Below, one piece after another: positions 1 through 64,000 of a stretch of DNA of 64,000 nt (position 1 is the first letter of the stretch; each line of letters starts with the position of its first letter). The stretch is taken from the NCBI RefSeq assembly GCF_900607235.1, contig NZ_LR027850.1, forward strand, positions 450,043 through 514,042, given 5' to 3'. The position numbers and the translations under genes were made by a program. The DNA comes from Olivibacter jilunii (GTDB lineage: Bacteria; Bacteroidota; Bacteroidia; Sphingobacteriales; Sphingobacteriaceae). The notes under the pieces were generated by a model. That model was not told the origin of the DNA. It was given only the letters and a program-made list of their open reading frames with translations, and did no database searches.

Positions 1-369
1 GCTCTTGGGTTGTTCGGTGAAGGGCCCTTAAGTGCCCGAAAAATAGTAAACGGGGATATCACAGTGGAGTATGAACGTTATCTACGGTATCAGAAAGAGA
101 TGGATGTTAGCCTTCGTCTTTCGAATCAAGCCAATGTGCAGGTAGCTATTCCAATTGAATACCTCGATTGTTTTAAAATCGAAAAGATAGTACCGGAGGC
201 AAATGAGAGCATCATTTCCGACGGAAAGGTCGTTTATACTTTTAACGTTGATAAAACGGGGGAAACTATTCTCCATTTCTATTTGCATGCACAAAAACCG
301 GGGAGCGCAAAGGGAACATGGGAAGTTAATCACCACAATTTTCAAATCAATCAGTTTATTTATCCTTAA
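1..369 (+). CDS. C-terminal part of an unrecognised protein (5' end outside window)
   Basis: The reading frame is open from the first base, so the gene begins upstream. The visible 122 residues are soluble, rich in beta-strand-like segments, with no motif I recognise. The stop lies 5 nt before the start of the DUF421 gene, so the two are almost certainly cotranscribed. A TTG at position 10 could serve as a start but nothing supports it. In related bacteria a small protein of unknown role often precedes a DUF421 membrane protein; this association is from memory and supports only partnership, not function. Confidence 0.6.
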   Translation, partial: ALGLFGEGPLSARKIVNGDITVEYERYLRYQKEMDVSLRLSNQANVQVAIPIEYLDCFKIEKIVPEANESIISDGKVVYTFNVDKTGETILHFYLHAQKPGSAKGTWEVNHHNFQINQFIYP

Positions 370-374
370 ATACG

Positions 375-827
375 ATGAATCCAATTATACGAGGTATTGC
401 CATTTATCTCTTCTTGCTGGTACTTTTTCGGGTATTGGGCAAACGTAGTTTAGCAGAGACGACAACTTTTGATTTTGTTTTGCTATTAATTATAGGAGAA
501 GCTACGCAACAAGCGTTGTTGGGCGAAGATTTTTCAATGACGAATAGTTTGATTCTCATTACGGTGCTGATCGGGCTCGATATGATTTTGGGCAAATTTA
601 AGGGGCGTTTTCCACGGTTGGATAAGATGCTGGAAGGGACACCCCTGATATTAATTGATCAAGGTCAACCTTTGAAAGAGCGAATGAAGCGAGCAGGTGT
701 GGAAGAAGAAGATATTATGGAAGCAGCTCGTCTTAATCATGGGCTGGAACAGTTGAACCAAATAAAGTATGCCGTTTTAGAAAGAAACGGAAGTATTTCT
801 ATTATCCCATTCACTGCTCAAAGCTAA
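375..827 (+). CDS. DUF421 (YetF-like) membrane protein
   Basis: 150 residues. Three hydrophobic helices at about 4-22, 32-50 and 58-76 are followed by a soluble domain with the segment TPLILIDQGQPLKERMKRAGV, which matches the cytoplasmic DUF421/YetF fold seen in B. subtilis YetF and YdfS. The motif RVLGKRSLAETTTFDFVLLL in the first loop is also typical. The molecular role of the family is poorly known; it is often linked to envelope or spore-stress functions. It is the second gene of a likely two-gene operon with the truncated gene upstream. The length fits the short two-part members of the family. Confidence 0.85.
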   Translation: MNPIIRGIAIYLFLLVLFRVLGKRSLAETTTFDFVLLLIIGEATQQALLGEDFSMTNSLILITVLIGLDMILGKFKGRFPRLDKMLEGTPLILIDQGQPLKERMKRAGVEEEDIMEAARLNHGLEQLNQIKYAVLERNGSISIIPFTAQS

Positions 828-861
828 TTAAGTCATTCGTTGGTTTGCCACCTGATCGTAT

Positions 862-1218
862 TTACAACAGCTGCTTCTGAATTCGTTGTACAAAATCGTG
901 AATATCAAATGGTTTTTTGATAAAATCCTCTGCGGGGCATTTACCATCGCCCATGAGTTGATGGTGCGCCGACATAATAATGATGGGTATATGTGAGGTA
1001 GATTGATTGGCTTTCAGTTGGTTGCATATGTCAATCCCGTTTCCGTCAGGCAACATCACATCCAACAAAAAGAGATCGGCGTGATTATCTTGAACATCCT
1101 TCCAAAAACTCTCTGCCCGTGCGTGGCTTTGAACGGCTAATTTCTCTTCTACTAAAATGTATTCGATGATTTCGCGAATGTCGGCATCGTCCTCAAGAAT
1201 AACAACTTTCTTTTCCAT
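862..1218 (-). CDS. single-domain response regulator (CheY-like)
   Basis: 118 residues forming only a receiver domain. The acidic pocket is E9-D10-D11, the phosphoacceptor is D53 in LFLLDVMLPDG, the conserved Ser follows in IIIMSA, and the Lys is in the FIKKPF segment. There is no output domain, so it should act by protein-protein contact or in a phosphorelay. No kinase is adjacent; the nearest in the window is the PAS/GAF histidine kinase at 16715-18727, and pairing with it would be speculation. The gene converges with the DUF421 operon. Confidence 0.9.
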   Translation of the reverse strand: MEKKVVILEDDADIREIIEYILVEEKLAVQSHARAESFWKDVQDNHADLFLLDVMLPDGNGIDICNQLKANQSTSHIPIIIMSAHHQLMGDGKCPAEDFIKKPFDIHDFVQRIQKQLL

Positions 1219-1563
1219 AAAATGGGCTTTGTCTTTAGCTTATAGTTTTGCAACAATAGCTGCGCCATTATTCTCAACACAAGCCTGAATTCTACAGAAT
1301 GTGTAACAAGTGTGTAATTAAGTCGTTGACCGGTATCGGTTTTCACTTAAGATAAATAGGCTCTTAATTCATAACCGTGGCAATATTTTGGACACAATGT
1401 TCAATAAAAATGGGAGCGAGCAAAGATAGCATAGGAGCTATTTTAGTTGACGAAATGGGCGGCCCCGGGAGTTCCCTGAGCATTTGATATGCTAAATGAA
1501 ATTTTCAAAAACTTTAAGCGATTTAGGTCGTTGTTTTAATATCTACTTTAAAAACATGCAGTT
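1219..1563. other. divergent intergenic region, possible minus-strand promoter
   Basis: 345 nt between divergent genes. On the minus strand TATCTTTG (1428 to 1421) fits the Bacteroidota -7 box TAnnTTTG and could drive the response regulator with a leader of about 200 nt. No matching -33 element is obvious. No convincing gene or RNA structure was seen. Confidence 0.3.
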
Positions 1564-1797
1564 ATGGCAAATTTTGGAACGCCCGACGAAGGGCAACACA
1601 CAAAGGAAATCGAAAATCAAACGGCAAAGATCCCATCGACAGTTTTTTTGGCAGCTGCTGTCGTTTCGATGGGCGCATCGTTAACCTTAAAATGCATGGG
1701 ATGCAAGCATAGTGCTCTTTTCGTAGGGCAATGGGCGGCTCCTTTCCTACTTTTAGGGATTTACAACAAAATCGTGAAAACGTCCGGTAATGATTAA
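1564..1797 (+). CDS. small predicted membrane protein, unknown function
   Basis: 77 residues. A polar N-terminus of about 22 residues is followed by a hydrophobic segment at 25-43 (STVFLAAAVVSMGASLTLKC), a CMGC pair of cysteines near 43-46, and a second hydrophobic stretch at about 51-66. It therefore looks like a two-helix inner-membrane protein. A clear terminator lies right behind it, which supports a real transcription unit ending here. I do not recognise the family. Confidence 0.6.
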   Translation: MANFGTPDEGQHTKEIENQTAKIPSTVFLAAAVVSMGASLTLKCMGCKHSALFVGQWAAPFLLLGIYNKIVKTSGND

Positions 1798-1805
1798 GAG
1801 ATGCC

Positions 1806-1835
1806 AAAAGGCCTGGACATTACCGGGCCTTTTTT
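1806..1835 (+). terminator. rho-independent terminator
   Basis: Stem AAAAGGCCTGG (1806-1816) pairs with CCGGGCCTTTT (1823-1833) with one T-G wobble, a 6-nt loop ACATTA and a run of T. It sits 9 nt after the stop of the small membrane protein gene. Confidence 0.85.
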
Positions 1836-1939
1836 ATGCTCTTTAAGACCGACTCGGCCTCTACCTCGGTTATGTGGAAACGCGTGGAAACATAAGCCAA
1901 ACCCAAGCAATACTGTTCATTGCCTTGATAAATAAACAC
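1820..1939 (-). CDS. possible 39-residue microprotein (GTG start), doubtful
   Basis: On the minus strand a short frame starting at GTG 1939 reads with a protein-like composition: FIYQGNEQYCLGLAYVSTRF, then an acidic stretch, ending in SIKKAR and a stop inside the terminator of the opposite strand. An in-frame TAG sits two codons upstream of the GTG, so the frame cannot be longer. It could be a microprotein, a decayed gene end, or chance. No ribosome binding site is evident. Confidence 0.2.
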   Translation of the reverse strand: MFIYQGNEQYCLGLAYVSTRFHITEVEAESVLKSIKKAR

Positions 1940-2083
1940 ATCAATTTGCTAATTAGGACACTGCATCCATACCAAAATCGATGCGTTGTTTTTTACCTAC
2001 CCTGTATGGTGTAATAGAACGCAAACGGAGATTGGCAACATATTGGTTTACTTATAAAGGAATAACCATAAACATTTAGGGAA

Positions 2084-2257
2084 ATGAAAAAGCATGAAAA
2101 AGAACCAACACCGAAACCCACCCAGTTTGATGTGGATGAATCGGTCGGGGATTCCGCATTAGCGACGGAAAAGGAAGGTAAGAAGGAACCAAAGTCGTTC
2201 GATGAAGATGAATCGATCGGCAATAGTAACATGGATAATAAAAAAAGGAACAAGTAA
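2084..2257 (+). CDS. small acidic/basic protein with duplicated FDxDESxGxS motif
   Basis: 57 residues, highly charged, no hydrophobic segment. It contains two copies of one motif: QFDVDESVGDSA at about 14-25 and SFDEDESIGNSN at about 38-49, separated by a Lys/Glu-rich linker, with a basic tail KKRNK. The stop is 12 nt before the start of the short-chain dehydrogenase, so both are likely cotranscribed. The duplicated motif makes a chance frame unlikely. The family is unknown to me; the composition suggests an intrinsically disordered protein. Confidence 0.6.
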   Translation: MKKHEKEPTPKPTQFDVDESVGDSALATEKEGKKEPKSFDEDESIGNSNMDNKKRNK

Positions 2258-2269
2258 AGTGTTGATATT

Positions 2270-3070
2270 ATGAACGATAGAGAAAATACAGGAAGATACG
2301 CCTTAATTACCGGCGGGACCAGCGGTATTGGCTTGGAGCTGGCAAAGTTGTTTGCAGAGAATGATTACAATTTAGTGTTGGTGGCTAGAAACGAGCAGGA
2401 GCTGGTTCAGACTGCCGAAGAATTACGTACTAACGGAAGAGAGGTTATTACGGTGGTCGCCGACTTCTTTAACCCGGATGCTCCCTTTTCTGTATACGAG
2501 GAAGTGAAGGCTTATGGCATTGATATCGATGTGTTGATAAACAACGCCGGACAAGGGGTGTATGGAAAGTTCATAGAAACGGAATTGCAGCGCGAGTTGG
2601 ACATCATACATCTAAATATTAGTGCTTGTGTCGTGCTCAGCAAATTTTTTGTCAAGGATATGGTACAACGAGGTTATGGTAAGATCTTAAATTTATCGTC
2701 AATAGCAGGCAAAATTCCCGGCCCTTATCAGGCGGTGTATCATGGTACTAAAGCCTTTGTTCATTTCTTTAGCGAGGCAATCCGTAGCGAATTGAAGGAT
2801 ACCGGCGTGACGGTAACGTCGCTATTACCCGGAGCAACCGATACCGATTTCTTTAGGAAAGCAGATATGGGAGAATCAAAGATTGTCCAAGAGCAGGAGT
2901 TGGCAGATCCAGCTTTCGTTGCCAGAAAAGGCTACGAGGCGCTCATGAAAGGAGAAGATATGGTGGTCGCCGGATTTAAAAACAAAATGCAAGTCGCCAT
3001 CGGAAACTTAAGTACGGACGAAGCGGCAACGGAGCGAATGGGTAATATGCAAAAACCGACTGACCAATAA
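2270..3070 (+). CDS. short-chain dehydrogenase/reductase (classical SDR)
   Basis: 266 residues with a full classical SDR fold: cofactor loop TGGTSGIG at 14-21, NNAG at 91-94, active site N116, S144 (in LNLSSIAGK), Y157 and K161 (YHGTK). R40 after the second strand favours NADP(H). The C-terminal part resembles the SDR group that includes DltE/YqjQ-like proteins of unknown substrate. The C-terminus beyond about 240 is polar and variable. It lies directly after the small charged protein and probably forms an operon with it. The substrate cannot be inferred. Confidence 0.9.
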   Translation: MNDRENTGRYALITGGTSGIGLELAKLFAENDYNLVLVARNEQELVQTAEELRTNGREVITVVADFFNPDAPFSVYEEVKAYGIDIDVLINNAGQGVYGKFIETELQRELDIIHLNISACVVLSKFFVKDMVQRGYGKILNLSSIAGKIPGPYQAVYHGTKAFVHFFSEAIRSELKDTGVTVTSLLPGATDTDFFRKADMGESKIVQEQELADPAFVARKGYEALMKGEDMVVAGFKNKMQVAIGNLSTDEAATERMGNMQKPTDQ

Positions 3071-3240
3071 ATTGGTGCCGCTGTTCTAAAAAAAAATCAC
3101 GTCTGTCTTCTTTATAGATCATGCTTAGTGGTAGCGGCCTTGTATTGGACGCAGAAGAAAGATTTGACTAAGGGCACCTATGGTGTGCGCCTCTATTGGA
3201 ACGATTTTGGCAATAGCTTACCTACCTGTTACTTATAAAC

Positions 3241-3597
3241 ATGAATAAACTTTCTTTAAGCGAACCACCTACACGGCCGCGAGGCGGCATTCGGTGGAAA
3301 CCGATTGGTGACTCAGGCTCGTTAGACGTAGACCCGCGTCTAATGATTCTGGATATCGATTATACAGCGGCTAAATTACTTAATTGTGATCAAAGGAGCG
3401 TTAGAGGATATAATGTCTGGGATGTCTTATGTGCCTCCTTGCCTGCCTATCATCATCAGGTGGTGAATGCAGCGATCACGAACAGGGAAAGGCGTGTTAT
3501 TCGCACCCGATTAAGTGGAACGAATGTTCCTGTTTTTCTAACAGTAGTACCTAAAAGCAATGGCTGCATGAACATTATGGTATCAAGAATTTCTTAA
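3241..3597 (+). CDS. single PAS-like domain protein
   Basis: 118 residues. From about residue 33 the pattern LMILDIDYTAAKLLNCDQRSV, then GYNVWDVL, then an amphipathic helix and a beta-rich end (RRVIRTRLSG..VPVFLTVVP) resembles a PAS sensor domain. The first 30 residues are polar and Pro/Arg-rich. No kinase, cyclase or DNA-binding domain is attached, so it would act through a partner. The assignment is by pattern only. A gene for a small soluble protein follows after 34 nt. Confidence 0.55.
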   Translation: MNKLSLSEPPTRPRGGIRWKPIGDSGSLDVDPRLMILDIDYTAAKLLNCDQRSVRGYNVWDVLCASLPAYHHQVVNAAITNRERRVIRTRLSGTNVPVFLTVVPKSNGCMNIMVSRIS

Positions 3598-3631
3598 GAT
3601 TAGATGCAGTTCGCACGTAAACCCAAAAATA

Positions 3632-3850
3632 ATGGTGCTTAAAAAAGAAACAACGAAAAATGAAGCTGTTCTAAACCTTACCGCTTCGCTTAGAGCAGCC
3701 TTGGAAGGAGACGGTGTATTTCAGTCGCTTGTGAAGGAAGTGAAGTTATTGGCTTCTAATAAGGAAGGGATATATAGATTGGAGCAAGTGCTTGTCGATC
3801 ACGAAGGACAGCTAAAGGAAGTTGTTTTTGATGGCAAACATTATAGATAA
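3632..3850 (+). CDS. small soluble protein, unknown function
   Basis: 72 residues with no membrane segment or signal peptide. A helical first part (LTASLRAALEGDGVFQSLVK) is followed by a likely beta-hairpin near the end (RLEQVLVDHEGQLKEVVFDG). It follows the PAS-like gene by 34 nt and is followed by a terminator, so the two may form one unit. I do not recognise the family. Confidence 0.5.
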   Translation: MVLKKETTKNEAVLNLTASLRAALEGDGVFQSLVKEVKLLASNKEGIYRLEQVLVDHEGQLKEVVFDGKHYR

Positions 3851-3885
3851 ATAAATTTTCTTCTAAATTGTAAAGTTTAGTGCCA

Positions 3886-3918
3886 CCACGTTGTCGAGAT
3901 GACATCGTGGTTTTTTTT
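3886..3918 (+). terminator. rho-independent terminator
   Basis: CCACGTTGTC (3886-3895) pairs with GACATCGTGG (3901-3910) with one T-T mismatch and a GAGAT loop, followed by eight T. It ends the transcript of the PAS-like and small soluble protein genes. Confidence 0.85.
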
Positions 3919-4024
3919 GCCAGATTAACGACAATAAAAAAATATAGGTTACCTACCCGCAACTGTAATAATGGTAGGATTCTTGTTTTTATCTATGTGA
4001 CGTGTTGTTTTTAGTATTTTTTCC

Positions 4025-4063
4025 AAAAGCCCTTTGCTGTCGTGAGATAACAAAGGGCTTTTT
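4025..4063. terminator. hairpin terminator between convergent units
   Basis: AAAAGCCCTTTG (4025-4036) pairs perfectly with CAAAGGGCTTTT (4051-4062) around a 14-nt loop. It has T-runs on both strands and lies 62 nt beyond the stop of glgB, so it probably terminates the minus-strand GlgE operon and backs up the plus-strand terminator. Confidence 0.75.
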
Positions 4064-4124
4064 ATCGATAATTTGATACGGTACCATACGCAAAGCTTTA
4101 TTGAGCTAAGCCGCGCATAGCAGA

Positions 4125-6050
4125 TTATTCGTCATATTGATATTTCAACACAATCACAGCGAGCGGAGGTAATATTAGGGACAAAGAATGTGTCCGACCA
4201 TGATAAGGAATAGGGGCAGTTTCAATAATTGCATCGTTTAACACATCGCTTCCATGATATTTGAGATTGTCTGAATTAAGGACTTCACTATAAAATCCTT
4301 TTTTGGGTGCACCTATGCGGTAATTTTTACGCACTACGGGCGTAAAGTTAGCTACAAATAAAAGACTATCATCTTGCTCATCACTTTTTCTAATCCAGCT
4401 GATAACACTGTTAACGGCATCGTCTATTGCATTCCACTCAAAACCCGCGGGATCATAATTGTGTACATGCATCGCCGGTTCGGTTTGATAAAGCTTGTTT
4501 AAGTCCTGAATAAACGCTACGAGCCCCCGATTGGGCGCTCCAAGAGATTCGTCCCAGCTTAAACCATCATCGTGTTTCCATTCGTGCGACTGACCAAACT
4601 CAGCACCCATATAAATCATTTTTCCGCCCGGATGTCCGTACATGAAAGCGTATAATAAACGAAGGTTAGCAAATTGTTGCCAGGCATCGCCCGGCATTTT
4701 CTTTAACAAAGATGCTTTTCCATACACTACTTCGTCATGCGATAAAGGAAGAATAAACTTTTCTGAATAGGCATAAACCATGCTGAAGGTTAATTGACCT
4801 TGATGATAACGACGATAAAGAGGGTCTTTTTGAAAGTAAGATAGGGTATCATGCATCCAACCCATCATCCACTTGAAATCGAAACCCAAACCGCCAAGCT
4901 GTACGGGGGCTGTTACTCTAGGCCAAGCGGTTGACTCTTCTGCGATTGTAAAGGCCCGTGGACAATATAGATGCACGGCCTCGTTTAGCTCTTGCAGAAA
5001 TTGAATAGCTTCTAAATTTTCCCTACCTCCATACTTATTCGGAATCCACTGGCCTTCGACTCGCGAATAATCGAGGTATAACATAGAAGCAACGGCGTCG
5101 ACACGTAGGCCATCAATGTGGTACTTTTCTAACCAAAAGAGGGCATTGGAGATCAGAAAAGAACGCACTTCGTTTCGATCGTAATTAAAGATGCTACTTT
5201 TCCAGTCGGGATGGAAGCCTTTCTTGGGGTCGGCGTGTTCGTAGAGGTGGGTGCCATCAAAATAGCCTAAACCGTGCTCGTCTGTTGGAAAGTGTGAGGG
5301 TACCCAATCCAGTATGACACCGATATCGTGCTGATGCAACGTATCTACGAGATACATAAAGTCTTGTGGCGATCCATATCGACTGCTTGGTGCGAAGTAG
5401 CCCACAACCTGATAGCCCCAGGAGCCATAAAACGGATGTTCCATCACGGGCATAAACTCGACATGGCTGAATCCAAGTTCCTTACAATAAGTTGGTAGTT
5501 CTGAAGCCAACTGGCTATAGCTTAAAAAGCTTGTGGGATCATCGTTGTGGCGTTTCCATGAACCAATATGCGTTTCATAAATTTTCAATGGAACGGTGAA
5601 GATATCGGTGCGCCTTTGTTTTTCTAGCCACGACTCATCCTGCCAGGCATAGTTTAAGTGGGCAATTCGTGATGCCGTCCGCGGCGGTTCTTCCCAAGCA
5701 TACGCGTAGGGGTCGCCTTTTTCCACTTCGTAGCCATTGTATCCTTTAATATAGTATTTGTAACACTCACCTTCCAACCGATCGGGAATGAATAGCTCCC
5801 ATATTCCGGAATCATCAGGTCTTCGTCCCATCGGATTAGCCGTTCGATCCCAATGGTTAAAATCGCCGACAACGGAAACTTGTTCGGCATTGGGCGCCCA
5901 CACAGCAAAGTGAACTCCTTGTGCATCCGTTTCGCTGACAAGATGAGCGCCCAACTTACCATAAAGCTGGTAATGTTTGCCCTCCTTAAACAAACTGAGA
6001 TCAAAGGCGGTGAAACGTGACTTAGGGTCGGTATGCGGAGCGGTGTTCAT
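4125..6050 (-). CDS. glgB: 1,4-alpha-glucan branching enzyme
   Basis: 641 residues, GH13. It transfers alpha-1,4 chains to make alpha-1,6 branches. An N-terminal CBM48 module (about 35-125; HFAVWAPNAEQVSVVGDFNH) precedes the barrel. Catalytic residues are visible as nucleophile D318 in GLRVDAVASML, acid/base E371 in IAEESTAWP and D439 in LSHDEVVYGK. It lacks the extra N1 module of the E. coli enzyme, like many 630-640 residue members. It is the last gene of the glgE-treS/mak-glgB operon (18 nt after treS/mak), where it branches the linear glucan made by GlgE. Confidence 0.97.
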   Translation of the reverse strand: MNTAPHTDPKSRFTAFDLSLFKEGKHYQLYGKLGAHLVSETDAQGVHFAVWAPNAEQVSVVGDFNHWDRTANPMGRRPDDSGIWELFIPDRLEGECYKYYIKGYNGYEVEKGDPYAYAWEEPPRTASRIAHLNYAWQDESWLEKQRRTDIFTVPLKIYETHIGSWKRHNDDPTSFLSYSQLASELPTYCKELGFSHVEFMPVMEHPFYGSWGYQVVGYFAPSSRYGSPQDFMYLVDTLHQHDIGVILDWVPSHFPTDEHGLGYFDGTHLYEHADPKKGFHPDWKSSIFNYDRNEVRSFLISNALFWLEKYHIDGLRVDAVASMLYLDYSRVEGQWIPNKYGGRENLEAIQFLQELNEAVHLYCPRAFTIAEESTAWPRVTAPVQLGGLGFDFKWMMGWMHDTLSYFQKDPLYRRYHQGQLTFSMVYAYSEKFILPLSHDEVVYGKASLLKKMPGDAWQQFANLRLLYAFMYGHPGGKMIYMGAEFGQSHEWKHDDGLSWDESLGAPNRGLVAFIQDLNKLYQTEPAMHVHNYDPAGFEWNAIDDAVNSVISWIRKSDEQDDSLLFVANFTPVVRKNYRIGAPKKGFYSEVLNSDNLKYHGSDVLNDAIIETAPIPYHGRTHSLSLILPPLAVIVLKYQYDE

Positions 6051-6068
6051 GATCGTTGATTTTATGCC

Positions 6069-9000
6069 TTAAACTTCTTTTAAAATGGATTTAATGCCTC
6101 GGAGCGGAACTAGTACCCAGTCGGGACGATTGTTAATCTCATAATTCAGTTCATATACGGCCTTTTGTAGCAAATATACGTCCATCATGATTTGTAGATC
6201 CTCCAACCGGGTTGGTATAAATGCTGCTTCATTAACCTTGTCAAGGTAGGCACGCATGAAAAAGCCGCTCATATAGTGGTACCATTGCTCGATAAATGGA
6301 GTTAGCGTTTTGATGTCGTCCTCTCGGATCTGGTTATCAAGAAGCAGGCTGCCGAAGGCAGCGTAGTGTAAGGAGCGCAACATACCGGCTACGTCACGTA
6401 AGGGCGAAAACTTCAAGCGCCGTTCACTATAACTTCGAGCCGGCTCGCCTTCAAAGTCGAGTATTAAAAAATCTTTGCCCGTAAAAAGTACCTGACCTAA
6501 ATGGTAGTCTCCGTGAATTCGGGTTTTGACAGCATCTATTCGATGCTGATAGATACGTTTCATGGTACTGAGGACTCTCTCGCGGAGTAACAGCACTTCT
6601 TTTGCTTCTTCCTGAACCTCTGCACTTAGGTTTTCCATATTTTTTTGAAGACTCTGAAAGCTTGCTCGCACCAGTGATTGGAGTGAGGAATATAGGGAGC
6701 GCTGGTAATGGAGCGAAAAGGGCTCAGGTTTAAATTCGGGTAGTTCCGTTGGTTTTGCTAAAGCGAGATGCATTTCGGCAGTTCTTATACCTAACAGCTT
6801 TACCAATTCTGCAAGGTTGCCTTCCAGCAGCAATTTCATGTTGTTGGGTATCTCATCAAAATTTAAGGGAAGTAATAGCTTTCCCTTTACTTCTTCCAGC
6901 AGTGAATTGGGATCAGCGTGAGACAATACCCTTTCATTGAAATCGTTTAAGCGATCGAGCATATAAGTCCATCCATCACTGTTGCTTACGGCCATTTCCT
7001 GCATCATGGCTAAAACCATCGTATGGCCTGATTTAAATTCCCATTGTATTCTACCTAAATAAGCGGGGACGTGCTTGAACCGAGCCGTTCCCGAAAGATA
7101 GGCGATCATTTCCACGTCGGGATTAATGATTGCGTCGACCTTTCGATAGATTTTAAGATAAAACGTATTATCGTAAATAATAGAAGTATTGCTCTGCTCT
7201 GCACTCAATACACGAGGCCTGGGCCTTGGATTTTCCTTGATATGTTTTTTTACTTTTTTGTTTCCCAAAAAGCTTATTTGTCCGTTTTTTTGACCTATGT
7301 GTCGGTTACCAACCATATTGGCGATGATGGCATGCTGCAACTCAATTCCATAAATGGCGTCATAAAGAACGCCTTCCGTGTGGCCTACTTTCAAATGGGC
7401 GATTACTGATTGCGGGCAATTGTCTTGTAAACGATAGGAAAATTGCCCCTTGCCGAAAGCTACAGGCAATTGATAGGTTTCCGGTAAGCCATCATGATAG
7501 GATACCTCGATAAGCAATAAAAAGGCGGTTCCTTCTTCCAAACCAATAGTAGCGTGATCAATGATTCGGAAATTTTCAGGTCCCTTGCCTTTCCCTCCAA
7601 ACCAACGTAATTTCATGATGTAATCCGGTAGAATACGGTTTTCCAGTTGTTCGATAACAGGCTCGTCTAACAGCTCTTTCCACTCGTCTATCTCGATTAA
7701 ATGTAATCTTGCTTCATCCGCCAGCTCGGGATGTGCTTTTTCGAGTAAGAACACTTGACTTGCATAAGGGCCTAATGTGAAAAAATAGGGTATATCTTCC
7801 TTTATGACAGGGAAGCGGTTGCGACTTAGAATTTCGATCGGGGCAAACCCTTTGTAAGTCTCTAGAAATAGCTCCGCAGCCTGCGAGAAGCGGGACAAAT
7901 TGGCCACTACGAGCATAATTTCATTGTCATATGTTCTTGTAAAGGCTAAAATTTTAGCGTTTTCCGTGTACACGAATTGAATGTCGCCACGACCAAAAGC
8001 CTTATACTTTTTACGAGTGCTGATCATTCGTTTCATCCACCAAAGTAGAGAAGAGGTGTTGCGCGATTGTAATTCAACATTGACTGATTCATAGTGATAT
8101 TCAGGGTCTAGAATGAGCGGGAGGTACAATCGTTGCGGATTAGCTTCAGAAAAGCCTGCGTTACGATCGGGATGCCATTGCATAGGGGTACGAACACCGT
8201 CTCGGTCGCCCAAATAGTAATTGTCGCCCATGCCTATTTCGTCTCCGTAATAGATTACGGGAGTACCCGGTAATGAAAACAATAAGGCATTAAGCAATTC
8301 AATTTTCTTTCGATTGTTCTCTAATAAAGGGGCTAATCGGTGCCTGATCCCTAAATTAATTCTGGCTACAGGATCCTTGACATAAACCTTGTACATATAA
8401 TCACGCTCTTCGTCGGTTACCATTTCCAATGTAAGTTCATCGTGGTTCCGCAGAAAAATTGCCCACTGGCAAGTAGGAGGGATGGAAGGCGTCTGTTCAA
8501 AAATATCGGTCAGAGGATATCGGTCTTCCATCTGTAATGCCATAAACATCCGCGGCATAATGGGGAAATGGTAATTCATGTGGCATTCGTCTCCCGCTCC
8601 AAAATAAGCGGCAGAATCCTCCGGCCACATATTGGCTTCCGCTAAAAGAAGGGTGCCTGGGTAATGCAGGTCTATGTGCTCCCGTAGTTTCTTTAAAAAG
8701 GCATGGGTTTCGGGTAGGTTTTCGCAATTAGTGCCGTCTCGCTCAAAAAGGTAAGGGACAGCGTCCAATCGAAAGCCGTCTACTCCCATGGCGCACCAAT
8801 AATTTAGAATATCGAACACTTCCTTTTGCACCAAGGGGTTGTCGTAATTAAGATCAGGTTGATGATGAAAGAATCGATGCCAATAGTATTGCTGAGCAAT
8901 TGGATCCCACGACCAATTGGAACTTTCGAAGTCTTGAAAAATAATCCGTGCATCGGCGTACCGATTGGGATCATCGGTCCACACATAATAATTTCGAAGT

Positions 9001-9386
9001 CCGGAGCCTTTAGGAGCTCTTCGCGCTCGTTGAAACCACGGATGCTGATCCGAGGTATGGTTGATAACGAGCTCAGTTATTACCTTTAGGCCGCGTTTAT
9101 GTGCCTCTCTAAGAAGGCGTTTAAATTTTTTGATGTTACCGTATGCCGGATTGATGTTATAATAGTCGGCTATGTCGTATCCATCATCTCGAAGGGGCGA
9201 AGGATAAAATGGGAGTAACCAAATGGCGGTAATACCTAAGTCCTGTAAATAATCAAGTTTTTGAAGCAGCCCTTCAAAGTCGCCCACCCCATCGCCATTT
9301 CCATCGCGAAACGCTTTGATGTGCAACTCATATATGATGGCATCTTTGTACCAGTGAAGTTGGTTGTCTAATTGGCCGTTTTTCAT
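6069..9386 (-). CDS. treS: trehalose synthase fused to maltokinase
   Basis: 1105 residues. Residues 1 to about 540 are a GH13 trehalose synthase (maltose-trehalose interconversion) with nucleophile D208 (GFRLDAVPYL), acid/base E250 (LLAEANMWPE) and D316 (LRNHDELTLEM). From about 560 to the end lies a maltokinase of the aminoglycoside-phosphotransferase fold: catalytic loop HGDYHLGQ at H958-D960 and metal-binding DFEGEP at D977. The fused enzyme should turn trehalose into maltose and then into maltose 1-phosphate, the donor for GlgE. Such fusions are known in several phyla. The gene starts 6 nt after the glgE stop. Confidence 0.96.
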   Translation of the reverse strand: MKNGQLDNQLHWYKDAIIYELHIKAFRDGNGDGVGDFEGLLQKLDYLQDLGITAIWLLPFYPSPLRDDGYDIADYYNINPAYGNIKKFKRLLREAHKRGLKVITELVINHTSDQHPWFQRARRAPKGSGLRNYYVWTDDPNRYADARIIFQDFESSNWSWDPIAQQYYWHRFFHHQPDLNYDNPLVQKEVFDILNYWCAMGVDGFRLDAVPYLFERDGTNCENLPETHAFLKKLREHIDLHYPGTLLLAEANMWPEDSAAYFGAGDECHMNYHFPIMPRMFMALQMEDRYPLTDIFEQTPSIPPTCQWAIFLRNHDELTLEMVTDEERDYMYKVYVKDPVARINLGIRHRLAPLLENNRKKIELLNALLFSLPGTPVIYYGDEIGMGDNYYLGDRDGVRTPMQWHPDRNAGFSEANPQRLYLPLILDPEYHYESVNVELQSRNTSSLLWWMKRMISTRKKYKAFGRGDIQFVYTENAKILAFTRTYDNEIMLVVANLSRFSQAAELFLETYKGFAPIEILSRNRFPVIKEDIPYFFTLGPYASQVFLLEKAHPELADEARLHLIEIDEWKELLDEPVIEQLENRILPDYIMKLRWFGGKGKGPENFRIIDHATIGLEEGTAFLLLIEVSYHDGLPETYQLPVAFGKGQFSYRLQDNCPQSVIAHLKVGHTEGVLYDAIYGIELQHAIIANMVGNRHIGQKNGQISFLGNKKVKKHIKENPRPRPRVLSAEQSNTSIIYDNTFYLKIYRKVDAIINPDVEMIAYLSGTARFKHVPAYLGRIQWEFKSGHTMVLAMMQEMAVSNSDGWTYMLDRLNDFNERVLSHADPNSLLEEVKGKLLLPLNFDEIPNNMKLLLEGNLAELVKLLGIRTAEMHLALAKPTELPEFKPEPFSLHYQRSLYSSLQSLVRASFQSLQKNMENLSAEVQEEAKEVLLLRERVLSTMKRIYQHRIDAVKTRIHGDYHLGQVLFTGKDFLILDFEGEPARSYSERRLKFSPLRDVAGMLRSLHYAAFGSLLLDNQIREDDIKTLTPFIEQWYHYMSGFFMRAYLDKVNEAAFIPTRLEDLQIMMDVYLLQKAVYELNYEINNRPDWVLVPLRGIKSILKEV

Positions 9387-9392
9387 AACAAT

Positions 9393-11336
9393 TTATTGAG
9401 TTACATAAAAAATATGGGCAGGCATGAGGTAAGGATTCAGTTCTATATAATTCCATTCGCCAAACCATTCATACTTGTCTCCGCTTAGCAGATCGAATAA
9501 ATGATAGGGCTTATCAGCATCTAAATGAAGGGCCGATAATGGAATCTTAACGAAGGCTCCCTGGCTATTGAAAAGATCAAGGTTCACGGCAATAATTAAC
9601 CGGTCCTGCTTGCGTTGATCCGTTTTTACATAACAGATCAACTGGTCATTTTGTACCTCCGCAAACTCAATATTATACGTGTTTTGTAATGCGGGGTGCA
9701 GTTTCCGGATCCGGTTAAGTCGTGCAATGATTTCGCCTATCCGCGTATGTGCGTTCCAGTCCCAATGCTTTATCTCATACTTCTCATTGTTTGTGTATTC
9801 TTCTTTTCCCGGATGCGCTTCATTGAGACCAAATTCGTAAACCGGGCCGTAAATGCCATAATTGGCAGAAAGCGTTGCTGCGAGGATGGCACGCATGATA
9901 TGGGCATTTTCTCCACACTCACTTAGCATGGGGGGTAAAATGTCGGGCGTATTAGGCCAAAAACATGGCCTAAAGTAGTATCGCATATCAGTTTTTGTGA
10001 GCTCATACAGGTATGTTTCGAGCTCCCATTTGGTGTTTCGCCAGGTAAAATAAGTATACGACTGATTGAAGCCTCCTTTTGCCAATTGCTCCATAATGCG
10101 TGGTCGGGTGAAAGCCTCTGCTAGGAAGATAGTTGCCGGGTGGTCTTTCCGAATTTCCGGTATCACCCATTCCCAAAAGGCGAGTGCTTTGGTGTGCGGA
10201 TTATCAATACGGAAAATGCTAATCCCGATAGCAATCCAGTAGGATAGGACACTCTTTAGTTCGCTCCATAGATTTTGCCAGTCGGATGTCTCAAAATCGA
10301 AAGGTAGGATGTCCTCATAGCGTTTTGGTGGGTTCTCAGCGTATTGGATGGATCCATCAGGTCGCCATTTAAACCAGTTGGGATGGAGCTGCACATAGGG
10401 ATGATCGGGGGCGCATTGAAAAGCGATATCCATGGCTATTTCGATATCATATTTCTTGGCTGATATGATTAGTTCCTGGAAGTCTTCTAAGCTGCCCAGT
10501 TGCGGATGAATCGCTTTATGTCCGCCATGTCGATTACCGATTGCCCAAGGTGACCCGGGTTCTTCCGGATTAGCGATAAGTGCGTTGTTCTTTCCTTTTC
10601 TTTTCACTTCACCGATGGGATGAATAGGAGGGAGGTAAAGCACGTCAAAGCCCATTTTTGCGATTCTCGGTAATAGCCGCTTGACGTCTTGGAAGCTTCC
10701 ATGTTGTCCCGGTATCTCAGCGGTGGATCGTGGAAAAAGCTCATACCAGGTGCTAAAACCAGCCTTTTGACGTTCTGCCTCAATTTTGTAAACTTGGGTG
10801 ATAGAAGTAAAGGGCTCTAAGCGGTACTGCCGCATAATGGGTAATGTCTCCTCCTTTAATGTCTTTAGTAAATCCTTTTCTATTGCGCCTTGTCGCAAAA
10901 CCGCTCCCCACTTTTGCAGTTCGGGGAGCAATAAAGGAAGTTCGGTTGTGGCCTCTTCGAGCAGATTTGCGCCGATTAGCAAATCAACGTAAACATCTTG
11001 TTCGGCCTCTACCTTCTTTTGCAAGCCATTGATCCAGGAAGCATAGTGATTGACCCAAGCTCTTATACAGAAAAAGTAAACACCTATCGCGGGAAAGCGG
11101 AAGGTTGCTGCCCAATGATCATTGATCACATGCTGCATGGCAACCTCCTGCCACTCGTTTGCATGCTGCGCCTTTATGAAAAGGCTTGCAGATACTTGGT
11201 CGTGTCCGTCAGCAAAAAGATCAGCGGTAAAGGAAGTTTCATCATTTATCACTGCTTTTGAGGGATAGGTACCATTATCGATAGTGGGCATCACGTGCGT
11301 GATATAAACCCTTTGCCGACCCATTATATTATCCAT
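9393..11336 (-). CDS. glgE: alpha-1,4-glucan:maltose-1-phosphate maltosyltransferase
   Basis: About 647 residues, GH13_3. It extends linear alpha-1,4-glucan with maltosyl units from maltose 1-phosphate. The signature FRIDNPHTKALAFWEW holds the nucleophile (D378 with this start) and IFLAEAFTRP the acid/base E407; spacing agrees with the M. tuberculosis enzyme (D394, E423). The N-terminal domain matches RVYITHVMPTIDNGTYP of the family. The frame could also start at TTG 11375 or ATG 11324; ATG 11336 was chosen because a purine-rich GGGGATGG lies just upstream and it keeps the usual N-terminus. It is the first gene of the operon. Confidence 0.95.
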   Translation of the reverse strand: MDNIMGRQRVYITHVMPTIDNGTYPSKAVINDETSFTADLFADGHDQVSASLFIKAQHANEWQEVAMQHVINDHWAATFRFPAIGVYFFCIRAWVNHYASWINGLQKKVEAEQDVYVDLLIGANLLEEATTELPLLLPELQKWGAVLRQGAIEKDLLKTLKEETLPIMRQYRLEPFTSITQVYKIEAERQKAGFSTWYELFPRSTAEIPGQHGSFQDVKRLLPRIAKMGFDVLYLPPIHPIGEVKRKGKNNALIANPEEPGSPWAIGNRHGGHKAIHPQLGSLEDFQELIISAKKYDIEIAMDIAFQCAPDHPYVQLHPNWFKWRPDGSIQYAENPPKRYEDILPFDFETSDWQNLWSELKSVLSYWIAIGISIFRIDNPHTKALAFWEWVIPEIRKDHPATIFLAEAFTRPRIMEQLAKGGFNQSYTYFTWRNTKWELETYLYELTKTDMRYYFRPCFWPNTPDILPPMLSECGENAHIMRAILAATLSANYGIYGPVYEFGLNEAHPGKEEYTNNEKYEIKHWDWNAHTRIGEIIARLNRIRKLHPALQNTYNIEFAEVQNDQLICYVKTDQRKQDRLIIAVNLDLFNSQGAFVKIPLSALHLDADKPYHLFDLLSGDKYEWFGEWNYIELNPYLMPAHIFYVTQ

Positions 11337-11736
11337 ATATCCATCCCCATTGAAATTAAAATCTATACTATTCAATGGTGCATCAGAATAGTGCCGGTAT
11401 CCTTAAAAAGATATAACTCAAAAAAGATTGGTGTTTTTTAGTGCGATAACGTTCCACGCATGTAGGCACCGTCGGGATGAATGAACGTGTTGATGATATA
11501 GTGTGCATTTGGAATGATTTTTATATGGTACTGAAAAACTTACACTACTATAGCATAGAAGATGCATGTGTCATATGGTCGACGCCGCCAAAGGAATAGC
11601 CTGATGAAGCTAATCAACACAGGTCCCTACATAGTTGTTCAATACTGTTTAATTAAGGGCTTGCATATGCTCGCAAGACCTGTCAATCATGCTTTTGCTT
11701 GGAGAGATTCTTGTATATAAAAAGGAAAAGCAACGA
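11337..11736. other. divergent intergenic region glgE / LD-carboxypeptidase
   Basis: 400 nt between divergent genes. I see a small hairpin CTTGC (11660-11664) with GCAAG (11673-11677), and no -7 box of the TAnnTTTG type on either strand close to the starts. No gene is supported here. The promoters of the GlgE operon and of the LD-carboxypeptidase must lie in this stretch. Confidence 0.4.
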
Positions 11737-12702
11737 ATGATCGTAGACAAATTAAGACCCGGTGATCACATCCAAATCATCGCCCCTGCACAGAGCTTAA
11801 TGCCCAAATTAACGCAAGAGATGCGTATTCGGGGCGTGAAGAGGTTAGAGGAATTAGGTTTAACGGTAAGCTTTGGAGATCACGTCCATGAAATAGATGA
11901 GTTTGGATCAACAACCATAGACAATCGCTTAGCGGATCTACATCGAGCTTACGAAGATAAATCGGTGAAGGCAATTTTAGCGGTATCCGGAGGAACAACA
12001 TCTAACCAGTTATTGCCCTATATAGATTATAAATTGTTAAAAGACAACCCTAAAATTCTTTGTGGTTTGTCAGATATCACGGCTCTAATAAACGCCGTCT
12101 ATGCTAAAACCGATGTAGTGACCTACTACGGCCCTCATTTCAATATGTTGAGTGCGGGAGAAGATCTTGGTTTCTCTCTCGATTATTTTCGCGCATGTCT
12201 TTTTGACGATAAGCCGATAAGCCTTAGCCCTTCGCTATTTTACTATAATTCTATATGGGAACATGAACAGTTGGATAATCCCGGTTATTGGGTAATTAAT
12301 GAAGGAGATGTGGAAGGGAAAATTCTGGGAGGGAATTTCTTAACTTTTAACTTTTTACAGGGCAGCGAGTATCTGCCTGATACAAGTGACAGTATCTTTT
12401 TTTTGGAAGACAACGGTCCGGAAGATTATAAAAACGTTCAAAACCAGTTGCAAGCGCTTCTCAATCAACCTAGCTTTAGTGGGGTAAAAGCGCTCGCTAT
12501 TGGTCGGTTTAAACAGAACTCGATGATGACCAAAGAGATTCTTACGAAAATTATCAAGACAAAAAAGCAACTCGACGGTATTCCGGTTATTGCCAATATC
12601 GATTTTGGCCATACCCTTCCAATGATAACCATTCCAATTGGAGGGCGCGCTCGTGTCATAGCCGATCCAACGAATCCCGTGATTGAATTACTGATACATT
12701 AA
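11737..12702 (+). CDS. LD-carboxypeptidase, peptidase family S66
   Basis: 321 residues from ATG 11737, which follows AAGGAAAAG and gives the family start MIVDKLRPGDHIQIIAP; a frame extension to 11689 adds 16 atypical residues. The family removes the terminal D-Ala from muropeptide tetrapeptides (LdcA) or cleaves microcin C-like compounds (MccF). The Ser-Glu-His triad is visible as S112 in CGLSDIT, E224 in FFLEDNGPED and H292 in DFGHTLPMI. The domain order and length match LdcA/MccF. A cytoplasmic location is likely because there is no signal peptide. Which of the two activities applies cannot be decided. Confidence 0.9.
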   Translation: MIVDKLRPGDHIQIIAPAQSLMPKLTQEMRIRGVKRLEELGLTVSFGDHVHEIDEFGSTTIDNRLADLHRAYEDKSVKAILAVSGGTTSNQLLPYIDYKLLKDNPKILCGLSDITALINAVYAKTDVVTYYGPHFNMLSAGEDLGFSLDYFRACLFDDKPISLSPSLFYYNSIWEHEQLDNPGYWVINEGDVEGKILGGNFLTFNFLQGSEYLPDTSDSIFFLEDNGPEDYKNVQNQLQALLNQPSFSGVKALAIGRFKQNSMMTKEILTKIIKTKKQLDGIPVIANIDFGHTLPMITIPIGGRARVIADPTNPVIELLIH

Positions 12703-12778
12703 GTTGTGATCGCCATTACACCGATTCAGGCGATTCGTATGCGAATACTAAAATTTAAAAGGCATCGCTATGGTAATT

Positions 12779-12826
12779 TTAGGACATAGAGAAAACCTTG
12801 CCGGGAAATGGGGTGACCGAATCGTA
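12779..12826 (+). promoter_or_regulatory. conserved upstream element, copy 1
   Basis: TTAGGACATAGAGAAAACC and the following TTGCC match a second copy at 16611-16634 in 22 of 24 positions. A second block GTGACCGAATCGTA (copy 2: GTAACCGAGGCGTA) follows at slightly different spacing. It lies about 110 nt before the DUF4142 gene. It could be a regulatory site, a small RNA or a degenerate repeat. Confidence 0.4.
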
Positions 12827-12938
12827 TCAGGCTGGAATAGGATACGATACTGATTTCCGTATTATTCAATTAAACGATAAAAATGAAGATTCGAGGCATG
12901 GATCATGCGTATACTTCTGATATAAATAAAATTTGCCT

Positions 12939-13469
12939 ATGAAAAAGTATTTGATTTTTGCGTTTGTGTATTTGACGATAAGCCATTTCGTCTTATCGTG
13001 CAGTGATGATGATGACACCAACCCGGTGATGATGGATAACCAAACTTTTGTTTCGACGGCTGCGAGCAGCAATCAGTTTGAAATTATGGCAGGAGCGCAG
13101 GCCGTTGAAAAAGGAAGTGCTGAAGCCGTGCGAAGTTACGGAGAGCATATGGTGAACGATCACGGGAAAGCGGGTGAAGAGTTAAAAGCAATAGCGGAGA
13201 CGCAGGGCTTTACGGTGCCCATGGAACTTGCAGCGAAGGAAAAGGCGAACCTAGACCAGCTGACACCACTTACGGGAGAAGCTTTTGACAAAGCTTTTGC
13301 GCAGATCATGGTGAAATCGCACGAAGAGGCGGTTTTGTTATTTTCCGAGGCAGCGAGTCAGAGCGGTGTACCGAACAGTGCTTTGAGGACTTGGGCGAAC
13401 GAAAAATTGCCAACCCTTGAAGCGCATTTGGAAGATGCGAAAGCTTTGAATACTCAAATTAATCCCTAA
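12939..13469 (+). CDS. DUF4142 lipoprotein
   Basis: 176 residues from ATG 12939. A lipoprotein signal peptide ends at C21 (SHFVLSC followed by SDDDD), so the product is probably exported and lipidated. The rest (about 35-175) is a helical bundle with the DUF4142 pattern: FVSTAASSNQFEIMAGAQAV, then YGEHMVNDHGKAGEEL, and FAQIMVKSHEEAVLLFSEAA with paired His-Glu positions resembling a ferritin-like four-helix bundle. DUF4142 proteins are common near catalases and other stress genes, as here. The function is not established. Confidence 0.9.
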   Translation: MKKYLIFAFVYLTISHFVLSCSDDDDTNPVMMDNQTFVSTAASSNQFEIMAGAQAVEKGSAEAVRSYGEHMVNDHGKAGEELKAIAETQGFTVPMELAAKEKANLDQLTPLTGEAFDKAFAQIMVKSHEEAVLLFSEAASQSGVPNSALRTWANEKLPTLEAHLEDAKALNTQINP

Positions 13470-13493
13470 TTTCTTTCTAATTCTTCAAGTCGG

Positions 13494-13520
13494 AGGAGCA
13501 CCGCCAAGTGCTCCTTCTTC
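13494..13520 (+). terminator. probable hairpin terminator
   Basis: AGGAGCAC (13494-13501) pairs with GTGCTCCT (13508-13515) around CGCCAA. The following stretch TCTTC is only moderately T-rich, so it may be a weak terminator after the DUF4142 gene. Confidence 0.6.
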
Positions 13521-13540
13521 GCTTAAAAAAATTAAAGTAC

Positions 13541-14377
13541 ATGATGAAAAAGAGTAATGATGGTAAGTTTATACCGATGACATCGGTCAATAGCAATAGC
13601 GGACAAGAAGTCACCAAGGATGTTTTTTACTATACCAATCAAATTGTTAATATCGTCATGATTGGTGAGGTTGGAAAAGAAGGATGGGTTTTGGTGGATA
13701 CCGGTATGCCGAAGTGTGCAGACGAAATGATAGCGGTGGCTCGATCTCGTTTTGACGAACATCCTCCGGCAGCTATCGTGTTGACCCATGGGCATTTTGA
13801 TCATGTGGGAAATGTAGTCGACTTATTGACCCATTGGCCCGATGTGCCGGTTTTTGCGCATCCCTTGGAATTCCCTTACTTAACAGGGCTACAGGACTAT
13901 CCAGAGCCGGATACTTCAGTGGAAGGGGGTATGTTGGCGAAATTGGCGGCCATTTATCCACATGAATCGATCGATATTAAGGAACGACTGTTCCCTTTAC
14001 CGGAAGACGGCCAAGTACCTTTTTTATCGGATTGGCAATGGATACACGTACCGGGACACGCTCCGGGTCAAATAGCTTTGTTCCGAGAAGGAGATCGTCT
14101 TTTATTGTCTGCCGATGCCATTGTGACGGTAAGGCAAGATGCACTCTATAAGGTGTTGATGCAAAAAAAGGAGATTAATGGGCCACCGCGATATTTGACG
14201 ACTAACTGGAAAGCAGCCTATGATTCAGCCGTAAAGCTACAACAGCTAAGGCCTGCTCTCTTAATTGCCGGACATGGTGAGGCAATGGAGGGAAAGGATT
14301 TAACCATGGGTTTGAGTCGTTTGATAACAGAATTTGATAAAATCGCCATATCAAAACATGGTAGATTTGTGGACTAA
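13541..14377 (+). CDS. metallo-beta-lactamase-fold hydrolase
   Basis: 278 residues from ATG 13541 (ATGATGAAAAAG; an extension to 13508 would run through the upstream hairpin). The zinc motif THGHFDHVGN is complete, further ligands are H in VPGHAPGQIALF, D in LLSADAIV and H in IAGHGEAM. The order fits the MBL-fold group of glyoxalase II-like and AttM/lactonase-like enzymes; there is no signal peptide. The substrate is unknown. It lies in a stress-type neighbourhood and converges with the minus-strand STAS/SPW/Mn-catalase genes. Confidence 0.9.
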   Translation: MMKKSNDGKFIPMTSVNSNSGQEVTKDVFYYTNQIVNIVMIGEVGKEGWVLVDTGMPKCADEMIAVARSRFDEHPPAAIVLTHGHFDHVGNVVDLLTHWPDVPVFAHPLEFPYLTGLQDYPEPDTSVEGGMLAKLAAIYPHESIDIKERLFPLPEDGQVPFLSDWQWIHVPGHAPGQIALFREGDRLLLSADAIVTVRQDALYKVLMQKKEINGPPRYLTTNWKAAYDSAVKLQQLRPALLIAGHGEAMEGKDLTMGLSRLITEFDKIAISKHGRFVD

Positions 14378-14379
14378 AA

Positions 14380-14754
14380 CTAAGCGGGCAATGGCGCTGA
14401 AACCCATTCACAGGCTATTTGCTGATCTTCCAGTCGATATGTCCGGATTTCACCGTGTACCAAGGGGCTGAGTATATCGTAGATTTTGCGAACCCACTGC
14501 TGATCGGATACGATGGCCATTCGATTCCATTTGCTAAAGTGTTCAAAACTGACTTTAATATATTCTAAAAGGGCCTGAAGACTGTAATCTTCAAAACCCG
14601 TTTCTAGCAATACAATAAAATTGATTTGAGGATAAGCTTTCGCAACTTCGGCGATACGCTGCACTACAATTTCTTTGTATTCTTCGCCGTTAACTTTTCC
14701 TTGCGCCCGATAAGCCACCACATGTGGTGGAAAATTATCCATTAATGCTAACAT
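14380..14754 (-). CDS. STAS/SEC14-like (SpoIIAA-like) protein
   Basis: 124 residues from ATG 14754 (GGAAAAG upstream; gives MLALMDNFPPHVVAYRAQGKV, the usual family start; the longer frame to 14814 adds atypical residues). The alternating beta/alpha pattern with NFIVLLETGFEDYSLQALLEY and RMAIVSDQQWVRKIYD fits the SpoIIAA-like family (PF11964). Its role is not known in bacteria. It overlaps the end of the upstream SPW gene by 20 nt, so translation may be coupled, and it ends 2 nt from the convergent MBL gene. Confidence 0.8.
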   Translation of the reverse strand: MLALMDNFPPHVVAYRAQGKVNGEEYKEIVVQRIAEVAKAYPQINFIVLLETGFEDYSLQALLEYIKVSFEHFSKWNRMAIVSDQQWVRKIYDILSPLVHGEIRTYRLEDQQIACEWVSAPLPA

Positions 14755-15169
14755 TTCTTTTCCGTTGTTTTGCTGAAGTATATATATGTTGATCACCTGG
14801 TTTTGGCATAACAATCCGTTGCGACTCGCGAACGGTAATTAAACCGGAGATGCATAATCCGATACCCATCAGCAGATGAAAAGCATAGGTAGTTTCTGAA
14901 AATAAATATAACCACGGCGATAAGGCCAAGTAAGCACCACCAAAAATATCGGCATATAAATGTATATCCATTGGGATGGTTTTCCGTACACCTCCCTCAT
15001 AATTCGTTAACAAGGACATACCCAAAATCATTACACCAAACAATATACACAACACAGTAGCCGGTCGCTCCTCGCTAAAATGGAAAAGAAAGGGGGCAAC
15101 TATTAGCAGTAAGGCAGCGCCATAATCTAATACGGCGTGCAGTATTCGGGGGAAGATTCTTACTAGCAT
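14735..15169 (-). CDS. SPW-motif membrane protein (second copy)
   Basis: 144 residues with four hydrophobic helices (about 8-28, 36-52, 70-88, 94-112) and a basic C-terminal tail. The third helix ends in LALSPWLYLFSE, the SPW motif of PF03779. It is a paralogue of the gene at 15252-15629: both share an HAxLDY start, the turn LLTxxEGGVxKxIPMxxH and the SPW motif at the same place. The function of SPW proteins is unknown. It is separated from the first copy by a terminator, so it may have its own promoter. Confidence 0.8.
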   Translation of the reverse strand: MLVRIFPRILHAVLDYGAALLLIVAPFLFHFSEERPATVLCILFGVMILGMSLLTNYEGGVRKTIPMDIHLYADIFGGAYLALSPWLYLFSETTYAFHLLMGIGLCISGLITVRESQRIVMPKPGDQHIYTSAKQRKRNVSING

Positions 15170-15212
15170 AATATTTCAATTTTTTGTTCACATGAGTGAA
15201 TTTCGTAGATTC

Positions 15213-15248
15213 AAAAAGCAGGCTGCCTCCCATAAAAGGCAGCCTGCT
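15213..15248 (-). terminator. rho-independent terminator
   Basis: On the minus strand AGCAGGCTGCCT pairs perfectly with AGGCAGCCTGCT (12 bp, 8-nt loop) and ends in a T-run. It lies directly behind the stop of the SPW gene at 15252 and ends the Mn-catalase/SPW transcript. Confidence 0.92.
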
Positions 15249-15251
15249 AGT

Positions 15252-15629
15252 TTAACTTAAGACACCGCCCTGAGCCACGCCATGTTGACTGGCGGGCGCG
15301 GTACAGAGGCCGGCAATAATGGAGAATACACCGACGATGAGATGAGGCAAAAATACCTGATCACTGAAATTAAGCAGCCAAGGCGATAAGGCCAATAATA
15401 TGCCCAAGATGACATCCATTACCAAATGCGTTGACATCGGAATAACCTTGGCAACTCCGCCTTCATGCCGGGTAAGTAAAGCCATACCCAATACTAAAAC
15501 ACCGGCAATAATAGCACTGTACTTTGCCCCCGGGATATGGGAAAAACCCAGTAAGGTGGGAGCAAGAATTAATAAGATTCCCACTATATAGTCTAACATA
15601 GCGTGAACGCGTCTACTGATAAATTTCAT
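15252..15629 (-). CDS. SPW-motif membrane protein (first copy)
   Basis: 125 residues with four hydrophobic helices (about 10-26, 36-52, 70-87, 92-110). It contains LALSPWLLNFSD, the SPW signature, and TRHEGGVAKVIPMSTH in the loop before it. Its start overlaps the Mn-catalase stop by 4 nt (15626-15629), so the two are translationally coupled in one operon. This coupling suggests a role in the same stress response, but no function is known for the family. Confidence 0.85.
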   Translation of the reverse strand: MKFISRRVHAMLDYIVGILLILAPTLLGFSHIPGAKYSAIIAGVLVLGMALLTRHEGGVAKVIPMSTHLVMDVILGILLALSPWLLNFSDQVFLPHLIVGVFSIIAGLCTAPASQHGVAQGGVLS

Positions 15630-16471
15630 ATATTATCTTTTTTGTTTATCATTTGTTCAGCTTGGGCATAACCTTCTCTAATGGGGGGAGCTAGCATAGG
15701 TTCCTCGCCCATGGGTGTGCCATGCTCGTAGGTAAAAACGCCTTTGCCGTCAATGGAGGTTCCATCGGTCCATCGAGCAATCGGTTTTTCGGGCATATTA
15801 ATATTAGTAGAAATAAAGGAGTAGGCAACGGAGCTAACTTCTTCTTCCTGCGGAAAGCTATTCGGAATAGGATGCGCGCTTGGGCCACCTAATTCCTCGA
15901 GAACGGCTAGCCACTGATTTTGATGCATGGTATCACGCGCAATCAAAAAGGCTAGCATGTCTTTCATGCCTGGATCGGTAGTTGATTCCCATAAACGCGT
16001 GGCTAAGGTACGCCCGGTAGCTTCCGCCATCACATTTGCGTGCATGTCTGCTGCTAGGTTACCACTTGCTACCACCCAAGAGCCGTTAAACGGTACACCG
16101 TTGGCATCGGCAGCCATAGCCGCTAAACCGGCAGAAAGGTAGTGGCGAGGGTCCATCCCTCCCATGATCTGTTCAACCACCGGATTGGACGACACCACTT
16201 CGTCAATAATAGAACCTTTCGCTCCCTCCAAGTTTAAGGCAACGGCCGTACACAACATCTCGATGTGCGAAATTTCTTCCGTTCCCGTCTCCAAAAGCAT
16301 GTTTCTGTATTTTGCCGGCCCCCGGTTGCCCCAAGCTTGGAAAAGATACTGTAGACATACTCTAATTTCTCCTTCGATACCGCCGATTGCCTGTTGTAAC
16401 AAACGCGCGAATTGCGGGTTGGGCTTATCAACCCGAACCTTGTACTGTAATCTTCTGTCGTGAAAAAACAT
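15626..16471 (-). CDS. manganese catalase
   Basis: 281 residues from ATG 16471, giving MFFHDRRLQYKVRVDKPNPQ as in the family; a longer frame to 16552 has an atypical N-terminus. It disproportionates hydrogen peroxide at a dimanganese site in a four-helix bundle. Likely ligands are the Glu in IGGIEGEIRV, Glu/His in TEEISHIEML, Glu in ANVMAEATGR and His in RDTMHQNQW. The C-terminal tail ending in the Ala/Pro-rich PMLAPP segment is typical of the KatN-like family. Overlap with the SPW gene shows an operon. The conserved element at 16611-16670 lies about 140 nt upstream on the opposite strand. Confidence 0.95.
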   Translation of the reverse strand: MFFHDRRLQYKVRVDKPNPQFARLLQQAIGGIEGEIRVCLQYLFQAWGNRGPAKYRNMLLETGTEEISHIEMLCTAVALNLEGAKGSIIDEVVSSNPVVEQIMGGMDPRHYLSAGLAAMAADANGVPFNGSWVVASGNLAADMHANVMAEATGRTLATRLWESTTDPGMKDMLAFLIARDTMHQNQWLAVLEELGGPSAHPIPNSFPQEEEVSSVAYSFISTNINMPEKPIARWTDGTSIDGKGVFTYEHGTPMGEEPMLAPPIREGYAQAEQMINKKDNI

Positions 16472-16610
16472 AGCTGATTCTCTTTTAGTTAAACTATTGG
16501 ATTTAACTATGATAATATCATGCCGTATCGATAATGCCCCCGAAATGGACATTATGATTCCGCAATAGTGGGATCGGACGAGTGGATTATACTAGGATAA
16601 TATCTGTTTA

Positions 16611-16670
16611 TTAGGACGTAGAAAAAACCTTGCCAAAAAAATGCATGGGTATGAGGGTAACCGAGGCGTA
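16611..16670 (+). promoter_or_regulatory. conserved upstream element, copy 2
   Basis: TTAGGACGTAGAAAAAACC plus TTGCC matches copy 1 at 12779 in 22 of 24 positions; a second block GTAACCGAGGCGTA follows after a 12-nt longer spacer. It lies between the histidine kinase stop and the Mn-catalase start, and reads in the opposite direction to both. Confidence 0.4.
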
Positions 16671-16714
16671 GCTTCATACAACCAAATATGGATCTGTTAA
16701 AGGCCGAGGAGGGT

Positions 16715-18727
16715 TTAAGGTGTTTTCGGTAATGGAAGTGTAATAACGAATTCACTGCCTTTCCCGTATTCGCTAACAACGTTGATTCTACCATCGTGTC
16801 GTTCAATGATCTCCCGGGAAAGATAAAGCCCGATTCCTAACCCTGCTATACCCGAAGTATTATCGGCACGATAAAATCGGGTAAAGACTTGTTGTTGTTG
16901 AGAAGACGTCAATCCCATGCCTTCGTCTCGGATGCTGATGGTAGCAACGGTTTCTTTCTTTTCGCATTGAACAAAAACCTCATTGGCGTTCGGTGAATAC
17001 TTAACGGCATTGCTTAAGAGGTTAATGATAACCTGTTCGATTCGTTGTTTATCGGCTTTAATGGTAATCGGGTATGCGGGGCGGTTCAACGAAATATCGT
17101 GGCTATTGACGGAAAAGCGAAAAGACTCTACGGTTTCTTGGACCAGCTCGCCGAGATCGAACAGTTCGGTATTAAACTGAAGCTTACCAGCTTCGATTTT
17201 GGAAATATCCAATAATTCGGACACCAATTTGTTTAGTTTGTCTAATTGTTTTACGCTTTTATCAACAAACAGAGACGCCATTTTACTGTCGGGTTTCTTT
17301 TCCAACAATTGCAGATAGCCGTAAACGCTTGTAAGTGGTGTTTTAAGCTCATGACTGGCTAATGCGATAAACTCATCTTTCTTTGCGCTTAAGGCCTTGA
17401 CCTCTTCGAATAACCTGGAATTGTCGAGGGCGATGGCTGCTTGGGCTGTGATGTTACTGATCAAGCTTTCATGGTGTACATTGAACTTGCCGGGCTCCGG
17501 ATGTCCTAAAAACAGTCCGCCCATTACGACCCCTTTGGCAGAAACAACGGGAGCCGCCAAATAACTCACGACGGGAAGATGACCATGCGGCATTCCGTAG
17601 TAAGGGTAATTTTGACCGTAACGGGAATCTTTTCTGATGTCGTCGGATCGTACAATCTCATTGCCGTTGAAGGTTGGGTGAAGCAGGGGTGTGTCGCGCG
17701 GCATTTCCAAATGCTTAAGTGCTTCGGCTGGATAACCCGATACGGTAAATCGGGTTTTTATTGTTCCATCTACCTCAACTAAATGGTAAAAAAATGCACC
17801 AAAGGCTGCGCCGGTCACTTCTTTACTCGCATCTGTCACTTGCTGTAAAGTGCTCTGTACATCCAATTTCGAAGAAATAGCCCGGCTGATAGAATTGAGG
17901 GTTTCCAAATCCCGCGTGTACTGATAGATAGCATTTTGTACCTTCACTTCTTCCGATATATCCCGGGCGATTTTGGATGCACCTATAATTTTGCCTTGCT
18001 TGTCCCTAATCGGGGACACGGTGAGCGATATAAGTATTTCCTTTCCGTATTTATTGAGTCGTACCGTTTGATAATGGTCAACTTTTTCTCCTTTACGGAC
18101 CTGCCCTAAAATATAGTCTTCCTCACTTAAGCGCGGTTTGGGGATTAAAATGGTAATGGATTTCCCCATTACTTCTTCCGCTGTATAGCCGAAAAGTCGC
18201 TCGGCACCAATGTTCCAACTAGTAATAATACCCTGAAGGTCTTTACTGACAATAGCATCATCCGATGATTCGACAATGGATGAAAGGAAAGCTTGCCGCT
18301 CTTCCAAGGGGGTACGGTCACTGATGTCAACTAGTGTAGCGTGAGTGCCGGTAATTTCACCAGCGGCATTATAAAGCACCTTGGGAAACACCAAGAGTTT
18401 TCGGTTTGTCCCGTCAGGTCGTTCAATGATTACTTCGGATTGATCGGTGCGATTTAGACCCTTAGCCGTTAAAGCAGTCGGAAATTCTTCTTCAGCCAGT
18501 TTCTTCCCATCGGGGCTATAGACCTTGTAAGCACCACTCCAACGGTCTTTTTGCAGGTTGGGCGTTCGGCCCCAAAGGGTGGCTGCAGCAGTATTATAAA
18601 AAATAATGGTGCCTTCGGTATTACAGGCATAAATAGCCACCGCTGAGTCGTAAACCAAATTGTGCAACAAAAAGTCGGCATCATTCCCAAAAGGGTTGTA
18701 CGCCGCATTTGTAAAGGAGTCTCCCAT
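16715..18727 (-). CDS. PAS-PAS-GAF sensor histidine kinase
   Basis: 670 residues, soluble (no membrane helices). Order: PAS (about 20-130), PAS (about 145-270; SWNIGAERLFGYTAEEVMGKS), GAF (about 290-440), HisKA with phosphoacceptor H459 in LASHELKTPLTSVYGYL, and HATPase with N box INLLSNAVKYSP, G1 box IRDEGMGL and G2 GLGIGLYLSREI. No receiver domain and no response regulator gene follow. Position next to Mn-catalase and other stress genes suggests a cytoplasmic stress or redox sensor; the signal is unknown. A 160-nt gap separates it from the catalase operon. Confidence 0.95.
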   Translation of the reverse strand: MGDSFTNAAYNPFGNDADFLLHNLVYDSAVAIYACNTEGTIIFYNTAAATLWGRTPNLQKDRWSGAYKVYSPDGKKLAEEEFPTALTAKGLNRTDQSEVIIERPDGTNRKLLVFPKVLYNAAGEITGTHATLVDISDRTPLEERQAFLSSIVESSDDAIVSKDLQGIITSWNIGAERLFGYTAEEVMGKSITILIPKPRLSEEDYILGQVRKGEKVDHYQTVRLNKYGKEILISLTVSPIRDKQGKIIGASKIARDISEEVKVQNAIYQYTRDLETLNSISRAISSKLDVQSTLQQVTDASKEVTGAAFGAFFYHLVEVDGTIKTRFTVSGYPAEALKHLEMPRDTPLLHPTFNGNEIVRSDDIRKDSRYGQNYPYYGMPHGHLPVVSYLAAPVVSAKGVVMGGLFLGHPEPGKFNVHHESLISNITAQAAIALDNSRLFEEVKALSAKKDEFIALASHELKTPLTSVYGYLQLLEKKPDSKMASLFVDKSVKQLDKLNKLVSELLDISKIEAGKLQFNTELFDLGELVQETVESFRFSVNSHDISLNRPAYPITIKADKQRIEQVIINLLSNAVKYSPNANEVFVQCEKKETVATISIRDEGMGLTSSQQQQVFTRFYRADNTSGIAGLGIGLYLSREIIERHDGRINVVSEYGKGSEFVITLPLPKTP

Positions 18728-18942
18728 TATTTAACCTAATTTCTTTGAACTGGTTTGTAAATATAGACTATTTCTATAATAGCCCAAGAGCTGGATGCCG
18801 AAATCATTACAAATTAAATGCCGAAAATTTGTGAAGCGTAAGCACTGTTTTCTGAATTTGAATTAAAACAATTATGACTTTATGATTAGAATCAATCAGT
18901 CAATTATTACGTTATATAGAAAAATCCAACACCGAAGCTGCT

Positions 18943-18950
18943 TAAATTTG
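18943..18950 (+). promoter_or_regulatory. -7 box TAAATTTG before transketolase
   Basis: Fits TAnnTTTG. A start of transcription near 18957 would leave a leader of about 60 nt to ATG 19018. No clear -33 TTTG is present. Confidence 0.45.
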
Positions 18951-19017
18951 TTATAGTTCTAGCAAAAGCTGAACATACAAAGGTGGGTCCAAATTGAATG
19001 ATCATAAAAAGTTATCC

Positions 19018-21027
19018 ATGACTAAAGAAAACAGTAACCCCTTAGACGGACTGAGTGTTAACACCATCCGTTTCCTGGCGACCGATATGGTGCAACAGGC
19101 AAATTCGGGCCATCCCGGGCTTCCGCTGGGAGCCGCGCCCATGGCATATGTTTTATGGAATCGTTTTCTGCGGTTTAATCCGAAAGATCCTAAATGGCCG
19201 AATCGCGACCGCTTCATCCTTTCTGCCGGCCACGGCTCGGCATTATTGTACAGTTTATTGCATTTATACGGATATGATCTGCCGCTGACTGAACTGCAAC
19301 ACTTTCGGCAATTGGGATCAAAAACACCCGGCCATCCGGAATCGGTGTTGACTCCAGGAATTGAGGTGACTACCGGTCCGCTAGGGCAGGGGTTTGGAAA
19401 TGGCGTGGGAATCGCTATTGCTGAGCGGTTTTTAGCGACGAAATACAATAAAGAGAGCTACGATTTAATAGATCATTATACCTATGCGATTGTTAGCGAC
19501 GGCGATTTAATGGAAGGGGTCGCTTCAGAGGCGGCATCTTTAGCAGGACACCTCAAGTTGGGCAAGCTTATTTATTTATATGATGATAATGCGATTTCCC
19601 TCGATGGGCCGACCAGCTTGGCCTTTACAGAGGATGTGCCTGCACGCTTTAGGGCTTATGGCTGGCAAACCTTAACGGTAGAGGATGGCAATGATCTGGA
19701 TGCCATTGAGCAGGCCATTTTAGCAGCGCAGGCTGAAACCGAAAAACCCTCTTTAATATCCGTTAAAACGATTATCGGTTATGGCAGTCCGCAACAGGGA
19801 ACGAATAAGGTACATGGCAATCCACTGGGTATCGAAAATCTAAAGAAAACGAAGGAGTTTTTCGGATGGGACCCGGAGAAAAACTTTTTTATACCGGAAG
19901 AAGTGAGCGATTACCTTTTGGGCCGAGGACAAAAAGGAGCTGAATTGCAACAGGCATGGAACGAGCAATTTACATCTTATAAAGTAGTTTTTGAAGCAGA
20001 AGCGAAGGACCTTGAAATTAGCTTTGAAGGTGAATTGCCAGCGGGCTGGGATAATGGGATGCCTACTTTCAATGCCGCGGATGCGCTAGCAACCAGAGAG
20101 GCTTCGGGAAAGGTATTGGAAGTATTGCGCCAAAACATAAGCTGGTTGATTGGCGGCTCAGCGGATTTAGCAAGTTCGAACAATACGCCTGTTAAAGGAG
20201 ATGAAAGTTTCCAGCCGGGACATTACGACTTACGCAACATTTGGTTTGGTGTCCGCGAACACGGTATGGGCGCAATATTAAATGGTATGGCCTCTTACGG
20301 GGGTACGCGTGTCTATGGCGGTACCTTTTTGACGTTTTCGGATTATATGCGAGGAGCCATTCGTTTGGCAGCCTTAACGAAAGCACCGGTCACCTATATA
20401 TTTACGCATGATAGTGTTGCCTTAGGTGAGGATGGCCCTACGCATCAGTCGGTTGAACATGTTTCGGCTTTGCGGTTAATCCCCAACTTGACGGTCATAC
20501 GGCCGGCAGACGCTTTTGAGACGATAGCAGCCTGGAAAGTTGCTATGAGTCGACTAAAGGGGCCGGTAGCACTCATCTTGTCGCGACAGAAGTTACCGGT
20601 TATCGATCAGCAGCGTTACGCTTCCGGCGATAATTTAAGCAAAGGCGGCTATGTCTTAAGTGACACCGATGGTACCCCTGATATTATTCTTATAGCCACG
20701 GGGTCGGAGGTGCAACTCGTTTTAGAAGCGCAAGAGCAACTGACGAAGGAAGGCATTGGCGCCAGGGTTGTCAGTATGCCTTCCTTTGAACTGTTTAATC
20801 AACAGGATCAGGCCTATCGTGAGCAGGTTCTGCCACCTCATGTGGCCAAACGGTTAGCCGTGGAAGCAGGTGTGACGCCACTATGGTATCAGTATGTTGG
20901 TGCAGACGGAGATGTAATAGGCATCGATACCTTCGGTGAATCGGGTGAAGGCAAAGCGGTGATGACACATTTTGGTTTTACTGCCAGGCATGTTTACGAT
21001 CGAGCTCTTAAGTTGTTGAAACGTTAA
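19018..21027 (+). CDS. tkt: transketolase
   Basis: 669 residues from ATG 19018; moves two-carbon units between sugar phosphates. Seen: [19 protein letters not shown] at the N-terminus, the TPP motif [20 protein letters not shown]...DDN, the pyrimidine domain with [13 protein letters not shown] and the C-terminal domain. A TTG at 18994, seven nt after AGGTGG, could add eight residues; the ATG fits the family start better. The final codons AAG TTG TTG AAA CGT TAA look like a word of the downstream repeat family. The gene heads a tkt-tal-HAD group. Confidence 0.96.
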
Positions 21028-21195
21028 GTAGTTGAGACGTTGAGTAGTTGAGTAGGGAATTAGTTTAGTAGTTAAAGTGATGAATTATAATTGATGAACG
21101 AATGAATGATGAGTGATCAGTTGTGAGTTGCCCGTTGTGAGTTGTGAGAAAGGTTCGAGCGACTGATAACCGAAAGCTGATAGCTGATTTCCGAT
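21028..21195 (+). repeat. stop-codon-linked mosaic repeat, partial copy
   Basis: Directly after the tkt stop come reiterated words such as GTTGAGACGTTGAGTAGTT and GAGTAGGGAA, then GTTGTGAGTTG and CGAAAGCTGATAGCTGATTT. The same words occur behind sprA (32748 on) and other genes. The stretch is dense in stop codons in all frames and has no coding potential. Confidence 0.7.
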
Positions 21196-21260
21196 GGCTT
21201 CTTGCCACCGAAGGCAGCATGCATACCTTTGGAAATAGACACAAATAAATAATTATTATA

Positions 21261-21350
21261 ATGAAACCTGCATGAGCTACCGCTCAAAAAAGAGCGTGAT
21301 TAACGCGGCTCATGCAAGCTGAATTGCCACTAAAAGTCTAATTTAATCAG
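21261..21350 (+). promoter_or_regulatory. transaldolase leader, hairpin unit A
   Basis: The unit begins with the micro-ORF ATG AAA CCT GCA TGA (MKPA). TGCATGAGC pairs with GCTCATGCA, and an inner CGCTC-AAAAAA-GAGCG stem sits inside. The unit ends with GCCACTAAAAGTCTAATTTA and ATCAG, identical to the end of unit B. Confidence 0.5.
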
Positions 21351-21436
21351 ATGAAACCATCATGATTTATTCAAACCACACAGGGGTATGAATGAATCTG
21401 ATAGCTTCATCGCCACTAAAAGTCTAATTTAATCAG
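21351..21436 (+). promoter_or_regulatory. transaldolase leader, hairpin unit B
   Basis: The unit begins with ATG AAA CCA TCA TGA (MKPS). ATCA-t-GATTTATTCA pairs with TGAATGAATC-TGAT (one bulge, one T-G pair), extended by GATGAA with TTCATC, loop of about 15 nt. It ends with the same tail as unit A, so the transaldolase ATG sits in the same context as the unit B ATG. The stems differ in sequence from unit A but remain paired. Confidence 0.5.
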
Positions 21437-22564
21437 ATGAAAAATCCATTAGCAAAGATCCCTGATTTCGGCCAAAGTATATGGTTGGATTATATCAAAA
21501 GATCGTTTATTCAATCCGGTGAATTGAAGAAATTGATAGACGAAGACAATTTAAGAGGAGTTACCTCAAATCCTGCAATTTTCGAAGAAGCGATTGCACG
21601 TAGTGAAGACTATAATGATACCATCAGTGAATTGGGAAAGACGGATATCTCGAATGAGGAAATTTTTCTCAAAATGGCTATTGAGGATGTTCAGCATGCC
21701 GCTGATGTTTTTAAGGGGGTTTACGAACAGACCAAAGGACTGGATGGCTACGTAAGTCTAGAGGTTTCACCCGGTTTGGCATTGGATACCGAAGGCTCTA
21801 TTGCAGAGGCACGATCGTCCTGGAAAGCACTTGACCGTCCGAATGTGATGATTAAAATTCCCGGCACAAAGGAAGGCTTGCCGGCCATTAAACAGTTGAT
21901 AAGCGAAGGCATTAATATCAACGTAACGCTACTTTTTGGTTTAGACCGATATCGCGAAGTAGCGGAAGCTTATATTGCAGGATTAGAAGAACGGGCAGAA
22001 AGAGGAGAACCCCTGGAAAAAGTAACCTCGGTAGCAAGTTTCTTTTTAAGTCGCATCGACACAATGGTAGATACGATGTTAGACGAGGTTGCTGAAAATG
22101 ATCCGAGTAAAGCTACAGCGGCAAAGCAGATTAAAGGACAGGTCGCAATCGCAAGTGCTAAAGTGGCATATAGTATTTATAACGAACTTTTTATGTCTGA
22201 TCGTTTTCTGGAATTGGAAGCCAAGGGTGCTAAACCACAGCGTTTGCTATGGGCCAGCACCAGTGTGAAAAACAAAGCCTATGATGATCTAATGTATGTT
22301 GAAGCACTTATCGGCCCACAAACGGTAGACACCTTGCCAAAAGAAACCTTGAATGCCTATCGCGATCATGGCAACCCCGCAGCACGCTTAAAAGATGACC
22401 TTGAGCACGCACGTTATACGCTGTACAAATTGGAAGATATTGTTGGCATTAAGCTTTCAGACGTTACGCAACACCTGGAAGAAGAAGGGATTCAGAAATT
22501 TATTAAACCTTTTGATAGCTTGATGGACGTGCTAGCACAGAAACGCAAGGAGGTGGTTTCCTAA
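21437..22564 (+). CDS. tal: transaldolase
   Basis: 375 residues, the longer TalB-like class found in actinobacteria and some Bacteroidota. It moves a dihydroxyacetone unit between sugar phosphates through a Schiff base; the lysine is K140 in [12 protein letters not shown]. Other family segments: [15 protein letters not shown] near the start, [12 protein letters not shown], and [16 protein letters not shown]. Its start is embedded in the second copy of a 31-nt direct repeat (21326-21356, 21412-21442). Its stop overlaps the HAD start (TAATG). With tkt it forms the non-oxidative pentose phosphate branch. Confidence 0.96.
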
Positions 22565-23184
22565 TGCCTGAACACAATAGCACCATTAAAGCACTCTTTC
22601 TGGATATAGGAGGAGTGTTTTTAACAAATGGCTGGGATACAGAAGCTCGTAAAGAAGCAGCAATCAAATTCGGACTTGATTTTGAGGAACTGAATGGAAG
22701 ACATCGTATCATCTTTGACGCCTATGAGTCAGGTAAATCTACTTTGGACGAATATTTGACTTTGTTAATATTCTATAAACCACGCAATTTTACACGAGAG
22801 GATATTAAAGCATTTATGATGCAAAAGTCGCAACCTTATCCCGAGATGATCGAATTGATCCGTACCATAAAACGGAAGCATCATCTTCTCACCATCGCCG
22901 TGAATAATGAAGGCAGGGAATTGAACGACTACCGCATTCAGCAATTTGACCTAAAGAGTTTTATTGATGTTTTTGCCTCTTCTTGTTTTGTGCATATGCG
23001 AAAACCCGATATGGATATGTATCAACTTGCAATCGATCTGGCACAGGTAAAGCCTGAAGAAATCGTCTATTTAGACGATCGCCCGGTCTTTATTGAGGCG
23101 GCTTGCCAACTGGGTATACAGGGTGTTGAACATGTCGATGTAGCAACGACGAAATCAGCTTTGGCTCAGTACGGATTAATATAG
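22564..23184 (+). CDS. HAD-superfamily hydrolase
   Basis: 206 residues. Motif I is LFLDIGGVF with nucleophile D14 but Gly in place of the second Asp (DxG), as in YihX-like and some other HAD proteins; motif III/IV are MRKPDMDMY and YLDDRPVFIEAA. Motif II reads AVNNEGREL with Asn where Ser/Thr is usual. The changed D+2 residue makes a classical phosphatase uncertain, though YihX-type enzymes with this form are active. It overlaps the tal stop by 1 nt, so it is cotranslated and may act on a sugar phosphate, which is an inference. Confidence 0.85.
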   Translation: MPEHNSTIKALFLDIGGVFLTNGWDTEARKEAAIKFGLDFEELNGRHRIIFDAYESGKSTLDEYLTLLIFYKPRNFTREDIKAFMMQKSQPYPEMIELIRTIKRKHHLLTIAVNNEGRELNDYRIQQFDLKSFIDVFASSCFVHMRKPDMDMYQLAIDLAQVKPEEIVYLDDRPVFIEAACQLGIQGVEHVDVATTKSALAQYGLI

Positions 23185-23781
23185 TATTGTTAAGTGGTTG
23201 AGTAGGGCGATGGTTAAGTAGTTGTTAACGCACAACGCCCTACTCAATTCTTAATTGTTCGCTGTTGATTGTTAGCTATCAGTAATCAGCTGTCAGAAAT
23301 CGGCTTTCGGCTATTCCGAGTTATAAGTTCTACGTTATAGGTTTTACGTAAGGGCATCTGCTAATGTGGTAACCATTATCACATTGGCTCATTCCCCAGC
23401 TGTCAGTAATCAGCTTTCAGTCGCACCAGCCCTTATCACATCATCACATTGGCCAATTGGCTCATCGGCTAACCGACCGCAGGAAGCTCATGAGTGCCGA
23501 AAAAGCAAGCACTTACGAATAATTGTCACACTGGCTAATTGGCTAATTGTCACATTGGCTAATCAAGCTATAAGCCATAGGCTTTAGGCATTAGCTTTTA
23601 GCTATCAGAAATCAGCTTTCAGCCACTAACCTGTTCATCATCACATTGGCTCATCGGCTAATTATTCACTATCTGTTTTTATTATTAAGGTGTTCATGAG
23701 CTCACTTTGTTCGGTTATCACATTGACCAATTAACGTCTCAACAACTTAACTATTTCCCTACTCAACAACCTACTATTCAA
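23185..23781 (-). repeat. mosaic 3'-end repeat, copy A
   Basis: Fills the whole gap between the HAD stop and the stop of the convergent gene at 23782. It is built from recurring words: CACATTGGCTAATTGG types, AGCTGTCAGTAATCAGC types, TTATAAGTTCTACG types and the core CGAAAAAGCAAGCACTTACG with GAAGCTCATGAGTGCC. It is largely the reverse complement of copy B at 32748-33215 and shares blocks with copy C. Open frames inside (for example 23366-23587) are made of repeat words and are not genes. Confidence 0.85.
23635..23746 (-). repeat. 112-nt inverted repeat arm (partner 32790-32901)
   Basis: This segment is the exact reverse complement of 32790-32901 by direct reading, and matching continues with one mismatch to about 23766. 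The arms flank 9.0 kb carrying two secreted-protein genes and sprA. Confidence 0.9.
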
Positions 23782-24234
23782 CTATTTTTCTTTACTAAGG
23801 TTAATCGTGATCGAGTGTTCGTCCAAACCTTCAATGTGCTCATCGGTAAAAATGTCTTTTGATTTCTCCTGAATGGCAGTGAGTAAATCCTCTGCCGATC
23901 CTTCGTAGTCTACTAAGATCACAGAGCCGGATGGACTGAATTTCATCTTGGTACTTTCGACTCCCTTGCACGTCTCAACCTGCTCGTTTAGCTTTTTAAG
24001 ATTCGTGAGGTTAATACCGGAAATATTAATGGTCGTAAAATCTTCTTCCGCACTTTCCTTTTTCTTAAAAAAGCCTAACACTTTATCACCGGTTCCTTTT
24101 GTTTTATCGGCTGTGTTAGATGCTTTTTCTACTTTGTTTAATGCTTGGTCTACTTTATCAAATAAACTTTGCGCTTTCACGCTGGCCACACACAAAAAAA
24201 TCAGGGGGGCACAGCAAACAATTAACTTTTTCAT
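23782..24234 (-). CDS. exported protein of unknown function
   Basis: 150 residues with a signal peptide (MKKLIVCCAPLIFLCVASVKA, cleavage likely before QSLF). A Lys/Ala/Thr-rich helical linker (about 25-58) leads to a domain at about 65-148 with a beta-alpha-beta-beta-alpha-beta order (TTINISGINL; VILVDYEGSAEDLLTAIQEK; HSITINLS) that resembles a ferredoxin-like or HMA-like fold, but without a CxxC metal site. I do not recognise the family. Its stop abuts repeat copy A. Confidence 0.75.
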   Translation of the reverse strand: MKKLIVCCAPLIFLCVASVKAQSLFDKVDQALNKVEKASNTADKTKGTGDKVLGFFKKKESAEEDFTTINISGINLTNLKKLNEQVETCKGVESTKMKFSPSGSVILVDYEGSAEDLLTAIQEKSKDIFTDEHIEGLDEHSITINLSKEK

Positions 24235-24614
24235 AATCCAACTTGTTATTTAATACGTTTCAGTTTGTTCAGGTAAAGGGCTAATAAAATACTTTATGGA
24301 CTCTTTCTGTAATACACATTAGCTTAACAAAATTGCTTGATTCCGTATGGTTCTACAATCCTCATAAATGAGTTATTTTTTCTACAGGTTTTCCGGTAGT
24401 TTTAGATCGTTTATTGCTCAAGAAAATGAACAAGATGAATAAGCGACTTTAGATCATGATTTTTCGACTTTCACTGCCGTTCCTTGTCAAAATATGCGTG
24501 ATTCTCAGCTAAGTGATGAAAATCGTCATGATGAAACTTGAGGTTCTGAATTATAGGAAATAAACCGAATTAGATATTTTAGCCTTCTTTTAACTTAATT
24601 CGTTTAATAATTTT
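24235..24614. other. divergent intergenic region
   Basis: 380 nt, A+T-rich, between two genes for secreted proteins that point away from each other. I see no TAnnTTTG box, gene or strong hairpin. Confidence 0.4.
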
Positions 24615-25388
24615 ATGCGTATTTTAACAATTAACCGTAACTGCTTAATTTTATGTGTCTTGTTCATATTGATCTTCATTGGCGGATGTAAAAAGGATGA
24701 TCCCGTCAACCCGACCCCGGAAGTTCCGTCACTTACAATGGCCCAACTTTATCAACACGCTATTTTGGATGCAATGGTAGCCGATAGTTCGGAAGTCATT
24801 GACACACTTTGGCAAATTTCGAAAGAGAACACGGCGCTGCAATGGAAAACAATCAATGGGAAAGACTATGTTTTATTAGCCAGCTTTATGCGCTATCCGA
24901 ACAGCTACCCGGTAGGAGATTCCATTACGAACGTATGGGGCGAATCTTGGGTCTTTATTCCTCAACAAATGAAAGCGCGCATTGGCAAAGACTTACAGAC
25001 TACCAGTGATACGACCATGCGTATCTGTCAGCTCTTAGGTCTGCCTCCAGCCAACGAAAGAAGCAACACACATATTGCGGAAATGTGGGTAAACCCCGAA
25101 CGCCTGTATCGACCTGCCGGAGATCCGAGAGTTGCTACACGGACAGCGGGGGCAGTATTAAGTAATAACGTTTCAGAAACTTATAACACTTGGTTCAATA
25201 ATTATATTCTTTTTGCTTATTATAGAACCCTCTCCGGTTCTGCTGATTTTCATTATCCTTGGACTCGCTTAGGTTATACGTATGATTGGGCTCCTGACAG
25301 CCCTGAAGTCGGTCTGAGTGAATACGTACTTCAGGCAAGCTCGGGGTCTTGGGTCGAACGTGTAGCTCCGGTCGGAAGCTATTTTTGA
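24615..25388 (+). CDS. lipoprotein of unknown function
   Basis: 257 residues. A lipobox IFIGGC places the lipidated residue at C25, followed by KKDDPVNPTPEVP, a usual Bacteroidota surface-lipoprotein linker. The rest is a soluble domain rich in Trp/Tyr (for example WVFIPQQMKARIG and HYPWTRLGYTYDW). I recall similar unnamed lipoproteins in Sphingobacteriaceae but no function. It has no operon partner; sprA begins 273 nt downstream. Confidence 0.8.
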   Translation: MRILTINRNCLILCVLFILIFIGGCKKDDPVNPTPEVPSLTMAQLYQHAILDAMVADSSEVIDTLWQISKENTALQWKTINGKDYVLLASFMRYPNSYPVGDSITNVWGESWVFIPQQMKARIGKDLQTTSDTTMRICQLLGLPPANERSNTHIAEMWVNPERLYRPAGDPRVATRTAGAVLSNNVSETYNTWFNNYILFAYYRTLSGSADFHYPWTRLGYTYDWAPDSPEVGLSEYVLQASSGSWVERVAPVGSYF

Positions 25389-25521
25389 TAGCCTTCGTAA
25401 TACACCCGGAAATGTAAAAGAAGAGTTAACGGCTTTGCTCTTTGAATTAAAAAGAAAGCCTGTCTTCTTATACACGGAAAAAAATAATTATCTACGAATT
25501 AGTGTTTCTCGGTTAAAATCT

Positions 25522-25569
25522 GAACAAAATGAACAAAGGCCATGTGTGCACTTTTTTGTTCGTTTGTAC
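25522..25569 (+). other. imperfect hairpin before sprA
   Basis: GAACAAAATGAACAAAGG pairs with CTTTTTTGTTCGTTTGTAC with a bulge and few mismatches around a loop of about 14 nt. It could end the lipoprotein transcript or lie in the sprA leader. Confidence 0.4.
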
Positions 25570-25661
25570 CTGAATTGGTGGTGTTTTTTTAAGCCATAGT
25601 AATGGCCTAAACTCAAGTTATCAATTATATTATAAAGCAAGTACATTCATTTACCTGTGCT

Positions 25662-28600
25662 GTGAGAAATACCTTTTCGAGTATACTATTTTTTCTTTTT
25701 TTCTTTTCAGTTCCGGGGGCGATAGATGTTTTGGCCCGGCAAAAGCCGGCATTATCAACTAATAGAGATAGCACTAAGAATGTAAGTGATAGTACGGGAG
25801 TGCTTTATCCCATTAAGGACGAACCTTTCCTAAATTTATACCAACGAGATAATGGTATTCATCTTCGTAAGCCCGGGACTATCAAAAGGGAAATAGACTT
25901 TGATCCCATTGGTAGGCAATATATCATTCGAGATAATATTGGAAGCAGCATGTACCGTCCGCCACAGTACTTGAGTATTGACGAATATCAGCAATATGAA
26001 AACCAATCGTTGAAAGAACGTACTTGGCGAGAGCTGTCGGATGACTTTTCCAGACGTGCGCGGAAAGATGGATGGATTCCTAGTATTCAAGTGAATAGCC
26101 CTACTTTCGAGAAGATTTTTGGTGGAAATACGATTAATATTATACCTAGGGGAAGTGTGGATGCTACCATTATGGGACAATATAATAAAAACGATAATCC
26201 CATGTTCAATGAGCGCCAACGGAAGCAATTCGGATTTGATTTCGATCAGCGTATCCAGATGAACTTAACCGGTCAGATCGGTGATCGAATGCGCATCATT
26301 ACCAATTATAATACGGAGGCGCAGTTCGACTTTGAAAATCAGATTAAGTTTGACTACGTGGGAAAAGATGACGCAATCATTCGTCGTATCGAAGTGGGTA
26401 ATGTAAGTATGCCTTTAAATTCTACATTAATTTCAGGCACACAAGCTCTTTTCGGTGTAAAGACGCAATTGCAATTTGGTAAATTGGGGGTAACGAGTGT
26501 CTTTTCACAGCAACGATCGCAAAGCAAGGAGATCACTATTACCAATGGCGCGCAGCAAAATGAGTTTTCGTTGAAAGCTGACGAGTACGAACAGAACAAG
26601 CATTACTTCCTTGCGCAGTACTTTCGCGACAATTATAACAGAGCAATGTCCAACGCTCCTCTATTATTAACGAATGTTAATATTACGCAGATCGAAGTTT
26701 GGGTTACGAATAGGAGCAACTCGATCGAAAATAGCCGAGATGTATTGGCTTTTATGGACTTAGGAGAAAGTCGCCCCTGGAATCCGATGTTTAATCAGCC
26801 GGGAGGTTCTCAGTTACCGGCGGCGGGTGTGGTAGGCGACCCTGCCTTTCCTGAACAGTCGAACCGGCTCTTGCAGATTTTGCAACAGCAATACCCCGAT
26901 GCCCGCTATAGCTCATCAAATGCTGTTGCCGCCCTTTTCCAAAGTAGTGGAGCTAACGACAACTATGCTCGCCTTTCCAATGCACGGAAATTAACGGAAA
27001 AGGAGTATACTGTGAATCGACGGTTGGGATATATTTCCTTAAATACACCATTAAATGCTGATCAGGTACTGGCGGTTGCTTATCGCTATACAGCCAACGG
27101 GAGGGAATACCAGGTAGGCGAATTTTCTACGGATATTCCTATTAGCCCATCTAATCCACAGGTGCTCTTTACCAAGTTGTTGAAAAATGAAGTATTGAAG
27201 CCTAATTTACCTGTTTGGGACCTAATGATGAAAAACATCTACTCGATCGGTGCTTATCGGGTAGGACGAAATAATTTTATTCTGAATGTCTTTAGACTGG
27301 AAGACGAAACGGGGGTTGAACGGCCGGTGATGTTTGAAGGGAAAAATACCACCAACAAATTATGGCTGCAGTTGACAGGCTTGGACCGACTTAATCCACA
27401 GAATGATCGACAGCCTGACGGGGTTTTTGACTTTTTGGAAGGCCTGACGATCGACCCGGAATATGGAAGGGTTGTATTCCCGGTAGTGGAACCTTTCGGA
27501 AAGGATTTGAAGAGCTTATTCGCCCCGGGAGAGGAGCAGTTGGCAGAGCGGTATGCGTTTCAAGAACTCTATGACTCAACCAAGGTGGTTGCACAGCAAC
27601 TGTTTGCCAACAAAAATAGATACGCAATACGCGGCACCTATGAATCCGAAGCAGGATCGGAGTTCCAGCTAGGAGCGATTAACATCCCCCGAGGGTCGGT
27701 GCAGGTCTATGCAGGTGGGATTCCCTTGCAAGAAGGGGCAGACTTTACGGTGGATTACGAAATTGGAAGGGTACGCATCTTAAATGAGGCGCTACTAAGA
27801 TCCGGGCAGGCCATTCGAATAAAGATGGAAAACAATGAACTCTTTGGCTTACAACAACGGACCTTATTTGGGTCCCGATTAGATTATATGGTGAACGACC
27901 AACTTCAACTGGGCGGTACCATTATGAATTTATCGGAACGACCGCTAACGCAAAAAGTCAATTTAGCGCAAGAACCAATCTCCAATACCATTTGGGGATT
28001 TGATGTGAACTATAACGCTCCTTCTCGATGGCTTACGCGTATGGTGGATAAAATTCCATTTATTAATACACGTGAGGAATCTACTATTTCCTTCTATGGC
28101 GAATTTGCTAATCTGATACCGGGACATTCGAAGGCAACCAATATCGCCGGATCCAGAAATGGCGCCAGCTATATTGATGATTTTGAAAACAGTCGGTCTA
28201 TAATTGATTTAAAAGGCGCCTATAGCTGGCAAATTTCGGGTACGCCTCAATTGTTTCCCGAGTCACAGCTATCTAATGATTTACGCTATGGCTACAACAG
28301 GGCCCGACTAGCCTTCTATAATATTGATCCGGTTTTTTATCGGAATGATAATAGTCTTACACCTGCGAATATTAGGGGTAATTTAACGGAATTGTCGAAC
28401 CATTACGTACGGGAGGTATTGGAACAGGAGGTGTTTCCGAATAAGCAAACGGTTACCGGACAGCCTTTGTTCATGTCTACACTTGACCTCAGTTTTTATC
28501 CTACAATAAGAGGTCCTTATAACTATACGCTTTCCGGTGTAAACAGTGATGGTACCTTAACCAATCCCAAATCCCGCTGGGGAGGTATGTTCCGACAAAT

Positions 28601-31600
28601 TCAAACGCCTGATTTTGAAGCACAAAATATCGAATTTATCGAGCTTTGGATGATGGATCCGTTCATTTATAAACCACAGGATGAGGGTGGGGATCTTTAT
28701 TTCAACTTGGGAAATATCTCGGAAGATATCTTAAAAGACGGACGTCGGGCCGTGGAAAACGCACTGCCTACGAATGGCAATTATGCAGAAATGGACCTAA
28801 CCAATTGGGGAAGAGTTCCTAAACTGCAACCCATGGTGCAGGCCTTCGCGAATAATCCCGATCAACGCGCATTACAGGATGTCGGCTTAGATGCCTTGAA
28901 CGATGCCGACGAACGAAATCATTTTTCGAACTTTCTGTCGCAAGCTAGTGCAACGTTAAACCCGCAACCTTTACAGGAGTTAAATAACGACCCCTCAAGC
29001 GATAACTTCAGCTATTTTAGAAGTGCCGAATTGGATGCGCAGAATGCCGGTATTCTAAAACGGTATGAGCGATTTAACGGGACGGAGGGTAATAGCAAAA
29101 CTGCGGAGCAGGCCGGGGCAGGAGATGGAGTCAATACGTCGGCATCTACCTTATTACCCGATGGGGAGGATGTCAATCGGGATAATACCATGAACCAGAT
29201 CGACGAGTATTATCAGTACCGTGTTTCTGTTCGTCCGCAGGATATGATGGTGGGTAAGAACTTTATTGTGGATATGATTGATGCACCCGTTACCTTGGCC
29301 AATGGTAAGAAGGAAAATGTGAAATGGTATCAACTACGCATTCCAATTACGCAATACGAATCCAAGGCAGGCGATCCCCAAGACTTTAAGTCTATTCGCT
29401 TTATACGGATGTTCATGACAAATTTCGCGGATACGTCTATCCTAAGAATGGCGAGATTACAATTGGTAAGGGGCGAATGGCGGCGATTCAATTCGGAACG
29501 ATCGCCTACAAAAGTCATTGCAGATCCAACTTTAAATAATCCGGGTTTAGACAATTCTACCATTGAAGTAGCGGCGGTTAGTATTGAAGAAAACGGGAAC
29601 AGGCAACCGATTCCGTACGTAGTTCCTCCGGGCATCGAACGACAGATCGATTATGGCAATTATAACACAAATGTACAATTGAATGAGCAGGCTTTGTCGG
29701 TCACCGTCAACCGGTTGCGAGATGGTTATGGACAAGCGGCCTATCGTACTTCCACCAATGACTTTCGAGCTTATAAACGCTTGCAGATGTTTGTTCACGC
29801 GGAAGGCGATGAGTTGCGAAGTGGAGATTTACATGGTTTTATAAGGGTGGGAACCGATGGCATCGAAAACTATTATGAGTACGAAATGCCACTCGAAGTA
29901 ACGACGCCGGGAAGCCGGGATCCGGACGCCATTTGGCCGTCAAGTAATCGTATGAATGTCGAAATTAAGCTATTCCAGGAAGCAAAAGAAGCAAGAAATA
30001 AAGCTACCCTACCCGATGGTAGTCCTTGGCCGATCAATTTGCCCTATAGCTTTGTGGATGGCACAAATACCGTGACGATTAAAGGACAACCGGACATCAG
30101 TAAAATCAGATTCTATATGCTGGGTGTCAAAAATCCGTTGAAAGGACAAAATAATGCAAATGATGACGGGATGGAGAAATCAGGTGTTATTTGGTTCAAT
30201 GAATTACGTTTGACCGATTATGAGGATAACGGGGGATGGGCCGCAACAGCTCGGTTAAATGCTAAATTGGCCGATTTCGCGGATGTGACGGTTTCTGGAA
30301 GTAAGAGTACCATTGGCTTTGGTGCAATCGACGCGCGAATCAATGAGCGAAATCGGACGGAAGATCGATTTTTTGACTTTACAAGTAGTGTGGAACTGGG
30401 TAAGTTCTTCCCCGAACGCACGGGCATCAGAATTCCTTTTTATTTTAATTATTCAAGTCAGGTGCGTACCCCACAATACAATCCCTTAATGCCGGACATT
30501 GAAATGAAATCGGCACTGGATGGACTGAATGATAATCAAAAAGATTCCCTTCTGCGCCTGACGCAGGATTATACGACGCGCAAAAGTATCAGCTTCATGA
30601 ACGTGCGGAAGTTGCGTATGGATAACGAAAAACCGGTACGTTTGTGGGATATCGAGAACTTTAGCGTCTCCTATGCTTTCTCACAGTTTTACCATCGTGA
30701 TTATTTGACAGAGAAATCCGTTCAAAACAATTATCGCGCTTCACTATCTTACGATTATGTGCAAAATAAAGATAAGTACATCGAACCGCTGAAGAAATTA
30801 TTTAAGGGAAGATATACTCGTCTATTAAGTGATCTGAACTTTAATTTGATGCCTTCTTTTATTAATTTTCGGATTGATGTACAAAGACTTTACACCGAGA
30901 ACACACTTCGTACCGGCAGTTCACCGGATAACTACCTGCCTGCCGGTAATATAGGTACCCTCTATAATAAGAATTTTACGATGACGCGGCTATATGGTAT
31001 CAGCTGGAATCTTACCCGCTCACTAAAGCTGGATTTTAATGCTACTAACTATTCTATTATAGATGAACCGCAGGGACGTTTGGATGGCTTAAAGCGTGAT
31101 ACTTTATGGGAAAACTTCTGGAAGTTGGGGAGAACGACTGACTATAACCATATGATGAATTTAACCTATAATGTGCCGCTGGATAAAATTCCGGGACTTG
31201 ATTGGATTAATGTAGCCGCTCGTTATGGAAGTCAGTTCGCTTGGCAGACCCAACCCTTATTGGCAATCAACGACCCGAACCTGAATATTGGAAATACGAT
31301 TCAGAACTCGCGGACTTTGCAACTAAATCCGCGATTCAATCTTTTGGGGCTCTTTAATAAATTCCCCTTCTTTAGGGATGCGCGAAATGGACGAAGTCCG
31401 AACAAAGGAACTGAAATCCTGGCAAACTTTGTTTCCAGCATTAAGGATATTAACGCTGCTTACACGAGGGTTGATGGAACGTTCTTACCTGGATATCTGG
31501 GGAAAACAAATATGCTGGGTTTGGACTTCGATATGAATGCCCCGGGCTTCGGATTCATCTTTGGTGGACAAGGGGATATATTGGGAAAAGCGATTGCCAA

Positions 31601-32747
31601 TGGATGGTTGAGTACCGATAGCCTGCAAACGCAACTTTATGCGAAGTCTTTACGCGAGGATTTGAGTATCCGCGCTACACTGGAGCCCTTTAAGGATCTA
31701 CGGATCGACTTAACAGCTACGCGGATTGAAAATAGAAATTTTACCACGCAAGTGCTCTTTAACGAAGATACGCAAGGATTTGAGCGGGTAACACCGGTTA
31801 CAGCAGGGGATTACAGTATATCGTATCTCTCTTTGAAAACGGCCTTTTCGAACAAAGATGAGCTTTTCAAAACTTTTGAAAGAAACAGAGGGACAATCTC
31901 ACGAAGATTGGGACAATTAAATCCCAATTCGGAAGGAACGATCGGCGATTTTGCTGATGGATATGGAAATACGGCACAAGACGTAGTAGTTGGCGCTTTT
32001 CTGGCGGCTTATACAGGCAAAAGCCCGGAGAAGCAGAGCTTAGGTGTGTTCCCGCGTATACCGATACCTAACTGGCGTATTATGTATAATGGATTGGCGA
32101 AATATCCTTTCTTTAGCGAATATTTATCCTCGTTGGAACTGGTACATGGTTATCGAACACTCTATAATATTAATGGTTACACCACACTTATTCGATATGG
32201 TGAAACGAATGGCGCGTCTTCGGTGAGAGATGTCAATGGAAACTTTTTGCCACAATATCAATTCTCACAAATTACTTTACAAGAGCAATTTTTACCCTTG
32301 ATTGGCTTCAACGCTCGTTTCAAGAATAACCTAACAGCCAATGCGGAATATAGGAAGGCTCGGACTTTAAGTCTTAGCCTGCAGAACAGTCAATTGGCAC
32401 AGCTACTGGACGAAGGCTTCATTTTGGGGGCAGGCTATCGTGTTGCTAATTTTAGATTTCCCTTTGGTTGGTTTGCAGATAGAAAAGTTTCAAACGATTT
32501 GACCTTTAAACTGGATGTGGCTATCAATGATATGAAAACCTTGGTATACCGGTCCGATTCCGAGTTTTCTGAAATGGCCTCAGGAAATAAAAATATTACT
32601 TACCGACCGTCTATCGATTATATGTTCAATAATCGTTTTAATATCCGAATGTTCTTCGATAGCAATGCAGTGAAGCCTTATACTTCGCAAACCTATGCAA
32701 CGGCCTATAGCAACTTCGGATTCAATTTGAGGATATTATTGCAGTAA
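25662..32747 (+). CDS. sprA: SprA, type IX secretion outer-membrane translocon
   Basis: 2361 residues from a GTG start that gives a signal peptide (VRNTFSSILFFLFFFSVPGA, then IDVLARQ). SprA/Sov forms the giant outer-membrane barrel through which type IX cargo leaves the periplasm and is needed for gliding in flavobacteria. Family features: early segments GGNTINIIPRGSVDATIMGQ and DQRIQMNLTGQIGDRMRI, ASYIDDFENSRSIIDLKGAYSW in the middle, and an aromatic beta-strand end (NFGFNLRILLQ). Length fits the family (2300-2500). The downstream order gcvH-vanZ is conserved in Bacteroidota. Repeat copy B begins directly after its stop. Confidence 0.96.
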   Translation: MRNTFSSILFFLFFFSVPGAIDVLARQKPALSTNRDSTKNVSDSTGVLYPIKDEPFLNLYQRDNGIHLRKPGTIKREIDFDPIGRQYIIRDNIGSSMYRPPQYLSIDEYQQYENQSLKERTWRELSDDFSRRARKDGWIPSIQVNSPTFEKIFGGNTINIIPRGSVDATIMGQYNKNDNPMFNERQRKQFGFDFDQRIQMNLTGQIGDRMRIITNYNTEAQFDFENQIKFDYVGKDDAIIRRIEVGNVSMPLNSTLISGTQALFGVKTQLQFGKLGVTSVFSQQRSQSKEITITNGAQQNEFSLKADEYEQNKHYFLAQYFRDNYNRAMSNAPLLLTNVNITQIEVWVTNRSNSIENSRDVLAFMDLGESRPWNPMFNQPGGSQLPAAGVVGDPAFPEQSNRLLQILQQQYPDARYSSSNAVAALFQSSGANDNYARLSNARKLTEKEYTVNRRLGYISLNTPLNADQVLAVAYRYTANGREYQVGEFSTDIPISPSNPQVLFTKLLKNEVLKPNLPVWDLMMKNIYSIGAYRVGRNNFILNVFRLEDETGVERPVMFEGKNTTNKLWLQLTGLDRLNPQNDRQPDGVFDFLEGLTIDPEYGRVVFPVVEPFGKDLKSLFAPGEEQLAERYAFQELYDSTKVVAQQLFANKNRYAIRGTYESEAGSEFQLGAINIPRGSVQVYAGGIPLQEGADFTVDYEIGRVRILNEALLRSGQAIRIKMENNELFGLQQRTLFGSRLDYMVNDQLQLGGTIMNLSERPLTQKVNLAQEPISNTIWGFDVNYNAPSRWLTRMVDKIPFINTREESTISFYGEFANLIPGHSKATNIAGSRNGASYIDDFENSRSIIDLKGAYSWQISGTPQLFPESQLSNDLRYGYNRARLAFYNIDPVFYRNDNSLTPANIRGNLTELSNHYVREVLEQEVFPNKQTVTGQPLFMSTLDLSFYPTIRGPYNYTLSGVNSDGTLTNPKSRWGGMFRQIQTPDFEAQNIEFIELWMMDPFIYKPQDEGGDLYFNLGNISEDILKDGRRAVENALPTNGNYAEMDLTNWGRVPKLQPMVQAFANNPDQRALQDVGLDALNDADERNHFSNFLSQASATLNPQPLQELNNDPSSDNFSYFRSAELDAQNAGILKRYERFNGTEGNSKTAEQAGAGDGVNTSASTLLPDGEDVNRDNTMNQIDEYYQYRVSVRPQDMMVGKNFIVDMIDAPVTLANGKKENVKWYQLRIPITQYESKAGDPQDFKSIRFIRMFMTNFADTSILRMARLQLVRGEWRRFNSERSPTKVIADPTLNNPGLDNSTIEVAAVSIEENGNRQPIPYVVPPGIERQIDYGNYNTNVQLNEQALSVTVNRLRDGYGQAAYRTSTNDFRAYKRLQMFVHAEGDELRSGDLHGFIRVGTDGIENYYEYEMPLEVTTPGSRDPDAIWPSSNRMNVEIKLFQEAKEARNKATLPDGSPWPINLPYSFVDGTNTVTIKGQPDISKIRFYMLGVKNPLKGQNNANDDGMEKSGVIWFNELRLTDYEDNGGWAATARLNAKLADFADVTVSGSKSTIGFGAIDARINERNRTEDRFFDFTSSVELGKFFPERTGIRIPFYFNYSSQVRTPQYNPLMPDIEMKSALDGLNDNQKDSLLRLTQDYTTRKSISFMNVRKLRMDNEKPVRLWDIENFSVSYAFSQFYHRDYLTEKSVQNNYRASLSYDYVQNKDKYIEPLKKLFKGRYTRLLSDLNFNLMPSFINFRIDVQRLYTENTLRTGSSPDNYLPAGNIGTLYNKNFTMTRLYGISWNLTRSLKLDFNATNYSIIDEPQGRLDGLKRDTLWENFWKLGRTTDYNHMMNLTYNVPLDKIPGLDWINVAARYGSQFAWQTQPLLAINDPNLNIGNTIQNSRTLQLNPRFNLLGLFNKFPFFRDARNGRSPNKGTEILANFVSSIKDINAAYTRVDGTFLPGYLGKTNMLGLDFDMNAPGFGFIFGGQGDILGKAIANGWLSTDSLQTQLYAKSLREDLSIRATLEPFKDLRIDLTATRIENRNFTTQVLFNEDTQGFERVTPVTAGDYSISYLSLKTAFSNKDELFKTFERNRGTISRRLGQLNPNSEGTIGDFADGYGNTAQDVVVGAFLAAYTGKSPEKQSLGVFPRIPIPNWRIMYNGLAKYPFFSEYLSSLELVHGYRTLYNINGYTTLIRYGETNGASSVRDVNGNFLPQYQFSQITLQEQFLPLIGFNARFKNNLTANAEYRKARTLSLSLQNSQLAQLLDEGFILGAGYRVANFRFPFGWFADRKVSNDLTFKLDVAINDMKTLVYRSDSEFSEMASGNKNITYRPSIDYMFNNRFNIRMFFDSNAVKPYTSQTYATAYSNFGFNLRILLQ

Positions 32748-33215
32748 GGAGTAGTTAATAGGGAAATAGTTGAGTAGGGAAATAGTTGAGTTGTTGAGAC
32801 GTTAATTGGTCAATGTGATAACCGAACAAAGTGAGCTCATGAACACCTTAATAATAAAAACAGATAGTGAATAATTAGCCGATGAGCCAATGTGATGATG
32901 AGAGGCTAGCGCAACTGAAAGCTGAAAGCTGATTACTGAAAGCTCGTTGATTATTCGTAAGTGTTTGCTTTTTCGGCACTCATGAGCTTCCTACGGTCGG
33001 TTAGCCGATGTGATAATGAGCCAATTGGCCAATGTGATGATGTGATAAGGGCTGTGCGACTGAAAGCTGATTACTGACAACTGGTGAATGAGCCAATGTG
33101 ATAATGGTTACCACATTAGCAGAAGCCCCTACTTAAAACCTATAACTTAGAACTTATAACCAAATAGCCGAAAGCTGATAGCTAAAAACTAATAGCTAAA
33201 AATCACTATTCCCTA
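32748..33215 (+). repeat. mosaic 3'-end repeat, copy B
   Basis: Begins immediately after the sprA stop with GGAGTAGTTAATAGGGAAAT, then the 112-nt arm, AAGCTGAAAGCTGATTACTG, the core ATTCGTAAGTGTTTGC with CGGCACTCATGAGC, the hairpin-like block CCAATGTGATAATGGTTACC and ACTTAAAACCTATAACTTAG words. It reads in the opposite direction to copies A and C. No gene is present. Confidence 0.85.
32790..32901 (+). repeat. 112-nt inverted repeat arm (partner 23635-23746)
   Basis: Exact reverse complement of 23635-23746. It covers the end of the GTTGTTGAGACGTTAA word, AACCGAACAAAGTGAGC and the AATTAGCCGATGAGCC block. Confidence 0.9.
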
Positions 33216-33270
33216 CTAACAAGTTCCCCATCCCGCTCAGGGGCTAAAGCATAGAGCCACGCAATGAAAA

Positions 33271-33301
33271 TTGCATTTGAAAGCAATTTTATCTAAGTTT
33301 G
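33271..33301 (+). promoter_or_regulatory. promoter of gcvH
   Basis: TTG (33271-33273), 20 nt, then TAAGTTTG (33294-33301), a good Bacteroidota -33/-7 pair. The leader to ATG 33373 would be about 65 nt. It shows that gcvH has its own promoter behind repeat copy B. Confidence 0.65.
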
Positions 33302-33372
33302 GCAAAAAAACAACATGAATATACCGGTCTTCTTAACGAAGAAGGGTTACTAAAGCACTAAACAAAATAATA

Positions 33373-33753
33373 ATGAATTTTCCAGCTGAATTAAAGTACA
33401 CGAAAGACCACGAATGGATCCGTGTAGAGGGCGATGAAGCAACCATAGGAATTACTGAATTTGCTCAGCGTGAATTAGGCGATATCGTTTTTGTAGACAT
33501 CAATACGGTGGGTGATGAGGTGGCTGTTAATGACGTATTTGGTACGGTGGAAGCAGTAAAAACCGTTTCTGATTTGTACATGCCGGTGACATCAACTGTG
33601 TTAAGTTTAAATGAAGCGTTGGATGGGTCGCCGGAATTGGTAAACAATGACCCTTATGGTGACGGTTGGATTATTAAAGTGAAAATCAGTAATAGTGCAG
33701 AGCTGGACGGATTACTTTCTGCTGAAGCATATCAAGCATTGGTAGGAGCTTAA
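33373..33753 (+). CDS. gcvH: glycine cleavage system H protein
   Basis: 126 residues, the usual length. It shuttles the aminomethyl group between the P, T and L proteins on a lipoyl arm attached at K63 in [17 protein letters not shown]. The N-terminal [20 protein letters not shown] and the WIIKVK segment are also typical. No other gcv gene is nearby. Its place behind sprA is a conserved Bacteroidota order. A strong terminator follows. Confidence 0.97.
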
Positions 33754-33820
33754 TACGCTGCTTTACCGAATTCGATTTTGTCATTAATATTACGTATTAC
33801 GAGACAAGTGAAAGCGATAG

Positions 33821-33858
33821 ATTGCTTCTTTTAATAGTAGTCTATCGCTTTAATTTTT
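33821..33858 (+). terminator. rho-independent terminator after gcvH
   Basis: AAAGCGATAGA (33821-33831) pairs perfectly with TCTATCGCTTT (33841-33851), followed by AATTTTTT. The intervening 9 nt form the loop. Confidence 0.88.
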
Positions 33859-33923
33859 TACTATTGGTTTATTTCTTGATCATTTTATAGAATGATACTT
33901 TTATTCTCCCCCTGCGCTAAGCT

Positions 33924-34307
33924 ATGAAGCATTTTATATGGGCCATCTTGTGGGCCGTAGTTGTATTGTTACTTACTTGTTTGCCAATGGATAACACGAC
34001 AGAAAAAGTACCGCACTTTGAAGGAATGGACAAATTGGTACATACTGGATTTTTCTTTGTTTTTTCGGTTTTGCTCTGTTTAGGTTACGCAAGAAAAAAG
34101 AAAACTCATCAGCCTCAATTCGGTATTTTTTTGAAAGCGCTCATTTTTTCGGCAATATTTGCTTTACTTACAGAATTTTTACAGTATCAGTTCTTTACCT
34201 ATCGTAGCGGTGATTGGTGGGATGTTTTTGCCGACATGACTGGTACGGGTATGGGATTATTTTCGTACCTCGTGTTGCATAGAAGCTATAGGGCAGCAAA
34301 AATATAA
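33924..34307 (+). CDS. VanZ-family membrane protein
   Basis: 127 residues with four hydrophobic helices (about 3-20, 36-55, 68-86, 101-120). The segment MDKLVHTGFFFVFSVLLCLGY and the later TEFLQYQF...DWWDVFADMTGTGMG carry the conserved Asp/His/Glu/Gln pattern of VanZ-like proteins. VanZ itself gives low-level teicoplanin resistance; the common chromosomal members have no known role. It follows gcvH as in other Bacteroidota sprA regions. Confidence 0.9.
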   Translation: MKHFIWAILWAVVVLLLTCLPMDNTTEKVPHFEGMDKLVHTGFFFVFSVLLCLGYARKKKTHQPQFGIFLKALIFSAIFALLTEFLQYQFFTYRSGDWWDVFADMTGTGMGLFSYLVLHRSYRAAKI

Positions 34308-34351
34308 CGTGAAAAGTTAAAACAAGAAGTATCTGAGTTTTTTAACATAGA

Positions 34352-34489
34352 ATGAAAATTTATATGAACAATAGGTATATCCTTTTCTTTTTAGTTGGCT
34401 TATGCCTCTTGCTTAGTTCTTGCGGACTTTTCAAAAAAGGATGTAATTGCCCGCCAATTAGTAAACACTATAGAACCGTGAACCGATAG
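34352..34489 (+). CDS. small lipoprotein, 45 residues
   Basis: MKIYMNNRYILFFLVGLCLL followed by LSSC: a type II signal peptide with lipobox LSSC, then the short mature part GLFKKGCNCPPISKHYRTVNR with two further cysteines. It lies 44 nt after vanZ in the same direction. Tiny Cys-rich lipoproteins of this type occur in Bacteroidota genomes; I know of no function. An alternative start is the ATG four codons further in. Confidence 0.65.
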   Translation: MKIYMNNRYILFFLVGLCLLLSSCGLFKKGCNCPPISKHYRTVNR

Positions 34490-34569
34490 CTATGAGTTTA
34501 TGAAGCGCTGATTTAGTCGTGAATTTGTAAGAAGCTAATATCTTTTTTTGAATCATTCTAAATAAAGCT

Positions 34570-34577
34570 TACCTTTG
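34570..34577 (+). promoter_or_regulatory. -7 box TACCTTTG before feoA
   Basis: Fits TAnnTTTG. It implies a long leader of about 180 nt to feoA that contains several inverted segments: GTCGACCGTCGAC near the end, and GCCTACCGGCAGG. No clear Fur site was seen. Confidence 0.5.
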
Positions 34578-34765
34578 GATTTGTTTGCGACAAGGCTCCT
34601 TGCCTTCTGTGGGTCGTCACTGTCGACGGATTGGAAAGGCACCTAGGGAAATGTCGCATTTCACGATGTCGGATGTTGAATCTGTATTCATAAACCTTTA
34701 GGTTTTGAATATAGCCTTGCCTACCGGCAGGTCGACCGTCGACTAGAGATAAAAAATATTTACGG

Positions 34766-34987
34766 ATGAAACTGACAGCATTAAAAATCGGAAGTTCCGG
34801 TATTATTAAAGATTTTACTGACCTAAACCTTTCCATAAAGCTTATGGAAATGGGATGTTTACCGGGAGAACGGATTACTTTTGAACGGGTGGCTCCTTTG
34901 GGAGATCCCATTGCGGTGTCGATTGCCGGTTATCAGCTTAGTTTGCGAAAGGAAGAAGCGGCAACTATTATTGTTGAGGGATTGTAA
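34766..34987 (+). CDS. feoA: FeoA, ferrous iron transport accessory protein
   Basis: 73 residues with an SH3-like beta-barrel pattern: LKIGSSGIIKDF, LMEMGCLPGERITFERVAPLGDPIAVSIAGYQLSLRKEEA. This fits FeoA, which supports FeoB activity at the cytoplasmic side. The feoB start is 28 nt downstream. Confidence 0.95.
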   Translation: MKLTALKIGSSGIIKDFTDLNLSIKLMEMGCLPGERITFERVAPLGDPIAVSIAGYQLSLRKEEAATIIVEGL

Positions 34988-35014
34988 AATATAGATAGAT
35001 AAGTACAGATATTC

Positions 35015-37117
35015 ATGAGAGTAGCGTTAGTAGGGAATCCGAATACGGGTAAATCAACTTTGTTCAATAGTCTGACCGGACTCAATCAAAAAGTTGGGAA
35101 CTTTCCAGGTATTACCGTTGATAAAAAAACAGGAACCACTAAACTTCCAAACGGAAAGCATGTGGAAATCATCGATTTGCCGGGTTGTTATAGCCTTTAT
35201 CCTAAAAGTCGGGATGAGGCAATTGTGCTGGAAGTATTGACGAATCCCAAAAATGCTTCTCATCCGGATCTGATCGTGGTGGTGGTGGACGCTACCAATC
35301 TTAAACGGAATCTGTTGTTGTTTACGCAAGTTGCGGATCTTAAAATTCCGATTATTTTGGCGCTGAATATGTCGGATGCCGCTCGGAAAGAAAAAATCCT
35401 GATCGATGTAGATAAAATGTCTCAAAAGTTGGGTGTTCAAGTGGTGCCTATCAGTGCCCGTAAAAATGAGAATATAGAATTATTAAAGCAGGCTATTGCA
35501 GACGCACCCGGCATTGCGCTGCAAAAGCAAAGTATTGAGGTTTGTGAAATTGCTCCGGCACTGATCTCGCAGATAAAGCAGGATATTCGTATAAAGGAAG
35601 ATTATGTAGCGCTTTTACTTGCTCATCAACATGAGATACTCGATTATCTTACCGAAGAAGAGAGCAACCATATCGAATCGTTGGAACAGGCAAACGCATT
35701 CCAGCCTCAACATTCGCAAACCAAAGAAACGATTGCTCGATATGATTTTATTAGCACGGTTTTACAGGAATCGGTAAAGCAAATGCCTAAGAATATAGCG
35801 GAAACACCGACAGGTAAAATCGATCGCATTTTGACGCATCGGGTCTGGGGTTTTGTCTCTTTCCTGGCTATTCTTTTACTCATCTTTCAAGCGATATTTG
35901 CCTGGGCCGAGTATCCTATGGGTTTAATAGAAAGTTTTTTTGCCTGGCTGGATGAAATAGGAAGACAGTATATCCCCGAAGGAGTTTTAGCTGATCTCTT
36001 ATTGGATGGCATCTTAGCAGGGCTGGGCGGGGTATTGGTGTTCATCCCCCAGATTGCCATTCTCTTTGGTTTTATTGCCATTTTGGAGGACACGGGTTAT
36101 ATGGCCAGAATCACCTTCTTGATGGATAAGATTATGCGAAAAGTTGGGTTGAACGGAAAGTCGGTCGTGCCAATGATCGGCGGTTTAGCCTGTGCCGTAC
36201 CGTCTATTATGGCGACGAGAAATATTGAAAGCTGGAAAGATCGGATTATTACCATAATGGTAACGCCTCTCATTAGCTGTGCGGCACGTTTACCGGTATA
36301 TACCTTACTAATTTCTTTGGTTGTGCCAAACGATAAGATTTGGGGTTTCTTTAATCTGCAAGGCTTGGCCCTGATGGGCATGTATTTAATAGGTACGATA
36401 GGAGCCATTGTAGTTGCCTGGGTTATGAAAAAAGTCATAAAAACCAAGGAGAAATCCTATTTTATCCTGGAATTGCCTGTGTATCGGGCACCGCGGTGGA
36501 AAAATGTCTTCTTAACTATGTACGAGAAAGTGAAGACTTTTGTTTTGCAGGTAGGGAAGGTAATTATTGCCATGTCCATTGTTTTGTGGGTGCTAGCAAC
36601 TTACGGTCCTCCGGGACGAATGGAGGCTATCGAAGAAAAATATCAAACTGAAGATTACGTAAACAACTACTCGGAAGAGGAACGGCAATTTTTGGAATCA
36701 GCAGAGAAGCTGGAGAATTCGTACGTTGGTATCTTGGGAAAGACGATTGAACCGGCTATAAGACCCTTGGGTTTCGACTGGAAAATTGGTATAGCGCTGA
36801 TTACTTCTTTTGCTGCACGTGAAGTTTTTGTGGGAACGATGGCTACCATTTATAGTGTAGAAGAACCTGAAGACGATACCTCAACAATTCGACAAAAGAT
36901 GCTCAGCTCAAAGGATAGTATAACAGGGAAACCGATTTATACGGTAGCCTCGGCTTTTTCTCTTATGATATTTTATGCTTTTGCCATGCAATGTATCAGT
37001 ACCATCGCGGTGGTACATCGGGAAACTAAAAGTTGGAAGTGGCCAATTATCCAGTTGACCTACATGACGGCTTTGGCTTATTTTTCCTCTCTATTGGTGT
37101 TCCAATTGTTAAAATAG
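35015..37117 (+). CDS. feoB: FeoB, ferrous iron transporter
   Basis: 700 residues. An N-terminal G domain has G1 GNPNTGKST at 7-15, G3 DLPGCYSL, G4 LNMSD and a GDI-like helical part to about 265. From about 280 the membrane part has two Gate repeats: one with GGLACAVPSIMATRNIESWKDR (conserved Cys) and one near the end with TSFAAREVFVGTMATIY. It carries Fe(II) across the inner membrane. It forms an operon with feoA; no feoC is visible. Confidence 0.97.
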   Translation: MRVALVGNPNTGKSTLFNSLTGLNQKVGNFPGITVDKKTGTTKLPNGKHVEIIDLPGCYSLYPKSRDEAIVLEVLTNPKNASHPDLIVVVVDATNLKRNLLLFTQVADLKIPIILALNMSDAARKEKILIDVDKMSQKLGVQVVPISARKNENIELLKQAIADAPGIALQKQSIEVCEIAPALISQIKQDIRIKEDYVALLLAHQHEILDYLTEEESNHIESLEQANAFQPQHSQTKETIARYDFISTVLQESVKQMPKNIAETPTGKIDRILTHRVWGFVSFLAILLLIFQAIFAWAEYPMGLIESFFAWLDEIGRQYIPEGVLADLLLDGILAGLGGVLVFIPQIAILFGFIAILEDTGYMARITFLMDKIMRKVGLNGKSVVPMIGGLACAVPSIMATRNIESWKDRIITIMVTPLISCAARLPVYTLLISLVVPNDKIWGFFNLQGLALMGMYLIGTIGAIVVAWVMKKVIKTKEKSYFILELPVYRAPRWKNVFLTMYEKVKTFVLQVGKVIIAMSIVLWVLATYGPPGRMEAIEEKYQTEDYVNNYSEEERQFLESAEKLENSYVGILGKTIEPAIRPLGFDWKIGIALITSFAAREVFVGTMATIYSVEEPEDDTSTIRQKMLSSKDSITGKPIYTVASAFSLMIFYAFAMQCISTIAVVHRETKSWKWPIIQLTYMTALAYFSSLLVFQLLK

Positions 37118-37292
37118 ACAAAAGTGTCTTCGTGTCAAGTCGAACTTATCCAGAGCGATAGTTAAAAATTGATTAAGAAAAACGTTCGTTTATTACAGGC
37201 ATTATTCCAATGTAAATATTAGGTGTTCAGGAACTTGCCGTGAAAGCCTTGTTTATTCTGAATATCTTGCTATTTTTAGCGTCGTATTTAAA

Positions 37293-37904
37293 ATGATTGA
37301 AAAAACAAGGTTAGCATTAGAAAAATATGTTCCGAAGCAGGCTGCCCCAATAATTGCCCGTTGGATTCATCAAGCACCCTGCCTTTTTAAGATCAGCAAA
37401 AGCCGGACATCTAAGTTTGGTGATTACAGATCGCCGTACAAAGACAAAGGACATCGTATCTCGGTCAACCATAACCTGAACCCCTATGCTTTTTTGGTAA
37501 CAACAGTGCATGAATTCGCGCATCTGAAAACTTGGAATGAACACAGAACAAAGGCAAAACCTCATGGTATAGAATGGAAACAGAATTTTAAATTATTAAT
37601 GAAACCTTTTTTTGAAATGGAGGTGTTCCCGGATGATGTGAGACAAGCGGTATTAAGTTACTTGGCAAATCCGGCTGCTTCCAGTTGCTCGGATCTAACG
37701 TTATATCGTATATTGAAACAATATGATCATCCTAAAAATGGGCATGTTAGGGTGGAAGAACTAGCATTGGGTAGTGCTTTTGCACTTCCCAATGGACGAA
37801 TCTTTAAAAAAGGGGAAAAAAATCGAACCCGTTTTCGATGCGAAGAATTAGCGACCGGCAAAATTTATTTATTTAGTCCCGTAGCTGAAGTGTTCAAGCT
37901 GTAA
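37293..37904 (+). CDS. SprT-like zinc metalloprotease-domain protein
   Basis: 203 residues. The zinc motif HEFAH (H73, E74, H77) lies in TTVHEFAHLKTWNEH and a third ligand is probably the His in KPHGIEWK, as in SprT/Spartan-like domains. The C-terminal part (about 140-203) has the small beta fold VRVEELALGSAFALPNGRIF often seen in Bacteroidota SprT proteins, without the zinc-ribbon cysteines. The last codons TTC AAG CTG TAA run straight into repeat words of copy C. A role in DNA-protein adduct repair is known for Spartan, not for this branch. Confidence 0.88.
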   Translation: MIEKTRLALEKYVPKQAAPIIARWIHQAPCLFKISKSRTSKFGDYRSPYKDKGHRISVNHNLNPYAFLVTTVHEFAHLKTWNEHRTKAKPHGIEWKQNFKLLMKPFFEMEVFPDDVRQAVLSYLANPAASSCSDLTLYRILKQYDHPKNGHVRVEELALGSAFALPNGRIFKKGEKNRTRFRCEELATGKIYLFSPVAEVFKL

Positions 37905-38371
37905 GCTTTAGCTTAGTTAATAAGTGAACTTGTTACCCCAGCCAGTTATAAGTTTTAAGTTATAGGTTTTAAGTAAGAGCTTCTGCTACTATAAGGCCGT
38001 AAGCTATAGGCTCTAAGCTGTAGGCGTACCGAATTACCCTAGCCGGTTATAAGTTCTAAGTTATAGGTTTTAAGTAGGGGCTTCTGCTAATGTGGTAACC
38101 ATTATCACATTGGCTCATTCGCCAGCTGTCAGTAATCAGCTTTCAGTCGCACCAGCCCTTATCACATCGTCACATTGGCTAACCGGCCGTAGGAAGCTCA
38201 TGAGTGCCTAAAAAGCAAGCACTTACGAATAGTTGTCACATCTGCTAACCGACCGTAGGGAGCTCATGAGTGCCGAAAAAGCAAACACTTACGAATAATT
38301 GGCTAATTGTCACATTGGCTATTCACGATTTTCCTACTTAACAACTTAACTACTCCCTATTTAACTGCTCC
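37905..38371 (-). repeat. mosaic 3'-end repeat, copy C
   Basis: Fills the gap between the convergent stops of the SprT-like gene and yceH. It contains tandem TTATAAGTTTTAAGTTATAG words, the block CTAATGTGGTAACCATTATC, AGTAATCAGCTTTCAG, two cores with GAGCTCATGAGTGCC or a close variant, and ends as an inverted-repeat arm that enters yceH. Its orientation is that of copy A. Confidence 0.85.
38178..38309 (-). repeat. tandem duplication of the 66-nt repeat core
   Basis: Two copies (38178-38243 and 38244-38309) of the core from GCTAACCGxCCGTAGG through GCACTTACGAAT, differing at a few positions. Copies A, B and E carry one core each. Confidence 0.8.
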
Positions 38372-38388
38372 CTAATAAAGCTCCTTCA
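38318..38388 (-). repeat. inverted repeat arm entering yceH (partner 42915-42999)
   Basis: 71 nt whose reverse complement is found at 42915-42999, identical except for a 14-nt insertion in the partner. The arm includes the yceH stop and the last five codons (KELY stop plus part of the codon before). Confidence 0.92.
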
Positions 38389-39034
38389 TTAACTTTTCAA
38401 ATGCCTCTTTTAATTCTTCAAGTTCTTGTTCTACCTTGGCTAAGCGAGCTTCCAACATGCCTGTATCTTGGATGTTTATAGCAGACACTTCATTGAATTC
38501 ACTGCTTTCAAAATCAGGCATGCCACCAAAAAGATGCATATAACGAACCTCTTTTTGTCCGGGTCTCTTGGGAACTTGAATAATCATGGCAGGCAGTTCC
38601 GCTTCTTTGCTCAGCTTATCTAGATACTCCTGAATTTCTGCCAATGATTCAAATTCGTAAAGCCGGCCGGAATTACTGTTGATCTCGCCAACGGTTAGCG
38701 GACCTCTTAAAAGCAGAAGACATAAAATAGCTACTTCGGCGGGTATAATCGGATATAGAACACTTAAGGTATGTCTGTATTTAATGGTGCGGCTGGTGCC
38801 TCCGGTAGCCGTAGCAACTAAACCTTTCTTCCGCAAAGAATCCAATGCCGCTATAACGGTGTCGTCGTCATATTGCACGACAGGCTTCCGCGATGATTTT
38901 TGATTGCAAGCCGCTGTCAAACTGTTTAATGTTAGCGGATAATATTCGGGTGTCGTTTTGCTTTTTTCCATTAAAGAACCCAATACCCGCTGTTCTTCAT
39001 TAGTTAATATAGGTAAGGTAATCTGTTGTTCCAT
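38372..39034 (-). CDS. YceH-family protein (DUF480)
   Basis: 220 residues. Two winged-helix-like repeats are visible: LTNEEQRVLGSLMEKSKTTPEYYPLTLNSL with ACNQKSSRKP at the start, and VAILCLLLLRGPLTVGEI with a following helix from about 105. The last 25 residues form a Glu/Lys-rich coiled coil. The fold suggests DNA or protein binding; no function is established. The final codons (KELY) are identical in DNA to those of poxB and lie in an inverted repeat. It diverges from ispG. Confidence 0.9.
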   Translation of the reverse strand: MEQQITLPILTNEEQRVLGSLMEKSKTTPEYYPLTLNSLTAACNQKSSRKPVVQYDDDTVIAALDSLRKKGLVATATGGTSRTIKYRHTLSVLYPIIPAEVAILCLLLLRGPLTVGEINSNSGRLYEFESLAEIQEYLDKLSKEAELPAMIIQVPKRPGQKEVRYMHLFGGMPDFESSEFNEVSAINIQDTGMLEARLAKVEQELEELKEAFEKLMKELY

Positions 39035-39056
39035 GGCTAAAGATAGGAAAATTACC

Positions 39057-39064
39057 TAACTTTG
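39057..39064 (+). promoter_or_regulatory. -7 box TAACTTTG before ispG
   Basis: Fits TAnnTTTG; a transcript start near 39071 leaves a leader of about 10 nt before ATG 39082 and supports that start over GTG 39064. Confidence 0.6.
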
Positions 39065-39081
39065 TGCAACACATACAGGTT

Positions 39082-41094
39082 ATGGATTTAACGAAGAAAT
39101 TAACGCTCCCCGGAAAATATTGTGAATCGTTGACGCATTATAAGCGTTGGCTTACACGAGAGGTACAAATCGGCGATGTTCCGATGGGAGGTACGCATCC
39201 AATCCGCATTCAAAGTATGACAACGGTGGATACGATGGATACCAAGGGCTCTGTTGAACAGACGTTACGAATGGTGGAGGCCGGTTGCGAGTATGTGCGG
39301 ATCACGGCTCCCAGTATCAAGGAAGCGCAAAACTTAGCTGAGATAAAAAAAGAGCTACTCAAAAGAGGGTGCAAAGTCCCACTGGTCGCAGACATTCATT
39401 TTACGCCAAATGCGGCAGAAGTAGCAGCGCGTATTGTTGAAAAGGTACGGGTGAACCCCGGAAATTATGCTGATAAGAAGAAATTTGACCAGCTGACTTA
39501 CACCGATGCAGCCTATCAGGCAGAGCTAGAGAGAATCTATACCAAGTTTGCTCCTTTGGTAAAAATCTGTAAGGAGTATGGTACCGCCATGCGAATCGGT
39601 ACAAATCACGGTTCTTTATCGGATCGAATCATGAGTCATTATGGCGATACGCCCGAAGGTATGGTGGAGTCTGCACTCGAGTTTATCCGCATCTGTGAAG
39701 ATCTTCATTATTACAACCTCGTCATTTCAATGAAATCAAGTAACCCGCAGGTGATGGTACAAGCGTATCGTTTGCTCGTGGAAAAGATGGTGGCCGAAGG
39801 GATGAACTATCCCTTACATTTAGGTGTCACAGAAGCGGGCGATGGAGAGGATGGGAGAATCAAATCGGCCGTAGGGATCGGTACCTTATTGGAAGATGGA
39901 CTTGGAGACACGGTGAGGGTATCGTTAACAGAAGAGCCGGAATTGGAGGCACCGGTGGCTAGAGCATTAGTAAACCGTTACGTAAAACGTGCAGAACAAG
40001 TGTTGGAGATCAATTATTCACAAGAAATTGTAACTAATTCGAAACTTATCGTAGAAAACTTGGGCAGCCGACATGAAACGAAAGAGGTGAATGCCTTTAT
40101 CGGCGGATCAATGGTCCCCCGTGTGGTGGCTGACTTATCTAACAAGCGATTGATAGACCCTATGGTATTAAAGGATATCGGATATATATACGACCCCCTG
40201 TTGGATAAATATCATATGGGTGATCAATCCGTTGATTTTGTTTTTTTTGGTGATAATTTGCCCTCCTTTACCATGCCGGGAAACTTAAAACAGGTTTACA
40301 ACTTTGCCACCTGGTTGGGTTTAACGAATAAAGAGAATGCGCATCCATTATATACACTCCATGATTATATAAATGCTAGTGAACGTGATACCAATCTTAA
40401 TTTGGTGCGCATTTTTCACGATGACTTAGAAAGCGAAGCGTTCGAAAATTTACCGATGGATCAAACCCTGGTTTTTGTTTTGGAGACAAGACAGCTGCAT
40501 GGTATGGCCGATCAACGGGAATTTTTTGTAAAGCTAAGGAGTTGGGGACTGGAGATGCCGGTTATTGTGAAGCGATCTTATGATCCGGTAGAATTTAGCG
40601 GACCGGTAGGCGATATGATGAGTCCTGAAGAACCTATTTCTAAACTGCAATTATATGCTGCAACTGATTTAGGAGGGCTCTTGATAGATGGAATGGGCAA
40701 TGGTATATGGATTGATGCAGCTTCCATTCCAACCGATAAGCTTGCATCCGCGTCGTTTGCTATCTTGCAGGCAACGCGTTCGAGAATTTCAAAAACTGAA
40801 TATATTTCCTGTCCAAGTTGTGGTCGCACTTTATTCGATTTACAGGAAACCACGCAAATGATCAGGAGCCGAACGAATCATCTGAAAGGATTAAAGATAG
40901 CCATTATGGGCTGTATTGTAAATGGTCCGGGTGAAATGGCCGATGCAGACTACGGTTATGTGGGTGCAGGGCCCGATAGGGTGACACTCTATCGGGGAAA
41001 AGAGGTTGTGAAGAAAAACGTGCAGTCTGCAGATGCTTTGAATGAGCTGATAGAAATTATCCGAGCTGACGGCAATTGGGTTGAATTTGCTTAA
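39082..41094 (+). CDS. ispG: 4-hydroxy-3-methylbut-2-enyl diphosphate synthase (long form)
   Basis: 670 residues. It reduces MEcPP to HMBPP in the MEP isoprenoid pathway. The N-terminal TIM barrel (VQIGDVPMGGTHPIRIQSMTT; VRVNPGNYADKK) and C-terminal [4Fe-4S] domain with cysteines in SCPSCGRTLFDLQ and IMGCIVNGPGEMADADYGYV are present. Between them lies an insert of about 250 residues typical of Bacteroidota, Chlamydia and plants. ATG 39082 gives MDLTKKLTLPGKYCES; GTG 39064 is possible but overlaps the -7 box. Confidence 0.97.
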   Translation: MDLTKKLTLPGKYCESLTHYKRWLTREVQIGDVPMGGTHPIRIQSMTTVDTMDTKGSVEQTLRMVEAGCEYVRITAPSIKEAQNLAEIKKELLKRGCKVPLVADIHFTPNAAEVAARIVEKVRVNPGNYADKKKFDQLTYTDAAYQAELERIYTKFAPLVKICKEYGTAMRIGTNHGSLSDRIMSHYGDTPEGMVESALEFIRICEDLHYYNLVISMKSSNPQVMVQAYRLLVEKMVAEGMNYPLHLGVTEAGDGEDGRIKSAVGIGTLLEDGLGDTVRVSLTEEPELEAPVARALVNRYVKRAEQVLEINYSQEIVTNSKLIVENLGSRHETKEVNAFIGGSMVPRVVADLSNKRLIDPMVLKDIGYIYDPLLDKYHMGDQSVDFVFFGDNLPSFTMPGNLKQVYNFATWLGLTNKENAHPLYTLHDYINASERDTNLNLVRIFHDDLESEAFENLPMDQTLVFVLETRQLHGMADQREFFVKLRSWGLEMPVIVKRSYDPVEFSGPVGDMMSPEEPISKLQLYAATDLGGLLIDGMGNGIWIDAASIPTDKLASASFAILQATRSRISKTEYISCPSCGRTLFDLQETTQMIRSRTNHLKGLKIAIMGCIVNGPGEMADADYGYVGAGPDRVTLYRGKEVVKKNVQSADALNELIEIIRADGNWVEFA

Positions 41095-41194
41095 TTTTAA
41101 TCGTCTATTATATACTCAGAACTATCGCTGCCCAAACTAATAAGCCAATGTGTTGTTATTACTAGATCTTACTAACAACCTTAAATTTTTTATC

Positions 41195-42931
41195 ATGGCA
41201 AAAAAAGTGGCAGATCAGCTAGTTGAAACCCTTTGGGACGCAGGAGTTAAACGTATTTATGCAGTTACGGGCGACAGCCTAAATGAGGTAAATGATGCCG
41301 TACGAAGAAATGGCAAGATGCAATGGGTACATGTTCGCCACGAAGAAGCAGGAGCATATGCCGCAGCTGCGGAAGCTGAGTTGAATGGTGTCGCTTGTTG
41401 CGCGGGCAGCAGCGGTCCTGGACATGTACATCTCATCAATGGCCTATATGATGCCAATCGATCCGGGGCTCCTGTATTAGCGATTGCGTCAACTATGCAT
41501 ACCGACGAAATGGGTTCTGATTACTTTCAGGAAACAAATACAATTAAGCTATTCGACGATTGCAGTGTTTACAATCAGATAGCTACGACGCCGAAACAAT
41601 TTCCGAGAATGCTTCAGGCAGCCTTACAACATGCCTATAGTAAAAAAGGTGTGGCGGTTATTGGTATGCCTGGTGATGTAGCCATGGAAGATGCTGCTGA
41701 TATATTGACGGAAACTAGCTTGTTAAAACAAAGGCCCGTAGTACGTCCAAATGACGAAGAATTACAAAGTCTCGCGCAATTGTTGAATCAACATCAACGG
41801 ATTACCCTTTTTTGTGGTATTGGTTGTAAAGAAGCCCATGACGAGGTAGTGGCTTTAGCAAAGAAATTAAACGCACCAGTTGGTTATTCGTTTCGAGGTA
41901 AGATGTATGTGCAATACGACAATCCGAATGAAGTCGGAATGACTGGACTTTTGGGGTTGCCGTCCGCCTACCATGCCATGCACGAATCAGATCTGCTTGT
42001 ATTATTGGGAACTGATTTTCCGTATAAAGACTTTATGCCGGAAAGCTGCGGTATTATTCAAATTGATGAAAAGCCGGAACGGCTGGGACGTAGGGCTAAG
42101 CTCAAAATGGGACTAATGGGCGATATTAAACATACCTTGCAAGCACTGTTGCCACTGTTGGACCAAAATCAAGATGATAGTTTTTTACGAGCGCAATTGA
42201 AGCTTTATGAAAAAGTAAAAGAGACGCAGCAGACTTATGTGAACGACAGAGGGAAAAAGGATAATATATCACCCGAATATTTAGCTCATACGATTGATAA
42301 GTTAGCCACAGATGATGCAATATTCACGGTTGACACCGGCATGAGCTGTGTTTGGGGAGCACGATTTATACAAGCTACCGCTAACCGGGAATTACTTGGT
42401 TCATTTAATCACGGTTCGATGGCCAATGCTATGCCGCAGGCTATTGGTGCCGCCTTTGCCCGGCCTAATCAACAGGTGGTCGCATTTTGTGGTGACGGCG
42501 GACTATCAATGTTATTAGGTGATTTAGCTACGATTGTTCAGTATAATCTTCCAATAAAAGTAATTGTGTTCGACAATCGTTCACTGGGTATGGTAAAGTT
42601 GGAAATGGAAGTGGCTGGCTTGCCCGATTGGCAAACAGATATGTACAATCCGGATTTTGCAACGGTTGCCATGGCGATGGGTATGAAGGGAATATGCATC
42701 GATGAACCGGATAAGGTAGAGCAGGGCATTAAGGAGGCGTTGGCTTATCAAGGACCCGTATTGGTGCACGCAAAAACGAATCCGAACTCGTTGGCAATGC
42801 CGCCGAAGATAGAATTCTCTCAGATGAAGGGTTATGCCATTACAATGGGAAAAATGATACTCAATGGACGAATGGATGAAGTGCTTGATACCGTTAAGAG
42901 CAATTATAAGCATTTGAAGGAGCTTTATTAG
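41195..42931 (+). CDS. poxB: pyruvate dehydrogenase (quinone) / pyruvate oxidase-like
   Basis: 578 residues from ATG 41195. ThDP enzyme: VTGDSLNEVNDAV and the catalytic-Glu segment VRHEEAGAYAAAAEAEL at the start, FAD/central domain, and the ThDP motif CGDGGLSMLLGDLATIVQYN...VFDN at the end. Resemblance to E. coli PoxB is strong, which decarboxylates pyruvate to acetate and passes electrons to quinone at the membrane. Last codons LKELY share their DNA with yceH. It is not in an operon with nuo genes; a repeat separates them. Confidence 0.9.
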   Translation: MAKKVADQLVETLWDAGVKRIYAVTGDSLNEVNDAVRRNGKMQWVHVRHEEAGAYAAAAEAELNGVACCAGSSGPGHVHLINGLYDANRSGAPVLAIASTMHTDEMGSDYFQETNTIKLFDDCSVYNQIATTPKQFPRMLQAALQHAYSKKGVAVIGMPGDVAMEDAADILTETSLLKQRPVVRPNDEELQSLAQLLNQHQRITLFCGIGCKEAHDEVVALAKKLNAPVGYSFRGKMYVQYDNPNEVGMTGLLGLPSAYHAMHESDLLVLLGTDFPYKDFMPESCGIIQIDEKPERLGRRAKLKMGLMGDIKHTLQALLPLLDQNQDDSFLRAQLKLYEKVKETQQTYVNDRGKKDNISPEYLAHTIDKLATDDAIFTVDTGMSCVWGARFIQATANRELLGSFNHGSMANAMPQAIGAAFARPNQQVVAFCGDGGLSMLLGDLATIVQYNLPIKVIVFDNRSLGMVKLEMEVAGLPDWQTDMYNPDFATVAMAMGMKGICIDEPDKVEQGIKEALAYQGPVLVHAKTNPNSLAMPPKIEFSQMKGYAITMGKMILNGRMDEVLDTVKSNYKHLKELY

Positions 42932-42999
42932 GGAGCAGTTAATGGGGAATAGTTAAATAGGGAGTAGTTAAGTTGTTAAGTAGGAAAATCGTGAATAGC
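42915..42999 (+). repeat. inverted repeat arm leaving poxB (partner 38318-38388)
   Basis: Starts in the poxB coding end (TGAAGGAGCTTTATTAG is shared with yceH), continues as GGGAGCAGTTAA, has a 14-nt insertion TGGGGAATAGTTAA, and then 43 nt identical to the partner. Confidence 0.92.
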
Positions 43000-43255
43000 T
43001 AGTGTGATAACCGAACGAAGTCAGTTCATTAAAGCCTTGAAAGTAATTAGACAGTGAATAATAAGCCAATGTGATAATAGTTGCAGTAACACAGGCAGTA
43101 GCAGCGGTACGCCTACAGCTTAGAGCTTATAGCTTACGGCCTTATAGTAGCAGAAGCCCTACTTAAAACCTATAACTTAAAACTTATAACCAGCTAGGGT
43201 AATTCGGTACGCCTACAGCTTAGAGCTTAGAGCTTACCGCCTTATACCGGTATCT
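42932..43255 (+). repeat. mosaic 3'-end repeat, copy D
   Basis: Begins right after the poxB stop. It carries GTGATAACCGAACGAAGTC (as copy B), then CAGCTTAGAGCTTATAGCTT, CCTATAACTTAAAACTTATA and GGTAATTCGGTACGCCTAC words that also occur in copy C on the other strand. No core block is present. Confidence 0.85.
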
Positions 43256-43351
43256 GCAACTCATAACCACGCTCAGCTCTACAGAATAAGTAGTTATTAG
43301 AATCATTCAAAATAAGTTTATTTTCCATTTAGTATTTTCATGCTTAATCAT

Positions 43352-43359
43352 TAAGTTTG
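43352..43359 (+). promoter_or_regulatory. -7 box TAAGTTTG before nuoH
   Basis: Fits TAnnTTTG. It implies that the nuoH-N block has its own promoter, with a leader of about 25 nt to the TTG start. Confidence 0.5.
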
Positions 43360-43388
43360 CATTTATTACAATTAGTGCAAATTTTGTC

Positions 43389-44465
43389 TTGAGTTTTTAC
43401 ATCATATATATTCTGGTTGCCATTCTGTTGTTTACTTTCTTAGCTGGGTTTACGCTTTTTGCCGTGTATGCCGAGCGCAAAGTAGCAGGCTTTGTGCAAG
43501 ATCGACTGGGTCCTATGGAAACCGGTAAATTTGGCAGCTTGCAGACGATTGCCGATATTCTTAAACTTTTGCAAAAGGAGTTTATAACACCTGCTAGCGG
43601 CGATAAGGTGTTGTTTGCAGCTGCTCCGGTTATTGTATTCGTTGCGGTATACCTAGGTTTCGCAGCTATGCCTTGGGCGCCAAATGTGGCACCGGCAGCA
43701 CTCAATTTGGGATTGTTTTATGTAATTGCGATCATATCGGTAGAGGCTATTGGGGTACTGATGGCGGGATGGGGTTCTAATAACAAGTTTTCTTTATTGG
43801 GATCGCTCCGCGCAGTTGCACAGATCGTTTCTTATGAAATACCGGCGGGTTTAGCCTTAATTGCTGCAGTAATGATAACGCAGACACTGGATATGCAGGA
43901 GATGACCATTAATCAAGGAATATTAACAAATGAACGTCTACTTTTCCTTGGTTTTTGGGATGTAAGTGAAATAGGTGGTTTTTTTGCGTGGAATATCTTT
44001 CAAGCACCTCATCTAATATTAGCTTACATCATTTATTTTGTCGCTTCGTTGGCTGAGTGTAATCGGGCCCCTTTCGATATTCCGGAAGCGGAATCGGAAC
44101 TGGTATCGGGTTACCATACGGAATATGGAGGCTTACGCTTTGCCTTCTTCTTTCTGGCCGAATATTGTTTGATGTTTTTGGTATCCATGATTGGCGTAGT
44201 GCTTTTTTTGGGCGGATGGAACACACCACTGCCAAATATAGGAGCCTTGAAATTGGCAGCTTGGACAACGGGAATAGTATGGGGGATTGTTTGGGTGTTA
44301 CTGAAAACCTTAACAATTGTTGGCATTCAGATTTTAATTAGATGGACGCTCCCCCGATTACGTGTGGATCAATTGATGAGTTTATCTTGGAAGGTATTAA
44401 CACCGTTGGCCTTTTTATGTATGGCAATATCCGGTATCTGGCGAATTTTGGTTATGGTCGGTTAG
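43389..44465 (+). CDS. nuoH: NADH-quinone oxidoreductase subunit H
   Basis: 358 residues, eight or more membrane helices. The family motif AERKVAGFVQDRLGPMETGKFG follows the first helix, and the quinone-site segments SVEAIGVLMAGWGSNNKFSLLGSLRAVAQIVSYE and ECNRAPFDIPEAESELVSGYHTEY are complete. The start is TTG, the only start codon that fits, 30 nt behind a -7 box. nuoH is the first nuo gene here; nuoA-G are missing upstream, where poxB and repeat copy D lie. Repeat copy E separates it from nuoI. Confidence 0.96.
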   Translation: MSFYIIYILVAILLFTFLAGFTLFAVYAERKVAGFVQDRLGPMETGKFGSLQTIADILKLLQKEFITPASGDKVLFAAAPVIVFVAVYLGFAAMPWAPNVAPAALNLGLFYVIAIISVEAIGVLMAGWGSNNKFSLLGSLRAVAQIVSYEIPAGLALIAAVMITQTLDMQEMTINQGILTNERLLFLGFWDVSEIGGFFAWNIFQAPHLILAYIIYFVASLAECNRAPFDIPEAESELVSGYHTEYGGLRFAFFFLAEYCLMFLVSMIGVVLFLGGWNTPLPNIGALKLAAWTTGIVWGIVWVLLKTLTIVGIQILIRWTLPRLRVDQLMSLSWKVLTPLAFLCMAISGIWRILVMVG

Positions 44466-44820
44466 TAGTTAAGTGGTTGAGTAGAGTTTTATTAGTATTG
44501 AATGATGCCTGCCTGCCGGTGGGCAGGAATTATAAATGATGAACGATGAATATGGTTGAATAGTTGATTAGTCAATTTGAGAATTAGCCGATTATTCGTA
44601 AGTGTTTGCTTTTTTCAGTACTCATGAGCTCCCTACGGTCGGTTAGTCAATGTGATGATGGGGATTGTGTAGCTTAAAGCTTATTGCATATAGCCTACAG
44701 CGTTATAAATTGCCAATTCGTGATAGGGGAAGAGCTTGTGCGACTGAAAGCCAATAGCTGAAAATGAGTGAATGATGAACGAACAGCTTAAAGCTTAGTG
44801 CTTATAGCTTACAGCTAAGA
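44466..44820 (+). repeat. mosaic 3'-end repeat, copy E
   Basis: Starts at the nuoH stop with TAGTTAAGTGGTTGAGTAG (the same word follows the HAD gene at 23192), then a short palindrome, the core ATTATTCGTAAGTGTTTGC with CTCATGAGCTCCCTACGG, and AGCTTAAAGCTTATTGC words up to just before nuoI. It interrupts the nuo operon for 360 nt. Confidence 0.82.
44508..44529. repeat. short GC-rich palindrome
   Basis: CCTGCC pairs with GGCAGG within CTGCCTGCCGGTGGGCAGG. A related sequence, CTTGCCTACCGGCAGG, lies in the feoA leader near 34720. Such CCTGCC/GGCAGG palindromes are common dispersed repeats in Sphingobacteriaceae, from general knowledge. Confidence 0.5.
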
Positions 44821-44826
44821 AGAAAT

Positions 44827-45390
44827 ATGTTAAAAAGAACTTTACATGCGTTTGGAACAGCACTTAAGGGGTTAAGTATTACTCTTAAGCATTTTTTTGC
44901 TGCGCGCAAGGCACGTAAAGAATTGGATATCAAACAGGAAAATTATTTTGAAAAACAAGAAGGGGTTACTACGATTCAATACCCTAAACAGGAAATACCG
45001 ATACCGGAAGTTGCCCGATACCAATTAGATGTTGAGATTGATGATTGCATTGTCTGTGACCTTTGTGCCAAAGCTTGTCCGGTAGACTGCATCAGCATCG
45101 AAGCGATTAAGGCGACAGAGGCCATCGGAAAGACTTCTGACGGAAGTGTGAAGCGCTTATATGCGGCTAAATTCGATATCGATATGGCCAAGTGCATGTA
45201 TTGTGGTTTGTGCACCGTCGTGTGTCCAACAGAATGTATCACCATGACTGATAATTACGATCGGAGCTTTTCAAATTTATCGGACCTGATTTATCAGTTT
45301 TCGGAGATGACGGACGAAGAAATCGAAGAAAAGCGGGCCGAATTGGCGCGTTTTCAAGCTGAAAAGGAGGCGGCAAAACGGAAGTCATGA
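44827..45390 (+). CDS. nuoI: NADH-quinone oxidoreductase subunit I
   Basis: 187 residues. Two [4Fe-4S] motifs of the 8Fe ferredoxin type: CIVCDLCAKACPVDC and CMYCGLCTVVCPTEC, which carry clusters N6a and N6b in complex I. An amphipathic N-terminus (FGTALKGLSITLKHFF) would contact the membrane. The end (EMTDEEIEEKRAELARFQAEK) is a charged helix. The ATGA overlap with nuoJ shows coupled translation. Confidence 0.97.
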   Translation: MLKRTLHAFGTALKGLSITLKHFFAARKARKELDIKQENYFEKQEGVTTIQYPKQEIPIPEVARYQLDVEIDDCIVCDLCAKACPVDCISIEAIKATEAIGKTSDGSVKRLYAAKFDIDMAKCMYCGLCTVVCPTECITMTDNYDRSFSNLSDLIYQFSEMTDEEIEEKRAELARFQAEKEAAKRKS

Positions 45391-45938
45391 ATATAAATCT
45401 TCTTCTATTCTATGTGTTGGCGTTCACTGCCGTAGGATCTGCTATACTGATTGTTTCGATGAAGAATCTAGTACGAAGCCTGTTTCTTTTTTTTGTAACC
45501 CTGTTTGCCGTTGCGGGACTTTACGTGTTTGCGCTTGCTGATTTTGTGGCTGTTACACAGGTAATCGTGTATGTTGGCGGCGTACTGGTATTGATGCTCT
45601 TTGCTTTTATGCTATCAAATAAAGTGCTGTTAAATGATTTGCAGTCAGGGTTTAAGGGGGTATTTTCCATACCTTCCTGGCAGGCTGGAATGGTTTCTCT
45701 TGCGCTGTTTACAGTTCTGTTGACAGTAGTATGGCAAGTGGCGACTAACCAACCGCAATGGATAACGGATGCGAAGGAAAAGCAACTGCTAATACAACAT
45801 CATGACAATACAATACATCATTTAGGAATCAATCTTATGACTCGCTTCATATTACCTTTTGAAGTAGTTTCGATATTTTTAATGATGGCATTAATGGGCG
45901 CTGCTCACCTGGCGAGGAAGGAGAAGCGACTACAGTGA
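45387..45938 (+). CDS. nuoJ: NADH-quinone oxidoreductase subunit J
   Basis: 183 residues, five membrane helices (NLLLFYVLAFTAVGSAILIV; RSLFLFFVTLFAVAGLYVFA; the conserved QVIVYVGGVLVLMLFAFML with the pi-bulge helix). It is a membrane subunit of complex I. It overlaps nuoI by 4 nt and nuoK by 4 nt (GTGA). Confidence 0.96.
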   Translation: MNINLLLFYVLAFTAVGSAILIVSMKNLVRSLFLFFVTLFAVAGLYVFALADFVAVTQVIVYVGGVLVLMLFAFMLSNKVLLNDLQSGFKGVFSIPSWQAGMVSLALFTVLLTVVWQVATNQPQWITDAKEKQLLIQHHDNTIHHLGINLMTRFILPFEVVSIFLMMALMGAAHLARKEKRLQ

Positions 45939-46240
45939 TAAGCCTAAGCCATTTCCTAATCGTCAGTGCCTTATTGTTTTCCACCGGAATGTATGCTGTT
46001 CTCGCAAAGAAGAATGCTATCTTGGTATTGGTTGGTATCGAATTGATGATCAATGCCGCGGTATTGAATTTAGTGGCATTTGGAAGGTATGATGGTACAT
46101 TTTATGGGGGGCAAACTTTTGCTTTATTTGCCATTGTTTTGGCTGCTGCTGCCGTGGCTGTCGCGCTGGCAATTATATTGAATGTATATAAACACTATAA
46201 AAGCATTAACCCTGACGATATTAACGATTTAAAAGATTAA
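45935..46240 (+). CDS. nuoK: NADH-quinone oxidoreductase subunit K
   Basis: 101 residues, three helices. The conserved Glu lies in LVLVGIELMINAAVLNLVAF, and the end is an Ala-rich helix with a second Glu position replaced by A/V-rich sequence. The start is GTG overlapping the nuoJ stop. It is an antiporter-like proton path subunit. Confidence 0.96.
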   Translation: MISLSHFLIVSALLFSTGMYAVLAKKNAILVLVGIELMINAAVLNLVAFGRYDGTFYGGQTFALFAIVLAAAAVAVALAIILNVYKHYKSINPDDINDLKD

Positions 46241-48297
46241 TGGAGCAACTAAATCAGCTATCGATACCTGTTTTGGCGGCACTGATTGTGCTGTTAGCTC
46301 CGCTCTTTTCTTTTTTTGTTTCGGCTATTGCCGGCAAGCGGCTGCGAACCGGAGTGCCTGCTACCGTGGCTATCTCCGTCAGCTTGGTAGCCGCTGTTTT
46401 TGTATTTGTTAGGGTTTGGAATAGGGAACAAATCCATGAACAGCTTTCTTGGTTTCAAATTGGCAACAATACTTTTAGCGCAGGTATACTGTTAAATAAC
46501 TTATCGGCCATCATGTTGTTGCTGGTTTGTGTTATTGCACTGCCGGTTCATATATATTCTATGAAGTATATGAAAGGTGACCCTGGTATTCATCGGTATT
46601 GGCTGTACTTAAGCCTCTTTTGCTTTGCCATGTTAGGACTGGTGATGGCGGATAGCTTGCTACTGATGTACATAGGATGGGAATTGGTTGGCTTTGCCTC
46701 ATACTTGTTAATTGGTTTTTGGTTTACGAAACCGGCTGCCATTAAGGCTAATAAGAAGGCCTTTCTCATTAATAGGATTGGTGATTTAGGTTTTCTAGTA
46801 GGCATAGCGATTATTTATACCCAATTTCAAACACTGGATTTAGTCGCTCTTTTTGGAGATCGAGGAATGGTCAGGGAAGCTTTAAACAATGGGCTCCAAT
46901 GGACATATGACGAACATACCATGCCAGCTATCTGGTTGACGGTCGCAGGAGGAGCGTTTTTTCTTGGAGCAATGGCTAAATCGGCCCAATTTCCATTTCA
47001 TATTTGGTTGCCGGATGCCATGGAGGGCCCTACCTCCGTTTCTTCCCTAATCCATGCGGCTACCATGGTTGCTGCGGGTGTTTTCATGCTGGTGCGAATA
47101 GCTCCCCTTTTCGACGATCAAGTGCTTTTGCTGATTGGCTCGGTTGGTGCTTTTACTGCGCTAATGGCGGCCACAATTGCGTTGACCCAGCAGGACATAA
47201 AAAAAATCCTGGCTTTCTCAACCATTTCACAACTTGGTTTTATGATGGTGGCCATTGGTATTGGTCAATTTGGCGTCGCTATCTTTCATCTTGTGACACA
47301 CGCTTTTTTTAAGTGCTTACTTTTCCTTTCTGCAGGAGCAGTCATACATGAGATGCAACATTTGAAGGCAAAACATAACCTTACGATAGACCCACAGGAT
47401 ATTCGGAATATGGGCGGATTAAAGAAATATATGCCGCAGACTTTTCGATTGACCTTGGTAGCTGCGCTTGCTTTGGCAGGTCTACCTTTGACGGCAGGTT
47501 ATCTATCAAAAGACGCTATCCTGATATTTTCTTTTGAGTGGTCTGAGTGGCAAGTTGCTTGGTGGAAGCTGATACCAATATCGTTGTTAATTACCAGTGC
47601 GCTAACTGCTTTCTATATCGCTAGGTTGGTTTTCAAGGTCTTTTACGGTAAGCTGCGGCTTGAAGAAAATAATAAAAATGTATACCAGCCTCATGAAGCG
47701 CCTAAGGTTATGTTGTTTCCTATGTTGTTTCTGGGCTTGTGTTCGCTATTTCCACTGTTTTCATACAATCCGTTAATTTTTGAAGATACTTGGCTGATCA
47801 AAGGTTTTGAGTTGCCGGAAACGTTGGAAAGAGTCAATATATATCATACAGTAATTCCTGCAGCAGTTAACGGGCTGGCTATTGTAATGATTTTCATAGC
47901 TTGGAGATGGTATGCAAAAGGAAGATATCCAAAAGTAGGTCTTCAGGGGTCTTTGTACCGGTTTTCCTTTTCTCAATGGTATCTAAATCTAATCTATGAA
48001 AAAGGATTGGTGAAACCCCTGCTTGGTCTTTCAAAGATTTTATATGCGATAGATCGTGTCGTAATTGACGGCGTTGTAGGAGCGGCTACAGGCTTTATAC
48101 GTTCGCTTGCCAATTTTGCACAATGGCTTGATCGCTACTTCGTGGACGCTATTGTTAATGGTTTGGGAAAAGGCGCTTTTTTAATGGGAGGAGTATTACG
48201 TGGCTCCAGAAAGGGGAAAATACAATACTATATATTTAGTATGTTTTTAGTTTTATTAATTGTGTTATTTGTTGGATTAAAAGTTTTTAATCCTTAA
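46240..48297 (+). CDS. nuoL: NADH-quinone oxidoreductase subunit L
   Basis: 685 residues, antiporter-like. Key segments: YIGWELVGFASYLLIGFW with the conserved Glu, GAMAKSAQFPFHIWLPDAMEGPTSVSSLIHAATMVAAG (conserved Lys), and THAFFKCLLFLSAGAVIHEM. The C-terminal region with SRKGKIQYYIFSMFLVLLIVL includes the lateral helix and last helix. It overlaps the nuoK stop by 1 nt (TAATG). Confidence 0.97.
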   Translation: MEQLNQLSIPVLAALIVLLAPLFSFFVSAIAGKRLRTGVPATVAISVSLVAAVFVFVRVWNREQIHEQLSWFQIGNNTFSAGILLNNLSAIMLLLVCVIALPVHIYSMKYMKGDPGIHRYWLYLSLFCFAMLGLVMADSLLLMYIGWELVGFASYLLIGFWFTKPAAIKANKKAFLINRIGDLGFLVGIAIIYTQFQTLDLVALFGDRGMVREALNNGLQWTYDEHTMPAIWLTVAGGAFFLGAMAKSAQFPFHIWLPDAMEGPTSVSSLIHAATMVAAGVFMLVRIAPLFDDQVLLLIGSVGAFTALMAATIALTQQDIKKILAFSTISQLGFMMVAIGIGQFGVAIFHLVTHAFFKCLLFLSAGAVIHEMQHLKAKHNLTIDPQDIRNMGGLKKYMPQTFRLTLVAALALAGLPLTAGYLSKDAILIFSFEWSEWQVAWWKLIPISLLITSALTAFYIARLVFKVFYGKLRLEENNKNVYQPHEAPKVMLFPMLFLGLCSLFPLFSYNPLIFEDTWLIKGFELPETLERVNIYHTVIPAAVNGLAIVMIFIAWRWYAKGRYPKVGLQGSLYRFSFSQWYLNLIYEKGLVKPLLGLSKILYAIDRVVIDGVVGAATGFIRSLANFAQWLDRYFVDAIVNGLGKGAFLMGGVLRGSRKGKIQYYIFSMFLVLLIVLFVGLKVFNP

Positions 48298-48306
48298 CCT
48301 GAAAAT

Positions 48307-49911
48307 ATGAGCTTATTGTCTGTCTTAATCTTCTTGCCCCTATGTGCTGCTCTGTTTGTATTGCTGATACCTACGGCATATAAAACGATATATAAGTATA
48401 TAGCGGTAAGCATAAGTGTAATACAGCTATTGCTTGCCGCTTATATGTACGCTTCCTTTGATGGGAAGTTACCTGGGGTTTCCGCTTTGGAGAGTTATCA
48501 GTTTGTGGAAAAACTTCCATGGATCAGGCTGGAGCTGGGTAGTTTAGGAAGCTTGGAGGTCGACTATTTCGTTGGCGTGGATGGCTTTTCCGTGCTGTTT
48601 TTGTTTCTTACCGCTCTGGTTATGCTGATAGCGGTAATCGCTTCATGGAAAATCGATAAGCAACTGAAGGGATTCTTCTCCCTCTTATTACTGCTAAATA
48701 CCGCAGTTATGGGCGTTTTTGTTGCGCTCGACTTTTTCCTGTTTTACGTGTTTTACGAAGTCATGCTACTACCTCTGTATTTTCTTATCGGTATTTGGGG
48801 CGGGGTAAGGAGAGAATATGCGGCTATTAAGTTCTTTTTGTATACCTTATTTGGATCAGTTTTCATGTTGCTGGTCATGGTAGGCTTATATTTTTCGGTT
48901 ACCGACCCCGTCACCGGCAATCATACCTTCAATTTGTTACACATGATGGATGGTAAGAACTACGTCGATGGCGCTCTATTCTCCTGGATCGGTAACTATC
49001 AGTTGTTCGGAATATCGGCTCGACTGCTCGGATTTATTATCCTCTTCATCGCTTTTGCAATTAAGGTTCCTATCGTGCCGCTGCATACGTGGTTGCCCGA
49101 TGCGCACGTAGAGGCACCAACTCCAATATCTATTATACTGGCCGGCATATTGTTGAAGGTGGGAGGCTATGGCATCATCAGGATATGCTATAGTATATTT
49201 CCTGATATTGCGTTCAACGGTTCGTGGTGGATAGGTTTGATCGGTGTAGTCTCAATCATTTATGGGGCACTGAACGCGTTGGCGCAGCAAGACCTGAAAA
49301 GGTTGGTAGCCTATTCTTCCGTTTCTCATATGGGATTTGTACTCTTGGGACTTGCATCATTGACACCGGAAGGGATTAGTGGGGCAATGTTTCAAATGAT
49401 CAGCCATGGATTTTTGTCCGCTATGTTATTTTTCCTCGTGGGGGTTTTGTATGATCGCGTGCACGATCGGATGATCTATAATTTTAGAGGTTTGGCCTCT
49501 ATCATGCCAAAATACACGGCTTTCGTGGCGATCGCTTTTTTTGCATCATTAGGACTTCCCGGTTTTTCTGCTTTTATCGCTGAAGCTTTTACGATTATTG
49601 GCGCGTTTAACGCTGAGAGCGTTAATGGTCTTCTACCTAGGTGGATGGCTATTGGTGGAGCGGTAGGTATTCTATTAAGCGCCGCTTATTTTTTGTGGAC
49701 TTTGCAACGTATGTTTTTTGGGCATACGCGTCTAAAGGGAGGAAGCCAATGGGAGGCTGCATTGACGGATGTTGGTCGGCGAGAAACGTGGGCACTGGTT
49801 CCAATGGTTCTATTAGCCTTGTTATTTGGCATTATGCCATCCCTTGTTTTTGACAAGATAAATGCTTCCGTACTTTCTTTAATCGAACTGGTCAGTCGCG
49901 TAAATCATTAG
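48307..49911 (+). CDS. nuoM: NADH-quinone oxidoreductase subunit M
   Basis: 534 residues, antiporter-like. FYVFYEVMLLPLYFLIGIWG holds the conserved Glu; AFAIKVPIVPLHTWLPDAHVEAPTPISIILAGILLKVGGYG holds the Lys, and DLKRLVAYSSVSHMGFVLLG follows. The start is 10 nt after the nuoL stop. It ends 1 nt into the nuoN start. Confidence 0.97.
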   Translation: MSLLSVLIFLPLCAALFVLLIPTAYKTIYKYIAVSISVIQLLLAAYMYASFDGKLPGVSALESYQFVEKLPWIRLELGSLGSLEVDYFVGVDGFSVLFLFLTALVMLIAVIASWKIDKQLKGFFSLLLLLNTAVMGVFVALDFFLFYVFYEVMLLPLYFLIGIWGGVRREYAAIKFFLYTLFGSVFMLLVMVGLYFSVTDPVTGNHTFNLLHMMDGKNYVDGALFSWIGNYQLFGISARLLGFIILFIAFAIKVPIVPLHTWLPDAHVEAPTPISIILAGILLKVGGYGIIRICYSIFPDIAFNGSWWIGLIGVVSIIYGALNALAQQDLKRLVAYSSVSHMGFVLLGLASLTPEGISGAMFQMISHGFLSAMLFFLVGVLYDRVHDRMIYNFRGLASIMPKYTAFVAIAFFASLGLPGFSAFIAEAFTIIGAFNAESVNGLLPRWMAIGGAVGILLSAAYFLWTLQRMFFGHTRLKGGSQWEAALTDVGRRETWALVPMVLLALLFGIMPSLVFDKINASVLSLIELVSRVNH

Positions 49912-51410
49912 TGTTGTTTATGAGAGCGTATATTCCGCAAATCAGTAATTTGTTAAATGGCGTTTGGGAAGGGTTGCCTTTCCTTTTGCCCGAATTTATA
50001 TTGACGATTACTTTTCTCATGACTATTTTCTCAGGCATTGCACAGAAGGAAAAATCCACGCTTACTTGGTGTTTTACTTTCATAGGTATAACCTTGGCTG
50101 GTATTACCGCAGTTATGCAGCGCTTTTCTCCTGCTGTTGAACCCGTTTTTTTCGGAATGATTCTACCGGATACGCATGGAGCAACACTCAAAGCACTTGT
50201 TAGTGTAGTTTGCTTACTGTTTTGTGTGTTCGTGTATTATAATCAGCCGCTGAGAAAGCACCCAAAGAAAATAGATGATTTACTGAGCGTACTGTTAGCG
50301 ATTCATATTGGCTTAAATTTAATGGTTGTTGCGGTGAATTGGCTGATGGCTTATATAACAATAGAAATGGTATCCATAGGTTCCTATATTATGGTGGCTT
50401 ATTTATCGAGGAATAATAAGCAGAGTGAGGCCGCCATGAAATATGTTTTGTTCGGCACGGTTTGCTCAGCGATTATGCTGTATGGACTTTCTTTTTTTTA
50501 TGGATATACCGGAAGTCTCAATTTCGTTGACCCGAAACATTTAGCCAGCTTGACGAGCATGCCGCTCCCCGTGTTTATCGTTGCCGCACTTTTTGTATTA
50601 ACGGGCATCGGGTTTAAACTATCCTTTGTTCCTTTTCACTTTTGGAGTCCGGATGTTTATCAGGGAGCAGCTACGCCGGTGACCGCTTTTTTGTCAACGG
50701 CTCCAAAAGTAGGTGCAATTATGCTTTTAGGACGCTTTGTTTTAGCTTGGTCTCAAAGCACAATAGCATTACCGATGCCGCTGTTTTACCTGTTGGCTGT
50801 CGTCGCTATAATTAGTATGCTTTTAGGGAATCTAGTGGCGATTAGACAAAGTAATATGAAGCGGATGATGGCTTATTCATCCATTGGACACACAGGTTTT
50901 CTGGTTATGATTATATTAACGGATGCTGAGCGTTCATTTCCGATTCTTTTTTTCTTTTTGGTTTCTTATGTGGTAATGAATATGGGCGTGTTTATGCTTG
51001 CCGATTATTTGGAAGAAAAGTTTGGTTTTACGGAAATTACGCAATACGAAGGACTTGGGAGATCAAATCCGTTAATTATGGGCGTGTTAACCTTATTTAT
51101 GGTGTCACTCGTCGGCTTACCACCGACAGTAGGTTTCGTCGCTAAATTGCTTACCTTTTCGGCTGTACTTAATGCCTATGAAAGCAACGCAAATCCGGTT
51201 TGGCTATTTCTATTGATTACCGGGGCCATAACTACTGTTGTAGCCTTATTCTTTTATTTCAAAATTCCCCTACAAGCTTTTCTAAAAAATACAAACATGG
51301 AACCGAAGCAGTCCGGAACAATGAACGGCTTGCTTATTGTAGCCTTTCTTTTATGCTTGTTAACGCTTCTGTTTGGAATATTCCCCGCTTTTCTGCTTGA
51401 TTTACTTTAA
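49911..51410 (+). CDS. nuoN: NADH-quinone oxidoreductase subunit N
   Basis: 499 residues, the third antiporter-like subunit and usually the last gene of the operon, as here. Seen: AYITIEMVSIGSYIMVAYL, KLSFVPFHFWSPDVYQGAATPVTAFLSTAPKVG and MKRMMAYSSIGHTGFLVM. The start is GTG 49911 overlapping the nuoM stop, or ATG 49920; both keep the family N-terminus. No further gene follows for 230 nt. Confidence 0.96.
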   Translation: MLFMRAYIPQISNLLNGVWEGLPFLLPEFILTITFLMTIFSGIAQKEKSTLTWCFTFIGITLAGITAVMQRFSPAVEPVFFGMILPDTHGATLKALVSVVCLLFCVFVYYNQPLRKHPKKIDDLLSVLLAIHIGLNLMVVAVNWLMAYITIEMVSIGSYIMVAYLSRNNKQSEAAMKYVLFGTVCSAIMLYGLSFFYGYTGSLNFVDPKHLASLTSMPLPVFIVAALFVLTGIGFKLSFVPFHFWSPDVYQGAATPVTAFLSTAPKVGAIMLLGRFVLAWSQSTIALPMPLFYLLAVVAIISMLLGNLVAIRQSNMKRMMAYSSIGHTGFLVMIILTDAERSFPILFFFLVSYVVMNMGVFMLADYLEEKFGFTEITQYEGLGRSNPLIMGVLTLFMVSLVGLPPTVGFVAKLLTFSAVLNAYESNANPVWLFLLITGAITTVVALFFYFKIPLQAFLKNTNMEPKQSGTMNGLLIVAFLLCLLTLLFGIFPAFLLDLL

Positions 51411-51479
51411 AACTAGCGTTTTTGATTAAATAAGTAGTTGGCAAGCATTCCGGTCCCTGCGTATGACTAGTTAATCGAT

Positions 51480-51690
51480 TTTAAACCGCTCTCTTTTTTT
51501 ATTGTTTTCTCCACTTTCTTTTTTGTTCTTTTTTGTTTGCTGTTTTTTACTCGAAAATCAATTCATTCTGTGTTGTTTTTGCTGTGGTTTTGTGTTTTTG
51601 TGTATGTTTTTCTTTTTATTTTGTGTTATTTCTAATTTATTTTGATTTTTTGTATTAAAAAAATACAAATATGTGTTTTGTTTTTGAAAT
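51480..51690 (+). other. T-rich strand-asymmetric stretch before amt
   Basis: Between nuoN and amt the plus strand is overwhelmingly T with G interspersed and few A or C. At its end TTTGTATT (51649-51656) pairs with AATACAAA (51662-51669). It may terminate nuo transcripts, form unusual DNA structure, or be the amt control region. Confidence 0.5.
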
Positions 51691-51696
51691 ATTGTA

Positions 51697-51704
51697 TATA
51701 TTTG
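51697..51704 (+). promoter_or_regulatory. -7 box TATATTTG before amt
   Basis: Fits TAnnTTTG; TTTG at 51677-51680 is a possible -33 element, a little close. It supports ATG 51729 as the start, with a leader of about 18 nt. Confidence 0.6.
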
Positions 51705-51728
51705 GCCCAACTTATGTTAAAATATAAT

Positions 51729-53048
51729 ATGAATTCGAAAAAATCAACTGTTCCTTTTATTTTTCTTTTGCTTGTAGTGCTGTTAGCGCTAATTTTTCCA
51801 TCAGTTCCTCTGTCTGGGGGTGGAGCTACTGCGGAATACGATGGTGCAGATGTGGCATGGATGCTAACGTCTACCGCTTTAGTATTGATCATGACTCCGG
51901 GATTGGCCTTTTTTTATGGGGGGATGGTGAAGAAAAAGAATGTAATTTCGACCATGCTGCAAAGTTTTATCTGTATGTGCATCGTGGCCGTTATTTGGGT
52001 CGTATTCGGTTTTAGTCTGGTATTTGGCGAATCATGGCACGGAATCGTCGGAAATCCCTGCACCTTTTTTATGTTTAAGGGCGTGTTGGACGGACCAAAT
52101 TGGGTGGGAGCTCCTACTATTCCTTTGGCCGTCTTTGCTATGTATCAATTAAAATTCGCAATCATCACACCTGCGCTTATAACAGGAGCTTTCGCTGAAC
52201 GTATTCGGTTTACTTCCTATATTTTATTTGTTTGTTTATTTTTCGTCTTTATATATGCTCCTTTAGCGCATGCCACCTGGCATCCCGAAGGTCTGCTGGC
52301 AAGCATGGGGGTGTTAGACTTTGCAGGGGGGACGGTGGTGCATATGTCGGCCGGTGTAACTGCATTCATGTCTGCCATTTTCTTGAAGAGGGGGAATAGC
52401 AATGGACATGATCCCGCCCGTGTTACTTATGTTTTAATTGGTATGGGGCTATTATGGTTCGGATGGTTTGGTTTTAATGCAGGTTCTGCTTTTGGAGCAA
52501 ATCACCTGGCTGCTTCAGCCCTAGCCACAACCACTACAGCATCGGCTGCTGCGGCACTGGCTTGGATCTTTTTTGACGCGGCACGGGGGAAGAAGCCTTC
52601 CGCTTTGGGCGTTTCAATCGGCGTAGTAGTCGGTTTGGTTGCCATTACCCCAGCGGCGGGCTTTGTTACGGTTCCGCATTCGTTGATTATAGGGGTTGTG
52701 ACGGCAATTATATGTAATTTACTGGTTGAATGGCGTACTACACGTTCGAATGTGGATGATACGTTGGATGTTTTTCCAAGTCATGGTGTTGGCGGAATGG
52801 TTGGTATGTTGCTAACAGGCGTTTTTGCTTCAAAGCACGTTAACCCAATAGTGGCCACCGATGGGTTGTTTTTTGGCGAAACCTCCTTGTTTTGGGCGCA
52901 ACTTATAGGATTGATAGGGTCTGTAGCCTATACATTTATTGTAGCATTTGTTTTATTGCGTGTGACAAACGCGATCAGCAAGTTACGTGTTTCTCCTGAA
53001 GAGGAGGAAATGGGATTAGATATTAGTCAACATGGTGAGAAACTCTAA
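51729..53048 (+). CDS. amt: ammonium transporter
   Basis: 439 residues from ATG 51729 (the frame extends to 51642 but crosses the promoter). Eleven membrane helices are expected. The signature DFAGGTVVHMSAGVTAFMSA, the pore His residues in LAHATWHPEG/GGTVVHM and FPSHGVGGMVGML, and the N-terminal ALVLIMTPGLAFFYGGMVKKKN are present. An N-terminal signal-like helix precedes. It carries ammonium/ammonia inward. No glnK (PII) gene is adjacent, which is unusual since amt and glnK are commonly linked. Confidence 0.96.
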   Translation: MNSKKSTVPFIFLLLVVLLALIFPSVPLSGGGATAEYDGADVAWMLTSTALVLIMTPGLAFFYGGMVKKKNVISTMLQSFICMCIVAVIWVVFGFSLVFGESWHGIVGNPCTFFMFKGVLDGPNWVGAPTIPLAVFAMYQLKFAIITPALITGAFAERIRFTSYILFVCLFFVFIYAPLAHATWHPEGLLASMGVLDFAGGTVVHMSAGVTAFMSAIFLKRGNSNGHDPARVTYVLIGMGLLWFGWFGFNAGSAFGANHLAASALATTTTASAAAALAWIFFDAARGKKPSALGVSIGVVVGLVAITPAAGFVTVPHSLIIGVVTAIICNLLVEWRTTRSNVDDTLDVFPSHGVGGMVGMLLTGVFASKHVNPIVATDGLFFGETSLFWAQLIGLIGSVAYTFIVAFVLLRVTNAISKLRVSPEEEEMGLDISQHGEKL

Positions 53049-53090
53049 TTAACCAAACCAATATCTTCAGACAGCAGTGTTTGAATCAGT

Positions 53091-53123
53091 GAGCCTCTTG
53101 ATGGGAGAGGCTCCAATTTTTTT
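53091..53123 (+). terminator. rho-independent terminator after amt
   Basis: GAGCCTCT (53091-53098) pairs perfectly with AGAGGCTC (53106-53113), then CCAATTTTTTT. Confidence 0.88.
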
Positions 53124-53156
53124 ACATAGGGGTGTTTATTTTTAGGTCGCTTTCTT

Positions 53157-53186
53157 TTTGCAAAGTTGTTTAAATATGTAATTTTG
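53157..53186 (+). promoter_or_regulatory. promoter of the purF-like gene
   Basis: TTTG (53157-53160), 18 nt, TAATTTTG (53179-53186): the best match in the window to the Bacteroidota -33/-7 promoter. The leader would be about 12 nt. Confidence 0.75.
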
Positions 53187-53203
53187 CATGCTCAATTCCA
53201 ACT

Positions 53204-55114
53204 ATGAGTGACTCAATCAAACACGAGTGCGGCATCGCATTAATCCGCTTGCTAAAGCCTCTTTCTTATTATCAGGAGAAGTACGGTACCTCTCTGTACG
53301 GCATCAACAAACTTTATTTATTAATGGAGAAGCAGCATAACCGAGGCCAGGATGGAGCCGGTATTGCCACCATTAAGTTTGATATTAAGCCGGGTAATCG
53401 GTATATCAGCCGATATAGAGCAATGGGACCAAGTGCTGTTTCGGAAATTTTTGAATATGTTCAACGGAAGTTTGCGGCTATTCAACAAGCTGAACCCGAA
53501 CTCTTTCAAGATTCCCATTGGTTAAAGGAGAACATGAGTTTTGTTGGCGAAGTCTTACTTGGACACTTGCGTTATGGAACCCATGGCAAAAATAGCATTG
53601 AAAATTGCCACCCCTTTTTGCGACAAAACAATTGGATGAGTCGTAATTTGGTAATAGCCGGTAATTTCAATATGACCAATGTCGACGAATTATTGGAACA
53701 ATTGTTTGAATTGGGGCAACATCCAAAAGAACAGGCTGATACCGTGACGGTTTTGGAGAAGATAGGCCATTTTTTGGATACCGAGAACCAAGAGCTTTTC
53801 GATAAATTTAAAAAAGAAGGATATTCCAATGTTGAAATAAGTGCACTTATTGCAAAAAATCTTGACGTTGCCAATATTCTTCGGCGTTCTGCAAAAACGT
53901 GGGACGGTGGCTACACCATTAGTGGTATTTTCGGCCATGGAGATGCTTTCGTTATGCGTGATCCGGCAGGGATTAGACCGGCGTACTACTATTATGATGA
54001 TGAAATAGCGGTGGTTACATCAGAACGCCCGGCTATTCAGACCGCTTTCAATATCAAATTTGAAAATATTCGCGAGATTAAACCGGGGCATGCGCTTATT
54101 ATCAAAAAAGACGGAACAATTACCGAAGAAATGTTTCGGGAACCGGAAGAACAAAAGTCCTGTTCTTTTGAGCGTATCTATTTTTCAAGGGGTAGCGATG
54201 CCGAGATTTACCAGGAAAGGAAACAGTTGGGAAGGTTGTTATGTCCCAGTATCTTAGAAGCGATCAATCACGATATAAAAAATACTGTTTTCTCCTTTAT
54301 TCCAAATACTGCTGAAGTAGCTTTTTATGGTGTGACGGATGGAATTAACGAGTATGTTCGTAAATTACAGAAAGATACCTTATTAAAACGGACCGATAAG
54401 ATATCGGACACCGAGTTGGAGGATATGCTTAATATATCGCCTCGTTTTGAGAAACTGAGCATTAAAGATGCGAAGTTGCGAACTTTTATTACGCAGGATG
54501 CGGATAGGCAAGATATGGTGGCTCACGTATACGATACAACCTACGGTGTGGTGAAGAGCGGTGAGGATACCATTGTGGCCATTGATGATTCCATCGTACG
54601 TGGCACGACCTTAAAACAAAGTATCTTGAAAATTTTGGATCGCTTAAATCCGGTCAAGATTATCATTGTTTCATCTGCTCCGCAAATACGCTATCCTGAT
54701 TGTTATGGTATTGATATGTCTAGAATGGGTGAATTTGTTGCTTTTGAGGCTGCCATTTCACTATTGCGAAAAAATGGCATGAATTACATCATTGATGACG
54801 TATATCAAAAGTGTGTGGAGTCATTGGATATGGATAAAACATTGGTCCCAAATCATGTCAAAGCTATTTATGAACCATTTACATATGAGGAAATATCAGC
54901 TGAGATTGCGCGTATCGTGACTCCGATTGATATCAGAGCAAAGGTAGAGGTGATTTACCAAAAGCTGGAAGATTTACATATCGCTTGTCCGAAGAATAAA
55001 GGCGACTGGTACTTTTCAGGGGATTACCCGACGCCTGGTGGGAACAAAGTAGTCAACCGCGCTTTTATGAATTGGGTGGAAGGTAAAAACGTACGTGCCT
55101 ACTACTCGGCTTAG
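53204..55114 (+). CDS. long-form amidophosphoribosyltransferase (PurF-like)
   Basis: 636 residues, against about 470-505 for classical PurF. A class II glutaminase domain begins HECGIALIRL with the nucleophile Cys at residue 9, so eight residues would need removal, as in PurF enzymes with a propeptide. QHNRGQDGAGIATIKF, LLGHLRYGTHG and DGGYTISGIFGHGDAFVMRDPAGIRPAYYY follow. The phosphoribosyltransferase site is TIVAIDDSIVRGTTLKQ. Extra length lies mainly in the middle and C-terminus. It should make phosphoribosylamine for purine synthesis. A short PurF may also exist elsewhere. Confidence 0.88.
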   Translation: MSDSIKHECGIALIRLLKPLSYYQEKYGTSLYGINKLYLLMEKQHNRGQDGAGIATIKFDIKPGNRYISRYRAMGPSAVSEIFEYVQRKFAAIQQAEPELFQDSHWLKENMSFVGEVLLGHLRYGTHGKNSIENCHPFLRQNNWMSRNLVIAGNFNMTNVDELLEQLFELGQHPKEQADTVTVLEKIGHFLDTENQELFDKFKKEGYSNVEISALIAKNLDVANILRRSAKTWDGGYTISGIFGHGDAFVMRDPAGIRPAYYYYDDEIAVVTSERPAIQTAFNIKFENIREIKPGHALIIKKDGTITEEMFREPEEQKSCSFERIYFSRGSDAEIYQERKQLGRLLCPSILEAINHDIKNTVFSFIPNTAEVAFYGVTDGINEYVRKLQKDTLLKRTDKISDTELEDMLNISPRFEKLSIKDAKLRTFITQDADRQDMVAHVYDTTYGVVKSGEDTIVAIDDSIVRGTTLKQSILKILDRLNPVKIIIVSSAPQIRYPDCYGIDMSRMGEFVAFEAAISLLRKNGMNYIIDDVYQKCVESLDMDKTLVPNHVKAIYEPFTYEEISAEIARIVTPIDIRAKVEVIYQKLEDLHIACPKNKGDWYFSGDYPTPGGNKVVNRAFMNWVEGKNVRAYYSA

Positions 55115-55144
55115 TACAGTTAAAAGCTAAATAGCAAAAGATGG

Positions 55145-55178
55145 AAAACAGGTGGGGTTTATCTCAGCCTGTTTTTTT
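55145..55178 (+). terminator. probable terminator after the purF-like gene
   Basis: AAAACAGG (55145-55152) pairs with CCTGTTTT (55168-55175) with a loop of 15 nt and a T-run. Confidence 0.7.
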
Positions 55179-55307
55179 AATAAAAAGTTTTCTTGAGCAT
55201 ATGAATGATGTAAGCTACCTGGATTTTTAGAATAAACGAATAGCTAATCCGTTGCTTATGGGCAGTCGACGAAAATGGTACCGTTAAAATAGGGGAGGTA
55301 AAAACCT

Positions 55308-55352
55308 TCCATACAGCTTCCCTACTAACTAAACTAACTACTTCCTTATTCC
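55308..55352 (-). repeat. short stop-linked repeat word behind the LysE-family gene
   Basis: In the direction of the LysE-family gene, the stop is followed by GGAATAAGGAAGTAGTTAG and TTTAGTTAGTAGGGAAGC, the same type of word that opens copies B, C and D. Only this opening part is present. Confidence 0.55.
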
Positions 55353-55982
55353 TTAGATAATCGTATGCGTAAACACCAACTCATACATCAATCGCAAAGC
55401 AAAAACGATAATGAGCGCACCGGCGAACTTATTGATTTTATTCAATGTGCATTCTTCGATTTTATGACTTAGCTTGTCGGCATAAAAAGCTTTCAACGAA
55501 TCAATACCTAACTGAGTGAAAAGTACACAAGCAAAAAAAGGTACGATTCGCTTTAAATCAAAGGTATTACTGATAGAAACAACGCCACTTGTCACACTAA
55601 TCCAATAAAGTAGCAGTGTTGGGTTGAAAATACACATGGCTAACCCCTTAATAAAGTACCCACTATGCTCTTTTTTAGATAGACACTTCGTGCGTTTGAT
55701 GGTGACTTTTTTGCGAATATAATGAATGCCTACACCTAGTAATACAAAGCTGCCAATAATGCCAAGAGGTAAAAGAATCTCTTTTTCACGAGCAATGTAA
55801 GAAGATCCATATAGGGCAAGTGCTACGTACATGACATCGGCTACGAATACGCCAAATGCAAAAGAAAGACCACCATAGAAGCCTTTTTCTATACTTGTTT
55901 TCAGTAATGCGAAGAAAGCCGGGCCGGTCAGAAAAGATAAAATAATTCCTAAACCAACACCGGAAATGATTATTTCAATCAT
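55353..55982 (-). CDS. LysE/RhtB-family exporter
   Basis: 209 residues, six hydrophobic helices. The N-terminal GLGIILSFLTGPAFFALLKTSIEKGFYGGLSFAFGVFVADV shows the family GPxFF and G..aGl.f..G...D pattern; GLAMCIFNPTLLLYWISVT matches the second conserved region NP. Such proteins export amino acids or derivatives across the inner membrane. The substrate is unknown. The gene is alone on its strand. Confidence 0.88.
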   Translation of the reverse strand: MIEIIISGVGLGIILSFLTGPAFFALLKTSIEKGFYGGLSFAFGVFVADVMYVALALYGSSYIAREKEILLPLGIIGSFVLLGVGIHYIRKKVTIKRTKCLSKKEHSGYFIKGLAMCIFNPTLLLYWISVTSGVVSISNTFDLKRIVPFFACVLFTQLGIDSLKAFYADKLSHKIEECTLNKINKFAGALIIVFALRLMYELVFTHTII

Positions 55983-56076
55983 ATTTTCATTACTTGGTTG
56001 AGCTGCAAGTATAAGAAAAAAATATTAAATGGAAGTTTCTGTTGAAAAAAGTCACAGGAATTTTGGGCTTTAATTC

Positions 56077-56084
56077 TATTTTTG
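56077..56084 (+). promoter_or_regulatory. -7 box TATTTTTG upstream of dCMP deaminase gene
   Basis: Fits TAnnTTTG; it gives a leader of about 90 nt. No well-spaced -33 TTTG. Confidence 0.45.
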
Positions 56085-56179
56085 TAACACTGTTAAGTAA
56101 AGTTATTTACGCTTGAGGCCCCTATTTTTTTATCATTAAGTGGCTCTGTAACAGTTTTGCAATGTAACAACCAGAAGAG

Positions 56180-56629
56180 ATGACAAAACCTAGTTTTGAT
56201 GAAATATTTATGAATTTGGCACTCGAGCTTGCCGAACGCTCTCATTGTGTAAAGGCGCATGTAGGGGCAGTATTGGCAAAGGATACCAGAATTATATCGA
56301 TCGGATATAACGGACCTCCGTCCGGGACGCATAACTGCGATCAAGATTGGCCATTGGAAGGGTGTGCTCGCGATTCCAAAGGAAGTTGTTCATTGGCTTT
56401 ACATGCCGAGGAGAATGCCATTTTATATGCGGTAAAAAATGGAGCGGGTTTACAAGGCGCAACCTTGTATACTACGCTATCACCTTGTTTACCCTGCGCT
56501 CGGTTAATTTACTCAGCAGGTATTGTCAAAGTGCTGTATAAATACTCTTATGCTGAATACAAAGGCTTAACATCGGATGAGGGTGTCGACTTTCTGAATA
56601 GATTTGGAGTAAATGCGGTTAAATTTTAG
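56180..56629 (+). CDS. dCMP deaminase (ComEB-like)
   Basis: 149 residues. The zinc site is H in LALHAEENAIL and the two Cys in SPCLPCARLIY; the N-terminal HVGAVLAKDTRIISIGYNGPPSGTHNCD with a further Cys/His cluster (NCDQDWPLEGC) marks the dCMP deaminase group, which makes dUMP for thymidylate synthesis. Its end overlaps the end of the convergent methyltransferase gene by 4 nt. Confidence 0.92.
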   Translation: MTKPSFDEIFMNLALELAERSHCVKAHVGAVLAKDTRIISIGYNGPPSGTHNCDQDWPLEGCARDSKGSCSLALHAEENAILYAVKNGAGLQGATLYTTLSPCLPCARLIYSAGIVKVLYKYSYAEYKGLTSDEGVDFLNRFGVNAVKF

Positions 56630-57300
56630 CTCTTCCTGCCAATCATGACTACAAAGTTGTGGTATCTGTAAATACAATCCACTTCATTAAAGCCGATCCG
56701 TTGCAACTCGTTTAATTGCCAGGATAGGGGAGCAAGCTTATCCATAGCAGTCCGTTTAAACGCATTTTGTATGGCTTCTTGACTCAGTCCTGATTCAATA
56801 ACCGAACGACGCCATTGATCTTGGTAAAAATTGTCGATCGCCGGTGTACGACCTTTTACTTGGTCGGCATTAATAAACAAGCCGTCCGGCTTCAAAGCTT
56901 TAAAGATCCGTTGGTAAAGAATGGATTTTTCCTGATCCGTTAAATGATGGATTGAGAGCGAAGAAATAATGATATCATATTTTCCGGGAAGAGAACGTTC
57001 CCTGTAATCCATCTCCAGGTAAGAAAAGTGACTTAAACCGGTAAACCGTCTCTTCGCAACAGCAAGCATCTCAGGCGATATGTCGAGCAGCGTATACTTT
57101 AGCTTTGGATTAACTTGATAGACGAAGTAAGAAAATAAGCCGGTTCCCGCTCCGATATCCAACAGATTTTCTGCATGGTAATGGTTCTGTATCAGTGGAA
57201 GACTGATATGATAGAAGTCCTGAAAGCAGGGGATTAATTGTTCGCGCTCTTGGTCATATTTTTCTGATATCTCACCAAAGCGCCTTCGTATTTCATCCAT
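56626..57300 (-). CDS. class I SAM-dependent methyltransferase
   Basis: 224 residues. Motif I is LLDIGAGTGLFSYFV, the acidic motif II YTLLDISPEMLAVAKRRF, and motif III/IV DIIISSLSIHHLTDQEK. This fits the Methyltransf_25/11 group acting on small molecules. The substrate is not evident. It overlaps the deaminase gene tail to tail. Confidence 0.88.
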   Translation of the reverse strand: MDEIRRRFGEISEKYDQEREQLIPCFQDFYHISLPLIQNHYHAENLLDIGAGTGLFSYFVYQVNPKLKYTLLDISPEMLAVAKRRFTGLSHFSYLEMDYRERSLPGKYDIIISSLSIHHLTDQEKSILYQRIFKALKPDGLFINADQVKGRTPAIDNFYQDQWRRSVIESGLSQEAIQNAFKRTAMDKLAPLSWQLNELQRIGFNEVDCIYRYHNFVVMIGRKS

Positions 57301-57608
57301 AGAAATGCCTTAGATATAACGTGAAGCCTTTTATAGTACCCTTAAAAGTACGACGAAAGCAAATGACGACCTAAGAACGAAGATAACAAATATTCAAATT
57401 CGTAAAAAGACAAAGCAGTAACAATTGCTATGCATTAATGTGAATTTTGGCGAAACTGCGAAGGCCTCTATCTCTTTATACGGGCGTAGATGTTTCGCTG
57501 GCCTCGGTTATTTGCTCCGAAGCTATTACTGTGGCTTAAGATAAGGACTAAATATTTGTGAAAAAAGGGCTTTTTTGTCTATTTTGGCGCCAAGAGAAAT
57601 GAAATTAC
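57301..57608. other. divergent intergenic region
   Basis: 308 nt between the methyltransferase and the UbiD-like gene. TATTTTGG near 57578 resembles, but does not fit, the -7 box. Nothing else was recognised. Confidence 0.35.
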
Positions 57609-59447
57609 ATGGGATATAAAAGCTTAGCCGAATGTGTAAGAGATTTGGAACAAAATGGACACCTAGTGCGGATTAAAGAGGAAGTGGATCCGTATTTGGA
57701 AATGGCTGCGATTCATTTGCGCGTATATGAGCATCGTGGTCCCGCTCTTCTGTTTGAGCGAGTAAAAGGGAGCAAATTTCCTGCAGTGTCTAACCTATTT
57801 GGTACGCTCGAGCGGTCGCGCTTCATGTTTAGGGATACCCTTCATAAAATGAAATTGATGGTCGATCTTAAAATGGATCCCATGCGAGCGCTTAAAAACC
57901 CGTTAAAATATGCCGGCATTTCTTTAAATGCATTGTCGGCTCTACCCATGAAAGTTGGTAAGAATAGTCCGATAAACTATGGAAAGACGACGATCAGTGC
58001 ATTACCGCAGGTTGTTAATTGGCCAATGGACGGGGGGGCTTTTGTTACCATGCCGCAGGTTTATACGGAAGATGTGACAAAGCCTGGGATTATGCAGGCC
58101 AATTTAGGCATGTACCGTATCCAACTTGGTGGAAATGATTATATAAAAGACAAGGAAGTAGGGCTTCATTACCAACTCCATAGGGGAATAGGTGTGCATC
58201 AGACAAAGGCCAACGAACTTGGAAAACCACTCAAGGTGAGCATCTTTGTTGGAGGGCCCCCTGCTCACCCTTTGGCAGCCGTAATGCCTTTACCGGAAGG
58301 GCTTTCAGAAATGATTTTTGCGGGTGCACTTGGTAACAGAAGGTTTCGCTATTTTTACGATAGTGAAGGATTTTGTATTTCCGCCGATGCCGATTTTGTT
58401 ATTACAGGAACAGTGTATCCCAATGAAAATAAACCCGAAGGGCCTTTTGGTGATCATATTGGCTATTATAGCTTAGTACACCCGTTCCCACTGATGCACG
58501 TACATAACGTGTATTACCGCAAGCATGCTATTTGGTCTTTCACGGTAGTCGGTAGACCTCCACAAGAGGATACAAGCTTTGGCGAATTGATTCATGAAAT
58601 TAGCGGCCCGGCTATTCCTAAGGAAATCAATGGTCTGCATGCTGTTCATGCCGTGGATGCGGCTGGCGTACACCCGCTGCTTTTTGCCATTGGTTCGGAA
58701 CGATATACGCCTTATCTTAAAATCGATAGACCGCAGGAGATATTAACCATAGCCAATCAAGTATTGGGAAAAAATCAGTTAAGTTTAGCTAAATACTTGT
58801 TTATAGCGGCGAAAGAGGATAATCCTTCATTGAATATACATGATATTCCGGCTTTTCTTATGCATGTACTGTCACGAATGGATTTTGCAAGAGATCTTCA
58901 CTTTCATACACGGACAACGATAGATACCCTCGATTATAGCGGCGAAGGACTTAATTCGGGATCAAAGGTAGTCTTTGCAGCTGCGGGGAATGTAAAGAGG
59001 ATCTTGTGGCCGGAAATGCCTGCCGGCCTAGATTTTCCCAGGAACTTTGCACAAAAAAAAATAGTAGTCCCCGGTGTACTGGCTGTTCAGGCAGCTCCTT
59101 TCACTGCTTATCCGCAAGCGAAAGACGAACTGGAAGTGTTTGCAAAAGAGCTCACATCCATGGATTTAAGCGGCATTGCTTTAATTGTGCTTTGCGATGA
59201 TCTGCAATTTACGGCTGAAAATATCAATAATTTCGTTTGGGTGTGCTTTACACGAAGCAATCCTTCGCATGATATTTATGGCGTCGATAGCTTTGTCGAG
59301 TATAAGCATTGGGGATGTAAGGGGCCACTGATTATTGACGCGCGTAACAAACCTCACCATGCACCACCTCTGGAAAAGGTGCCCGAAATCGAAAAACGGG
59401 TTGATCAACTAGCTAGTCGGGGAGGGTCTCTGTTCGGAATTATTTAG
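57609..59447 (+). CDS. UbiD-family decarboxylase
   Basis: 612 residues. YKSLAECVRDLEQNGHLVRIKEEVDP at the start, PEGPFGDHIGYYS in the middle and the conserved Arg/Glu/Asp prenyl-FMN binding region (for example NRRFRYFYDSEGF and DTSFGELIHEI) match UbiD. The enzyme uses prenylated FMN to decarboxylate aromatic or unsaturated acids. This long form in Bacteroidota is often annotated as a menaquinone-biosynthesis decarboxylase; without the rest of the pathway here I keep only the family. No ubiX partner is adjacent. Confidence 0.88.
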   Translation: MGYKSLAECVRDLEQNGHLVRIKEEVDPYLEMAAIHLRVYEHRGPALLFERVKGSKFPAVSNLFGTLERSRFMFRDTLHKMKLMVDLKMDPMRALKNPLKYAGISLNALSALPMKVGKNSPINYGKTTISALPQVVNWPMDGGAFVTMPQVYTEDVTKPGIMQANLGMYRIQLGGNDYIKDKEVGLHYQLHRGIGVHQTKANELGKPLKVSIFVGGPPAHPLAAVMPLPEGLSEMIFAGALGNRRFRYFYDSEGFCISADADFVITGTVYPNENKPEGPFGDHIGYYSLVHPFPLMHVHNVYYRKHAIWSFTVVGRPPQEDTSFGELIHEISGPAIPKEINGLHAVHAVDAAGVHPLLFAIGSERYTPYLKIDRPQEILTIANQVLGKNQLSLAKYLFIAAKEDNPSLNIHDIPAFLMHVLSRMDFARDLHFHTRTTIDTLDYSGEGLNSGSKVVFAAAGNVKRILWPEMPAGLDFPRNFAQKKIVVPGVLAVQAAPFTAYPQAKDELEVFAKELTSMDLSGIALIVLCDDLQFTAENINNFVWVCFTRSNPSHDIYGVDSFVEYKHWGCKGPLIIDARNKPHHAPPLEKVPEIEKRVDQLASRGGSLFGII

Positions 59448-59555
59448 AAACGCTTCTCAATCAGCAAGAAATAGTGAAAAATAATATTCATTAATTTGGA
59501 CTGATTATACATAATCACTATATTCGCATTGGTAAAATTAAAATGTTTGCAGAAT

Positions 59556-59918
59556 ATGCTTTGTGGTCTTGCAAGTTTAGAGGAGATTTTTAGAACAGAA
59601 CATGGCGCTGTATTACAATGCAGCAATAAAAACTGCTACTGGTTGGAATTTGCAGGTGATTGTACACCTTTTAAAGTGGCCGATTTTATAAGTTTTAGAA
59701 AACAAGTGGATACCATAGCTGTCGATGAATTGTTATGTGCACCTACTTCAAGCTCTGATTTAACCATTTTGATGCCTTTTAGATCTCAACGTTGCTTTGT
59801 GTTGAATGTGACTGAAGTAGTGAGGTTAAAAGAACTGATGCAAGGGGCTAAATTTATGATGGAGTTACCCGGTGTCATTAAGGACTGTCTGAAAGTATCT
59901 TCCCTGCAAAGTTATTAG
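59556..59918 (+). CDS. small conserved protein, unknown function
   Basis: 120 residues from ATG 59556 (the frame opens earlier at TTG 59529). It has several cysteines (LCGLASLE; LQCSNKNCYWLEF; RSQRCFVLN), beta-rich, no membrane segment. CSNKNC could bind metal but the set is incomplete for a zinc ribbon. It resembles small Bacteroidota proteins annotated only as DUF6686; this is from memory and uncertain. It lies 110 nt after the ubiD-like gene. Confidence 0.65.
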   Translation: MLCGLASLEEIFRTEHGAVLQCSNKNCYWLEFAGDCTPFKVADFISFRKQVDTIAVDELLCAPTSSSDLTILMPFRSQRCFVLNVTEVVRLKELMQGAKFMMELPGVIKDCLKVSSLQSY

Positions 59919-60077
59919 TTGTCAAGGTCTAGCGGTCGTAACCCCCTCATCCATTGAGCGCTTTATTGCATTCCCTCGTCTAGGAGACGGGCCGTCTTTG
60001 AATGTGTTAATGCGGTTTAGTAATTTAGACTGAATACGTATTGATTTTATTTTAAGCAACTTAAGTCTCGTTTCTGT

Positions 60078-60085
60078 TATCTTTG
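60078..60085 (+). promoter_or_regulatory. -7 box TATCTTTG before ferritin
   Basis: Fits TAnnTTTG; a transcript would start near 60092 with a leader of about 45 nt to ATG 60136. No Fur-like palindrome was recognised. Confidence 0.6.
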
Positions 60086-60135
60086 TATAAAGATTAACGG
60101 CATTTTATCGCCGCTAAGTATTAACGATTTTGAAT

Positions 60136-60663
60136 ATGAAAGATCTATTGAGATTAAAAACTTCATTAAATGAAGAAATAGAAAGAATATTAAATGAGCA
60201 GGTTAAAGTAGAAGCGCATTCCTCTGCTATTTATTTAGCTATGTCGTCTTGGTGTGATGATCAAGGCTTCGATTTCAGCGCCGGTTATTTTGCCAAACAG
60301 GCTGATGAAGAGCGCCACCATATGCTGAAACTGTTTAATTATATTAACGATCGTGGAGGAAAGGCCATTTCGCCGGAAATTGTTAACGTACCAAAGGATT
60401 TCGAATCTTTCAGAAGTGTTTTTGAATTGGCGTTGGAACAAGAAATGCATGTGACCGCTCAATTTAACAACATCGCTGAAAAATGCTTTAAACTGAAAGA
60501 TTTTGTTACCTTTCAGTTTATTCAATGGTTCTTGGCGGAACAAATTGAAGAAGAATATGTAGCAAGAAGAATTTTAGAAATGTTTGATGTTATTGGAGAA
60601 GAGGGAACCGGCCGTTGGGAAATCGACAAACACATACCAAAAGTAAGTTATAACGCGGAATAA
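60136..60663 (+). CDS. ftnA: ferritin
   Basis: 175 residues from ATG 60136. Non-heme ferritin of the FtnA type: four-helix bundle with ferroxidase residues Glu in SLNEEIERILNEQ, ADEERHHMLKLFNYI (Glu, His) and LALEQEMHVTAQFN, and Q/E in QWFLAEQIEEEYVARRI. It stores iron as ferric mineral. Together with feoAB it gives the window ferrous uptake and storage, though the two are 23 kb apart. A strong terminator follows. Confidence 0.95.
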   Translation: MKDLLRLKTSLNEEIERILNEQVKVEAHSSAIYLAMSSWCDDQGFDFSAGYFAKQADEERHHMLKLFNYINDRGGKAISPEIVNVPKDFESFRSVFELALEQEMHVTAQFNNIAEKCFKLKDFVTFQFIQWFLAEQIEEEYVARRILEMFDVIGEEGTGRWEIDKHIPKVSYNAE

Positions 60664-60682
60664 GCGCTGTTAATAATTTTTT

Positions 60683-60725
60683 AAAAGGAAAGCTTTAGTG
60701 ATAAACTAAGGCTTTCCTTTTTTTA
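60683..60725 (+). terminator. rho-independent terminator after ferritin
   Basis: AAAAGGAAAGCTTTAGT (60683-60699) pairs with ACTAAGGCTTTCCTTTT (60705-60721) with one T-G wobble and a GATAA loop, ending in T-run. Confidence 0.9.
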
Positions 60726-61005
60726 TTGAATCATAAATACCATAATATAAATTACAGAGCCAATCGCTTTAAATATCCATCTTTAAATTTTATGACTAAG
60801 CAACAACTCTGTAAATTTTTTGACGGCTTATGTGCTAACGTGCGTCAGCTGGATCGGTATCATCGCCGATCAGACAGGCCCCAACCTATGGATAAAAAAA
60901 ATATTTGCAGATGAAATAAGCATTAATTCAACTATATTAGAGTGTTTATAAGATTTAAAGTTATTTCTCGTTACTAATAAAGCATCGGTAGGATTAAAAT
61001 ATTAT
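60726..61005. other. intergenic region before the receptor gene
   Basis: 280 nt, A+T-rich. A frame from ATG 60795 to 60914 would give a 39-residue basic peptide (MTKQQLCKFFDGLCANVRQL and a Arg/Asp-rich tail), with no ribosome site; not supported as a gene. The receptor promoter should lie near 60900-61000. Confidence 0.3.
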
Positions 61006-63735
61006 ATGCACAGGGCATTGGTTTGCATAATTGTGATTTTTTCTTTTGTTACAATTGCAAAGGGACAGATACAGACAAGAGAGGTGCGCGGTGTAGTGCA
61101 AGATTCTACCGGCAGGCCGCTTGTGGGTGTGACTGTTCGGCTCTACGCAAAAAGTGATACAATGATGGCCAGCACAAACGAGCATGGACGTTTCATTTTT
61201 AACAAGGTAGCGGCCAATGATTTTAAACTAACCTTTAGCCTGATTGGCTTTCAATTATTCGAAAGGCATTATACTTCCAATGTATTACTGCCCATAACGG
61301 AGCTTGTAACCGTTAATTTGAAGGAGCAACCACATGAACTGCAGGAAATAGCCGTATATGGCGTTATTCCGGTTGTGATCAAGCAAGACACAATTCAATA
61401 TAACGCAAAGGCTTATTCGGTTCGTAAGAACGCTCTATTAGAGGAAATGATCAAGCAGATGCCGGGTTTACAGGTAGACAGAAATGGGAATATTGACGCG
61501 CAGGGGCAGCGCGTTACCAGAGTGAAGGTAAATGGAAAGGATTTTTTTGATGGTGATGTGTTGACCGCGACACGCAACCTACCGGCGGAGATCGTAGAAA
61601 ATGTGCAGATCATAGATGACTATGGCGATCAGGCTAACATAACCGGCATCAAAAATACAGAACCGGAAAAAGTGTTGAATGTCACCATTAAAGAAGATAA
61701 AAATTTTGGAACTTTCGGTCAGGTTACCGCCGGAGGCGGTGTGGATGCGAATGACAAGGCGCATAGCAGATATATCGGTAGTTTCTCGGCTAATAAGTTT
61801 AAAGGGAATAAGCAAGTATCTATTTTAGGATCCACTAATAATACGAATACCAGCTTATTTAGCTTTGGCGATATCAGTGGAGCCGGTAGCCGGGATGGCA
61901 CTGATTTAAGTAGCATGATTGACGGAGGGGATGGTATCAATAGTGCAAGCTCCATAGGCATGAACTATCGGGACGAAGTGGCAAAAGGGGTATCTGTCTA
62001 TGGTGGCTATACATTTACGAAGCGTAGAAATCAAACAATCGGAACAACTCGATTAACCAGTATTTATCAAAATCGGCAGATTAATTCCCTCGATGAAGTA
62101 AAATCACTTTCAGATAATATCAAGCATAAGCTTACATGGACAGTGGAAGCGAATATTGATACGGCAAATTACTTGAAAATCACGCCTACGGCCTCCTATA
62201 TTACAAATGATTTATTAAGTGAGAGCCACAGCGCAATAACGGATAAAAGAGTGTTCACAGACAGGCTTTATAAAACTTCGGGCACGTATAGTGATCCGAA
62301 CTTTGATATCGATTTATTTTATAATCATCGTTTTCCGACAAGAGGTAGAAACCTAAGTGTAATCGCGAAGTTTGAGTATTATAAGCGTACCAGGAGCGAT
62401 GTGGCAAATGATTTTTCAACGAGTATTGATTCAGGTTATAATAATCCTCAGGTCGGATACCGGCAGTTTTTACAGCGAGTAGGCAACTTCAGCTATAATA
62501 GAAGTATGTTACTGGGCATGTCTTATATGGAGCCGGTAACCAAACGAAGTTATTTGGAGTTGAATTATCAATATGAATCTAACTCCATTGCAAATGCTAG
62601 AAATACCTTCGATATAGATTCTGTTACTGCTCGGGAGTCGTTGGTAGATTCTTTAAGTATTGATTACGATTACCTCTTCCAGACGCATCAATTCGGTATT
62701 AATTACCAGGGCAGTCTTGATCGACTGAAGTATACCGTTGGCTTTGCCTTGCAACCCACGAAGTTGGATGGGAAAACGCCTTCTAGAGACGTGGTAACGC
62801 ATATAAATAATTTGAACTTTGTTCCCAGTGCCCGCTTGCAATATGCAATTAATAAGACCAGCAACCTCTCGTTAAATTATCGAGGGCAAAACAACCAGCC
62901 TGCATTTACACAAATTCAACCAATTAGGGATGTATCAAATCCACAGTATATTGTAGTTGGAAATGCTAATTTGAAACCGGAGTTTATGAATATGGTGAGT
63001 GTTCAGTACAGAAGCTTCAACATACAAAATGGGAGTTCGCTTTTTACCAATTTCTCCTTTACGCATATACAGGATAAGGTAGTGACAAATCGGATAAGTA
63101 CACCTAATAGCACCATACAGGAAACAGCGTTTTTAAATGCAAATGGCTATTATGACTTAAGAGGCTTTTATCATTATAGTGCGCCGCTGGCAGGAAAGGT
63201 GCTGACGCTCAATTTGAATGGTTCAATGGATTACACCAATAATCTAACTTATATCAATAATGTGAGAAATGTTGGCCGAAACATGATATTTTCCCAAAAT
63301 TTGCAGGTCAACTTTCAAATTGAAGATTTGTTGGAGGCTGATTTACGGAGCAGTTATACGATAAATAAGATAAGGTATAATATTCCATCTTTTATGGACG
63401 CGGGCGCTAATACATTTAGTCTTGGTTTTGGTGGGAAAGGCTATCTTCCTAAAAAATGGATTATCAGTGCCGATTTTTCGCAAAATTTTAACTCCGGGTA
63501 TAGTAGTTCGATTAGCGCAAACCCAACGTTGCTCAATGTCTACATAGAGAAGTCTTTTCTACAAAATGATATGCTGGCGATCCGCTTACAGGGTTTTGAC
63601 CTGTTTAATAAAAATACAGGTGTTAGGAGAGAAATTTTAGGTAATAGTATTATGGATATGCAAAATAATCGACTCGCACGGTACTTTTTAGTTTCGCTCA
63701 ATATTCGCTTGCAGAAGTTTCCATCCGAAATTTAA
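61006..63735 (+). CDS. outer-membrane beta-barrel receptor, TonB-dependent-like
   Basis: 909 residues. Signal peptide (MHRALVCIIVIFSFVTIAKG), carboxypeptidase-regulatory-like domain at about 26-105 (REVRGVVQDSTGRPLVGVTV), then a plug-like region (LEEMIKQMPGLQVDRNGNID, VKVNGKDFFDGD), and a long barrel that ends in an aromatic-rich strand RLARYFLVSLNIRLQKF. This is the PF14905 outer-membrane beta-barrel type, related to SusC but lacking a TonB box that I can see and any susD neighbour. The substrate is unknown. The next gene, cut by the window end, encodes a secreted protein. Confidence 0.9.
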   Translation: MHRALVCIIVIFSFVTIAKGQIQTREVRGVVQDSTGRPLVGVTVRLYAKSDTMMASTNEHGRFIFNKVAANDFKLTFSLIGFQLFERHYTSNVLLPITELVTVNLKEQPHELQEIAVYGVIPVVIKQDTIQYNAKAYSVRKNALLEEMIKQMPGLQVDRNGNIDAQGQRVTRVKVNGKDFFDGDVLTATRNLPAEIVENVQIIDDYGDQANITGIKNTEPEKVLNVTIKEDKNFGTFGQVTAGGGVDANDKAHSRYIGSFSANKFKGNKQVSILGSTNNTNTSLFSFGDISGAGSRDGTDLSSMIDGGDGINSASSIGMNYRDEVAKGVSVYGGYTFTKRRNQTIGTTRLTSIYQNRQINSLDEVKSLSDNIKHKLTWTVEANIDTANYLKITPTASYITNDLLSESHSAITDKRVFTDRLYKTSGTYSDPNFDIDLFYNHRFPTRGRNLSVIAKFEYYKRTRSDVANDFSTSIDSGYNNPQVGYRQFLQRVGNFSYNRSMLLGMSYMEPVTKRSYLELNYQYESNSIANARNTFDIDSVTARESLVDSLSIDYDYLFQTHQFGINYQGSLDRLKYTVGFALQPTKLDGKTPSRDVVTHINNLNFVPSARLQYAINKTSNLSLNYRGQNNQPAFTQIQPIRDVSNPQYIVVGNANLKPEFMNMVSVQYRSFNIQNGSSLFTNFSFTHIQDKVVTNRISTPNSTIQETAFLNANGYYDLRGFYHYSAPLAGKVLTLNLNGSMDYTNNLTYINNVRNVGRNMIFSQNLQVNFQIEDLLEADLRSSYTINKIRYNIPSFMDAGANTFSLGFGGKGYLPKKWIISADFSQNFNSGYSSSISANPTLLNVYIEKSFLQNDMLAIRLQGFDLFNKNTGVRREILGNSIMDMQNNRLARYFLVSLNIRLQKFPSEI

Positions 63736-63931
63736 TAGCGAATGCTAAACGTTGTTTGACGTTAAGAATGCTTCGTCAGCCATCTGTTCCGGAAAGAGCA
63801 TGCGGCTTCTAAGCAATTTATAGCTTTAACGTTTTAGCAATATTGAAAATTTTCTATATATTAGCTCCGTGAGCTTATTTTTCACTAACCAAAGTCAGCA
63901 CTATATTGAATCAAGCAAAAACTAAAATCTA

Positions 63932-64000
63932 ATGAAACGCATTATCCTTTTATTTTCTATGTACCTTGTTACTTCCACGCTTTGTGGGCAGGAAGTGAAA
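63932..64000 (+). CDS. start of a secreted protein gene (cut by the window end)
   Basis: Only 23 codons are visible: MKRIILLFSMYLVTSTLCGQ then EVK, a typical signal peptide cleaved near CGQ. The gene follows the PF14905 receptor by 196 nt in the same direction. In Bacteroidota a GLPGLI-family secreted protein often follows such a receptor; this is a guess from context only. Confidence 0.6.
   Translation, partial: MKRIILLFSMYLVTSTLCGQEVK

Follow-up and report, generated by a model that had tools for sequence, protein, structure and literature searches.

Outward-reading heptamer and octamer tandem arrays at gene ends in Olivibacter jilunii and related Sphingobacteriaceae

The window analysed here, a stretch of 64,000 nt from the genome of Olivibacter jilunii (Sphingobacteriaceae) whose positions serve as coordinates below, carries repeated short words in the gaps next to tkt, a HAD gene, the gene at 23782, sprA, a SprT-like gene, yceH, poxB, nuoH and a LysE gene (Table 1). 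The initial annotation had proposed a vocabulary shared by these stretches, and its words were found in all of them, the LysE spacer holding only a degraded opening word recognized by eye. The opening word, the octamer AGTAGTTR (hereafter O8), has 6 matches in the window against 0.02 expected, and the core word, with up to 3 mismatches, has 6 against 0 expected, one of which, at 28437, lies inside sprA. It had also been claimed that every stretch opens at a stop codon; O8 does read outward from the stops of tkt, HAD, the 23782 gene, sprA, yceH, poxB and nuoH, but the SprT stop adjoins a different word, a heptamer. Shuffling of the inner words is only partial, since element B repeats A colinearly in inverted orientation (three blocks, 87-94%) and many composites share the recurring order O-G-H-X-N-C-N-T/K. 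Matches to the X core number 21 in the genome, roughly 16 of them near full length, and none occurs in O. domesticus.

Table 1. Positions of the repeat elements and tracts within the 64,000-nt window
Feature	Position	Strand	Description
tkt element	21010..21210	+	O8 array crossing the tkt stop (21025-21027), heptamer words after
Element A, HAD (+) / 23782 gene (-)	23182..23784	.	O8 outward from both stops, X core on minus strand, heptamer words between
Element B, after sprA	32745..33215	+	O8, degenerate inverted core, X core, N8, C7 and T7 words
X core	32948..33014	+	Dispersed word of ~58 nt
Element C, SprT-like (+) / yceH (-)	37899..38374	.	Heptamer words at SprT stop, two X cores, O8 outward from yceH stop
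yceH-end tract, 28 nt	38361..38388	-	Spans yceH stop; identical to poxB end; probable donor
poxB-end tract, 28 nt	42915..42942	+	Last codons, stop and array start; probable copy of yceH end
Element D, poxB / conserved region upstream of nuoH	42929..43260	+	
Element E, nuoH / nuoI	44463..44826	+	O8 at stop, palindrome H, X core, K7 before start
LysE-stop array	55300..55355	-	Degraded O8 reading away from LysE stop (by eye)

The words form degenerate tandem arrays whose period is 7 or 8, found genome-wide and almost restricted to intergenic DNA. Self-similarity by lag, computed over the intergenic DNA within 464 kb, peaks at 7, 14, 21, 28 and at 8, 16, 24, 32 (lags 1-3 aside). Strict arrays in these 464 kb number 16; 12 have period 7 and 4 have period 8, with no other period between 4 and 12 and no array in coding DNA, and looser thresholds let in a few arrays of other periods and a few coding ones. 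The units include AGTAGTTR, ATGTGATR, GTTATTR, GCTGATA, AGCTTAT and others. Each O8 unit contains TAG plus TAA or TGA, and thus stops are reached quickly in all three frames, as previously noticed. The array nature of the words, the frequent inclusion of the stop codon in the array and the existence of other words in other genera had all been missed.

Position was assessed in spacers that contain O8 and border a stop, counting as a success a sense O8 within 35 nt of the stop, in two unselected sets of stretches from the Olivibacter genome and in O. domesticus. Over the three sets, 38 of 55 spacers succeeded against about 13.7 under random placement, which was rejected in each set: 11/19 against 4.0 expected, 6/8 against 1.9, and 21/28 against 7.8 for O. 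domesticus, where 24 of the 27 stretches had been chosen near word matches. The suggested link to gene ends and to orientation is therefore borne out genome-wide, and copies do not lie regardless of either. With a minimum ORF of 360 nt, O8 near stops was sense or antisense in ratios of 9:0, 6:0 and 14:1, and far from stops in ratios of 1:12, 1:4 and 3:9; lowering the minimum to 240 nt gave 11:3, 6:0 and 15:1 near, and 1:13, 1:4 and 3:9 far. When tandem spacers only were considered, sense O8 lay near the stop in 24, only far in 5, and O8 was only antisense in 11. Divergent spacers, where no stop is present, accounted for 7, 2 and 4 occurrences (13/68), and three O8 blocks overlapped or touched called starts. 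Moreover, 12- to 14-mers shared between the gene ends of different spacers exceeded shuffles almost only in the same outward sense, with stop-stop sharing of 31:4 versus 1.3:0.9 in shuffles at K=14; an earlier 10-mer version of this test was drowned in chance matches.

The stop codon itself is often part of the array. After removal of duplicates, the stops beside sense O8 in unselected stretches of genome G000 were TAG 11, TAA 8 and TGA 0 (n=19), compared with TAG 309, TAA 846 and TGA 184 in its other genes (n=1339), an excess of TAG with p 0.0013. Beside sense L7, TAG was found in 8 of 10 (p 0.00025), and in O. domesticus TAG made up 13/22 beside O8 (p 0.0074) and 7/7 beside L7. The excess was not significant in 2 of 5 subsets, and L7 in the picked G000 stretches had TAG in only 1/4. 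Where the extension of an array covers the stop, 21 of 23 are in register with it, a figure partly due to how they were found, while arrays lying wholly after the stop have no register with it (4/20 and 3/15; p 0.23 and 0.29). Capture of the codon is thus established where array and stop overlap, and only there, and a general array-stop register is rejected.

Some arrays overwrite the final codons and provide the stop, as in the array-coded tails IYLLSS of one gene and EMVESLSS of another; relatives differ at both, and the IYLLSS gene of O. domesticus has an array-coded tail of its own. A 28-nt tract spanning the stop seems to have reached poxB as a copy of the yceH end, judging from the native KELY end of yceH in XZL3 and O. 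domesticus (by eye, minus strand) and the KEVIR, KEL or KGMV ends of poxB in relatives. This copy supports the earlier suggestion of a sequence moving into gene ends. Among 1489 stops, poxB/yceH was the only long pair of copied ends, and the idea of many such copies is rejected. A model in which every array truncates its gene is also rejected for sprA and nuoH, whose stops and tails persist in sister genomes, meaning that no coding sequence was replaced at these two genes; the C-terminus of SprA reads NLRILLQ here and in O. domesticus, and NLRVLLQ in G002, where gaps are shorter.

The same spacers in relatives have different arrays or short gaps. The tkt-tal gap measures ~80 nt in XZL3, the nuoH-nuoI gap of Sphingobacterium is 4-6 nt at 8 of 9 loci and 20 nt at the ninth, and O8 has at most 3 matches in the other 39 of 41 genomes searched. 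Distant relatives obey the same rule with other words. In Mucilaginibacter X5P1, the octamer GTTCATTR hugs both stops (17/17 outward) and starts (11/11 outward), with 0/28 arrays reading inward; TAG is the stop beside 12/17 arrays versus 14/90 (p 1.1e-5), and all in-register TAGs lie within overlapping arrays. Outward polarity is retained in spacers with a single arm.

Could such a pattern arise passively? Arrays might appear anywhere, be purged from coding and promoter DNA and remain between a stop and the next promoter; their polarity would then come from survival only, because only sense arrays are tolerated at a gene end. The array upstream of nuoH, flanked by a conserved stop on one side and a conserved block on the other, agrees with this, as do the greater length of array-bearing gaps (median 251.5 vs 166 nt) and the words other than O8 that also abut stops. 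Nevertheless, an antisense O8 after an intact stop should be tolerated, yet we counted 1 against 29 sense (4 against 32 at 240 nt); the absence of inward arrays in Mucilaginibacter and the enrichment for the matching stop codon are likewise not what passive filling predicts, and we regard it as unlikely.

A function in the transcript has to be weighed as well. The initial annotation had considered a 3'-UTR or termination element, that is, a stabiliser of the transcript, a terminator or a translational backstop, and position, polarity and the three-frame stops are what such an element would have. A few stretches also fold well: z is -8.7 for a facing-arm spacer in L048, goes down to -5.2 in tiles of A and the tkt element, and is -3.6 for one tile of B on the minus strand. 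Against this, most tiles of elements B-E fold as shuffled sequence does, no intrinsic terminator (GC-rich hairpin plus T run) was matched inside C, D or E, the three elements that the scan covered, and comparison of 20900-55400 with Rfam yielded nothing up to E = 1. Folding, terminator scan and Rfam thus lend no support to a terminator or structured RNA. Furthermore, orthologous ends in sister species have no arrays or unrelated ones, and element E sits between nuoH and nuoI, within a presumed single operon, all of which makes a 3'-UTR function decidedly improbable. A promoter scan returned 45 matches vs 47.4 in shuffles.

Still less probable, in our opinion, is an intercistronic RNA hairpin in which facing arms would pair stop to start and couple or insulate the translation of neighbours. 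Facing arms do occur in tandem spacers, with this layout present between nuoH and nuoI at 3/7 Mucilaginibacter loci, and in O. domesticus arms within a spacer match more closely than arms of different spacers (p 0.036, 5 spacers). Neither Mucilaginibacter (p 0.27 over 13 spacers, of which one was counted twice) nor G000 (p 0.23 over 6 spacers) showed such an excess, so that arm-to-arm matching shows no consistent excess over the three sets and hairpin maintenance is unsupported in two of them; the polarity of single-arm spacers also speaks against it.

The repeats may be compared with several known families. The TAACTGA heptamer direct repeats (MacGregor 2015, PMC4679880) resemble the Olivibacter arrays in several ways: they are intergenic, contain stop codons when read forward and overlap gene ends to a limited extent, their range is patchy and includes some Bacteroidetes, and in one Beggiatoaceae genome they lie mostly in one orientation beside starts. 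Olivibacter differs in having octamers too and many words per genome joined into composites, in anchoring at stops, in reading outward from either end of a gene and in a word codon tied to the neighbouring stop. The long simple sequence repeats of Mrazek 2007, in the summary given in PMC4679880, have units of 5-11 nt, most commonly heptamers, and slippage was proposed for them. The preference for 7-nt units and the proposal of slippage are common to both, and the strict arrays, with periods 7 and 8 only, are tandem units of constant short period in the same sense; here, however, units are degenerate, one vocabulary serves the whole genome, period 8 is nearly as prominent, and arrays have a gene-end position and polarity. 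Our repeats are a variation on known heptamer repeats, stop anchoring and octamers being new relative to the TAACTGA repeats. Cyanobacterial STRR are also heptamer tandem arrays between genes, and are set apart by description through their other words and hosts and the octamers and stop anchoring seen here.

REP/BIME and MITEs are dispersed extragenic repeats, some with inverted arms, that lie near gene ends, whereas the present elements have a tandem 7/8-nt make-up in which neither a fixed palindromic unit nor constant ends were seen. A constant palindrome of 20-40 nt, as in REP/BIME, was not found, B-E being mostly unstructured and palindrome H one minor word. A MITE-type element, with inverted array arms as terminal repeats and a trans-acting enzyme that targets gene ends, would fit the inverted arm pairs in a number of spacers, the composites of recurring order with O8 at the end, the near-identical long copies A and B and the narrow species range. 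Yet the arms differ in length and at their outer ends, with no fixed terminus, one-armed spacers are numerous, several Mucilaginibacter spacers have no older leader remnant between array and start, and no target duplication was noticed by eye; we hold mobilization of this type to be rather improbable.

We lean towards the view that these are intergenic satellites of 7-/8-nt units, made by slippage, and that the boundary codon they carry is what allows them to spread between gene ends. Arrays would grow by replication slippage, and recombination or template switching at short homology would carry copies, boundary codon included, to other gene ends. A word with stops in every frame that lands on, or grows across, a 3' end would supply a stop at once, so the protein would survive, and the array would then fill the free space toward the next promoter or gene. 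A word with ATG on the other strand, as in Mucilaginibacter, could also adjoin start codons; the Olivibacter octamer has no ATG on the other strand and lies mostly at least 20 nt from starts. Such a process would require no host function. Several observations weigh against this view: the lack of register in arrays lying wholly beyond the stop, the single copied gene end, the unreplaced tails of sprA and nuoH, the subsets without a significant TAG excess, the presence of O8 in divergent spacers and the three O8 blocks at called starts. In addition, survival alone does not explain why sense O8 is so scarce far from stops (5 vs 25 antisense, the 25 taking in convergent-spacer blocks that lie near, and in sense to, the other gene); spacer-spanning elements with O8 at their ends would.

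Perhaps, and this we put forward more tentatively, a rule holds across Sphingobacteriaceae whereby each lineage has its own portable 7-/8-nt boundary word, containing the stop codon when read one way and, in some lineages, the start codon when read the other, which invades gene ends by pairing with the boundary codon and re-supplying it. Such invasion would rewrite gene ends and lengthen operon spacers from a few nt to hundreds, with the proteins kept.

If this is true, it would explain short satellites hugging gene ends, as the carried codon makes landing harmless, and the rule of matching word and boundary codon with outward polarity would account for why the gaps of conserved operons grow and turn over in Sphingobacteriaceae. 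The arrays would also be a source of new C-terminal tails. Moreover, the question of regulatory versus selfish repeats, left open for the heptamer repeats, becomes testable through this rule.

The repeat elements of the window are read here as degenerate tandem arrays of 7- and 8-nt units, which lie almost wholly in spacers and often carry the boundary codon (here the stop) of the adjoining gene. Word searches and a self-comparison of the window bore out the claim of the initial annotation that these spacers share a vocabulary of short words. The octamers are O8 (AGTAGTTR, the annotated opening word) and N8 (ATGTGATR or ATTGGCTA), and the heptamers are L7 (GTTATTR), C7 (GCTGATA), K7 (AGCTTAT), G7 (TGAATGA), T7 (AACTTAT) and A7 (AAAAGTA). 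In a 464-kb sample of the genome (6.70 Mb, 21 contigs), intergenic self-similarity peaked at lags 7, 14, 21, 28 and 8, 16, 24, 32, well above all others except lags 1-3, and coding DNA was without these peaks. Strict thresholds returned 12 arrays of period 7 and 4 of period 8, none of the other periods from 4 to 12 and none in coding DNA, while looser ones added a few others. Arrays are not ubiquitous: even under loose criteria, 78 of the 786 spacers measuring at least 60 nt bear one.

The position and polarity of O8 were followed in 55 stretches (1.1 Mb) and a second set of 40 (0.8 Mb) of this genome, both laid on a rough grid and not selected by word matches, though match lists were already known for part or all; the window and five stretches picked near word matches (L099, L102-L105) were left out. 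A third set, from O. domesticus, was mostly selected by word matches. Genes were called mechanically as longest ORFs with limited overlap, therefore stops are firm and starts are not. Taking sense as reading away from the stop, and entering convergent spacers once per stop, sense:antisense ratios within 35 nt of a stop were 9:0, 6:0 and 14:1 (first, second and O. domesticus sets; minimum ORF 360 nt) and 1:12, 1:4 and 3:9 farther off; a minimum ORF of 240 nt gave 11:3, 6:0 and 15:1 near and 1:13, 1:4 and 3:9 far. Sense O8 near a stop was observed in 11/19, 6/8 and 21/28 spacers against 4.0, 1.9 and 7.8 expected when the same blocks were put at random positions within the same spacers, a count outside which fall the divergent spacers holding O8 (7, 2 and 4), having no stop. 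In tandem spacers alone, 24 had sense O8 near the stop, 5 had it only farther off and 11 had antisense O8 only.

A comparison without preselected words drew on 1570 segments from gene ends, each at most 45 nt long and oriented outward, and counted 14-mers common to different spacers. Same-sense sharing amounted to 31 between stops, 25 between a start and a stop and 25 between starts, against means of 1.3, 6.2 and 4.5 in 12 shuffles, the figure between starts probably including promoter motifs. Opposite-sense sharing was 4, 3 and 7 against 0.9, 4.6 and 6.1, with the stop-stop count slightly over its shuffle maximum of 3.

The stop codon itself often lies inside the array. Leftward extension of the array reached over it in 23 of the 53 near-sense cases, a total that takes in picked stretches; the stop was in register with the repeat unit in 21 of the 23. 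Arrays starting after the stop showed no such register (4/20 and 3/15, not significant). Stops adjoining sense O8 in unselected stretches of this genome were TAG 11, TAA 8 and TGA 0; the respective figures for the remaining genes were 309, 846 and 184 (p 0.0013). By subset p was 0.0035, 0.15 and 0.0025, the last for picked stretches plus the window, and 0.155 and 0.009 in two O. domesticus subsets with two genes in common; pooled without duplicates, 13 of 22 O. domesticus stops beside sense O8 were TAG (p 0.0074). Beside sense L7, TAG made up 8/10 stops in unselected stretches of this genome, 1/4 in picked stretches and 7/7 in O. domesticus.

Orthologous spacers in Olivibacter relatives hold short gaps or other arrays. 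The sprA stop and tail are retained there (NLRILLQ or NLRVLLQ), as are those of nuoH, which ends in VMVG in three sister genomes and in VMI in O. sitiensis. The tkt and HAD tails are similar among orthologues. The SprT tail differs among all four genomes, the window's version resembling a heptamer word, and poxB ends in KELY in the window against KEVIR, KEL or KGMV in relatives. Across their stops, poxB and yceH are identical over 28 nt, and the KELY end of yceH is present in XZL3 and O. domesticus. One other end pair passed the filter among 1489 stops (13 nt plus the stop; control mean 0.3, maximum 1), which is chance level. Two further genes outside the window have array-coded tails that differ in relatives, O. 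domesticus having its own array-coded tail in one; tails of this kind also differ among relatives without arrays.

Larger composites are built on these words. The dispersed core X (~58 nt) gave 21 matches in this genome, ~16 of them close to full length, and none in O. domesticus; XZL3 had three weak matches, and a further one came from another genus within the family. The annotation had described the order of inner words as shuffled, which holds only in part, since elements A (beside the HAD gene) and B (after sprA) are inverted copies of each other that stay colinear, with 94%, 87% and 94% identity across blocks of 150, 89 and 107 nt, and words counted from O8 often follow the series O, G, H, X, N, C, N, T/K.

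Coordinates of composite words, higher-order repeats and flanking features (L-numbers, sampled stretches)
Feature	Position	Observation
Core X, element B	32948-33014 (+)	Sharp edges; X mostly within N8 arrays
Word H, GC-rich palindrome like CCTGCCTGCCGGTAGGCAGG	44505-44530, other spacers	Solitary in spacers and inside composites
Higher-order tandem repeat of the same 7/8-nt words	L054 12480-13320	Unit ~210 nt
Same	L046 7550-8310	Unit ~362 nt
Same	L102 11230-11750	Unit ~70 nt
Same	L105 5780-7330	Unit ~531 nt
tkt-tal spacer	21028-21436; L127	Intervening gene in O. domesticus (by eye, RpiB-like sugar-phosphate isomerase), missing in window and XZL3
tal leader	21317-21356, 21403-21442	Duplicated in window
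Block between array and nuoH	43270-43380	Upstream of nuoH; conserved in four Olivibacter genomes; probably promoter region
Facing octamer arms, Mucilaginibacter X5P1 (G041)	C2:731-765 kb (L263 spans part)	Repeat about every 2.5 kb, perhaps between gene-cluster members

Across genomes, AGTAGTTRAGTAGTTR matched 253 times in this genome (control 4), 38 times in O. domesticus (control 3) and no more than three times in each of the remaining 39 searched. Period 7 was found in Parapedobacter and Sphingobacterium samples and both 7 and 8 in Mucilaginibacter, with hardly any periodic signal in O. sitiensis and the Olivibacter genome G002 (35-40 kb each). Another word, GTTCATTRGTTCATTR, matched 130 times in Mucilaginibacter sp. 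X5P1 (control 0) and 160 times in a record named M. xinganensis (control 3), 0 and 1 times in two other Mucilaginibacter species and not at all in one Sphingobacterium and one Parapedobacter. Twenty X5P1 stretches picked by word matches, two with the word solely within ORFs, supplied 20 spacers with the word, three of them from one gene cluster; it read outward at 17/17 stops and 11/11 starts, with four blocks mid-spacer. Stops beside it were TAG in 12/17 against 14/90 (p 1.1e-5), and register with the array was seen at 6/17 stops and 5/11 starts, where a start within an ATG-bearing array may be miscalled. The nuoH-nuoI gap measures 4-20 nt at nine Sphingobacterium loci, 46-123 nt in the other Olivibacter genomes and 361 nt in this genome; at two Parapedobacter and 3/7 Mucilaginibacter loci the arrays in it are quite different.

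Among the matches listed in the open-licence literature, none described octamer arrays anchored at stops in Sphingobacteriaceae. In PMC4679880, heptamer repeats are already noted to hold stops in forward reading, to overlap gene ends by up to 18 nt and, when start-adjacent, mostly to share one orientation; bacterial satellites derived from heptamers are described in PMC6749651.

As to function, RNA folding of elements B-E resembled that of shuffled sequence in most tiles, while one minus-strand tile of B and some stretches of element A and the tkt element were more stable. No intrinsic terminator was found within elements C-E, no Rfam match in 20900-55400, and in two of three sets facing arms were no closer to each other than to arms from different spacers. 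We therefore favour satellites that need no host function and spread through the boundary codon they carry. From one clear copy we infer that arrays would pass between gene ends because this codon travels with them.
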